DNA of 37,966 nt from a virus. Positions 1-37,966 of this stretch are shown one piece after another (positions within the stretch are counted from its first letter, which is position 1; the number at the start of each line of letters is the position of its first letter). The notes below the pieces were generated by a model. That model had not been told where the DNA came from, did no database searches, and was given only the letters and a program-made list of their open reading frames with translations. Made by a program: the position numbers and the translations under genes. The stretch spans positions 1-37,966 of the IMG/VR virus record IMGVR_UViG_3300028416_000035. One strand, given 5' to 3'.

Positions 1-135
1 AGGAGAAACTGACCCAAATAAGATGGATAATAGTTCTAATTTCTTAGGAGAAACTGACCCAAATAAGATGGATAATAGTTCTAATTTCTTAGGAGAAACG
101 AACGTATCAAACTTCAATAATAGTTCTAATTTCTT
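1..135 (+). repeat. Three tandem 45-bp repeats encoding NSSNFLGET units
   Basis: Bases 1-45 and 46-90 are identical. Bases 91-135 match at both ends but differ in the middle, changing DPNKMD to NVSNFN. A partial fourth unit begins at 136 (GGAGAAACTACACC). The period is a multiple of three and keeps the frame, giving 15-residue repeats at the N-terminal side of the structural protein. The array probably extends upstream of the window. Confidence 0.95.
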
Positions 136-2161
136 AGGAGAAACTACACCATCTAATTTCAACTTTGAGCCAAGTCATGAAAAAACTGCTAAAACGCCAA
201 GTGAAGTTAATTACTTATCAGATATACACGCTAGTGGGTTTACATCTAAATTTGGAAATAAAGATGATACTAAATTCATTGGAATAAATCCAAACAATAC
301 TATATTTGATAGTACCAATTCAAAGTTTAGTAATTTCCAAAATTCATTTCCAGGTATAAGTTTTACACCAGGGTATGGTAGCTTTAAACTAAATAGTAGT
401 TCAACATCCGATACGCAAAGATATAACCCAGATAGGAAATATTATATAAATAATAATATAGCCACCGATGGAATATCACAACTACAAGATTTGAATGGCT
501 CACCATCATTTTTAGAAAAAGCATACAATAAATTTAACCTAAAAGATGATTCATTCAATACAACGATTCCATTTTTAAATCATCCATTAATACTACGTGG
601 TATTCAGAAAAAGAATGGTAATCCAGAAGATTACGGACAGTTTGGATTATCCTTTGATGATGGGTTTATAAGAGGTGGTACAATATCATCAACGACACGA
701 GCATTAGTTGATACTGCACGAATTGGTTCTTGGTTGTTATCACCAAAGGGTCAGTTATGGAGTATTAAGCAAGTTGGAATGCAGAGGTTAAACAAATCAA
801 ACAAAATATGGACACCCGCTAATTTACTTACAGCAGTTGGTATACAGCACTTAGGATTAAAGCCAAATAGAAGTGGGTTATTACCATTTAATACACCATT
901 AAAACGTGAGGGTGGCGCTGGTGAAAAATTAGAAAATATATACAGATTAGATGGAATTTCATATCGTAAGCCAGTAGTTAGGGTTGGATTACCACTAGCC
1001 GGTGGTGGTGATTTGATAGGTGGGTTTGATTCATTTTATGGTATTGGGTTAACTGTTACAACTAGATATGATGATACGTTTGATAACGAGTCAAAAAGAA
1101 GTGCTGATGAAAAGGCCGAATACAATCAGAAGTTTGACCCATTTATCAACAAAAAAGCAAACTTACCACTACCCGGTATACAATTTATAGATACCTATGA
1201 AGAATCAATACCGAGCGCTGATGATGAAAAGAAAACGTTTGGTTTGGGTGGGATTGACCCTACACAACAAACTAATAAGAATGTAAAAATATCATCAGTT
1301 GTATCGGATGAACGTAATCTTGCTGATAATACACCTAATATAAAGAAATATGCTACCATTGCGTATGGTAACATACCCAATAGAGAAGCTGGTAGTACTG
1401 GATTTAATGACTTTAGAAGTTTATTATCATCTAATGATGTAAACAATAAGATAGCAAAGAGTGATAATTACAATGAATTCAATGTGAATACACGTACTAA
1501 TTTCAGAGATACTGGTAAAATTGGTGCTAATAGAAGTGAATGGTGGTATACAAGTAAAAATTCAGCAGAAAATAATAACAATGACCGATATGATTTAATA
1601 AATGCAGACGATATTGGGGATTCTGAATTAAATGATTTAGTACATTTATGGTTTCAAGTAGAGGGTGGTAGTAAAAAAATACAATTTAGAGGAACTGCTA
1701 ATAGTATTAGTGAAACATTTTCACCATCATGGGATTCTATAAAATATAATGGAAGAGCGGATTCAGCGCATAAATATTCATCTTTTGAGAGAAGTTTATC
1801 ATTTGGTTTTAGGGTAGTAGCCACATCAAGAATTGAAATGAAGCCGATTTGGAATAAATTACAGAGGTTATCAACATACACAATGCCCACATACGATAAT
1901 AGTGGTTTGGGGTATAAGGGTAATTTAATTAAATTTAGATTGGGTAGTTTGTGGAATAATAAACTAGCATTTATAGAATCACTTTCATATACTATGATTG
2001 ATGATATGTCTTGGGAAATTTCAATGCTAGGTGGTAACGAACCAATTGGCGAATTACCAAAAGGTGTGGATATACAAATTGGCTTAAAAATATTAGATGA
2101 CAAGATTCCACAGCTGAATCAAAAAGTATATGACTTTAATAGTATTAAAAATTGGAGTTAG
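2..2161 (+). CDS. Large virion (tail/baseplate-type) structural protein, 5' end missing
   Basis: The reading frame is open from base 2 and already inside a repeat, so the true start lies upstream of the window; about 719 residues are visible. The N-terminal part has 15-residue repeats built on NSSNFLGET, followed by a low-complexity Asn/Ser/Phe/Gly-rich region (to about residue 130) likely to be flexible. The remainder is a globular domain without a motif I recognise. It ends in a region rich in aromatic residues (ESLSYTMIDDMSWEIS) and then GELPKGVDIQIGLKIL, a style of C-terminus seen in phage tail-tube or baseplate-associated proteins. The next genes are LysM/gp53-like and hub-like, which supports a tail role. 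The function is inferred from context only; no enzymatic motif was seen. Confidence 0.7.
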   Translation, partial: GETDPNKMDNSSNFLGETDPNKMDNSSNFLGETNVSNFNNSSNFLGETTPSNFNFEPSHEKTAKTPSEVNYLSDIHASGFTSKFGNKDDTKFIGINPNNTIFDSTNSKFSNFQNSFPGISFTPGYGSFKLNSSSTSDTQRYNPDRKYYINNNIATDGISQLQDLNGSPSFLEKAYNKFNLKDDSFNTTIPFLNHPLILRGIQKKNGNPEDYGQFGLSFDDGFIRGGTISSTTRALVDTARIGSWLLSPKGQLWSIKQVGMQRLNKSNKIWTPANLLTAVGIQHLGLKPNRSGLLPFNTPLKREGGAGEKLENIYRLDGISYRKPVVRVGLPLAGGGDLIGGFDSFYGIGLTVTTRYDDTFDNESKRSADEKAEYNQKFDPFINKKANLPLPGIQFIDTYEESIPSADDEKKTFGLGGIDPTQQTNKNVKISSVVSDERNLADNTPNIKKYATIAYGNIPNREAGSTGFNDFRSLLSSNDVNNKIAKSDNYNEFNVNTRTNFRDTGKIGANRSEWWYTSKNSAENNNNDRYDLINADDIGDSELNDLVHLWFQVEGGSKKIQFRGTANSISETFSPSWDSIKYNGRADSAHKYSSFERSLSFGFRVVATSRIEMKPIWNKLQRLSTYTMPTYDNSGLGYKGNLIKFRLGSLWNNKLAFIESLSYTMIDDMSWEISMLGGNEPIGELPKGVDIQIGLKILDDKIPQLNQKVYDFNSIKNWS

Positions 2162-2170
2162 CTTTAATTT

Positions 2171-2467
2171 ATGGAACGGTACAATAAAATAGAAATAGAA
2201 AAAAATACGTTAGGTAAGCGGTATTATAAAACAGTTAGATATCCAGAAATACCCAAGTCGGTATCGGATATCTATATAGTTGGGCAAGCTGGTGATAGAA
2301 TCGACCTATTAGCACAAAAATACTATAATGATATAACATTGTGGTGGATAATCGCCAGAGCTAACAATATAGGAAAGGGTGATTTGGTAGTACCACTGGG
2401 TAAGCAATTAAGAATACCAACAAACACAATAAAACTCGTTACAGAATTCAATAAATTAAATAGTTAA
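2171..2467 (+). CDS. LysM-like baseplate wedge protein (gp53-like)
   Basis: This 98-residue protein has a central LysM-like fold signature. It runs from VGQAGDRIDLLAQKYYND (about residues 37-54) through LWWIIARANNI to PLGKQLRIP. This matches small LysM-type tail proteins, including the baseplate wedge subunit gp53 of T4-like phages, where the fold serves in protein-protein or peptidoglycan contact. It lies 9 nt after the large structural gene and 4 nt before the hub-like gene, a common tail-operon order. ATG start; the upstream TTTAATTT has no Shine-Dalgarno. The family call is fairly firm, while the exact baseplate position is inferred. The alternative is a tail-completion LysM protein of other myoviruses. 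Confidence 0.7.
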   Translation: MERYNKIEIEKNTLGKRYYKTVRYPEIPKSVSDIYIVGQAGDRIDLLAQKYYNDITLWWIIARANNIGKGDLVVPLGKQLRIPTNTIKLVTEFNKLNS

Positions 2468-2471
2468 AGTT

Positions 2472-4400
2472 ATGGCAGATTTTGATTTTAGTCCAGAGTT
2501 CAATGCAGATGTTAAATTAGAACTTGATAGGCGGATGGATTTAATAGCAAGTAAGGATTCAGAATGGAACTATAGAAAATATGCGTATTTTTACATCGAA
2601 TCTATAAAAAGTACTATAACCGCTAACAATTCAGATAGTGATTTTTTACCAATATTTGCATTATTACCTGATGGCGATTTACGTATTGGGACTGTTGAAC
2701 CAAGCGGATATTTAAAAGCATTTCATTCTGACGAAAATGATATAAGAACTTTGAAACCAGTGCTAACATCCGCTACGATAAAGGCGACTGGTGGTGGTGA
2801 TTTATATAACGCTTATATATCTGAAGTTGATGTATCTTTTAAGGTATATACTTTAGATGATTTGGAAAAAGTACAAAATGAATTATTTACATTAGGTGCT
2901 AAAGTACGTGTAAGTTATGGTTGGTTAGGTGAAAATAATCCAAATATATTGAATGGCGACCTTATAATAAATGTTTACAACTTTGGATTTACAATGAGTT
3001 CCGATGGTACTTTCGATTGTAAAATAAATGGACTTACTGAGGGTGTATTTATGGGTAGTCAGAGTATATCGGGTACTGTAACTTTAAGTGATAGTGAAAC
3101 AAACGCATTAGGTACTAACTCAGCAAATCCAGCAACACTACCACAAGCTTTATTATCAAAGGCATATTCGTTATTTGGTGTTACTGATGGTGATACTTCA
3201 AATGTGGGGGGTTTAGACAGCGTTGGAGCTATGATTAGTAAAGAAGATACTACTGATAAAACCGTATATTATATGTCTTTATTAAATGAAATCGTAAACA
3301 CTAATGAACTTAAACAAATAGTAACACCATATATATCATTTGGCGATTTGGTTAAATTTATAAATAAAAGTGTAAATGATAATGAAGTTAGATTTAACTT
3401 TCATACTGATTCAAATTTAGTAGAGATAAAATCATCAACACCTGAAAGTATATATGGCTCCGCAGACCCACGAAAGTTTATATTCCCAAATAATATGGCT
3501 AAGTATGGTGAAAACTCTAACTTTGTACAAACCGTACCAAGTGATTATAAAATTCAAAATATATTGGTAAGTATATGGGTGGTATCGTTTTATTACGATA
3601 GCTTATCCAAACGAAAAAATGAAAAATTGATACCGCCAGATATGAGTTCTTTGATACGAGCGTTATCAAATGATATAAATAGATTATCGGGTGGGTTAGT
3701 AGATATACAAGTAGCACCAGAACAAGAAAGTGGTGAACCATCAAATACAAAATTCAAAAACAAATATCAGATATTTAATAATACAGAAGTTCAAAAACAA
3801 GAATCACCATCAGACCCATACCTATTTGAAGTTTTAAGTAAGAAGAGTATAGTTAAGGAAGTCAGTATAGATACTGATTTTGATGTTGATACTATGTTGA
3901 TTATGTCAATAAATAGAGTAAAGCGTGGTGAATTTAATATAAAACCACTGGAAAAATTATACCCAACGTTAAGAAATAAATTAAATAATTTAAATAGATT
4001 TTTAGCACCACTACAACCACAACAGCAAACTAATACAGTAAATCAGCTGTTCGTTATACCAGGAGTAACACCCCCGAGTAAAGAAACAATAACTAAACTT
4101 AATATTATAGATACGGGTATAAGTGATAACAAAGCTACTAACGTTGCAGATATAATGCGTAAAGCTCTCACCGGTGATAATAATGAGGGTACGTTTATAT
4201 CATTACCATTTTACATAAAATTAGGCGTTACATTGGATGGTATAAACGGCATTGGATTTCTCCAACCAATATCGGTTGATAGATTACCACAAAACTACAG
4301 AGATAATGTTAAATTTTTAATAACTGGCGTAGAGCATTCATTTGATGGTCAAGGTGGTTGGGAAACTAAATTAGATACCGCTATGAAAGTTGGAAAATAA
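2472..4400 (+). CDS. Baseplate hub-like structural protein
   Basis: This 642-residue protein is probably the central tail hub (gp27/gpD-like). Residues about 130-200 contain VRVSYGW followed by a strand-rich segment with FGFTMSSDGTFDCKINGL. The C-terminus reads FLITGVEHSFDGQGGWET, a pattern typical of hub proteins, whose last domain ends in a V-x-H-x(n)-W-x-T segment. There is a Gln/Pro-rich linker near residue 515 (LQPQQQTN). Placement directly after a LysM-like protein also fits a hub. I see no lysozyme domain, so if this is the hub, any tail lysozyme is encoded elsewhere. This is an inference from motif style and gene order, not a clear family match. Confidence 0.5.
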   Translation: MADFDFSPEFNADVKLELDRRMDLIASKDSEWNYRKYAYFYIESIKSTITANNSDSDFLPIFALLPDGDLRIGTVEPSGYLKAFHSDENDIRTLKPVLTSATIKATGGGDLYNAYISEVDVSFKVYTLDDLEKVQNELFTLGAKVRVSYGWLGENNPNILNGDLIINVYNFGFTMSSDGTFDCKINGLTEGVFMGSQSISGTVTLSDSETNALGTNSANPATLPQALLSKAYSLFGVTDGDTSNVGGLDSVGAMISKEDTTDKTVYYMSLLNEIVNTNELKQIVTPYISFGDLVKFINKSVNDNEVRFNFHTDSNLVEIKSSTPESIYGSADPRKFIFPNNMAKYGENSNFVQTVPSDYKIQNILVSIWVVSFYYDSLSKRKNEKLIPPDMSSLIRALSNDINRLSGGLVDIQVAPEQESGEPSNTKFKNKYQIFNNTEVQKQESPSDPYLFEVLSKKSIVKEVSIDTDFDVDTMLIMSINRVKRGEFNIKPLEKLYPTLRNKLNNLNRFLAPLQPQQQTNTVNQLFVIPGVTPPSKETITKLNIIDTGISDNKATNVADIMRKALTGDNNEGTFISLPFYIKLGVTLDGINGIGFLQPISVDRLPQNYRDNVKFLITGVEHSFDGQGGWETKLDTAMKVGK

Positions 4401-4401
4401 T

Positions 4402-5028
4402 ATGGATAAACGACAGCGAGCATATTATACAAAAGGTCAGATTAACACTGGTTTAGAAACTGATGGTGGTGAATGGATGTTAATTGATGGGACTGAATAC
4501 ATAGGTCAATTTCACTCATATACTACAGATGAGGTATTTACAGAATCATCATTCGTAGATGGTATATCAAAAAAACTAATACCGTATGTAAACGTTGTTC
4601 TACTAAACCAGCAAAATGAAATTGGTATTGATTTAAACAAAAACTTTGAATATGATAATATCAAAACCTTAGATATAGTACAATCATCAAAACCAAATCC
4701 GGCAGTTGTACAACCTACTGATAAGGATAGAACAAACGGATATTTCACAAGATACTTTGCCTCAAAAGTAAATGATGATGAAATAATAGAAATAACACTA
4801 AATGATTTTAAGAATATAGGTTCTGAAAATGGATTGGATGGAAATTTATATAAAGTATTCAGCTTGAGGTGGAAAATAGCTGGACCTGTAAACGATGAAT
4901 TCGATTTACTTGGTAATGTAACGGAATCTGGCATACTTGATACCAACATTAGAACTATCAATTTAAAATCACAAATATACCCATCTCTAAAACAAACAAT
5001 TACAGATTTTTTAGAATTTTCTTACTAA
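4402..5028 (+). CDS. Probable baseplate/tail structural protein, unknown function
   Basis: This 208-residue protein begins MDKRQRAYYTKGQI. ATG 4402 is preferred: it follows the hub-like gene's stop by 1 nt, whereas an in-frame TTG at 4390 would add only four residues. The sequence is acidic and strand-rich, with GGEWMLIDGTEYIGQFHSY near the N-terminus and an extended C-terminal tail (RTINLKSQIYPSLKQTI). Position at the end of the tail cluster, just before an early-type promoter, suggests the last gene of a structural operon. I do not recognise the family; a role in the baseplate is inferred from neighbours. Confidence 0.6.
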   Translation: MDKRQRAYYTKGQINTGLETDGGEWMLIDGTEYIGQFHSYTTDEVFTESSFVDGISKKLIPYVNVVLLNQQNEIGIDLNKNFEYDNIKTLDIVQSSKPNPAVVQPTDKDRTNGYFTRYFASKVNDDEIIEITLNDFKNIGSENGLDGNLYKVFSLRWKIAGPVNDEFDLLGNVTESGILDTNIRTINLKSQIYPSLKQTITDFLEFSY

Positions 5029-5029
5029 T

Positions 5030-5062
5030 TTTGAAACAAATCACAAACAGACATCGTATAAT
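5030..5062 (+). promoter_or_regulatory. Sigma70-like promoter P1 (paired with the one at 25323)
   Basis: TTGAAA (5031-5036) and TATAAT (5057-5062) are separated by 20 nt, with AGACATCGTATAATATA around the -10. The same elements, the same spacing and a similar downstream leader (AAGAGGTTGGGAATT) recur at 25323-25377. It would drive the small genes beginning at 5123. The spacing is longer than the usual 17, so the functional -35 could differ. Confidence 0.65.
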
Positions 5063-5122
5063 ATAGTGTAAGAGGTTGGGAATTTAGCCTTGTTATTAAC
5101 CCACTTAAATAAATCATACATT

Positions 5123-5371
5123 ATGAAAATTATAGATATAATTATAAACGAAACAAAAGGGTATTATTGCCATGCAATTGAAGTGAGCGATACATATGAG
5201 ATTAAATCAAAAGTTGAGCAAATAATCAGCAAATTTAAGTATAGCCACCTAGTAGAGGATATTATTGAATTTTTTGATACGATGTCAATTTACTATTTAG
5301 GTGAGAACCCAGAAATGGAAGAAGCCGTTTATGATTTCAACTTCAGAGAAAACATACAAAATACAATTTAA
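5123..5371 (+). CDS. Small protein of unknown function (82 aa)
   Basis: ATG 5123 gives MKIIDIIINETKGYYCHAIE. An in-frame TTG at 5090 is less likely because it adds a sequence with no coding character and shortens the promoter leader. The protein is acidic, with a C-terminal half of predicted helices (VEDIIEFFDTMSIYYL). It is the first gene after promoter P1, followed 15 nt later by another small ORF. I do not recognise the family. Small early genes in this position in phages often modify host functions, but nothing in the sequence shows this here. Confidence 0.6.
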   Translation: MKIIDIIINETKGYYCHAIEVSDTYEIKSKVEQIISKFKYSHLVEDIIEFFDTMSIYYLGENPEMEEAVYDFNFRENIQNTI

Positions 5372-5386
5372 TAAAAAAACTACGTT

Positions 5387-5593
5387 ATGAAAACTAAGGA
5401 AATTTACTCGGTATCTGTACAAATTATAGATAGGGGAATAACATTCCCACTATTAAGAAAAATTGAAGTACATCCACCAATTGAAAAAAACATAAAAGCG
5501 TATCTAAATAAATATAAATATGCTATGGATTTAAGTAATAAATTCGATTTTGAGATAACATCATCAAGCTTAGTGGGATGGGGAACTGTATGA
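5387..5593 (+). CDS. Small protein of unknown function (68 aa)
   Basis: This 68-residue product starts MKTKEIYSVSVQIIDRG from an ATG with the leader AAAAAAACTACGTT. It has an alternating strand pattern (IYSVSVQII) followed by a Tyr/Lys-rich helix (NIKAYLNKYKYAMDL). The stop codon TGA (5591-5593) overlaps the ATG of the following 38-residue membrane protein as ATGA, so the two are probably translationally coupled. No family was recognised. Confidence 0.6.
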   Translation: MKTKEIYSVSVQIIDRGITFPLLRKIEVHPPIEKNIKAYLNKYKYAMDLSNKFDFEITSSSLVGWGTV

Positions 5594-5706
5594 TGCTTTT
5601 TTACATATTACTACTCATATTAAGTCCGTACATATTTTGGGTTGTGTTTTGGAAGTGTTTTGCTATAGGTATCCTTATAGTGAGATACTTTCGTAAAAAA
5701 CTTTAA
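5590..5706 (+). CDS. 38-aa single-span membrane protein
   Basis: ATGATG at 5590 overlaps the upstream stop codon as ATGA. The product begins MMLFYILLLILSPYIFWVVF and continues to a basic tail VRYFRKKL. Residues 2-32 are almost wholly hydrophobic, enough for one or a hairpin pair of membrane segments; the basic C-terminus would face the cytoplasm by the positive-inside rule. Very short phage membrane proteins may act as holin-like, superinfection-exclusion or host-takeover factors, but no specific family is recognisable. The ATGA coupling and the clear hydrophobic pattern support a real gene despite its size. Confidence 0.6.
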   Translation: MMLFYILLLILSPYIFWVVFWKCFAIGILIVRYFRKKL

Positions 5707-5713
5707 CGTTTTC

Positions 5714-5756
5714 TTAACATTTAAAACTTGACTTTTTGATACTATTATCGTATCTT
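5714..5756 (+). promoter_or_regulatory. Strong promoter P3 upstream of rtcB-like gene
   Basis: TTGACT (5728-5733), 17-nt spacer, TATCTT (5751-5756). A 25-bp block starting TTAACATTTAAAACTTGACT is repeated exactly at 7261-7285, and ATTATCGTATCTT follows in both. The -10 fits TAnnTT. The leader to ATG 5815 is about 50 nt, unlike the short leaders of the TATATT promoter family. Confidence 0.75.
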
Positions 5757-5814
5757 AGTATTGTGAGTTGATTTGGTGAGATTGTATTGTTTATTGAAAA
5801 TTAAAAATTATAAA

Positions 5815-7194
5815 ATGAAAGTTACAGGTTATACTTTAATTGATTTAGGTTATACACCAGCTTCGTGGTTTGGAGAAGCAATCCAAATAGCAAATGAAAA
5901 CGGATTGGTGGGTGATGGTTTAATAACTTTTTTGGATACTATGGCTCCAACTGAAGTTCCAACAATCGAACCACATACTGTATCAGTACCGTTCCATAAA
6001 AATATTAAAGCAGAAACTGCAGATGAAATTTCTAATGTTGAATCTGTATTTAATACTATGAACGTATTGATGAAAACACCAACTGTGGTTGATGGTGTGG
6101 TTATGCCAGATGCATGTCCGACTGGAGCTATTGGTCAAATACCAGTAGGTGGGGTTGTTGTTACAAAAAATGCAATACATCCATCAATGCATTCCGCTGA
6201 TATATGTTGTTCAGTTATGGCAACATCATATGGGGATTGTTTACCTAAAGATGTATTAGATGTGGCACATTCAATCACTCACTTTGGATGGGGTGGACGT
6301 GGGGATACTATGTTTGAGTTACCTATGGGACTTTTAGAAAAAATAAAAGGAAACTCATTCTTAAATGACCCACATACAATCAAAATAGCTAAAGAACATT
6401 TAGGAACTCAAGGAGATGGAAACCATTTCTTATTTGTTGGGGTTTCTGAAAACACTTCTGAAACATATATGGTAACACATCATGGTTCACGAGGGTTCGG
6501 TGCTCGTCTTTATAAAAAAGGAATGAAATTGGCTGAAAAGTTTCGTCAACAACTATCTCCTAACACTTTAAAGAAAAACGCATGGATACCTTATGATACA
6601 CCTGAAGGTGTTGAATATTGGGAAGCATTACAAATTGTGCGTGAGTGGACAAAACTCAACCATACTGTGATTCATCAAAAAACTTGTGAGTTACTTGGTG
6701 TTGAACCTACTGTACGTTTTTGGAATGAACATAACTTCGTATTTAAAGTTGATGATTTATTTTATCACGCGAAAGGAGCAACACCACTTGATGATAAATT
6801 TGTTCCAGATTCATATGGTGGATTACGTTTAATTCCTTTGAATATGTCAGAACCAGTTTTGGTTGTTAAAGGTGAGGAAACCGAAACTAACCTTGGGTTC
6901 GCTCCACATGGTGCGGGTCGGAATGTTTCTCGGGCAGCTCATATCAAATCAAAAGTGGGACGTACATTTCAAGAAGTTTTTGACGAAGAAACTTATGGAT
7001 TGGATGTTCGGTTTTTTTCTGGAATAATAGATTTATCTGAGTTACCATCCGCATATAAAAACGCAGATATGGTTCAATCTCAAATTGAAGAGTTTGGATT
7101 GGGTGATGTTGTTGACCGTATCATGCCTTACGGATGTATTATGGCAGGTGGTTCTGATTTCGTTCCTAAATGGAAGTTGAAAAAAATGATGTAA
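5815..7194 (+). CDS. rtcB: RtcB-family RNA ligase
   Basis: This 459-residue RtcB-type 3'-phosphate/5'-OH RNA ligase would be a cytosolic Mn2+- and GTP-dependent RNA-repair enzyme. Signature residues are all visible: D129 and C132 (SADICC, equivalent to DVGCG), N203-H204 (GDGNHF), H223 (THHGSRG), H306 (NEHNF), KGATP at 320-324, and the guanylylated histidine H365 in APHGAGRNVSR. It ends AGGSDFVPKWKLKKMM. ATG 5815 is chosen because upstream in-frame codons lie in the leader of promoter P3. It is single, with its own promoter and a terminator-like hairpin after it. RtcB in phages is thought to repair RNAs, such as tRNAs, cut by host defence nucleases; that role is inferred here. Confidence 0.93.
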   Translation: MKVTGYTLIDLGYTPASWFGEAIQIANENGLVGDGLITFLDTMAPTEVPTIEPHTVSVPFHKNIKAETADEISNVESVFNTMNVLMKTPTVVDGVVMPDACPTGAIGQIPVGGVVVTKNAIHPSMHSADICCSVMATSYGDCLPKDVLDVAHSITHFGWGGRGDTMFELPMGLLEKIKGNSFLNDPHTIKIAKEHLGTQGDGNHFLFVGVSENTSETYMVTHHGSRGFGARLYKKGMKLAEKFRQQLSPNTLKKNAWIPYDTPEGVEYWEALQIVREWTKLNHTVIHQKTCELLGVEPTVRFWNEHNFVFKVDDLFYHAKGATPLDDKFVPDSYGGLRLIPLNMSEPVLVVKGEETETNLGFAPHGAGRNVSRAAHIKSKVGRTFQEVFDEETYGLDVRFFSGIIDLSELPSAYKNADMVQSQIEEFGLGDVVDRIMPYGCIMAGGSDFVPKWKLKKMM

Positions 7195-7198
7195 ATAT

Positions 7199-7232
7199 AA
7201 AGGCCTAGCTAAAACGTTGGGTCTTTATTTTT
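7199..7232 (+). terminator. Probable intrinsic terminator after rtcB-like gene
   Basis: AAAGGCC (7199-7205) can pair with GGTCTTT (7220-7226), with one G-U pair, enclosing a 14-nt loop; ATTTTT follows. It sits 4 nt after the rtcB-like stop codon and just before promoter P4. The stem is short, so termination may be partial. Confidence 0.5.
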
Positions 7233-7260
7233 AAAACTTTAACATTTCCTTAACAAAACG

Positions 7261-7303
7261 TTAACATTTAAAACTTGACTTTTTGCTATCATTATCGTAT
7301 CTT
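7261..7303 (+). promoter_or_regulatory. Strong promoter P4, near-copy of P3
   Basis: TTGACT (7275-7280), 17-nt spacer, TATCTT (7298-7303). It shares a 25-bp identical upstream block with P3 (5714-5738). The 62-nt leader is T/G-rich (TTGTTGGGGTTGTTTGG) and ends at ATG 7366. It drives a run of four or five small genes. Confidence 0.75.
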
Positions 7304-7365
7304 TATATAGTAAGGTTGTTGGGGTTGTTTGGTTGTTTTTTCACTTTTTAAATTTACTTTTTGTT

Positions 7366-7509
7366 ATGAATTATTCTGTTTTTCTTTCTGGTTCTCAAGT
7401 TGTTATCACTTCCAATGGTGAAACTGTTAAAGTTATTGAAGTTAACCCAAATACGGCTGTTGAAAAGTTCGTTGAAATCTCTAATAAAATTAAAAATCTT
7501 TATAAATAA
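7366..7509 (+). CDS. 47-aa protein of unknown function
   Basis: The ATG at 7366, the first after promoter P4, opens a 47-residue ORF: MNYSVFLSGSQVVITSNGET, then a VKVIEVNPNT strand and a Lys-rich helix ending KIKNLYK. The strand-turn-strand pattern resembles a small beta domain. Codon choice (GTT, TCT, GGT) is regular and coding-like, and the next small gene starts 7 nt after the stop. No family was recognised. Confidence 0.6.
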   Translation: MNYSVFLSGSQVVITSNGETVKVIEVNPNTAVEKFVEISNKIKNLYK

Positions 7510-7516
7510 ATAAACT

Positions 7517-7654
7517 ATGAAATACAAAGTTAAAAATGGTATGGGTGGTAGTAGAAATGGGAAGAGTAGAACTGAAAAAACTGAGATTCTTAAAAAACTA
7601 TCTAAAAAAGCAAGGAGAACGGAAGGTAAAAAAATAACAAAATTATACAAATAA
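7517..7654 (+). CDS. 45-aa highly basic protein
   Basis: MKYKVKNGMGGSRNGKSRTE and then KTEILKKLSKKARRTEGKKI, ending TKLYK. About a third of the residues are Lys or Arg, with a flexible Gly/Ser N-terminus and a basic helix. Such a composition is compatible with binding nucleic acid, but no family is recognisable. It lies 7 nt after the previous small ORF and 7 nt before the next, with the same ATAAATAA-type leaders, which supports a real gene in a small-gene operon. Confidence 0.55.
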   Translation: MKYKVKNGMGGSRNGKSRTEKTEILKKLSKKARRTEGKKITKLYK

Positions 7655-7661
7655 ATAAATT

Positions 7662-7877
7662 ATGATAAAGAAAAAAACTAATAAAAATACTATAGAAATC
7701 GACTTAACAGGTCATCAAGGAAATGCATTTTATTTATTAGGAGCCGCCAGTAAATTATCTAAAAAATTAGGTTTGGATACTTCGAAAATATTAAATGAAA
7801 TGAAAAGTGGTGATTATGAGAATCTAATAAAAGTATTCGATAAGTATTTCGGAAATTATGTAACACTTTATATATAA
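7662..7877 (+). CDS. Conserved-looking small phage protein (71 aa)
   Basis: This 71-residue product contains IEIDLTGHQGNAFYLLGAA and, towards the end, EMKSGDYENLIKVFDKYFG. This combination (a small strand, a Gly-Asn-Ala-Phe turn, then SGDYENLI) is in my recollection a pattern repeated in small hypothetical proteins of many large phages, but I know of no assigned function. ATG start with leader ATAAATAAATT. It is part of the P4 small-gene operon. Confidence 0.65.
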   Translation: MIKKKTNKNTIEIDLTGHQGNAFYLLGAASKLSKKLGLDTSKILNEMKSGDYENLIKVFDKYFGNYVTLYI

Positions 7878-7882
7878 AAATT

Positions 7883-8236
7883 ATGAATTATCCAATTGAA
7901 ACATCCAAAATGTTCATTGAACTAGCAGCATCTCTGAAAGATGCTAACATAGAACTTAGTTATGAAACCGACTCTGAGTATTATAGAGAACACAAAACTC
8001 TAAAGTTTACAGATATACCAGAAGTTCGTACTACTTGGTTTTGCTCAGAAAACGGTAAGTATGATGGATTTTATTTTAATAAAAGAGATTACGACTATTT
8101 TACTATTGAAGAAGATGAAACGATAAAAAGGGTATTTGACAAATATCCAAATGTACGTTTAATGTGTATAGACCCACCTGAAAGGGGTGAGGACTTATGG
8201 CTGGCATCATCTATATCATTTATAATTAAAAATTAA
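7883..8236 (+). CDS. Protein of unknown function (117 aa)
   Basis: This 117-residue acidic protein is rich in Tyr, Asp and Glu (YETDSEYYREHK; YFNKRDYDYFTIEEDETI). Its pattern is that of a small alpha/beta domain, with a C-terminal strand RLMCIDPPERGEDLWLAS. There is no signal peptide or membrane span. It begins 5 nt after the previous stop and is the last gene before promoter M1. I do not recognise it; the acidic surface could suit a protein inhibitor or DNA mimic, but that is only a guess. Confidence 0.6.
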   Translation: MNYPIETSKMFIELAASLKDANIELSYETDSEYYREHKTLKFTDIPEVRTTWFCSENGKYDGFYFNKRDYDYFTIEEDETIKRVFDKYPNVRLMCIDPPERGEDLWLASSISFIIKN

Positions 8237-8247
8237 AAGTAAGAAAA

Positions 8248-8277
8248 TTTGTATAATTCAAAATAATTTTTTATATT
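8248..8277 (+). promoter_or_regulatory. TATATT-family promoter M1
   Basis: TTTG (8248-8251), 20-nt gap, TATATT (8272-8277). ATG 8283 begins only 5 nt after the -10, so the transcript is probably leaderless or nearly so. It belongs to a family of eight similar sites in this window. Confidence 0.75.
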
Positions 8278-8282
8278 CTTAA

Positions 8283-9527
8283 ATGATTAACATTCTCCAA
8301 AGCGGAAATATTGATATGGAATCGGTGTATATTCATCCAATATGGGCGGATATACACTTACATTATATGTCTAATACATTATCTGCGTTGTATATATTCG
8401 ACATAAATAGTGGTGGTGAATACCTAATAAATATGGGTAACATTGATAACCATACAACAGATTTAAATAAGTTTACATTTGATTTTTCAGAAGCATATGT
8501 TTATGATAAGAAAGCATTAATTAGTGTACTTCAGTTTAAGAATATGTATGATGCTAATTTGGTAAAATATCTTAATGTAAACACTATATTAAAGGAACAT
8601 CAAACACCATGCCATACATTCTTCTATAGAAAGTTTAGCAAGTTAAAAAATGTAAACAATATAGTACCTACGTATAAACATATAGAATCCATCAGAAAAA
8701 CAAAAGATGAATTTCTATCGTTTTACAAAAGTGGGTTGGTGAGTTTTGTGAAAAAATTTGACAATTTTTACATAAATTCATTAAGTCATATAGAACAAAA
8801 CGGATTTTATACCAAAAGTGGATATGAGTGGACAAAATATAATTTATATACTCTAACATCACGCCCATCAAATACATTCAATGGTACTAACTATGCGGCA
8901 TTGAAGAAAGATGATGGCACACGTTCTAGATTTGTTAGTAGGTTTGATGGTGGTAAGTTAGTACAATTTGATTACGATGCCTATCATCCAAGATTGATTG
9001 GTAAGTTAGTCGGCGAACCTATACCAAATAACATATCAGGCCATCAATATCTTGCAAACTTATATGGTGTATCCAAAGATGAATCCAAAGGTATAACGTT
9101 TAGGCAGTTATACGGTGGTGTTGAAATTGATTATTTACATATACCATATTTTAAAAAGGTTAGCAAATTCATAAGTAATCTTTGGAATGAGTTTAATAAT
9201 GTGGGTTGGGTAGAAACCCCATTGGGTAGGAAATTAAAATTAGAAAATCTAAATGGTATTAACAAAAATAAGTTATTTAACTATATGTTACAAGCAGCTG
9301 AAACCGAATTAAATATGGTTGCTTTAAGTAAACTGATTTCGGTTTTAAAGGATAAAAAATCTAAAATAGTGTTATATACATATGATTCATATTTATTAGA
9401 TATACATCCATCGGAAATTGATTTATTACCTAAAATAAAGATATTTATAGAAAGTAATGGCTTTAAAGCTAATACTGAGATTGGATACGATTACTCTAAT
9501 ATGAAAAAGGAACTGATATATGAATAA
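8283..9527 (+). CDS. Family-A DNA polymerase core (T7/PolI-like), divergent
   Basis: This 414-residue protein carries the palm and fingers motifs of family-A polymerases. There is a TLTSRPSN segment (190-197, equivalent to T-x-R-x-S). Motif A is FDYDAYHPRL with catalytic D230 and R237. Motif B has K269, F273 and Y277-G278, spaced exactly as K758/F762/Y766 of E. coli Pol I. Motif C is TYDSY with D368, where the usual HDE is YDS. The roughly 170-residue N-terminus has no clear 3'-5' exonuclease carboxylates, so a proofreading domain seems absent or degenerate. A complete family-B polymerase is also present at 22061. It overlaps the next gene by 8 nt. A specialised or repair polymerase, or an accessory subunit, is inferred. 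Confidence 0.8.
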   Translation: MINILQSGNIDMESVYIHPIWADIHLHYMSNTLSALYIFDINSGGEYLINMGNIDNHTTDLNKFTFDFSEAYVYDKKALISVLQFKNMYDANLVKYLNVNTILKEHQTPCHTFFYRKFSKLKNVNNIVPTYKHIESIRKTKDEFLSFYKSGLVSFVKKFDNFYINSLSHIEQNGFYTKSGYEWTKYNLYTLTSRPSNTFNGTNYAALKKDDGTRSRFVSRFDGGKLVQFDYDAYHPRLIGKLVGEPIPNNISGHQYLANLYGVSKDESKGITFRQLYGGVEIDYLHIPYFKKVSKFISNLWNEFNNVGWVETPLGRKLKLENLNGINKNKLFNYMLQAAETELNMVALSKLISVLKDKKSKIVLYTYDSYLLDIHPSEIDLLPKIKIFIESNGFKANTEIGYDYSNMKKELIYE

Positions 9528-11730
9528 CTTGATTGAAACTATATGTAAATTATGGTGGATTGAGGCTGGGGTTGACTTAAAAAACCTGCATTCTAAAAAA
9601 TCTATGCTTGCGCTAGAGCGTGTTTTGAAAAATGAAAACTTTGATGATATTGTAGTGGATTACGTTATTGAAACTATTGTAAGAACATCACCCAACTTTA
9701 AGTCTGGTGATGATGTTGATACGGATGTTTATGTGGATGATGATGAAACTTCAGTATCAGCTTTAATGGATGATGATGAAATGGAACTTGAATCACAGTT
9801 ATCAGAGTTTATTGATGAAGAGGATGAAGAAAAATCGACTGAAGAAGAAGATGAAAAACAACATGCTGAAGATGATATAAAAACCGCATCCTTAACTGCG
9901 TATGAAAAGGAGCAGATGGGTAACGGTATTAAGGAATTCTGTATATCCATTGGTAGTTTAATTAGTGAAGCTAGTGTATATGCTGATAAATACCCATATG
10001 GTCATAAAGTTATGTTTGGTTCTGTAGGTGAAAAATCTTTTAAAAATACGCTAGAAGATGGGGCGCCTATGATTAAGATGCCCGCTGAAAAGGTAGCACC
10101 CACTAAAAACGCTATAAAAGTTTTCCATAAAAATTCAGGTATAGAAGTATATCTAAAGGGTGTAAACGGAAATGTTTATCATATTAAAGGTGCTGCTAGT
10201 ACAATAGCACCGTGGTTCAAGCATTACACAGGTAATGATGTATTTAAGTTAGATACCATTCATAAAGAAACAGCATCGTTGCTTGGTGTTTATATTGATG
10301 CGGAATCTTATTTAGAAAAATTCAATACATCTACAGATGAATCACTACCGAGTATCGTTACTGATTTTAAAAATGAAGTAGCCGGAGTTCTAACGGGTCA
10401 AGATTGGAGTTCCAATAATTTGATTTCACAACTAAAAAATGCATCAGTAGCCAATGTAATACAAGTATGTGCTATAGCGGCGGGTATGGATAGATTTTGT
10501 AAAACTAAAAACATAAAAGGGTGGGGTATAATTCATTCTAAAATAAATGATTATTATAAATCCGAAATGGAAAATCCACATACTGATACTGTCGGTGGAA
10601 AGGCAAACACAGCCGATTGTGTTATATTTGATGGTGATATTACATCATTTTTAGATAATATGAAAACACAAAAAATATATTATGATAGTAACGGGCTATG
10701 TACTTTGGAATCTGGTGAAAAGTTTTATCAAGTATCATTAAAACAAGCTGAAGGTGGTGCTCAACTTGGTAAGATAACTAAAGACTTTTCTAAAAAATTC
10801 GGCCTACTTAAAAATGATGATTTAATAAACTTACTAATACATGAGGATGTTGAATATGAAATATTAGATGAAAGTCTTAAAGATTTATTTAATAAGGGTA
10901 AGGAATTCATCAGAGGTGTTGGTAAAAAAATAATGAGCAAGTTATCAGAAATTGGTAACTTATTTAAATCAATATACAATTCCAATATTAAAAAGTTAAA
11001 ATCAGCACAGAAAAAATCTGAAAAAGAAGTTGATAATTTCGTTATGAATTTGAAAGTAGATTCTAAGTATTTAAATGAGCGAAAATCTACGATGAATGAT
11101 TATGTAATTGCTATATCAAAAGATAGAAACGCTTTTTCAAAACTACATCAATTTGCAGATAATAAACTCAAAGTAGTTATTAAAAACACCAAACCAGCTG
11201 GATTAAAATCGGTGGGTTCGGATAGTATACCAAAATCAAAACCATCGGTTAATATCGTTAGGAAGTTGATAGCTAATTCTAAGGCATATGATTCTATAAA
11301 TAGGATGTTATCGAATACATCCGGCCAGGTCAAATCAATTGATATTATATTTAATGATATGGTATCATTAGAAAAAGAAATGTTTTTTGGTAGAACTGAA
11401 TTACCACTTGTAAAAGTTTTCGGATTAAAGCCGGATGGTAGTGGTACGGCTTGGAAGTTTTTGAAAACTGGTAGAGAATTTATACAAGATAGGATATCAT
11501 CATTTACTAATATGCCAGATAATGTATTGATTGTTAATTCACAACCACAGGATGGTTATATGAATGTATCTGTTTTAATGTTAAGTCACTTAAATGCAAA
11601 AACAAAAGAACCATCTTACAATGTGGTATCTATGAGAACACATAGCGCTTCATCTACTACGTTTGTAATTGAGGGTAGAAACGTAGTACCTTTAAGCTAC
11701 GTAGAAAAAAATCTTTTAAATAAGGAGTAA
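9520..11730 (+). CDS. Large protein with D/E-rich segment, unknown function
   Basis: This 736-residue protein begins 8 nt inside the polymerase gene. A helical N-terminus (residues 1-60) is followed by a very acidic segment (62-119, with DDDEMELE and STEEEDEK runs). A globular middle domain follows, and residues 425-520 are helical and basic (KKLKSAQKKSEKE). In the middle, TADCVIFDGD (365-372) and, some 35 residues later, YQVSLKQA (403-410) resemble the spacing of a PD-(D/E)XK nuclease core (D366, K408). The usual second acid is Ser, so this is uncertain. Coupling to the family-A polymerase suggests a shared process; a virion protein is an alternative. Confidence 0.6.
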   Translation: MNNLIETICKLWWIEAGVDLKNLHSKKSMLALERVLKNENFDDIVVDYVIETIVRTSPNFKSGDDVDTDVYVDDDETSVSALMDDDEMELESQLSEFIDEEDEEKSTEEEDEKQHAEDDIKTASLTAYEKEQMGNGIKEFCISIGSLISEASVYADKYPYGHKVMFGSVGEKSFKNTLEDGAPMIKMPAEKVAPTKNAIKVFHKNSGIEVYLKGVNGNVYHIKGAASTIAPWFKHYTGNDVFKLDTIHKETASLLGVYIDAESYLEKFNTSTDESLPSIVTDFKNEVAGVLTGQDWSSNNLISQLKNASVANVIQVCAIAAGMDRFCKTKNIKGWGIIHSKINDYYKSEMENPHTDTVGGKANTADCVIFDGDITSFLDNMKTQKIYYDSNGLCTLESGEKFYQVSLKQAEGGAQLGKITKDFSKKFGLLKNDDLINLLIHEDVEYEILDESLKDLFNKGKEFIRGVGKKIMSKLSEIGNLFKSIYNSNIKKLKSAQKKSEKEVDNFVMNLKVDSKYLNERKSTMNDYVIAISKDRNAFSKLHQFADNKLKVVIKNTKPAGLKSVGSDSIPKSKPSVNIVRKLIANSKAYDSINRMLSNTSGQVKSIDIIFNDMVSLEKEMFFGRTELPLVKVFGLKPDGSGTAWKFLKTGREFIQDRISSFTNMPDNVLIVNSQPQDGYMNVSVLMLSHLNAKTKEPSYNVVSMRTHSASSTTFVIEGRNVVPLSYVEKNLLNKE

Positions 11731-11733
11731 TGA

Positions 11734-12123
11734 TTGAAAACACAATTACTATGTACATTTACAAGTGAATCTAAATTTGAAAGTATATTGAATACATTAT
11801 TAGATTCATATGAGATATTCAGTAGAAAAATATTCATATTAAAATTAGAACCATCTAAAGAATTAATTATAAGCTACAACATTGTACCAAATGGTAATAC
11901 TCGATTCTTACCAAATACGATATCAGTACATCGGAAAAAGGAAACAAATACACTATATACCATAAACGCTTTAAACAATTTGATTAGAAAGTTAAATAGG
12001 GGTGTATTGGATAAATCTTATGTAGTACAATGGAACGATTACAGAAATTCTATAATTCTTACTGATGGTGATGAACACAAAGTATTAAAAACAAAATTAT
12101 TTAGAATTATTGATATAAATTGA
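11734..12123 (+). CDS. Protein of unknown function with TTG start (129 aa)
   Basis: The frame has no ATG until far inside, so TTG 11734 is the probable start, giving MKTQLLCTFTSESKFESIL. AAGGAG lies 6 nt upstream, but those bases are also codons of the preceding gene and may be coincidental. The protein is compact alpha/beta, with IFILKLEPSKELIISYN strands and a conserved-looking C-terminal segment (YVVQWNDYRNSIILTDGDEH). It begins 3 nt after the D/E-rich gene and so is probably in the M1 operon. I do not recognise the family. Confidence 0.6.
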   Translation: MKTQLLCTFTSESKFESILNTLLDSYEIFSRKIFILKLEPSKELIISYNIVPNGNTRFLPNTISVHRKKETNTLYTINALNNLIRKLNRGVLDKSYVVQWNDYRNSIILTDGDEHKVLKTKLFRIIDIN

Positions 12124-12218
12124 AAAATAGGTATGAAATTATCAGTTCTTTAAGTAGCGATTTGGTATATCTAAGAAGCTATACAAAACTTTTAAATTGG
12201 ATGTTAGAAAATAAATAA
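12120..12218 (+). CDS. Possible 32-aa peptide, TTG start overlapping upstream stop
   Basis: TTG 12120 overlaps the previous stop as TTGA and opens 32 codons: MKNRYEIISSLSSDLVYLRS followed by YTKLLNWMLENK. The frame is amphipathic and helix-like. The use of TTG as in the gene before it, and the exact stop/start overlap, favour a real peptide. The short length and lack of any family make it uncertain. Confidence 0.35.
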   Translation: MKNRYEIISSLSSDLVYLRSYTKLLNWMLENK

Positions 12219-12237
12219 AATAAAAACTTAAAATAAT

Positions 12238-12266
12238 TTTGAAAATTGAAAATTAATCACTATATT
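12238..12266 (+). promoter_or_regulatory. TATATT-family promoter M2 upstream of SSB gene
   Basis: TTTG (12238-12241), 19-nt gap, TATATT (12261-12266). Unlike M1, it leaves an A/T-rich leader of about 33 nt before ATG 12306, with no obvious structure. It would drive the SSB, uvsX and exonuclease genes. Confidence 0.65.
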
Positions 12267-12305
12267 TAAATATCTTATTACATAACAATTAAAAAATGGA
12301 ATTTT

Positions 12306-13121
12306 ATGGGAATTGATTTAGATGCAATCCGAAACAGGCTGAACCGCCTGCAGAACAAGGTTCAAAAAACTGATAATTTGTGGAAGCCAAAGCCTGGCAA
12401 ACAACAAATCAGAATGTTACCATACTCTTTTAACGAAAGTAATCCGTTTATTGAATTATTCTTTCACTATGATTTTGGTGGTAAAAACATACTATCACCT
12501 AAAACTTTTGGTGAATCCGACCCATTAATTGATTTCGCTAATCAACTGAGAAACACCGGAAATCGTGATGATTGGAATCTTTCTAAAAAGCTATTTCCTA
12601 AAATGAGAACTTACGTACCTGTTATTGTTCGTGGTGAAGAAGATGAGGGTGTTAAGTTTTGGGGATTTGGTAAGACTGTTTATCAAGAATTACTTGCGTT
12701 TTTCGCTGACCCTGATTATGGTGATTTAACTGATATTTTGAATGGTAGAGATATCACAGTTGAATTCAAAACTGCAAAAGAGTTAGGAAAGAATTATCCT
12801 GAAACTTACATCAGAGTTAAACCAAACCAAACACCATTATCTGAATCTAAAGAATTCTTAGAAAAATGTAAAGACCAAGTAGAATTACCTACACTTTTCA
12901 AAAGATATTCATTTTCAGAATTAGAAACCTTTCTTAAAAATTGGTTGGAAACTGGTAAAAGTGGAGAAGCTGGTGAAGCAGAAAAAACACCCGCTAATAA
13001 TACCAATCAAACTGAAGCTAAGCCTGTAAATAATACAGTTTCAAGCGTTTCAAATGTGAAAGATTCATTCGATTCATTATTTAACACCGATGGTAATGAC
13101 GTCGATAAACTACCATTTTAA
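12306..13121 (+). CDS. 32: Single-stranded DNA-binding protein, gp32-like
   Basis: This 271-residue protein coats ssDNA in replication and recombination. The core begins NLWKPKPGKQQIRMLPY (about residues 24-40), the usual start of gp32-type OB folds, and continues with aromatic-rich strands (FIELFFHYDFGG). The T4 zinc site is missing, since only one Cys is present. The C-terminus is a disordered Asn/Thr/Ala linker ending in an acidic tip DGNDVDKLPF, much like the DDLPF-type tip of bacterial SSBs that recruits partners. ATG 12306 is in frame; an ATG at 12296 runs into a stop. It lies 2 nt before uvsX. Codons 10-20 are unusually GC-rich and can form a pseudoknot. Confidence 0.88.
   Translation: MGIDLDAIRNRLNRLQNKVQKTDNLWKPKPGKQQIRMLPYSFNESNPFIELFFHYDFGGKNILSPKTFGESDPLIDFANQLRNTGNRDDWNLSKKLFPKMRTYVPVIVRGEEDEGVKFWGFGKTVYQELLAFFADPDYGDLTDILNGRDITVEFKTAKELGKNYPETYIRVKPNQTPLSESKEFLEKCKDQVELPTLFKRYSFSELETFLKNWLETGKSGEAGEAEKTPANNTNQTEAKPVNNTVSSVSNVKDSFDSLFNTDGNDVDKLPF
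12335..12363 (+). promoter_or_regulatory. Predicted H-type RNA pseudoknot in the SSB gene start
   Basis: Stem 1 pairs CAGGC (12335-12339) with GCCTG (12346-12350). Stem 2 pairs GAACC (12341-12345) with GGTTC (12359-12363). Loop 1 is one nucleotide (12340), there is no base between the stems, and the last loop is 8 nt (12351-12358). This is classical H-type geometry and resembles the pseudoknot by which T4/T2 gene 32 mRNA is autoregulated, except that it lies about 30 nt inside the coding region. The codons used (CTG, CGC, CTG, CAG) are rare in this window. The structure is read by eye and not energy-tested. Confidence 0.5.
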
Positions 13122-13123
13122 TT

Positions 13124-14227
13124 ATGAGCAATAGAGATGAACTATCTTCTATACTCGCAAGTAATCTAAACAAAAAATTCAAAGGCAGAAACAAAGTTGC
13201 ATATTTTTTAGATGGCTCGGAAGAGACACCCACCGATTTGACAGAGTGGGTGTCTACTGGCGATGATATGTTAGACTTGGCTATATCAAACAGACCCAAT
13301 GGTGGGTTTCCTGTTGGTAGAATTGTTGAAATTACTGGGTTAGAAGCAAGTGGAAAATCATTGGTATCAGCACATACATTAGCAAATACACAAAAAAAAG
13401 GTGGGTTGGCTGTGTATATGGATACTGAAAACGCTATCAATCAGGAATTTTTAGAAGCATTGGGTATTGATACATCTAAACTACTATATGTACCATTAGA
13501 AACTGTTGAAGATATCTTTGATGCTATGGATTCTATAATTGAATCTGTTAGAAAATCTGATAAAGATAGGTTAGTTACGATTGTTGTCGATTCGGTGGCA
13601 GCAGCAACTACAAAAGTAGAATTATCAGCCGATTACGACCAAGCCGGCTACGCTACACAAAAAGCTATTATAATTTCAAAAGCAATGAGAAAAATTACAA
13701 ATCTCATTGGTAGAGAACGGATATTAGTGGTATTCACAAACCAATTAAGGGTTAGAATGGGTGTATCGTTTGGCGACCCGTATACTACATCTGGTGGAAA
13801 AGCACTTGGGTTTCACGCATCTTGTAGACTTAGGTTAAAAAAGATGGGACAGGTTAAAGCAAAATCGGGTGAAATTGTTGGTATTAAAACAAAAGCACAA
13901 GTAATCAAAAATCGTATGGGCCCACCGCTACGTTCTGTTGATTTCAATATTTATTTTGATAGGGGTATTGATAGATATGGTAGTTGGTTAAGTACTATGA
14001 AATCAAATGAACTTGTAAAGCAGGGTGGTGCTTGGTACACATGGGTTGATGAATCTACTGGTGAAGAAGTTAAGTTTTTGGCTAAAGACTTTAATGATTT
14101 ATTGGATAATCGGCCTGAAGTTAAGGAACAAATGTATAAACAAATATGTAATGCATATATAATGGGTTATAAAGATGCCGTTGATAATGCTAACATAGAT
14201 TCAACTGAACTTGATAATGGGAATTAA
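13124..14227 (+). CDS. uvsX: UvsX/RecA-family recombinase
   Basis: This 367-residue strand-exchange ATPase forms filaments on ssDNA with help from the SSB. It has Walker A GLEASGKS (72-79), the catalytic Glu in YMDTENA (E102), and Walker B VTIVVDS (151-157). FTNQLRVRMG near 207 is equivalent to the RecA FINQIR loop, and DPYTTSGGKALGFHAS matches the L2/ATP-cap region of RecA (PETTTGGNAL). Length is close to bacterial RecA and T4 UvsX (390). The start ATG is 2 nt after the SSB stop with leader TTTTAATT. The following exonuclease gene starts inside its last codons. A 10-bp perfect inverted repeat lies at codons 34-44. Confidence 0.93.
   Translation: MSNRDELSSILASNLNKKFKGRNKVAYFLDGSEETPTDLTEWVSTGDDMLDLAISNRPNGGFPVGRIVEITGLEASGKSLVSAHTLANTQKKGGLAVYMDTENAINQEFLEALGIDTSKLLYVPLETVEDIFDAMDSIIESVRKSDKDRLVTIVVDSVAAATTKVELSADYDQAGYATQKAIIISKAMRKITNLIGRERILVVFTNQLRVRMGVSFGDPYTTSGGKALGFHASCRLRLKKMGQVKAKSGEIVGIKTKAQVIKNRMGPPLRSVDFNIYFDRGIDRYGSWLSTMKSNELVKQGGAWYTWVDESTGEEVKFLAKDFNDLLDNRPEVKEQMYKQICNAYIMGYKDAVDNANIDSTELDNGN
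13224..13255 (+). repeat. 10-bp perfect inverted repeat inside uvsX
   Basis: AGACACCCAC (13224-13233) and GTGGGTGTCT (13246-13255) are exact reverse complements around a 12-nt loop. The segment is far more GC-rich than its surroundings and uses codons uncommon here (CCC, GTG). It lies about 100 nt after the start codon and could form an mRNA hairpin. Confidence 0.8.
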
Positions 14228-15254
14228 TAATAATTACAAACGGATGTTAGAAAGTATATCACAAAAGTCAAAATCAAATGTTAATGATAAGGTTATGATT
14301 GTTGATGGGTTGAATATGTTTATACGAGTGTTTGGCGCAGTTCCAACTTTAAATGATGATGGTGAGCACGTAGGAGGGGTAACAGGTTTTCTGTTATCCC
14401 TCGGCGCTCTCATTCGTAAGAACAATCCAACTAGGGTGTTGGTAGTTTTTGATGGTAAGGGTGGTTCACATCGTAGAAAAAAAATGTACAAAGGTTATAA
14501 GGAAGGCAGAACTGGTTTAACAAAAGTAAATCGGCTGGTTGGTTATGAAGATTTGGAAGACCAGAAGCAATCTATGAAAAATCAATTCAATACATTAATT
14601 AAGTATTTGGACTTATTACCATTGGACTTATGTTATATAGATTATGTTGAGGCTGATGATATAATGGCATATGCAGCAAGGCACATCTTTAAAAAAGAAG
14701 TATTGATAGTGTCATCTGATAAGGATTTTCTACAATTAGTAGATGATAGGATTTCAGTATACCAGCCAACAAAGAAAAAAATGATACGTAAGGGTGATGT
14801 GAAAGAACTATATGGCGTTCCATCAAACAACTTGGTATATTATAGAATATTTGATGGTGATAAATCAGATAACATTCCGGGTGTGCGTGGTATCGGCCCT
14901 AAAACACTTATAAACAAATGCCTATTCTTACAAAACGATTCGTTAAGTATGGATTCTTTGATGGAAAGTGTATCTCGGTTGAGTGATGTAAAACTAAAAA
15001 ATAAAATATTGGATAATAAAGATACATTAGAATTGAACTATAAGTTAATGCAATTATCAGACCCTGATATGAGTTCTTCTATAAAATCCAATATTAGAGA
15101 TATCATAGACTCACCGATAAATCAATTAAATTCATTCTTATTTAAAAAGGAATTTATGATTGATAAGTTATATACCGCTTTTAATAATATTGAAAGTTGG
15201 ATACTAAACACTTGGTCTGATTTAAACAACCACTCAAAACAAACCATAAAATAA
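14217..15254 (+). CDS. FEN-type 5'-3' exonuclease (T4 RNase H / PolI 5'-nuclease family)
   Basis: This 345-residue structure-specific 5' nuclease would remove RNA primers and flaps from Okazaki fragments. Metal-binding acids appear in the expected order: VMIVDGLN (D30), VVFDGKGGSHRRKK (about residue 81), EADDIMAYAA (about 144-153), SSDKDFLQL (about 165-173) and FDGDKSDNIPGVRGIGPKT, the helix-hairpin-helix segment that grips DNA. ATG 14217 overlaps the uvsX stop by 11 nt; TTG 14211 is the alternative. Completing SSB, UvsX and this nuclease in one operon fits lagging-strand processing and recombination. A 12-bp stem-loop lies at codons 53-62. The C-terminus beyond residue 300 is not assigned. 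Confidence 0.9.
   Translation: MGINNNYKRMLESISQKSKSNVNDKVMIVDGLNMFIRVFGAVPTLNDDGEHVGGVTGFLLSLGALIRKNNPTRVLVVFDGKGGSHRRKKMYKGYKEGRTGLTKVNRLVGYEDLEDQKQSMKNQFNTLIKYLDLLPLDLCYIDYVEADDIMAYAARHIFKKEVLIVSSDKDFLQLVDDRISVYQPTKKKMIRKGDVKELYGVPSNNLVYYRIFDGDKSDNIPGVRGIGPKTLINKCLFLQNDSLSMDSLMESVSRLSDVKLKNKILDNKDTLELNYKLMQLSDPDMSSSIKSNIRDIIDSPINQLNSFLFKKEFMIDKLYTAFNNIESWILNTWSDLNNHSKQTIK
14374..14402 (+). repeat. 12-bp stem-loop inside the exonuclease gene
   Basis: GAGGGGTAACAG (14374-14385) pairs with CTGTTATCCCTC (14391-14402) around the 5-nt loop GTTTT, with one G-U pair. It is GC-rich relative to the window and uses locally unusual codons (GGG, CTG, CTC). No T-run follows, so it is not a typical terminator. 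Confidence 0.75.
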
Positions 15255-15284
15255 TTTGGTTTTTTAGTCGATATTTTGTATATT
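15255..15284 (+). promoter_or_regulatory. TATATT-family promoter M3 upstream of helicase
   Basis: TTTG (15255-15258), 20-nt gap, TATATT (15279-15284), preceded by the T-rich context GTCGATATTTTG. ATG 15292 is 7 nt after the -10, so a leaderless transcript is expected. The TTTG begins immediately after the exonuclease stop codon. Confidence 0.8.
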
Positions 15285-15291
15285 AATAACT

Positions 15292-16650
15292 ATGGATAAA
15301 TTTGGAAGTAAATTTGGAACATCGTTTCAAATAAAGATACTATCGTCTATATTATCGGATAAGGTATTTTTTAAAACGATATATGATATAATAAAGCCTG
15401 AATACTTTGATTCAGAATCCAACGAATGGATATTAGAATGTATATTATCACATTTTAATGAATACCAGCAATTGCCAACTTTGGATGTATTTAAATTACA
15501 ATTATCTAAGGTGGGTAGGGATGTAATGAATGTTTCAGTTGTTGACAATTTGAAACAAGTATGGGCTGGATTGGAATCTGAAGATTTGGAATATGTAAAA
15601 TCTGAAACCTTAGAATTTTGTAAGAATCAAGAAGTAAAGAACGCAATATTAGAATCGGTTGGTTTATTACAAGAAGGCAAGATTGACCAAATAAAAACCA
15701 TTATAGATTCAGCTATGAAAGCTGGGCAGAATACTAATGTTGGTCATATATACAAATCTGATATAAAAGAACGATATGAATCTACTGTAAGAAACGTTGT
15801 ACCTACAGGTTGGGATACTATTGATGAATTAGTTGATGGTGGTTTTGGAAAGGGTGAGTTGATAATATTCGCAGCACCACCGGGTATAGGTAAATCTTGG
15901 GCTTTGGTTAATGTTGGTATGTCAGCTGCAAAGTTGGGTAAAACTGTAGCTCATTATACGCTTGAGTTGAATGAGGGGTATGTTGGCCAACGATACGATT
16001 CAGTATTGACTGGTATACCCGTTCCAAACTTAAAGTTTAACATAGATGAAGTTGAGCGGCAGGTAAACAATCTTAGTGGTGATATCATCGTAAAACACTA
16101 TCCTACAAAATCAGTTGGATTAAATACGTTAAGAGCTAGTTTGGATAAACTAAAGTTGCAAGGTAAAGCTCCTGATGTTGTTATAGTGGATTACGCTGAT
16201 TTATTAAAAGGTGGCAGTAAACGTGAAAGACATGAAGAAATTGAAGAATTGATAGAGGGTTTGCGTGGTCTTGCCGGTGAATATGAAGTACCATTATATA
16301 CAGCATCTCAAATTAACAGAAGTGGTGCGGATGATGATATTATTACAGGTACTAAAATAGCAGGTTCGTTTTCAAAATTGATGACTGCTGATTTTGTAGT
16401 ATCTCTAAGTAGAAAAATTGAAGATAAGTTAGCAGGTACTGGTAGATGGCACGTTATCAAAAACAGATTTGGGCCAGATGGTATGACTTTACCATCAAAA
16501 GCTAATATGAGTAACGGTAGAATTCAGATATTTTCAGATGACTCCATTAATGGTAAAAATACCAAAAAAGATATGCAGAATGGGGAGAGTTTAGTAAGAA
16601 AAAATTTATTACAAAAGTACAATGAATTGAAAGGTGATATTGGATTTTAA
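15292..16650 (+). CDS. 41: Replicative DNA helicase, DnaB/gp41 family
   Basis: This 452-residue hexameric 5'-3' helicase would unwind DNA ahead of the polymerase and engage primase. An N-terminal helical domain (1-150) precedes the RecA-fold domain: GWDTIDELVDGGFGKGEL (173-190), Walker A APPGIGKS (195-202) and Walker B VVIVDYADLL (296-305). Then follow RHEEIEELIEGLRGLA and a sensor region with TASQINRSGADDD. This is the usual DnaB_C order, with Asp-Tyr replacing the common DYLQL. T4 gp41 has 475 residues, so this is full length. It is first in an operon with the ribonucleotide reductase genes. I see no primase in this window. Confidence 0.92.
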   Translation: MDKFGSKFGTSFQIKILSSILSDKVFFKTIYDIIKPEYFDSESNEWILECILSHFNEYQQLPTLDVFKLQLSKVGRDVMNVSVVDNLKQVWAGLESEDLEYVKSETLEFCKNQEVKNAILESVGLLQEGKIDQIKTIIDSAMKAGQNTNVGHIYKSDIKERYESTVRNVVPTGWDTIDELVDGGFGKGELIIFAAPPGIGKSWALVNVGMSAAKLGKTVAHYTLELNEGYVGQRYDSVLTGIPVPNLKFNIDEVERQVNNLSGDIIVKHYPTKSVGLNTLRASLDKLKLQGKAPDVVIVDYADLLKGGSKRERHEEIEELIEGLRGLAGEYEVPLYTASQINRSGADDDIITGTKIAGSFSKLMTADFVVSLSRKIEDKLAGTGRWHVIKNRFGPDGMTLPSKANMSNGRIQIFSDDSINGKNTKKDMQNGESLVRKNLLQKYNELKGDIGF

Positions 16651-16692
16651 TCCTATTTATAATCACATTATTAAAAGTAAAACGGAAATTAC

Positions 16693-17703
16693 ATGAAATT
16701 ATTTGAAGAACGGGTATCTTATAAACCATTTGAATATCCAATATATTATACTGAGGGGTGGCTGAAACAAGCTCAAGCCTTTTGGTTACATACTGAAATA
16801 TCAATGCAAGGCGATGTAAAGGATTGGAATGAGAATTTAACTAAATCTGAAAAAAACTTAGTGGGTAATATATTACTTGGGTTTGCCCAAACGGAATGTG
16901 CAGTTTCAGATTACTGGACAACTATGGTAACTGAGTGGTTTCCCAAATGGGAAATCAAACATATGGCGATGTTGTTCGGGTCACAGGAAACAATACACGC
17001 TACTGCATATTCATACCTAAATGAAACGTTAGGTTTGGAAGATTTTGAAGCATTCTTACACGAACCTACTATTGCAGAAAAGTTTGAATTCCTAACAAAA
17101 ACCACATCGAATTGGACACATTCGGAATTACAAACTAACCCACAGGCTAGGCAAGAAGTAGCACGTTCACTAGCCATATTTTCAGCATTCGCAGAGGGTG
17201 TTTCTTTATATAGCTCATTTGCAGTACTGTATTCGTTCCAACTTAGAAACTTATTAAAAGGTATTGGCCAGCAAATGAAGTGGTCGGTAAGAGATGAATC
17301 TTTACATTCAAAAATGGGATGTCAATTATTCAGACATATGTGTGATGAATATCCTGAATTGTTAGAATCCGTAAAAAAAGATGTTGAATCTGCCGCGCAA
17401 CTTATGGTTGAAATGGAACATAAGTTTATTGATAAGATGTTTGAAATGGGTGATTTGGAAAACCTAAAGGCGGGCGATTTGAAGAACTTCATATCCAAAA
17501 GAGCTAATGAAAAACTTTCAGAATTGGGTTATAATCCAATGACTGGTGGTGATTACTACTTTGAATATGATGAAGAATCTGCTAGTAATCTTGATTGGTT
17601 CTACCATCTAACCGGTGGTGTAACACATACAGACTTCTTTGCTCTAAGACCAACTGATTATAGTAAAGCGGGTGAAGGTGAAGATTGGGATGATATTTTT
17701 TAA
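16693..17703 (+). CDS. nrdB: Class I ribonucleotide reductase, small (radical) subunit
   Basis: This 336-residue NrdB houses the di-metal site that generates the radical for deoxynucleotide synthesis. Ligands align with E. coli NrdB by spacing: E68 (QTEC), E99 and H102 (ETIH), E168 (FAEG), E202 and H205 (DESLH). The tyrosyl-radical candidate Y106 sits seven residues after E99, as Y122 does in E. coli. The C-terminus is acidic (GEGEDWDDIF), fitting the tail that binds NrdA. It lies 42 nt after the helicase and upstream of MazG-like and NrdA genes. Position 68 is Glu where E. coli has Asp. Confidence 0.95.
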   Translation: MKLFEERVSYKPFEYPIYYTEGWLKQAQAFWLHTEISMQGDVKDWNENLTKSEKNLVGNILLGFAQTECAVSDYWTTMVTEWFPKWEIKHMAMLFGSQETIHATAYSYLNETLGLEDFEAFLHEPTIAEKFEFLTKTTSNWTHSELQTNPQARQEVARSLAIFSAFAEGVSLYSSFAVLYSFQLRNLLKGIGQQMKWSVRDESLHSKMGCQLFRHMCDEYPELLESVKKDVESAAQLMVEMEHKFIDKMFEMGDLENLKAGDLKNFISKRANEKLSELGYNPMTGGDYYFEYDEESASNLDWFYHLTGGVTHTDFFALRPTDYSKAGEGEDWDDIF

Positions 17704-17722
17704 ATTAAATAAATAATAAGTT

Positions 17723-18025
17723 ATGAATTTTGATGAATTAATTGAAAATGTAATTGGATGGGCTGACGTAAAGGGTATATTGGTCAAAGATAATGCACCT
17801 AAACAAATGTTGAAAGTATTAGAAGAAGTTGGTGAAACATCCGGCGCATTATTAAAAAATAACATCGATGAAATCAAAGATGGTATTGGTGATTCATTTG
17901 TTACATTAATAATTTTAGCAAGTCAATGTGGATTTACACCTACTGAATGCTTAGAAGCGGCATGGGATGAAATAAAGGGTAGGACTGGTAAAACTGTTGA
18001 TGGGATTTTTATAAAGGATAATTAA
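17723..18025 (+). CDS. MazG-like NTP pyrophosphohydrolase
   Basis: This 100-residue all-alpha protein has the MazG-type metal-binding pattern. EEVGE (residues 34-38) and, after a short loop, DEIKDGIGDSFVTLIILA (about 49-66) give the E-x-x-E...E-x-x-D arrangement that holds Mg2+ for hydrolysis of (d)NTPs to monophosphates. One MazG-type domain is present, as in other short phage homologues. Its place between nrdB and nrdA suggests control of nucleotide pools or removal of non-canonical dNTPs during phage DNA synthesis; in other phages an effect on (p)ppGpp has been proposed. The substrate cannot be read from the sequence. Confidence 0.8.
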   Translation: MNFDELIENVIGWADVKGILVKDNAPKQMLKVLEEVGETSGALLKNNIDEIKDGIGDSFVTLIILASQCGFTPTECLEAAWDEIKGRTGKTVDGIFIKDN

Positions 18026-18026
18026 T

Positions 18027-19814
18027 ATGAAGAATTATGGTGAAAGTCTTGGTTGGGAAGTTGGTGTTGACTTCCCAACTTGGGCAAATACGGAAATATA
18101 TGTAAAGACAATTTCTAAGGGTTATTTACTAGAAGGTGAAAAACCCAAAGATGCTTATTGGCGGGTAGCTACTACAGTCGCTCGTAGGTTATCTAAACCA
18201 CAGATGGCGAGTAAGTTTTTCGATTACATTTGGAAAGGTTGGTTGTGTTTAGCAACGCCTGTATTATCAAACACAGGTACAGATAGGGGGTTGCCTATTT
18301 CTTGCTTTGGTATCGATGTCGCGGATTCAATCCAAGATATTGGTATAAAGAATTTAGAAATGATGTTACTTGCAAAGCATGGTGGGGGTGTGGGTGTTGG
18401 TATAAATCAAATCAGACCGGCTGGCTCTACTATCAGTCAAAACGGTACATCTGATGGTGTAGTTCCTTTTTGTAAGATTTACGATTCAACGATTCTTGCC
18501 ACAAATCAAGGTGCTGTAAGACGAGGCGCTGCTAGTGTAAATCTTAGTATAGAGCATGATGATTTTGATGAATGGTTAGAGATTAGAGAACCAAAGGGTG
18601 ATGTAAACCGTCAATGTCTAAACTTACATCAATGTGTTGTTGTTGGTGATAAGTTTATGCGAAAGTTAGAAGAGGGTGATACAGAGGCAAGGCGTAGATG
18701 GGCAAAGGTTTTACAGAAAAGAAAAGCTACAGGTGAACCATATGTGATGTATAAGGGTAATATAAACAAACAGAACCCAGATGCATATAAAAAGAACGGA
18801 TTGAAAGTTTATATGACTAATATATGTTCTGAAATAGTACTCCATACCGATGAATCACATTCATTTGTTTGTTGTTTATCATCTTTAAATATTGCTAAAT
18901 ACGATGAATGGAAAGATACTGATTTAATTTATACAGCCACTTATTTTTTGGATGGTGTATTGGAAGAATTCATACAAAAATCTAAGAATATGAAAGGTTT
19001 TGAAAATTCAGTACGTTCTGCTGAAAAGGGTAGGGCTTTAGGTTTGGGTGTATTGGGGTGGCATACATACTTACAGCAGAAGGGGATTGTATTCGATTCA
19101 CTTACAGCGCAGTTTGAAACAAGAAAGATATTTTCACAAATGATGATTGAATCGGAGCAGGCTAGTAGGGATATGGCTGAAGAATATGGTGAACCGCTTT
19201 GGTGTGTTGGTAGTGGTATGAGAAATACACATCTTAGAGCAATAGCACCAACTGTATCGAATTCAAAATTAGCAGGAAATGTATCACCTGGCATAGAACC
19301 TTGGGCTGCAAACGTATTTACGGAACAAACATTAAAAGGTACATTCATCCGTAAGAATAAGGAACTTATAAAAGTTCTTAGAAAAGTGGGCATCAATAAC
19401 AAACAAACGTGGGATAAGATACTCGCTGATGGTGGTAGTGTGCAAGATATCAAAGAATTAGATAATTGGTGTTACTATAATGGAAAGCTTTCTAATATAA
19501 ATGATTTACCTATTGATGGAATGCATAGTGAACTTGAATATGATACGGTTAAAGCTGTATTCAAAACATTCAAAGAAATCAATCAATTGGAATTGGTTAA
19601 ACAGGCTGGTGTGAGGCAACAATACATAGACCAATCAGTATCACTTAATCTAGCGTTTCCATCACAAGTTAAACCTAAATTTTTGAATCAAGTTCATATG
19701 GAAGCTTGGAAGCGGGGAATTAAAACACTATATTATATGAGAACTGAATCAGTACTTAGGGGTGATATTGCAACACAGGCTATGAATCCAGACTGTATTT
19801 CCTGCGATGGTTGA
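18027..19814 (+). CDS. nrdA: Class I ribonucleotide reductase, large (catalytic) subunit
   Basis: This 595-residue NrdA reduces ribonucleotides. Catalytic features are C93 (PISCFG), N265-C267-E269 (TNICSEI) with the thiyl-radical Cys, and the paired cysteine region FVCCLSSLN (280-288). There is a radical-transfer pair KTLYYMRTES near 568 and C-terminal redox cysteines C590 and C593 (DCISCDG). It is much shorter than E. coli NrdA (761), and the N-terminal ATP-cone that senses dATP is missing, so feedback inhibition by that route is unlikely. This is common in phage enzymes. It is the last gene of the helicase operon, starting 1 nt after the MazG-like stop. Confidence 0.95.
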   Translation: MKNYGESLGWEVGVDFPTWANTEIYVKTISKGYLLEGEKPKDAYWRVATTVARRLSKPQMASKFFDYIWKGWLCLATPVLSNTGTDRGLPISCFGIDVADSIQDIGIKNLEMMLLAKHGGGVGVGINQIRPAGSTISQNGTSDGVVPFCKIYDSTILATNQGAVRRGAASVNLSIEHDDFDEWLEIREPKGDVNRQCLNLHQCVVVGDKFMRKLEEGDTEARRRWAKVLQKRKATGEPYVMYKGNINKQNPDAYKKNGLKVYMTNICSEIVLHTDESHSFVCCLSSLNIAKYDEWKDTDLIYTATYFLDGVLEEFIQKSKNMKGFENSVRSAEKGRALGLGVLGWHTYLQQKGIVFDSLTAQFETRKIFSQMMIESEQASRDMAEEYGEPLWCVGSGMRNTHLRAIAPTVSNSKLAGNVSPGIEPWAANVFTEQTLKGTFIRKNKELIKVLRKVGINNKQTWDKILADGGSVQDIKELDNWCYYNGKLSNINDLPIDGMHSELEYDTVKAVFKTFKEINQLELVKQAGVRQQYIDQSVSLNLAFPSQVKPKFLNQVHMEAWKRGIKTLYYMRTESVLRGDIATQAMNPDCISCDG

Positions 19815-19833
19815 TTGTAATTTTCTAAATAAA

Positions 19834-19863
19834 TTTGGATAATTCAAAAAAGTTTTGTATATT
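19834..19863 (+). promoter_or_regulatory. TATATT-family promoter M4
   Basis: TTTG (19834-19837), 20-nt gap, TATATT (19858-19863), 16 nt before ATG 19880. The same gap sequence style (AATTCAAAA) is seen at M1. It would drive the HTH and Mom-like genes. Confidence 0.8.
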
Positions 19864-19879
19864 GAAAAAAGTTATAAAG

Positions 19880-20083
19880 ATGGGTCTTAAAGGTGAATTG
19901 CATCCACAACACAAACTTACTGAAAAGCAGGTTAGAACTATTAGAAGATTGTGGGAAATTGGTCATAGAAATATAAAAGTATTGGCTAAAAACAATGGTG
20001 TATCTACATCAAATATCAGAAAAATAGTAAAGAATGAAACTTGGACACATATCTTATTTGGTGAATTTGATAAATATCGTTAA
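19880..20083 (+). CDS. Small helix-turn-helix DNA-binding protein
   Basis: ATG 19880 gives 67 residues starting MGLKGELHPQHKLTEKQVRT. An in-frame TTG at 19835 lies within promoter M4 and is rejected. The core is HKLTEKQVRTIRRLWEIG followed by LAKNNGVSTSNIRKIVKNET and WTHI. This is the HTH pattern that also accompanies HNH homing endonucleases and resolvase-like proteins (L-A-x-x-x-G-V-S-x-x-x-I-x-x-I). It overlaps the Mom-like gene by 1 nt (TAATG). It could be a regulator of the modification gene or a standalone remnant of an endonuclease DNA-binding tail. Confidence 0.75.
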   Translation: MGLKGELHPQHKLTEKQVRTIRRLWEIGHRNIKVLAKNNGVSTSNIRKIVKNETWTHILFGEFDKYR

Positions 20084-20883
20084 TGAAAGAAGTAGGTAAA
20101 AATTATTGTGATGTATCAAAGGTACATATAGCACCAATAGCAAAACCGATAGCAAAGGATATGATTGTTAAATATCATTATACCCACGCTTGGACAATGT
20201 GTAGATACGCATTGGGTGTTTACTATAAAACTGATGATGTTGATATAATTGGTAATTCACATCAACTAATAGGCTGTCTTATATATGGATTTCCTGTTGG
20301 TGCTCGTGCCGCTACATCAATTTGTAATGGGTTAACAAAAGATAACGCTTTGGAATTGACTCGATTGTATATACACGATGGATATGGTTCAAATATAGAA
20401 TCATATGCTATGGGTCAGAGTTTTAAATGGCTAAAGGATAATGATAAAAATATAAAACTACTATTATCATACGCTGATGCAGGGCAGCAGCATTTAGGTA
20501 AAATATATCAAGCTACAAATTGGGTATATCAAGGACTATCAACGGATATAGCACTAATGCCCAATTATGGTATATCTTTATCTAATAATCCATATAAGTG
20601 GATACATAGTAGAACTGTATTTAGTAAGTGGGGTTCGGGAAATCTTAATCATTTGAAAAGGGAAATTGGTAAAGATGGGTATGCTGAATTTTGGAGAAGG
20701 CAAGAACCACCAAAACATAGGTACATTCAGATTATAGCTCAGAACAAACGAGAAAAGCGGGATTTGATAAAAAGATTGAAGCACGAAATCAAACCATATC
20801 CTAAAAATACTGATGATTTTAATACACTTATTGAAAACTACAAAACGGATTATCAGCCGGAAAATACAGAAAGTTTTTGGTAG
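20083..20883 (+). CDS. Mom-family DNA adenine-modification protein
   Basis: This 266-residue protein resembles phage Mu Mom, a GNAT-fold enzyme that modifies adenines in phage DNA and blocks host restriction. Matching features in order are IVKYHYTHAW (28-37), LIGCLIYGFPVG (62-73), ALELTRLYIHDG (89-100), ESYAMGQSFKWL (106-117), SYADAGQQHLGKIYQATNW (129-147) and PPKHRYI near 210, an element that closes many Mom-like proteins. The last 50 residues are basic (QNKREKRDLIKRLKHE). It is translationally coupled to an HTH protein. In Mu the product is a carbamoylmethyl-type adenine; whether the chemistry here is the same cannot be seen. Confidence 0.78.
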   Translation: MKEVGKNYCDVSKVHIAPIAKPIAKDMIVKYHYTHAWTMCRYALGVYYKTDDVDIIGNSHQLIGCLIYGFPVGARAATSICNGLTKDNALELTRLYIHDGYGSNIESYAMGQSFKWLKDNDKNIKLLLSYADAGQQHLGKIYQATNWVYQGLSTDIALMPNYGISLSNNPYKWIHSRTVFSKWGSGNLNHLKREIGKDGYAEFWRRQEPPKHRYIQIIAQNKREKRDLIKRLKHEIKPYPKNTDDFNTLIENYKTDYQPENTESFW

Positions 20884-20905
20884 TTTGAAACTTATTTTGT
20901 ATATT
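20876..20905 (+). promoter_or_regulatory. TATATT-family promoter M5
   Basis: TTTG (20876-20879, inside the end of the Mom-like gene), 20-nt gap, TATATT (20900-20905), with ATG 20928 after 22 nt. It would drive the GT-B glycosyltransferase and DNA polymerase genes. Confidence 0.75.
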
Positions 20906-20927
20906 TAAGACGTTATAAATACTAAAT

Positions 20928-22061
20928 ATGACTTTTTGGGATAGTATAGATTATAACAATGCTAGAAAGGTGTTGGTGATACCAAATATCACTAATTCTT
21001 CTAACATTGAAAAGGATTCATTTATAGATGTAATCCATAACCACATTAAAGGTTTAGAAACTTATGGTGATTATTATTGGCACATCTTAATTCCAAGTGG
21101 TAACGTAACCAAAAAACTAAACCTACCAAACGTTAAACAACATCAGATTGATATACCGGGTGATATGATGAATCAACGTTCGTTTCCATCTGATAAATTG
21201 ATAAGGTTACTGAAAGATATTGATTATGATGTAATCTATTCACATCTACCTGATTGGGTTCAAGTTGGTAGATACAAAAAAACAATAGATACAAAAATCA
21301 TAGGTTATTGTCATTGGTGGGAGATGAAATGTTGTAATGGTATTGATAGAAGAGCTGGTAAAGCTAAATGGTTGTGGTTACCAATAGAATTGTTGGGTGT
21401 ATCTCAAATGGATACTTGCTATCTAAATACATCAGACCAAAAGAATAGGGTTTTGAAAGAAGCAAAAGAAACATTCAATGATGATTTTGTGAATAGGTTA
21501 GATGATATTTTAGAGGTTTGGAATTTGGGGTTAGAAGAATCAAAAATAATATCAGAACAAAACCCAAACAAAGAAAATATCATTGTGTTTAACCATCGGG
21601 CAGCAGCATACAAAGGATATCCTAAGTTTATGGAACTAATGGAAGAATATCGTAAACATAGGCAGGATTTTATAGTATGGATACCACAGCTAAAAGGTAA
21701 ATCGCCATATGGGTGGGTGGATAATACGAAAGTTCCGAAACACCAATACTACAAACGATTACAAAATTGTAAGGTTGGTATTCAGATGCGGCAAACAAAC
21801 TATGGGTGGTCTGTAAGTGGAACTGATTGTATGATGAATGGTACACCGATGATTTGGCAAGAATCTGATTGTTACAAAGAGATAGACCCGAATGGTATGT
21901 TTTTTAAATATAAGAAAGATTTATTTAACTTTTTGGATAACATCTTAAATAACGATTCATTCAGATACCATCAAGAAAAACAATCATTGGAAAGAGCTAA
22001 TGAACTTTCTAAAAATGAAAATATAATGTTAAGCAAACTACATCAAAAACTAAGTAATTAA
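20928..22061 (+). CDS. GT-B fold glycosyltransferase (group 1 type)
   Basis: This 377-residue protein has the two-domain layout of GT-B enzymes. The N-terminal Rossmann half contains KVLVIPNITNS and, later, DYDVIYSHLPDWVQ and GYCHWWE. The C-terminal nucleotide-sugar half begins VFNHRAAAYKGYPKFMELM (about 220-238), continues through QNCKVGIQMRQTNYGWSVSG and ends its donor site at DCMMNGTPMIWQES, equivalent to the E-A-x-x-x-G-x-P motif. It sits between the Mom-like gene and DNA polymerase, and its stop overlaps the polymerase start by 1 nt. That location raises the idea of DNA glucosylation, as in T-even phages, but sugar and acceptor are unknown. Confidence 0.75.
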   Translation: MTFWDSIDYNNARKVLVIPNITNSSNIEKDSFIDVIHNHIKGLETYGDYYWHILIPSGNVTKKLNLPNVKQHQIDIPGDMMNQRSFPSDKLIRLLKDIDYDVIYSHLPDWVQVGRYKKTIDTKIIGYCHWWEMKCCNGIDRRAGKAKWLWLPIELLGVSQMDTCYLNTSDQKNRVLKEAKETFNDDFVNRLDDILEVWNLGLEESKIISEQNPNKENIIVFNHRAAAYKGYPKFMELMEEYRKHRQDFIVWIPQLKGKSPYGWVDNTKVPKHQYYKRLQNCKVGIQMRQTNYGWSVSGTDCMMNGTPMIWQESDCYKEIDPNGMFFKYKKDLFNFLDNILNNDSFRYHQEKQSLERANELSKNENIMLSKLHQKLSN

Positions 22062-24568
22062 TGTATAAAAATATATATTTCGAAAAAAATGAAAACCTGA
22101 TGCACGTTTGGGATGATGAACGTGGTTATTACACTAAAAAATATCGTAGATATGGTTATGTGAAAGATGGTAATGGTTCGCATAAATCAATTTATGGTGA
22201 ACGGTTGAAACGGATAAATTATTGGAATAAAGATGATGACATTGAATTATACGAATCGGATGTAAATGAGGTAACTAGATTTCTAATCGATGAATATGGT
22301 GATTCTGATGAAATATCAAAAGGACATGTTACATTGACATTTGATATTGAGGTAGAAATGAATAGTGGGTTACCAAATGTGCATGAAGCTCAAAATGAAA
22401 TAACATCTGTAGCATTCCACGATTCAGCAACCAATGATTATTATGTATATGTGGTAAGTATTGGTGAAGAAATAAACAAATCAATTAAAGGGGCTAAAGT
22501 ACGTTCATTTAATACAGAACGTGATTTACTTTTTGCATTTGTTACATCTTGGGAAGAGGTATCGCCTAGTATAATTACGGGCTGGAATATTGATTTCTTT
22601 GATGTAACTTACCTATATAATAGATTGGATGTTTTATTTGGTAAAGCTACCGCTAATAGATTATCCCCAATCGGGAAAGTACATTGGAACAAATACAGAA
22701 AACGTTATATTATAGCAGGTGTATCTGCGTTAGACTATATAGCATTATTTAAAAACTTTACATATACCGAATATCCAAATTATCGGTTGGATACCATCGC
22801 AAGATTAGAATTGGGTAGAGGTAAGATTGAATATGAAGGTAATTTAGACCAATTATTTAGAGATGATATTGAAAAGTTCATTGAATATAACCTAGTGGAT
22901 GTTGAATTGGTTGTTGATATGGATAAAAAGTTGCAGTTCATTGAACTAGCACAGGCAATTTGTCATGCCGGACACGTATTTTATGAAGATTTTCTGTTTT
23001 CATCAAAATGGTTAGAGGGGGCAATATTAACATTTCTTAGACGGAATGGTAAGATTGCTCCAAATAAACCTAAACGTAGAAATTCCGAATACGAAACTAA
23101 TACTAAATTTACAGGTGCTTATGTAAAACAACCAAAACCCGGTCTTTACAAATGGGTATATGATTTGGATTTAACATCCCTATACCCATCAATTATTATG
23201 AGTATAAACATATCACCTGAAACTAAGGTTGGTAAAGTTCGTGGATATTCAGCAGAAGCACATATGCGTGGGCAAATGCAAAGTTATGATATAACTGATG
23301 TATCCGGCAAACAGTACCCACCGATGGATAATTCTACATTTTTGGATTTTTTAGATAAAATGAATCTAAGTATAGCATCTAATGGTGTGATGTATAGTAA
23401 ATCACAAGTTGGTGTAATACCTGAAATCTTAAATGTATGGTTTGATAAGAGGGTTGATTATAAAAATCTAATGAAAAAACATGGTAAGGCTGGTGATGAT
23501 GCTTTATACAAATTTTACCATCAACGGCAGTTAGTTCAAAAGATTATGTTGAATTCGTTATATGGTGTATTAGGATTACCCGCTTTCAGATTTTATGATA
23601 TAGATAATGCAGAAGCAACAACCTTAACCGGTCAAACAGTAATTAAAACTACTGAAATGATTGCTAATAAATATTATGTTGATAATATAGGTAAATCTGC
23701 GGATTACAATGTATATACTGATACTGATTCAGTATTTTATGAGGCAGCACCGTTAGTAAAATCAAGAAATCCAAATATAAATGTGGATTCAGATGAAGAA
23801 ATGATACCTGCTATTTTATCTGTAGCTAAGGAAGTACAAGACCATTTAAATGTTAGTTATGATTTCATGTCTAAAAAGTTGTTTAATGTTGAAAATCATC
23901 GATTTGATATTAAGCAAGAAACAATCGCAAAAAGTGGGTTTTGGGTATCGAAAAAAAGATATGCTCAATGGATTATCAATGATAATAGTGTTAATTGTGA
24001 TAAATTAGATGTAAAGGGGTTAGATGTAAAACGTAGTTCATTCCCAACTTATTTCAAAGAAGTTATGTCTACTGTATTAATGGATATACTCAAAGATACA
24101 GATAAAAATACGATTGATGCCTATATTCTTAAAAAACGTGATGATATGAAAATTACAAATTTCATTGATATTGCAAAAAACTCAGCAGTAAAGCATATGA
24201 GTAAATATACATTTAACAATCAAGCTATAGGGCAGTTTGCGAAAGGAACACCTGCGCATGTTAAAGCAGCACTTACTTACAATCAGTTATTAAAGTATTT
24301 CAACGCCGCATACAAATACGAGCCAATGAAAGATGGTGATAAGATTAAATGGGTATATTTGAAACCCAATCCGCTGGGGTTAGAATCTGTTGGATTGACA
24401 GGATATAACGACCCTAAAGAAATTTTGGATGTGGTGGAAGAACATATACATTATGATTTGATATGGGAAAAGGAATTGGAAAATAAATTGGATGATTTTT
24501 ATAAAGCTATGGGTTGGGATAAGCCAAATCCTAATTTAAATAAAGCATCACAATTTTTTGGATTTTAA
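22061..24568 (+). CDS. 43: DNA polymerase, family B (gp43-like)
   Basis: This 835-residue replicative polymerase has proofreading. Exonuclease motifs are D95-I-E97 (TFDIEVEM), N175/D177 (TGWNIDFFD) and Y276-x3-D280 (YNLVDVELV). Polymerase motifs are motif A DLDLTSLYPS (367-376), motif B KIMLNSLYGVLG (494-505) and motif C YTDTDS (552-557). The C-terminus (DKPNPNLNKASQFFGF-like tail) may contact the sliding clamp, as the last residues of gp43 do. T4 gp43 has 898 residues, so this is slightly shorter. It overlaps the preceding GT stop by 1 nt and is followed 52 nt later by the clamp, the usual gp43/gp45 neighbourhood. Confidence 0.96.
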   Translation: MYKNIYFEKNENLMHVWDDERGYYTKKYRRYGYVKDGNGSHKSIYGERLKRINYWNKDDDIELYESDVNEVTRFLIDEYGDSDEISKGHVTLTFDIEVEMNSGLPNVHEAQNEITSVAFHDSATNDYYVYVVSIGEEINKSIKGAKVRSFNTERDLLFAFVTSWEEVSPSIITGWNIDFFDVTYLYNRLDVLFGKATANRLSPIGKVHWNKYRKRYIIAGVSALDYIALFKNFTYTEYPNYRLDTIARLELGRGKIEYEGNLDQLFRDDIEKFIEYNLVDVELVVDMDKKLQFIELAQAICHAGHVFYEDFLFSSKWLEGAILTFLRRNGKIAPNKPKRRNSEYETNTKFTGAYVKQPKPGLYKWVYDLDLTSLYPSIIMSINISPETKVGKVRGYSAEAHMRGQMQSYDITDVSGKQYPPMDNSTFLDFLDKMNLSIASNGVMYSKSQVGVIPEILNVWFDKRVDYKNLMKKHGKAGDDALYKFYHQRQLVQKIMLNSLYGVLGLPAFRFYDIDNAEATTLTGQTVIKTTEMIANKYYVDNIGKSADYNVYTDTDSVFYEAAPLVKSRNPNINVDSDEEMIPAILSVAKEVQDHLNVSYDFMSKKLFNVENHRFDIKQETIAKSGFWVSKKRYAQWIINDNSVNCDKLDVKGLDVKRSSFPTYFKEVMSTVLMDILKDTDKNTIDAYILKKRDDMKITNFIDIAKNSAVKHMSKYTFNNQAIGQFAKGTPAHVKAALTYNQLLKYFNAAYKYEPMKDGDKIKWVYLKPNPLGLESVGLTGYNDPKEILDVVEEHIHYDLIWEKELENKLDDFYKAMGWDKPNPNLNKASQFFGF

Positions 24569-24586
24569 ATAAAAAAGTAGTATATT
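24557..24586 (+). promoter_or_regulatory. TATATT-family promoter M6 upstream of sliding clamp
   Basis: TTTG (24557-24560, in the last codons of the polymerase gene), 20-nt gap, TATATT (24581-24586), and 34 nt of A/T-rich leader to ATG 24621. A dedicated promoter would let the clamp be made in excess of the polymerase. Confidence 0.75.
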
Positions 24587-24620
24587 AGATAACAATTTAT
24601 AATTAACAAAATTAAACATT

Positions 24621-25316
24621 ATGCAAAAACGAAGTATTGAGAATTTCATTAGTAAATACAGCCTTGGCGGTGAAATTGAATCCGTAAAAATTGAATCAGA
24701 TGATACATCTATGAATGTAAGTTTCATTTCTGATGATAAAACATTATTGGGTACGGTATCAGCAGATAACGGTAATTTTCCAAATGGTGAATTTGGGATA
24801 TACACAACATCACAACTTAAATCGCTACTAAGTGTATTGGAATCATCTGTTAACATCAATTCAGCTGATGCGTACATCAAGTTTTCTGATAAAAACACAT
24901 CAGTAAATTATATGTTAGCTGATTTATCAGTTATACCAGTAGTACCACCTTTAAAGCAATTACCTGATTTTGATGTAGAAATGACTTTAGATGATGATTT
25001 TATATCCAAGTTCATAAAATCTAAATCAGCACTTAATGAATCCGATACATTTACATTTGAATGTAAGGGTGGTGCTGGTAAAATCATATTAGGATACAGT
25101 ACATTAAACACCAATAGAATATCCATTAATGTTCAATGTAAGTGTGATGGTGATATTCAACCAATATCGTTTTCAGCCAGATATCTAAAAGAAATACTAT
25201 CTTCTAATAGAGGTGCAAAATCAGCAAACCTTAAAATATCATCAAAGGGGTTGGCTTATATTGGATTCAAAACTGATGAAATACAAAGTGAATACTATTT
25301 AGTTGAATTAAAGTAG
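24621..25316 (+). CDS. 45: Sliding clamp (gp45-like)
   Basis: This 231-residue protein matches the length of T4 gp45 (228), the trimeric ring that tethers polymerase and, in T4, also activates late transcription. It shows the repeated strand pattern of clamp folds: VKIESDDTSMNVSFISDD, TTSQLKSLLSVLES, ADAYIKFSDKNTSVNYMLAD, then a second domain ending ISSKGLAYIGFKTDEIQSEY. SARYLKEILSSNRG resembles the clamp segment before the last strands. No single invariant motif exists for this family, so the call rests on length, fold pattern and its place next to gp43 and near gp44/gp62. Confidence 0.85.
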   Translation: MQKRSIENFISKYSLGGEIESVKIESDDTSMNVSFISDDKTLLGTVSADNGNFPNGEFGIYTTSQLKSLLSVLESSVNINSADAYIKFSDKNTSVNYMLADLSVIPVVPPLKQLPDFDVEMTLDDDFISKFIKSKSALNESDTFTFECKGGAGKIILGYSTLNTNRISINVQCKCDGDIQPISFSARYLKEILSSNRGAKSANLKISSKGLAYIGFKTDEIQSEYYLVELK

Positions 25317-25322
25317 TAGTTT

Positions 25323-25355
25323 TTTGAAACATTTCAGCGCTAGACATCGTATAAT
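25323..25355 (+). promoter_or_regulatory. Sigma70-like promoter P2 (paired with P1)
   Basis: TTGAAA (25324-25329), 20-nt spacer, TATAAT (25350-25355), with AGACATCGTATAATATA identical to P1 around the -10. The leader AAAGGTCGTTGGTAATTAA resembles the P1 leader. It drives the DUF4338-like gene and the clamp-loader genes behind it. Confidence 0.65.
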
Positions 25356-25392
25356 ATAATGAAAGGTCGTTGGTAATTAAAAGAAATAATGT

Positions 25393-26610
25393 ATGAGTTT
25401 TTGGGATAATGGTTCGGAAAAATTAGTTTTTGATTTTGAAAAACAGAAATCGGATTTGATTGATAATTTAGATTACTTAAATTCAATGACTGTTGAAGAA
25501 CAAACACTTTATAAGAAGTGGGTGGAACTGCAAGAGCCGGCAATAATATCAAGAAAATCTGAGATATCATCACTTTATGATGTTCAATGGACTCCAACTG
25601 ATATTAATAATTTGGAACAAACGATATCTGAAATTGAAAACATTGAACCATACGTTGAAATTGTTGAAAGTGGTAATGACTCAACAAAATGGACATATAT
25701 TCGAAAAATGATTCATACAATGAGCTTTACAGCTAATCCAGGCCGTAATGTCAAAGTCAATGTTAAGGATAGAACGACCGGTAAGTTATTAGGTCAAATA
25801 TCCTTAGCATCTGATGTAACATCATTAGGCGTGCGGGATAAGTATATTGGGTGGACTAAAGATGATAAATTTAAAAAAGGTAAACTCAACCATACAACCA
25901 TAGCATCTACTATAGTATGTACACAGCCACTTGGTTATAATTTTTTAGGTGGTAAGTTGATAGCTACGATGGCTACAGCACCAGCCATTAGGGATTATTG
26001 GAAGAAAAAATACGGCCAAACATTAATAGCGGTGGGTACTACATCTTTGTATGGAATACATTCACAGTACAACGGAATTCCACATTATAAAACATTAGGT
26101 GAATCAGCTGGAAAGATTTCTTTGAAACCGGATGACAAGTTCTATGACCCTTGGCATCAATGGTTGAAAGAAAACCGAGCTGATTGGTATACTAAAGCAA
26201 TTACTAATGAGCGAATTAGAAATGGTAAATCTATGGGAACTGGTAAGGGTGCTAGTGGGCCTGTTAGTGGTATTAAACAAAAAATAATAAGTAGGATATT
26301 CAAAGAATGCGGTATCAAACAAACGCAATATCATCATGGATTTAAAAGAGGTGTATATCTCGCTATGATGTATGATAATGGTTGTGATTTTTTAAGAGAT
26401 GATATACCTGAATCCGATTTGGTTATGAAGAAAAAGTTTGTTGATGGTGTAGATAATATAAGTAAGTGGTGGAAGAAAAAAGCAATAAGAAGATACACCA
26501 AATTACATTCAGAAAATAGATTAAAACCTGAGCATTTATATTATGTTGATGCAATAGGTATGAGTTGGGAACAAATGAAAAATAATTATTTAAAAGAAGT
26601 TGGAAGATGA
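25393..26610 (+). CDS. DUF4338-like protein (DruA-type domain)
   Basis: This 405-residue protein contains a pattern I associate with DUF4338, the domain of DruA from Druantia anti-phage systems. It reads LLGQISLASDVTSLGVRDKY then IGW (about 134-157), KLIATMATAPAIRDYWKKKY (about 195-214), and VGTTSLYGIHSQYNGIPHYK then TLGES. The order 'similar to older substrates - R-D-x-x-I-G-W - core W-x-x-x-Y-G - Y-x-x-L-G' is present. The N-terminal 110 residues are helical and acidic (TISEIENIEPYVEIVE). The C-terminus is basic (KWWKKKAIRRYTKL). It overlaps gp44 by 4 nt (ATGA). The biochemical function of this domain is not established; a role with DNA is inferred from the neighbours. Confidence 0.6.
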   Translation: MSFWDNGSEKLVFDFEKQKSDLIDNLDYLNSMTVEEQTLYKKWVELQEPAIISRKSEISSLYDVQWTPTDINNLEQTISEIENIEPYVEIVESGNDSTKWTYIRKMIHTMSFTANPGRNVKVNVKDRTTGKLLGQISLASDVTSLGVRDKYIGWTKDDKFKKGKLNHTTIASTIVCTQPLGYNFLGGKLIATMATAPAIRDYWKKKYGQTLIAVGTTSLYGIHSQYNGIPHYKTLGESAGKISLKPDDKFYDPWHQWLKENRADWYTKAITNERIRNGKSMGTGKGASGPVSGIKQKIISRIFKECGIKQTQYHHGFKRGVYLAMMYDNGCDFLRDDIPESDLVMKKKFVDGVDNISKWWKKKAIRRYTKLHSENRLKPEHLYYVDAIGMSWEQMKNNYLKEVGR

Positions 26611-27539
26611 TACAAACAAAAGAAAATACATTATGGGTTGAATCCTATAGACCTGATAAATTAGATGGTTATGTTGGGAATGAATCTCTTGTAGAAAAAG
26701 TTAAAATTTACATTGAAAATGAAGATGTACCACATTTATTATTGTACGGACAGGCTGGTACGGGTAAAACCACATTAGCAAAAATCATAACCAATCAGAT
26801 TGATTGTGATGTGATGTATATAAACGCATCCGATGAAAATAATGTTGACACTGTTCGTGATAAGATTAGGGGGTTTGCATCATCAATGGGATTTCGTAAA
26901 TGGAAAGTTATTATCTTAGATGAATCTGATTATCTTACACCAAATGCTCAAGCAGCATTACGTAATTTGATGGAAACATTCTCTAAGACTACACGATTTA
27001 TACTAACGTGTAATTACGTAGAAAAGATAATAGACCCAATCCAAAGTAGATGTCAGACATTTTCGATTACACCACCATCTAAGAAAGAAGTCGCAATTAG
27101 ATTGAAGGAAATATTAGATACTGAAGGTGTATCATATGAAATATCCGATTTGGCAATCTTAGTGAATAGTGGGTATCCTGATATCCGTAGAGTCCTAAAT
27201 GCAGCACAGAGGCAAGTTGTTGGTAGTGTTTTGAAGATTGATAAAACATCAACAATCCAAGCAAACTATATGGATGATGTATTGAAAGTTTTAAAATCTA
27301 ATGGTTCTGTAAAAGAACTATTTACAAAGATTAGACAGACGATAGCGGATTCTAAAGTAAGGGATTTTACACCATTTTACAGATTTATGTATGATAACAT
27401 TGATGATTATGCTAATGGTAGAGTTGGGAATACTATACTTAAATTAGCAGAATATCAATACAAAGATACTTCTGTAGTTGATAAGGAAATCAACATAATG
27501 GCAATGATATTGGAAATTTTAATTGATATAAAAAGGTAA
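26607..27539 (+). CDS. 44: Clamp loader large subunit, AAA+ ATPase (gp44-like)
   Basis: This 310-residue RFC-type AAA+ protein would open the sliding clamp and load it on primed DNA. WVESYRPDKLDGYVG (10-24) is the typical RFC box. Walker A is GQAGTGKT (48-55), Walker B is VIILDESD (101-108), and the arginine-finger SRC motif lies at 147-149 (IQSRCQ). Length is almost that of T4 gp44 (319). It overlaps the DUF4338-like stop as ATGA and is followed by a small zinc ribbon protein and gp62, its partner subunit. The operon therefore carries both loader subunits. Confidence 0.95.
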   Translation: MIQTKENTLWVESYRPDKLDGYVGNESLVEKVKIYIENEDVPHLLLYGQAGTGKTTLAKIITNQIDCDVMYINASDENNVDTVRDKIRGFASSMGFRKWKVIILDESDYLTPNAQAALRNLMETFSKTTRFILTCNYVEKIIDPIQSRCQTFSITPPSKKEVAIRLKEILDTEGVSYEISDLAILVNSGYPDIRRVLNAAQRQVVGSVLKIDKTSTIQANYMDDVLKVLKSNGSVKELFTKIRQTIADSKVRDFTPFYRFMYDNIDDYANGRVGNTILKLAEYQYKDTSVVDKEINIMAMILEILIDIKR

Positions 27540-27542
27540 ACT

Positions 27543-27791
27543 ATGAGTAAAAAAGGAAAGGTGTTAGGTCAAACACAACAACCAAAATTACAAATTGACC
27601 CATCGAAGTTAGATACGATTGAATGTGAAAATTGTAGTTCTATATTCTTTACAGAAGTTACAATGTTTAAAGAAGTACCCGCTATCCAATCACCAAGCGG
27701 TCAGAAATCAATATTACCAATTCCCGTTGTTAGATGTGTTGACTGTGGGCATGTGTCTGAGAGATTCTTACCAAAAGAAATGTTACCATAA
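27543..27791 (+). CDS. Small zinc-ribbon protein
   Basis: This 82-residue product has two Cys pairs suitable for one Zn2+: ECENCS (about 28-33) and RCVDCGHV (about 64-71). The segment between them, TEVTMFKEVPAIQSPSGQK, is the kind of extended loop found in zinc ribbons. It is sandwiched between gp44 and gp62 with a 3-nt gap and a 1-nt overlap, so it is made together with the clamp loader. The known T4 44-62 pair has no such protein between them. A replisome or transcription accessory role is inferred; no family name is certain. Confidence 0.75.
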   Translation: MSKKGKVLGQTQQPKLQIDPSKLDTIECENCSSIFFTEVTMFKEVPAIQSPSGQKSILPIPVVRCVDCGHVSERFLPKEMLP

Positions 27792-28237
27792 TGGCTAAAA
27801 AACGAAGTGTAAAAGCAAAGACGCTATTCCAACACCTAAGTGGTATTAAAGAAAAAAAAGCAAGGTGGGACTCACTTTCACAAATGGATAAAAAATCATT
27901 TACACCATTTATGATTAATAGATGGTTAAGTATGAATATGGATTTATTACCAATTGTCAATGAACTACAAAAATATACAATAGGTACATTATCACCAAAG
28001 GAAGTTTATAATCTATACTTGGATTTTCTACCAAAGAAAAAAACATTTGATAAATACATCAAAGGTAAAAAAGAAGGTAAGTATAACAAACAGTTATTAA
28101 CATACTTATCAAATTGGTATAGTGTATCACAAAGGGAAGTGATGGATTATCTTGAAATCTTATCAAAAGATGATGTTATCGATATATTAACTAAATATGG
28201 TATGACTACCAAAGAAGCTAAAAAACTAATGAAATGA
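27791..28237 (+). CDS. 62: Clamp loader small subunit (gp62-like)
   Basis: This 148-residue protein partners with gp44 in the clamp-loader complex. LFQHLSGIKEKKARWDSL (12-29), KSFTPFMINRWLSMN (about 35-49), LQKYTIGTLSPKEVYNLYLD and FLPKKKTFDKYIKGKK follow the gp62 pattern. The last part, SQREVMDYLEILSKDD with a C-terminal LTKYGMTTKEAKKLM, fits as well. T4 gp62 is about 187 residues, so this is a compact form. It starts 1 nt inside the zinc-ribbon stop and its own stop overlaps the next gene as ATGA. The call rests on pattern memory and gene order. Confidence 0.85.
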   Translation: MAKKRSVKAKTLFQHLSGIKEKKARWDSLSQMDKKSFTPFMINRWLSMNMDLLPIVNELQKYTIGTLSPKEVYNLYLDFLPKKKTFDKYIKGKKEGKYNKQLLTYLSNWYSVSQREVMDYLEILSKDDVIDILTKYGMTTKEAKKLMK

Positions 28238-28467
28238 AAAAAGAATTATATGATATGTTAATGACATCAGCACAAGCTGATAGACAAAAAGCACTGTTAA
28301 GTTTGGATTTACTATCAAATCACTCGGTTGGTATTGGCGACCACTCTACAACTGACTTTTATAACGAAGCTGAAGCTGCATTACAAATGTTAGCAGATTC
28401 TGATGATAGAATTGAAACTTTAGAAAAGTATTTTAGTAAAAAATCAAAAAGACAGATAAATGGATAA
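28234..28467 (+). CDS. Small phage protein of unknown function (77 aa)
   Basis: This 77-residue helical protein includes MLMTSAQADRQKALLSLDLL, VGIGDHSTTDFYNEAEAALQ and a terminal DDRIETLEKYFSKK. The central GDHSTTDFY segment gives it a distinctive acidic turn between helices. It is coupled to gp62 by an ATGA overlap and overlaps the Nmad1-like gene by 8 nt, so it belongs to the same operon. No domain is recognised; its location suggests a small replication accessory protein. Confidence 0.65.
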   Translation: MKKELYDMLMTSAQADRQKALLSLDLLSNHSVGIGDHSTTDFYNEAEAALQMLADSDDRIETLEKYFSKKSKRQING

Positions 28468-28870
28468 AATAAGAGAATCTAAAACTAAGGTAGAATATAA
28501 TGGTGAACGTATAGTAAATCCATATTCAGATGATATGACTGCTATTGAATATTGCCAAAAGAACTATCCTGAAACTGTAAAAGAATACAAACGGATTATG
28601 TGGGAACAGTACGAAACATTCTGTAAAAAGCAACGTAACTATGGGCCATCAAACATATCCGTAGGTACACAATTGGAAACTAATGATGATGTAAAACTAT
28701 CGCTGACTGGATTGTGGTTTCGGATTAACGATAAAATCCAAAGATTAAAACAGTTGGTGGTGTTTGGACAGCCTGATGAAGTTGGTGAATCAATATCAGA
28801 TACATACGCTGATTTATCGGTGTATGGTATAATAGCACAAATAGTAAAAAATGGAAAATGGGGTAAATAA
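28460..28870 (+). CDS. Nucleotide-modification-associated domain 1 protein (Nmad1/DUF1599-like)
   Basis: This 136-residue protein matches the Nmad1 pattern. FCKKQRNYGPSNI (54-66) is followed by GLWFRINDKIQRLKQLVV (about 84-101) and an acidic closing motif ESISDTYADLSVYGIIA (110-126). Members are predicted, from gene neighbourhoods in phages with modified DNA, to take part in nucleotide or base modification; their reaction is not established to my knowledge. A Mom-like gene at 20083 and a GT at 20928 add to that context. Its stop codon lies inside the stem of the terminator at 28855. Start ATG overlaps the previous gene. Confidence 0.72.
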   Translation: MDKIRESKTKVEYNGERIVNPYSDDMTAIEYCQKNYPETVKEYKRIMWEQYETFCKKQRNYGPSNISVGTQLETNDDVKLSLTGLWFRINDKIQRLKQLVVFGQPDEVGESISDTYADLSVYGIIAQIVKNGKWGK

Positions 28871-28886
28871 ATACCCTATTTTTTTT
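28855..28886 (+). terminator. Strong intrinsic terminator overlapping the Nmad1-like gene end
   Basis: AAAATGGGGTA (28855-28865) pairs with TACCCTATTTT (28872-28882), with one G-U pair and the loop AATAAA, and a run of eight T (28879-28886) follows. The stem contains the last codons and the TAA stop (28868-28870) lies in the loop. The T-run also contributes the TTTG of promoter M7. Confidence 0.88.
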
Positions 28887-28912
28887 GAATTATCATAAAT
28901 ATTTTGTATATT
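28884..28912 (+). promoter_or_regulatory. TATATT-family promoter M7 fused to a terminator
   Basis: TTTG (28884-28887) begins in the terminator T-run; 19-nt gap, TATATT (28907-28912), then ATG 28919 after only 6 nt. A transcript starting at or very near the AUG is expected. The compact terminator-promoter overlap resets transcription between two operons. Confidence 0.8.
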
Positions 28913-28918
28913 AAAGCT

Positions 28919-29863
28919 ATGAAGAACAGTAAGGTAAATAATATATTTAGGTTTGGAATTGTAGAACCAAATGATACAGATACTAAGGTATCATATTCAC
29001 AATATACCCAATACGCAAATTGTCCACATCAATGGAAATTAAACTATATGGATGGTAACCGGTCATTCGACCCATCAATCCATTTGGTATTTGGTACTGC
29101 TATGCATGAAACACTGCAACATTGGTTAGATGTGATGTATAATAAATCCGTATCTGAAGCTAATGAGCTAGAGCTGGGTACTATTTTGTATAATCATATG
29201 TTAGCAGAATACAAAGTGATGTATGAAAATTGCGGATTCCATTTTAGTGATAATTCAGAAATGAAAGAATTTTTAGAAGATGGTATCAATATTCTAAACT
29301 TTGTAATAAAAAATAGAGTTGATTACTTTAACACAAGACAATTAAAATTGGTTGGTATTGAATTACCAATATATTCAAAAGCTATGGAATCCCATAATGT
29401 ATATATGCGTGGTTTCTTAGATTTGGTTTTTGAAGATACCTATCAAAACAAATTGTTTATATGGGATATCAAAACATCAACACGTGGTTGGAACAAATGG
29501 CAAAAGGCTGATAAAACTAAAACAGCACAATTGGTGTTGTATAAAAAGTTCTTATCAGAACAATACGGGTATCCAATTGATAGGATTGATGTGAAATATT
29601 TCATAGTTAAACGTAAGTTGAGTGAGGGTATGATGTACGCCCAAAAACGGGTACAGATGTTTTCACCTGCTAATGGTTCTGTAACCTTAAATAACATAAC
29701 TAAAAGTTTCGAATCATTTATAAGGAACTGTTTTAATGAAGATGGCTCATATAGAGTTGACTCTGAGTTTCCAGCCATAAAGGGTAAGAACAACAAAAAC
29801 TGCAAATGGTGTCCTTATAAAACTGATTATGAAAAATGCCCAAAGGAAAATAGAATAAAATGA
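28919..29863 (+). CDS. Cas4/AddB-like PD-(D/E)XK nuclease with Fe-S cysteines
   Basis: This 314-residue RecB-type exonuclease-like protein has H63 (GTAMHE), D168 (MRGFLDLV), D183-x-K185 (IWDIKTS) and Q204-x3-Y208 (TAQLVLY), forming the classical nuclease core. Four cysteines, C35 (YANCPHQWKL), C295, C298 and C307 (CKWCPY...KCP), have the one-plus-three placement of the [4Fe-4S] cluster in Cas4 and AddB. ATG 28919 is preferred over the TTG at 28904, which lies in promoter M7. The stop overlaps the SLOG-like gene by 4 nt. End processing during recombination-dependent replication, or degradation of host DNA, is inferred; there is no CRISPR here. Confidence 0.85.
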   Translation: MKNSKVNNIFRFGIVEPNDTDTKVSYSQYTQYANCPHQWKLNYMDGNRSFDPSIHLVFGTAMHETLQHWLDVMYNKSVSEANELELGTILYNHMLAEYKVMYENCGFHFSDNSEMKEFLEDGINILNFVIKNRVDYFNTRQLKLVGIELPIYSKAMESHNVYMRGFLDLVFEDTYQNKLFIWDIKTSTRGWNKWQKADKTKTAQLVLYKKFLSEQYGYPIDRIDVKYFIVKRKLSEGMMYAQKRVQMFSPANGSVTLNNITKSFESFIRNCFNEDGSYRVDSEFPAIKGKNNKNCKWCPYKTDYEKCPKENRIK

Positions 29864-30321
29864 AACGGTCTTTCAAAAAAGTAATGTCAAAGCATATGTA
29901 TAGAAAACGAAAAAGCTATCATAATATGAACATCGCATTAATAGGTTCGCCAAATTATGAAAACGTTAGGGATGTGCGTGAATTCATATTCAAAATAAAA
30001 AATAGATTTGGTGATAATTGTAATATAATTACCAGAGGTAATAAAAGTGGTTGTGAAAAGTACGTAAAGAAATATACAATAGATTTTGGGTTACGATATA
30101 CTGAATTCAATTTGGCAAATACTACTAAAAACTTATATAGTGGTATGAGTGATGAATATTATGGTAAACCATTTCACCCAACTCAAAAATTACACCAATA
30201 TGATTGTATAGTTCGCAATTCAGATAAGATATTTTATTTTGGTGGTATAAAACCATCTGAAAAAAGACACTTTGAAAAATTATTAAAACGGTTTGGCAAA
30301 CGTGTAATATATTTAACTTAA
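29860..30321 (+). CDS. SLOG/DUF2493-like nucleotide-binding protein
   Basis: This 153-residue protein has a Rossmann-like pattern after a basic leader (MKRSFKKVMSKHMYRKRKSY). MNIALIGSPNYENVRDVREF is followed by NIITRGNKSGCEKYVKKYTI, the G-x-x-x-G segment (RGNKSG) typical of SLOG/DUF2493 proteins, which bind nucleotides or related ligands. A later segment DCIVRNSDKIFYFGG gives the second half of the fold. A second internal Met at about residue 24 (MNIALIG) could be the true start, giving 130 residues. The ATGA overlap with the nuclease suggests joint production. Role unknown. Confidence 0.55.
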   Translation: MKRSFKKVMSKHMYRKRKSYHNMNIALIGSPNYENVRDVREFIFKIKNRFGDNCNIITRGNKSGCEKYVKKYTIDFGLRYTEFNLANTTKNLYSGMSDEYYGKPFHPTQKLHQYDCIVRNSDKIFYFGGIKPSEKRHFEKLLKRFGKRVIYLT

Positions 30322-30354
30322 TAAACTTTAAAAATATATTTATTATAAAAGGTT

Positions 30355-31743
30355 ATGATGAAAAAAAAGAAGAAAATTCTATTACTATCCGATGATTTAA
30401 GACTGCATAGCGGTATAGCTACAATATCTAAAGAAATTGTTTTAAATACAGTTGAAAAATTTGATTGGATTCAAATTGGTGGCGCTGTTAAACATCCTGA
30501 TGAGGGTAAGATGTTTGATTTATCCGAATCGGTACAAGTTGAAACTGGTGTTAAGGATGCAAGTGTTAGGATTATACCCGTTAGTGGTTATGGAAATCCA
30601 GATATGATTCGAAATCTAATAGCAACTGAAGATATAGATGCTATACTACACTTTACAGACCCTCGTTTTTGGGGTTGGTTATATCAGATGGAAGATGAAA
30701 TCCGTAGACATATACCTATAATGTATTACAACATTTGGGATGATTTGCCAGACCCACAATGGAACGCTCCGTTCTATGCTAGTTGTGATTTATTAATGGC
30801 CATATCTAAGCAAACATATGGTATTAACAAACGTGTTTTACAAAAGTTTGGTGAAGATTATAAAGATTGGCAGATTAAGTATGTACCACACGGTGTATCT
30901 CAAAAGTTCTATCCAATAACTCGTGATGACCAACTACAACAATTAGGTGAACTTAAAGAAACGTTAGGTATTTCAAATAAGAAGTTTATCGTATTATATA
31001 ACAATAGAAATATAAGACGTAAGAACCCAGGTGATGTTGTGTTGGCATACAAATATTTTTGTGATAAACTTACAAAAGAACAAGCTAAAGAGTGTTGTCT
31101 ATTATTACATACACAGCGTGTAGATAATAATGGAACTGATTTGCCTGAATTAATTAAGAACGTATGTCCCGATTATGATGTGAAATTTACAGATATGAAG
31201 TTTGAAACTGATGGGTTGAATCTATTGTATAACCTAGCGGATGTTACTGTTAATATAGCATCGAATGAGGGCTTTGGGTTAGCTACTTGTGAATCTATGA
31301 AAGCTGGTACGCCAATAGTAGTAAATGTTACAGGTGGCTTACAAGACCAATGTGGGTTTAAGGTAAATGGTGTGTATTTAACTGCTGATGATTATGTTGA
31401 ATTGGGTTCTTTACACGATGACTCCAATAGACCAGATAGTTTGGAATGGGGTCGTTGGGTAACTCCTGTATGGCCATCAAATCGCTCACTGCAAGGTTCA
31501 CCCGCAACACCATATATTTTTGATGATAGATGTAGATTTGAAGATGTTGGTGATGCGTTTATAATGTGGTATAGTATAGGTGAAAACGAACGTAAACAAT
31601 TTGGTTTGGAAGGTTCTGAATTTGTACATTCAGCCGATTCAAATATGAGTTCTGATAATATGGGTGAACTTTTCGTAGAAGCTATGGAAGGTGCCTTTAA
31701 TAACTTTAAACCAAGAAATGAAATAGTTTTATGCAAGATTTAA
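30355..31743 (+). CDS. GT4-family glycosyltransferase 1
   Basis: This 462-residue GT-B glycosyltransferase starts MMKKKKKILLLSDDLRLHSG (the basic leader is not a signal peptide, as no hydrophobic span follows). The acceptor-side half includes LHFTDPRFWGWLYQ and YYNIWDDLPDPQWN. The donor-side half contains FIVLYNNRNIRRKNPGDVV and the E-x7-E motif in SNEGFGLATCESMKAGTP (about 306-323), where the two Glu contact the nucleotide sugar. It overlaps the next glycosyltransferase by 13 nt. Together with the genes that follow, it likely builds a glycan on virion or host-surface targets. Sugar and acceptor are unknown. Confidence 0.85.
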   Translation: MMKKKKKILLLSDDLRLHSGIATISKEIVLNTVEKFDWIQIGGAVKHPDEGKMFDLSESVQVETGVKDASVRIIPVSGYGNPDMIRNLIATEDIDAILHFTDPRFWGWLYQMEDEIRRHIPIMYYNIWDDLPDPQWNAPFYASCDLLMAISKQTYGINKRVLQKFGEDYKDWQIKYVPHGVSQKFYPITRDDQLQQLGELKETLGISNKKFIVLYNNRNIRRKNPGDVVLAYKYFCDKLTKEQAKECCLLLHTQRVDNNGTDLPELIKNVCPDYDVKFTDMKFETDGLNLLYNLADVTVNIASNEGFGLATCESMKAGTPIVVNVTGGLQDQCGFKVNGVYLTADDYVELGSLHDDSNRPDSLEWGRWVTPVWPSNRSLQGSPATPYIFDDRCRFEDVGDAFIMWYSIGENERKQFGLEGSEFVHSADSNMSSDNMGELFVEAMEGAFNNFKPRNEIVLCKI

Positions 31744-33059
31744 AAAAATTATGTGTAGTTAGCTGTCCTATAGCAACACGGTCTGGTTATGGTGCTAGAA
31801 GTCGTGATTTCGTAAGGGCATTAATTGAAGCAAAGCCGGATTGGGATATCAAAATATTATCACAGCGTTGGGGTCAATGTGCTATGGATGCGTTGGGTGA
31901 AGATGATGATGACTTGATACGTAGAGTACTTGTTTCAAATCTTAATCAAAAACCCAATGTATGGATACAGATTACAGTTCCAAATGAATTTCAAGCAGTT
32001 GGTGATTTTAACATAGGTGTAACCGCAGGTGTAGAAACAACTATAATGCCAGCCGACTGTTTAGAGGGTATAAATAGGATGGATTTAACCTTAGTATCAT
32101 CAACATTTACAAAAACTGTAATAGAAAATACAGTATTTGATAAAAAGGATAGTAATACTGGTCAAATTCTCGGACAAGTTAAATGCCAAAAGCCAGTTGA
32201 AGTTTTATTTGAGGGTCTAGATTTGGAAGTTTATAATAATAAAGCTCAGATTGAGCCAAGAATAAAAGAAGTATTCAAAAACATTAAAGAAAAGTTCTGT
32301 TATCTTTTTGTTGGTCATTGGCTAAGTGGCGAATTTAAACAAGATAGAAAAAATGTTAGTGGGTTAATTCATACATTTTTAGAAACATTCAAAAACAAAC
32401 CAAACCCACCGGCATTAATACTTAAAACAAATGGGGCATCTACATCTGTAGTGGATAGGGTTGATATCAAACGTAAAATACAAAGTATAAAGGACTCTAT
32501 AGATGCTAAATCGTTACCAAACATCTACTTACTACATTCCACACTTAATGACTGGGAAGTGAATTCATTATACAATCACCCGAAGGTTAAATGTCATATA
32601 TCATTTACAAGGGGTGAGGGTTTTGGTAGACCATTGTTAGAAGCTAGTTTAAGTGGAAAGCCTATGATTGTAAGTGGGTGGTCTGGTCAGATGGATTTTA
32701 TAAATCCAAAGTATGTAACAACGCTTGGTGGTAAATTGGAAAATGTACACAAATCAGCAGCTAATCAGTTTTTACTTAAAGAAGCTATGTGGTTTAGTGT
32801 TGATTATGATGAAGCATCTGTTGTGATGAAAGATATCAAAAAGAATTATGTTGATTATTTGAAACGTTCTAAAACCCATACAAACTACACTGCTGATAAC
32901 TTTTCGTTTGATAAAATGGTTGAACGTATTAGTGAACTATTGGGAACTGAAGTGGTTGGTTCGAAACCAATGTCAGTAGGTTTGAAACTGCCAAAATTAA
33001 AAAAGGTAGGTACGCAAGAACCTCCTAAATTAAAACTACCAAAATTAAAAAAGGTTTAA
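31731..33059 (+). CDS. GT4-family glycosyltransferase 2 with basic C-terminal repeats
   Basis: This 442-residue GT-B enzyme begins at ATG 31731, 13 nt inside the previous gene. CVVSCPIATRSGYGARSRDF begins the acceptor domain. YLFVGHWLSGEFKQDRKN opens the donor domain, and TRGEGFGRPLLEASLSGKPM carries E-x7-E. Its last 27 residues hold two copies of KLPKLKKV separated by GTQEPPKLK, a basic tail unlike the rest. TAA at 33057 is followed, in the same frame, by one codon and then the GTG start of the next ORF, so the two frames are separated by little more than a stop. Confidence 0.85.
   Translation: MQDLKKLCVVSCPIATRSGYGARSRDFVRALIEAKPDWDIKILSQRWGQCAMDALGEDDDDLIRRVLVSNLNQKPNVWIQITVPNEFQAVGDFNIGVTAGVETTIMPADCLEGINRMDLTLVSSTFTKTVIENTVFDKKDSNTGQILGQVKCQKPVEVLFEGLDLEVYNNKAQIEPRIKEVFKNIKEKFCYLFVGHWLSGEFKQDRKNVSGLIHTFLETFKNKPNPPALILKTNGASTSVVDRVDIKRKIQSIKDSIDAKSLPNIYLLHSTLNDWEVNSLYNHPKVKCHISFTRGEGFGRPLLEASLSGKPMIVSGWSGQMDFINPKYVTTLGGKLENVHKSAANQFLLKEAMWFSVDYDEASVVMKDIKKNYVDYLKRSKTHTNYTADNFSFDKMVERISELLGTEVVGSKPMSVGLKLPKLKKVGTQEPPKLKLPKLKKV
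32985..33056 (+). repeat. 24-bp direct repeat at the 3' end of glycosyltransferase 2
   Basis: Bases 32985-33008 and 33033-33056 differ at two of 24 positions (G/A at the sixth base and A/T at the last). Both encode KLPKLKKV. They are 48 nt apart start to start, a multiple of three, which fits an in-frame duplication. Confidence 0.85.
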
Positions 33060-33062
33060 AAG

Positions 33063-33518
33063 GTGGATTACTATAATGTACATCTAAGAAAAACATCAGA
33101 CCCTAAGATTGTAACTTTTAATAAGTTGGAACGTGGTATGGTTGTAAAAATACGTTATAAGAAAGCTAGTGGCACTAATGAATATATTTTATTAGTGCTA
33201 CAACCTTTCTGGGAAGGTAAATTACACGCACTATCTCTAAACAACATACAACCACAAAAAGTTTTGGAAATAGCAAAAAACTATAAAGAAATTTTAGCAG
33301 AATCAACAAGGGTTAGGAAATTAGATTTAGCAAAAGTAAATGTTACAAATACCACTTCAAAGGTATTTTATACATCAGAAATAAAAAATGATAAAAATCT
33401 AAAAGTTGGATATAGAATATTTGATGTTAAAAAAATTCAATCAATACGTGTTGTTAATTATGATTGGGGCAAATACGATAGGATAAAGCCGGAAGCAGAA
33501 CGAAATAAAGATAAATAA
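33063..33518 (+). CDS. Small protein of unknown function (151 aa), GTG start
   Basis: This 151-residue product starts at GTG 33063, giving MDYYNVHLRKTSDPKIVTFN; the next in-frame Met is residue 26 (GMVVKIRYK). LERGMVVKIRYKKASGTNEY then ILLVLQP looks like a small barrel (KOW/SH3-like) domain. The middle and the C-terminal TSEIKNDKNLKVGYRIFDVK are strand-rich too. Charge is basic. It is in the same frame as glycosyltransferase 2, separated only by TAA AAG, and its stop touches the start of the next gene. Such barrel proteins occur in large marine phages, but I know of no assigned role. An 11-bp inverted repeat lies inside it. Confidence 0.6.
   Translation: MDYYNVHLRKTSDPKIVTFNKLERGMVVKIRYKKASGTNEYILLVLQPFWEGKLHALSLNNIQPQKVLEIAKNYKEILAESTRVRKLDLAKVNVTNTTSKVFYTSEIKNDKNLKVGYRIFDVKKIQSIRVVNYDWGKYDRIKPEAERNKDK
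33169..33201 (+). repeat. 11-bp inverted repeat inside the 151-aa gene
   Basis: GTGGCACTAAT (33169-33179) pairs with ATTAGTGCTAC (33191-33201) around an 11-nt A/T loop, with one G-U pair; the central eight bases are exact. It lies near codons 36-46. No T-run follows, so termination is not implied. Confidence 0.7.
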
Positions 33519-34132
33519 TGAAAATAAGTTACGCAGTTACGATATGTAACGAATTGAAAGAGATTCAAAAACTGATACCATTCCTTATTGAAAGAAAGCA
33601 ACCACAAGATGAAATTGTGGTGTTAGTAGATACCGAAAATGGAACAGCAGAAGTGATTGAATATCTTGGAACACTTGAAAGTGAAATCCATATAGTAGGT
33701 GATAAATTCAAAGGTCACTTTGCAGATTGGAAAAACTATCTAACATCACTATGTAGTGGTGATTATATCTTTCAGATAGATGCAGATGAAATACCAGATG
33801 AATCCTTAATGGAAAATATACACGCAATATTAGAGTTAAACAATGTTGATGTAATATTAGTACCCCGTGTAAATAAAGTAATTGGTATTACAGAAGAACA
33901 TATTCGGAAATGGAATTGGAATGTAAATGAGCATGGGTGGGTAAACTGGCCTGACCCACAATGGAGAATTTATAAGAATGTGGATTATATTAAGTGGGAA
34001 AACAAAGTACATGAAAAGTTGGTTGGTTACAAAACTATATCAAATTTACCAATCGATGTTAGCTTTTCATTACATCACATTAAAGATATTGAAAGACAAG
34101 AAAAACAAAATTCCTATTATGATAGCTTGTGA
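33518..34132 (+). CDS. GT2-family glycosyltransferase
   Basis: This 204-residue GT-A enzyme starts MKISYAVTICNELKEIQKLI. QDEIVVLVDTENGTAEVIEY is the nucleotide-binding strand, GHFADWKNYLTSLCSGDYIF follows, and the metal-binding DxD is IDADEIPDESL (about 87-97). The C-terminal half has WPDPQWRIYKNVDYIKWENK then VHEKL, a fold element shared by small GT2 proteins that add sugars to lipid or protein acceptors. The DIERQEKQNSYYDSL terminus suggests it is complete. Its start overlaps the preceding stop by 1 nt. Acceptor unknown; part of the glycan cassette. Confidence 0.85.
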   Translation: MKISYAVTICNELKEIQKLIPFLIERKQPQDEIVVLVDTENGTAEVIEYLGTLESEIHIVGDKFKGHFADWKNYLTSLCSGDYIFQIDADEIPDESLMENIHAILELNNVDVILVPRVNKVIGITEEHIRKWNWNVNEHGWVNWPDPQWRIYKNVDYIKWENKVHEKLVGYKTISNLPIDVSFSLHHIKDIERQEKQNSYYDSL

Positions 34133-34226
34133 TAATATATTTTTTGATAAATCTAAACTAAAACATTTAGGAAAAAATGTAATTATTGGAAAGCTTGTTA
34201 GAATACAAAAGCCATATGAAATATAG
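34119..34226 (+). pseudogene. Remnant of a hexapeptide-repeat acyltransferase N-terminus
   Basis: A 35-codon frame (MIACDNIFFDKSKLKHLGKN followed by VIIGKLVRIQKPYEI) overlaps the GT2 end and the next start. The segment KLKHLGKNVIIGKLVRI is how left-handed beta-helix (colanic acid/NeuD-like) acyltransferases begin before their hexapeptide repeats. Here it stops after one turn, at TAG 34224-34226. The ATG of the next gene is inside its last codons, so a recombination joint probably removed the rest. It may not be translated. Confidence 0.6.
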
Positions 34227-34938
34227 TATACAAACCGTTAGTGACAGTAGTTATTTCCCTTTTTTGAAAATATTCATAAATTCAATTTTACAAAATTGTG
34301 ATATAATTCATATAAATAAAATCTATATCATAGATACAGGTCTTACAAGTCCACAGCTAGATTGGTTATCAAAAAAATCATCAATTATAGAGATTAAAAG
34401 TACGGGATTATCAACTAATTTTAATGGTGGTACTTGGGGTGATGATTGGCAATTAAATGTTAAGGGTAAGACTAAATGGTTATTACAAACTATAAAATCA
34501 GTAGAAGAACCAGTTTTAATGCTTGATAGTGATATGATGATTATGCAGGATTTACATCAACTACTCAATCGTGGTGGTGATATACAAGTATGTGTTAGAA
34601 ATAAACCATCATGCCCATATATCGGCTCTTATTTTTTTAGTATAAATCACAAAAAAAGTATACCATTTATACAAAAATGGATAGAAATAACAAATTTAAG
34701 TAATGAAAAAAAAGCACATGAAAGTCCAGCATTGTGTATGACATTACCTTTATTTAGAAATGATTTACAAATTGTAGAAATAGATGAATTGGAGGTAAAT
34801 TTATGCTCCCCACCATTATATAAACAGACGATAATAGTTCATTTTAAAGGAACTAAATTAGATAGTAATATACATGATGCTATGAATAATCGTTTAATAA
34901 AAAGAGGTTGGTCAAACGAAATAAGAAAATATGTGTAG
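34216..34938 (+). CDS. GT8-like glycosyltransferase
   Basis: ATG 34216 gives 240 residues starting MKYSIQTVSDSSYFPFLKIF. An in-frame TTG at 34186 is unlikely since it overlaps an unrelated remnant frame. The GT-A features are the DxD in VLMLDSDMMIMQDL (about 100-113), then a NKPSCPYIGSYFFSINHKK segment and IIVHFKGTKLD, an H-x-x-G pattern seen in glycogenin/LgtC-type GT8 enzymes. It lies directly downstream of the truncated acyltransferase and overlaps the amidotransferase gene by 8 nt. AT content rises visibly from here on. Acceptor unknown. Confidence 0.75.
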   Translation: MKYSIQTVSDSSYFPFLKIFINSILQNCDIIHINKIYIIDTGLTSPQLDWLSKKSSIIEIKSTGLSTNFNGGTWGDDWQLNVKGKTKWLLQTIKSVEEPVLMLDSDMMIMQDLHQLLNRGGDIQVCVRNKPSCPYIGSYFFSINHKKSIPFIQKWIEITNLSNEKKAHESPALCMTLPLFRNDLQIVEIDELEVNLCSPPLYKQTIIVHFKGTKLDSNIHDAMNNRLIKRGWSNEIRKYV

Positions 34939-36244
34939 TATAGGTGTAACAAATGTAGATAAATCAATATTAGATTCTAATAATTTTTCACAACGTAGGG
35001 GGCCTGATTATACCAATGTTGTAGAAAAAAGTGGTGTGCAATTCATGCACAACCTACTTCATCTTACAGGCCAAAAAACAAATCAACCATTCATAAAAGA
35101 TGATATTTATGTAGTTTTCAATGGTGAAATTTACAATTATCTTGAATTTGGTAATTATAAAACAGATGGTGAATGTTTGATTGATTTGTATCAATTATAT
35201 GGTGATGAATTTACTAAATTACTTGATGGTGAATTTGCATTGTGTTTAGTAGATTTTAATTTAAAAAAACTTTTAATTTCAAACGATACATTCTCATGCA
35301 AGCCGCTATGGTATTCATTTAAAAATAGTAAATTTTGTGTAGGGTCATACGAAAGTCAACTAACTATGTTGGGTTTTGATAGAAATACAAAATTATATGC
35401 TAATAAAACAAAAGTATTTAATTTAAAAACACTTAGTAAAATAAATGAATTTGATAATTTTCAATTTGATTTAAATCAATATAAAACTAATTTTAATGAT
35501 TGGTGTAGTGCATTTACCAATAGTATACAAAAAAGAACTCGTGGGATTCAATATGGTGTATATTTAGGTCTTAGTTCCGGATATGATAGTGGTGCTATAG
35601 CATGTGAATTATTAAAACAAAATATATCATTTAAATCATATACAATAGTAGGTCCTGAAAATCCATCTATTATCAATTCACGTGTTAATTTAATACCAAA
35701 TCATGAAATAATACATCTTACAAAGAATGAATATAATACTACAAAAGATTATATTTTGAGAACCTGTGAGAATTTTTCATACAATGATAAATTTTTAAAT
35801 TACAATATCAAAGGGGATAAGGCGTCGTTTGGATTGGCTTATATTTGCAACAAAGCTAAAAATGAAAATTATAGAATTTATTTATCAGGCCAAGGTGCAG
35901 ATGAAATTATAAGTGATTATGGATTTAATGGAAATAAAATATATGGTCACAGTTCGTTTGGTGGTAGATTTCCAAATAAACTCGATGGATTTTTTCCTTG
36001 GCATAGTTTTTATGATGGTACACAAATTCAATATTTAAATAAAGAAGAATATATAGCAGGTCATTATGGTATTGAGACTAGATATCCATTCTTAGACAAA
36101 TTTTTAGTACAAGAATTTTTATGGTTAAGTTCAGATTTAAAAAATTCAAAATATAAATCTGCTTTAAATCATTATTTAACGATTAATAATTTCCCGTTTG
36201 CTCAGGAAAAAATAGGATTTAATACATTAAAAGGGTTGAGATAA
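34931..36244 (+). CDS. asnB: Asparagine-synthetase-like glutamine amidotransferase
   Basis: This 437-residue two-domain enzyme has an N-terminal class II amidotransferase, with Cys2 as the nucleophile (MCSIGV), QRRGPD (21-26), VVFNGEIYNY (61-70) and KTDGE (77-81). The synthetase domain has a PP-loop LGLSSGYDSGAIA (212-224; the usual SGGxDS is SSGYDS), LSGQGADEI (318-326) and GIETRYPFLD near 380. Standard AsnB has about 550 residues, so this is compact. In phage and bacterial glycan clusters such enzymes may amidate sugars or peptides rather than make asparagine. It overlaps the GT8-like gene by 8 nt. The amidated substrate is not identified. Confidence 0.88.
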   Translation: MCSIGVTNVDKSILDSNNFSQRRGPDYTNVVEKSGVQFMHNLLHLTGQKTNQPFIKDDIYVVFNGEIYNYLEFGNYKTDGECLIDLYQLYGDEFTKLLDGEFALCLVDFNLKKLLISNDTFSCKPLWYSFKNSKFCVGSYESQLTMLGFDRNTKLYANKTKVFNLKTLSKINEFDNFQFDLNQYKTNFNDWCSAFTNSIQKRTRGIQYGVYLGLSSGYDSGAIACELLKQNISFKSYTIVGPENPSIINSRVNLIPNHEIIHLTKNEYNTTKDYILRTCENFSYNDKFLNYNIKGDKASFGLAYICNKAKNENYRIYLSGQGADEIISDYGFNGNKIYGHSSFGGRFPNKLDGFFPWHSFYDGTQIQYLNKEEYIAGHYGIETRYPFLDKFLVQEFLWLSSDLKNSKYKSALNHYLTINNFPFAQEKIGFNTLKGLR

Positions 36245-36249
36245 CAAAT

Positions 36250-36837
36250 ATGAATAAGGAATTAATTTTTAAGAATATACCCGATAAGCGGCAGTATAAA
36301 AACACAACATCTTTAAAGTTTAAAGAAGATTTAATAGATTTCTTCAATGAAACAGCTAATGATTATACAATTTTAGAAGTTGGTACTAATCATGGACATA
36401 CTACACGTATTTTAAGTTTTTTATTTAGAAATGTAATAACTTTAGATTGGCATGAAGAGCCTAATTTGAGAATGGCGAAAGAGTTGTGTAATGATAGAGA
36501 TAATATTACATATATTGAAAAAGATGTATATGCTAGTAGTTGGGATGATTTGAATCTCCCGAAATATAATGTAAGTTTCATAGATTGTGGGCATGAATAT
36601 CATCATGTAATTTCAGATGTTCAAAATTGTGTAACATACGGTGCTAATGAGCAATATTTAATATTCGATGATTATGGTCATCCAACAACGGGAGTTAAAC
36701 AAGCCATATCTGATATATGTGCTAATAATCTTGATTTTAAAATAGTAAAATACATTGGTGAACCAATTGGTAGTGACTGTAGACCTGGTCTTTTATTAAA
36801 AGATTGGGAAGGTGTTATTTGTAAATATGTAAAATAA
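36250..36837 (+). CDS. SAM-dependent methyltransferase, class I
   Basis: This 195-residue product has the SAM-binding motif YTILEVGTNHGHTTRIL (about residues 39-55) and NVITLDWHEEPN for the second strand. NVSFIDCGHEYHHVISDVQN and YLIFDDYGHPTTGVKQA match the later motifs, the arrangement of Methyltransf_24-type small-molecule or sugar methyltransferases. Asp-Asp-Tyr in the last motif could bind a metal, as in catechol-type enzymes. It starts 5 nt after the amidotransferase stop, so the two are presumably co-expressed. It probably methylates the glycan made by the neighbouring enzymes. Confidence 0.8.
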   Translation: MNKELIFKNIPDKRQYKNTTSLKFKEDLIDFFNETANDYTILEVGTNHGHTTRILSFLFRNVITLDWHEEPNLRMAKELCNDRDNITYIEKDVYASSWDDLNLPKYNVSFIDCGHEYHHVISDVQNCVTYGANEQYLIFDDYGHPTTGVKQAISDICANNLDFKIVKYIGEPIGSDCRPGLLLKDWEGVICKYVK

Positions 36838-36847
36838 TTTGTATATT
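36818..36847 (+). promoter_or_regulatory. TATATT-family promoter M8
   Basis: TTTG (36818-36821, in the end of the methyltransferase gene), 20-nt gap, TATATT (36842-36847), and ATG 36853 only 5 nt later. A leaderless or near-leaderless transcript is expected for the glycosyltransferase that follows. Confidence 0.75.
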
Positions 36848-36852
36848 TAATT

Positions 36853-37605
36853 ATGAAAAAGAATATAGTATTTTTTACTTGTATGGATAAAGCACCTGAT
36901 ATATTAGATTATAAGGAGTGGTGTATAAAATCTTGGAAAATTTGGTGTAAAAAACATGATGTTGAAATATTTATACTATCAGATGAATTAAGAGATAAAG
37001 CTATTATGAAACCAACTTGGCAGAGGTGGCATGTTTTTGAAATATTAGATGCTAACAATATAGAATATAATCAAGTTGCATTAGTTGATGTTGATATAAT
37101 GATACATCCGAATGCACCTAATTTCTTTGATGAAACCGATGGTGAATATTCTGGTGTTAATGATGACTTGATGGTAGAATGGGTACATAATAGTATTGTT
37201 GGTTATCAAGATATGTTCCCAAATACAAAGTTTGATTGGACAACCTATATCAACAATGGATTTATTGTACTGTCGCCAAAACACAAAAAATTATGTAAAA
37301 CAATTACGGATTTTTATTATGAAAATGAAAGCGAACTTAGGAATAGACAGCATGTAACTCTTAAAAAAGGTTCAGACCAAACACCCGTAAATTATTTAGT
37401 TAGAAGGGAAGGGTATACAATCAATCATCTTAGTAAAAAGTGGAATTTTACTCAACTACACCAGCGTGGTGTATTACACAATGGGTTGTTTATAGACTGT
37501 GCTTGGATGTGGCATTTTAATGGGTTTGATAAAACTTTAAGAAATAATTTAATGAAACAAACTTGGGGTATTTTAAAACAAAGATTTAATTTAAATGGAA
37601 AGTAA
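36853..37605 (+). CDS. GT-A fold glycosyltransferase
   Basis: This 250-residue protein starts MKKNIVFFTCMDKAPDILDY. The nucleotide-sugar and metal site is VALVDVDIMIHPNAPNFFD (about 76-94; DVD motif). TYINNGFIVLSPKHKKLCK (about 131-149) is the conserved acceptor-side strand of galactosyltransferase-like GT-A enzymes, and GSDQTPVNYLVRREG follows. It has its own promoter M8 with a minimal leader and is 1 nt upstream of another methyltransferase gene. Sugar and acceptor are unknown; it is part of the glycan cassette that runs out of the window. Confidence 0.78.
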   Translation: MKKNIVFFTCMDKAPDILDYKEWCIKSWKIWCKKHDVEIFILSDELRDKAIMKPTWQRWHVFEILDANNIEYNQVALVDVDIMIHPNAPNFFDETDGEYSGVNDDLMVEWVHNSIVGYQDMFPNTKFDWTTYINNGFIVLSPKHKKLCKTITDFYYENESELRNRQHVTLKKGSDQTPVNYLVRREGYTINHLSKKWNFTQLHQRGVLHNGLFIDCAWMWHFNGFDKTLRNNLMKQTWGILKQRFNLNGK

Positions 37606-37606
37606 A

Positions 37607-37966
37607 ATGGAAAATTTGACAGAAAGACAAAAACACGAATTGGATAAGTATTTAAATGTTTATAAACAAGGAACTACATCTACACCTGGTATTTATGGTC
37701 ACAAAAATTGGGGTAGTGGTGTTTATGAATATATTAAGAAAATAAAACCAAACTCTATATTGGATGTTGGTTGTGGGAAAGGTGTTTTTGTGAATGATAT
37801 GGTTTCAAAATTAAATATACCAATAGTTTATGGCACTGATATTGCATCAGTATCAACTAATAATCATATAAAAAATGATAAAATTATATGGTTAGATTGT
37901 ATGGCACATAATCTTGATGTAGGTGATAATATGTTTGAATATGTTGTATCTTTTGATTGCTTAGAG
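37607..37966 (+). CDS. SAM-dependent methyltransferase, 3' end missing
   Basis: The frame is open to the last base of the window (120 codons visible). The SAM motif I is SILDVGCGKGVFVNDM (about residues 49-64), the acidic strand-2 position is in VYGTDIASVS, and EYVVSFDCLE at the very end matches motif IV (F-D-x-V/D-S-x-x-x-x-E). ATG 37607 is 1 nt after the previous stop; an ATG at 37595 in another frame closes after two more codons. A second methyltransferase beside GT genes supports a decorated glycan. The full substrate domain is outside the window. Confidence 0.82.
   Translation, partial: MENLTERQKHELDKYLNVYKQGTTSTPGIYGHKNWGSGVYEYIKKIKPNSILDVGCGKGVFVNDMVSKLNIPIVYGTDIASVSTNNHIKNDKIIWLDCMAHNLDVGDNMFEYVVSFDCLE

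Follow-up and report, generated by a model that had tools for sequence, protein, structure and literature searches.

How does a stretch of almost 38 kb of phage DNA come to contain not a single GATC? The question is raised by a 37,966-bp IMG/VR virus record, part of the genome of an uncultivated T4-like myovirus, which is analysed here at its full length and is called the window below. An exact count gave GATC 0 times in 37,966 bp at a GC content of 31.6%, so the complete absence reported in the sequence-only reading was borne out, and its estimate of about a hundred sites by chance was accurate. The expected number is 105.6 from base composition, 146 under a second-order Markov model, 89.0 ± 8.5 in dinucleotide-preserving shuffles and 83.3 ± 6.1 when synonymous codons were permuted with the proteins and codon usage held fixed; neither a handful of residual sites nor an expectation near zero was found, and GATC is under-represented in the window against a codon-preserving background, as in restriction-site avoidance. 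At a Poisson mean of 83 the probability of zero sites is ∼1e-36. Among the 256 tetramers of the window GATC is the most depleted, followed by CGCG (3 observed, 13 expected) and then by CATG (42 observed, 130 expected), while CTAG stands at 39 observed and 79 expected. An artefact of composition, codon usage or sampling is virtually impossible, since the 500 runs of the codon-preserving shuffle yielded 66–105 sites, none near zero, and the result is repeated over whole genomes of 167–190 kb. Chance, composition and codon usage are ruled out as the cause by all of these nulls.

The GATC-free stretch (positions 1 to 37966, from the GATC count and the ORFs) carries structural, replication and glycan genes of a T4-like myovirus, nearly all on the plus strand, as are the following five. 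A family B DNA polymerase (gp43-like) lies at 22061 to 24568 (phrog_262, E = 5e-185). A 266-aa Mom-family DNA modification protein of the ‘A’ type is encoded at 20083 to 20883 (PF25680, E = 6e-44; phrog_1384, E = 5e-45), above the curated cut-off of PF25680 with 150.5 versus 27.1 bits, and immediately upstream of it lies a short HNH-endonuclease-like ORF (19835 to 20083; phrog_20467, E = 3e-6). The window is without the tandem ‘B’ paralogue of Mom, though most Mom-positive relatives have one. A 405-aa protein of the DruA/DUF4338 family is encoded at 25393 to 26610 (PF14236, E = 4e-21, 76 bits versus a curated cut-off of 27; PADLOC DruA, E = 3e-19), flanked by the sliding clamp and clamp loader genes, and a PD-(D/E)XK nuclease (PDDEXK_1, Cas4/RecB-like; PF12705, E = 9e-21) at 28904 to 29863.

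The phage was placed by DNA polymerase trees; its nearest isolate by this protein is Microcystis phage Mel-JY01 (48% polymerase identity). Among 80 related viral loci, all at 63–83% polymerase identity but for a partial contig at 99%, the majority carry 0–2 GATC per ∼20 kb versus ∼65 expected. The same holds for complete or near-complete genomes, namely G020 (181 kb, 0 versus ∼550 expected), Mel-JY01 (190 kb, 0 versus ∼592), G030 (1 versus 532), G024 (13 versus 612), G009 (19 versus 553) and a relaxed lineage, G029 (34 versus 485). Moreover, GATC is absent from G074 (169 kb, 893 expected), from 100 kb of G060 (414 expected) and from 59 kb of G073 (235 expected), and as G073 has 46% polymerase identity, the purge reaches relatives as distant as ∼46%. 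These counts show that unprotected GATC sites were eliminated clade-wide, to exactly zero in most genomes. Outgroup T4-like cyanophages have GATC at a normal level or in excess (observed/expected: S-CRM01 280/177, P-SSM2 110/78, S-PRM1 156/92, AG-345-P14 219/165). GATC is likewise undepleted in L140, as in the T4-like cyanophages, in a 48%-identical MAG contig and in many relatives under ∼63% capsid identity.

Other palindromes are also purged, some to zero, and these vary by lineage (CATG in G030/G005, ACGT in G014 and its kin, TCGA in the G025 locus, CTAG in Mel-JY01). The GATC purge, in contrast, is common to the clade, as would be expected if one cutter is shared and further cutters differ between lineages. 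GATC alone can be freed of the pressure: one relative with Mom and DruA, G061, has 497 GATC sites (0.99 of the base-composition and 0.56 of the Markov expectation), and its other tetramers are much as in its relatives, with the exception of CCGG, which is now nearly absent. This release shows that the GATC pressure is external or losable. With the site thus kept in cyanophages, L140 and G061, as restriction-site avoidance predicts, the strong and sustained counter-selection proposed from the window was upheld: it is independent of codon usage, covers whole genomes of the clade, leaves outgroups unaffected and is lifted in G061. G061 carries one PF01555 methyltransferase; the CfrBI site is CCWWGG, and the closest plasmid homologues of this enzyme adjoin CfrBI-family endonucleases, so it was rejected as the cause of the release, its link to GATC being unproven. 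Gene losses were rejected as well, because the list is confounded by a missing run of adjacent genes and by a contig that may be incomplete.

The host hints conflict. The recorded host of Mel-JY01 is Microcystis elabens, a cyanobacterium. Signal peptides ending ..AQ, a type typical of Flavobacteriia, are found on secreted proteins of several relatives; the closest Mom among isolates is in a Polaribacter phage. Tenacibaculum phage PTm1, whose recorded host belongs to the Flavobacteriaceae, has 2 GATC versus 314 expected in 120 kb, a purge acquired independently, while the observed/expected counts of other Bacteroidota phages lie between 5/71 and 81/85. Restriction-modification genes of PTm1 were rejected as GATC enzymes, as they comprise one Eco57I-type methyltransferase and an endonuclease without a Pfam match. 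A host search in GTDB genomes matched just one distant MAG contig, and enrichment of the Bacteroidota promoter motif was not clear. The Bacteroidota host assumed in the sequence-only reading is thus plausible from the signal peptides, the Polaribacter phage Mom and the purged PTm1, but the recorded host of the nearest isolate is cyanobacterial.

If GATC is forbidden, the few sites that remain should tell where it is allowed. In the strict clade (23 records, leaving out the relaxed lineages G029 and G033), 52 of 52 surviving GATC sites lie in GATCCHGD on one strand, where H is A/C/T and D is A/G/T, and none survives in other contexts, out of ∼7,500 expected. Three Mom-encoding genomes have GATCCHGD at neutral frequency (G009, 19 versus 18.3 expected; G024, 13 versus 12.9; G026, 7 versus 7.1) with no GATC outside of it (0 versus 667, 655 and 267 expected, respectively), a match that is somewhat flattering because the same 52, partly homologous sites had supplied the HGD portion of the motif. 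A separate scan by the capsid gene added contigs with 15 more GATC sites, of which 15 are in GATCCHGD, some being homologous to sites already counted. Hence Mom-encoding relatives retain GATC solely within this 8-mer, with the exception of the Mom-positive G063, where 7 sites lie within and 4 outside. The surviving sites are mostly in the frame GAT-CCN-GNN, though other frames and the opposite strand occur too; since the remaining GAT-C codon junctions were all eliminated and GAC is equally usable, the exemption is not explained by codon constraint.

The exemption was seen solely in Mom-encoding records. Of 50 related records, 34 have Mom and 34 the DruA-like gene, and the sets differ by two short fragments alone. 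The polymerase trees show at least four losses of Mom (the groups G012/G036, G020/G021, G032/G039/G006 and G074), and in every one of these losses the DruA-like gene, several genes away, was lost alongside. Mom-negative records have 0 of ∼90 expected exempt-context sites, Mom-positive strict records 59 of ∼150. By lineage, at least one exempt site occurs in 0 of 6 Mom-negative and 9 of 9 Mom-positive lineages (p ∼ 0.0002, with a pooled grouping chosen post hoc), and with at least four losses, common descent by itself explains the link poorly. The copies of Mom may matter: lineages with both A and B have ∼58 of 132 expected exempt sites, lineages with A only (the window, G003 and G060) 1 of 15.4. 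However, some A+B lineages have little exemption (G030 with G005, 1 of 30.6 expected; G025, 1 of 10; G029, 1 of 20), so the presence of Mom is insufficient. As for other candidates, within the first set of records the exempt Mom-positive ones had 0 matches to methyltransferases of PF02086, PF00145 and PF01555, and a search for genes in the exempt G009 and G024 but not in G030 and G020 left one weak candidate, unlinked to modification, which was rejected. PF01555-like sequences are present in some Mom-negative records.

From this association we tentatively suggest that Mom recognition has left a genomic fossil in the surviving GATC sites: Mom (probably its B copy) and the DruA-like protein would modify GATCCHGD and thereby decouple these sites from a GATC nuclease. 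The exempt context could instead be the cutter's own sequence preference, or the mark of a modification enzyme other than Mom, as might be read from the lineages where Mom is present yet the exemption is weak or absent, and from CTAG, which also has an exempt context (GCTAG/CTAGC), both with and without Mom. We regard this as rather unlikely, because the exemption sorts with Mom, being missing from all six Mom-negative lineages and used at least once in all nine pooled Mom-positive ones. As for the window itself, GATCCHGD occurs 0 times versus 2.8 expected, too few for an exemption to show. The earlier suggestion that modification by Mom and loss of sites coexist as two routes of escape is therefore supported indirectly, by the single 8-bp context of the GATC sites surviving in Mom-positive relatives, and not by the window.

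Which enzyme cuts GATC is a separate matter, and a host nuclease, common but not universal, fits best. A nuclease encoded by the phage, used for example against host DNA and with its own genome spared by site loss, would account for a purge that stays with a phage clade across habitats and despite great divergence. The candidate for it was a conserved HTH-HNH protein, present in every strict genome that covers the region and missing from the relaxed G029 and G033. It was rejected, since phages whose GATC is normal (36/31, 81/58 and 88/56 observed/expected) carry homologues of 49–56% identity and the copy of Mel-JY01, a GATC-free genome, is without the aligned catalytic His and looks inactive. 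In 25 phage records there was no recognisable gene for a GATC nuclease, with 0 matches above cut-off for either MutH/Sau3AI (PF02976) or DpnII (PF04556), and a search of the phages for a Dam-type methyltransferase found none. The PD-(D/E)XK nuclease of the window is kept throughout the clade, but it is RecB/Cas4-like and nothing points to GATC specificity. We consider a phage-encoded cutter improbable. Less probable still is nicking of unmethylated GATC by a host MutH-type methyl-directed mismatch repair system: to our knowledge MutH/Dam repair occurs only in Gammaproteobacteria, the host hints are for Bacteroidota or cyanobacteria instead, and the zeroing of other tetramers lineage by lineage is a restriction pattern. 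For enterobacteriophages, GATC counter-selection in this manner has nevertheless been put forward (Deschavanne and Radman 1991, cited in PMC5014478).

Taken together, our preferred reading, to which we give a probability of about 0.6, is that the clade lives under a GATC-cutting nuclease and that GATCCHGD is shielded by a phage modification with Mom as the enzyme. The clade would meet this nuclease in nearly every infection, and would have done so over a very long time; the cutter would be a host restriction enzyme or a solitary nuclease, probably in Bacteroidota. A phage modification covering GATCCHGD would block the cutter, and the modifying enzyme would be Mom, perhaps its tandem B copy, with the DruA-like protein perhaps needed as well. 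With an A-type Mom alone, the window would rely on the total absence of sites. For the GATC-specific nuclease or related defence that had been named as the cause, the part that stands is the strong counter-selection; the cutting enzyme and its coding by the host stay a proposal.

These results show that ∼180 kb genomes can lose one restriction target down to the last copy and remain free of it across a deep clade, and they suggest that the specificity of a modification enzyme may be read from sequence alone, by finding where forbidden sites remain allowed. Moreover, Mom and the DruA-like gene have several genes between them, yet both were lost in at least four lineages, which is a lead to joint action of the two proteins; if true, phage DruA-like proteins would be partners in DNA modification.

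Avoidance of restriction sites by phages, GATC included, is established, and for GATC the CB is below 1 in 46 of 46 phages whose hosts encode a matching enzyme (Rusinov et al. 2018, PMC6286503). The present case shares with these the depletion of a short palindrome from phage DNA, and differs in its zero over 170–190 kb, its deep clade and its measurable exempt context. In the open-access literature searched we found no precedent for the zero-GATC scale, the exempt 8-mer or the co-loss of Mom and DruA; hence the scale, the 8-mer and the Mom–DruA link look new, while phage GATC avoidance itself is known. In total GATC absence from a phage genome, the clade resembles phiX174, which has a genome of ∼5 kb. 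phiX174 is wholly without GATC (PMC5014478), and the agent proposed for this is Dam/MutH repair. Here, unlike phiX174, a ∼180 kb dsDNA myovirus clade is affected, and its hosts are unlikely to have MutH.

The Mom of phage Mu modifies adenine, in the degenerate context 5′-(C/G)A(C/G)NPy, and is thought to shield the phage DNA from restriction. The likeness is a Mom-family protein (PF25680) in a phage, its activity here being predicted. The differences from Mu are the context GATCCHGD, deduced from the surviving sites of relatives, and the pairing of Mom with a DruA-like protein, often with tandem A/B copies. Similarly, the match to PF14236/DUF4338 relates the window protein to DruA of Druantia; among the window proteins scanned (three proteins in the PADLOC scan) no other Druantia component was noticed, and unlike in Druantia, the DruA-like gene lies in a phage replication cluster and co-varies with Mom.

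CTAG, like GATC, is depleted in the window and at loci L083-L139 and L151-L210 of related viral records. The CTAG sites that survive lie largely within GCTAG or CTAGC, which account for 76 of the 78 sites in G030, 61 of 67 in G009 and 29 of 39 in the window, and the same context holds 16 of the 17 survivors in G020, a record that has no Mom gene. GCTAG/CTAGC is thus a second exempt context, and it is not dependent on Mom.

Other tetramers fall to zero in some of the relatives. CATG does not occur in G030 (532 expected) or G005 (289 expected), represented by loci L112-L120 and L163-L167, nor in locus L224 (69 expected), and ACGT is missing from stretches of 13-21 kb in the sub-lineage that takes in G014 and its kin (L216-L219) and L224. 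In the close relative G061 (L349-L357), avoidance of GATC has been lifted and 497 sites are found; CCGG there stands at 0.03 of expectation, and an M.CfrBI-like methyltransferase is encoded at 119838-120599. In the relaxed lineage G029 (L131), 14 of the 34 GATC sites of the genome are concentrated in the first 9 kb (1-8789), which is possibly recently acquired DNA.

Two further proteins kept across the clade are an HTH-HNH protein and a GroEL-like chaperonin, the gene of the former immediately preceding that of the latter in G020 (L088, 7094-9301). The protein encoded at 8283-9527 of the window, also kept across the clade, gives a weak match to family A DNA polymerase (PF00476, below the cut-off), alongside the family B polymerase system of the phage.

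The Mom gene (window 20083-20883) and the DruA-like gene (25393-26610) show near-perfect co-occurrence across records of the phage clade, and the two were lost jointly at least four times with several genes separating them. Methyltransferases may take the place of Mom in records without it: PF01555 methyltransferase-like sequences, with reading frames broken in several, were found in the Mom-negative records G006, G032, G039, G074 and Microcystis phage Mel-JY01, the nearest isolate by DNA polymerase.
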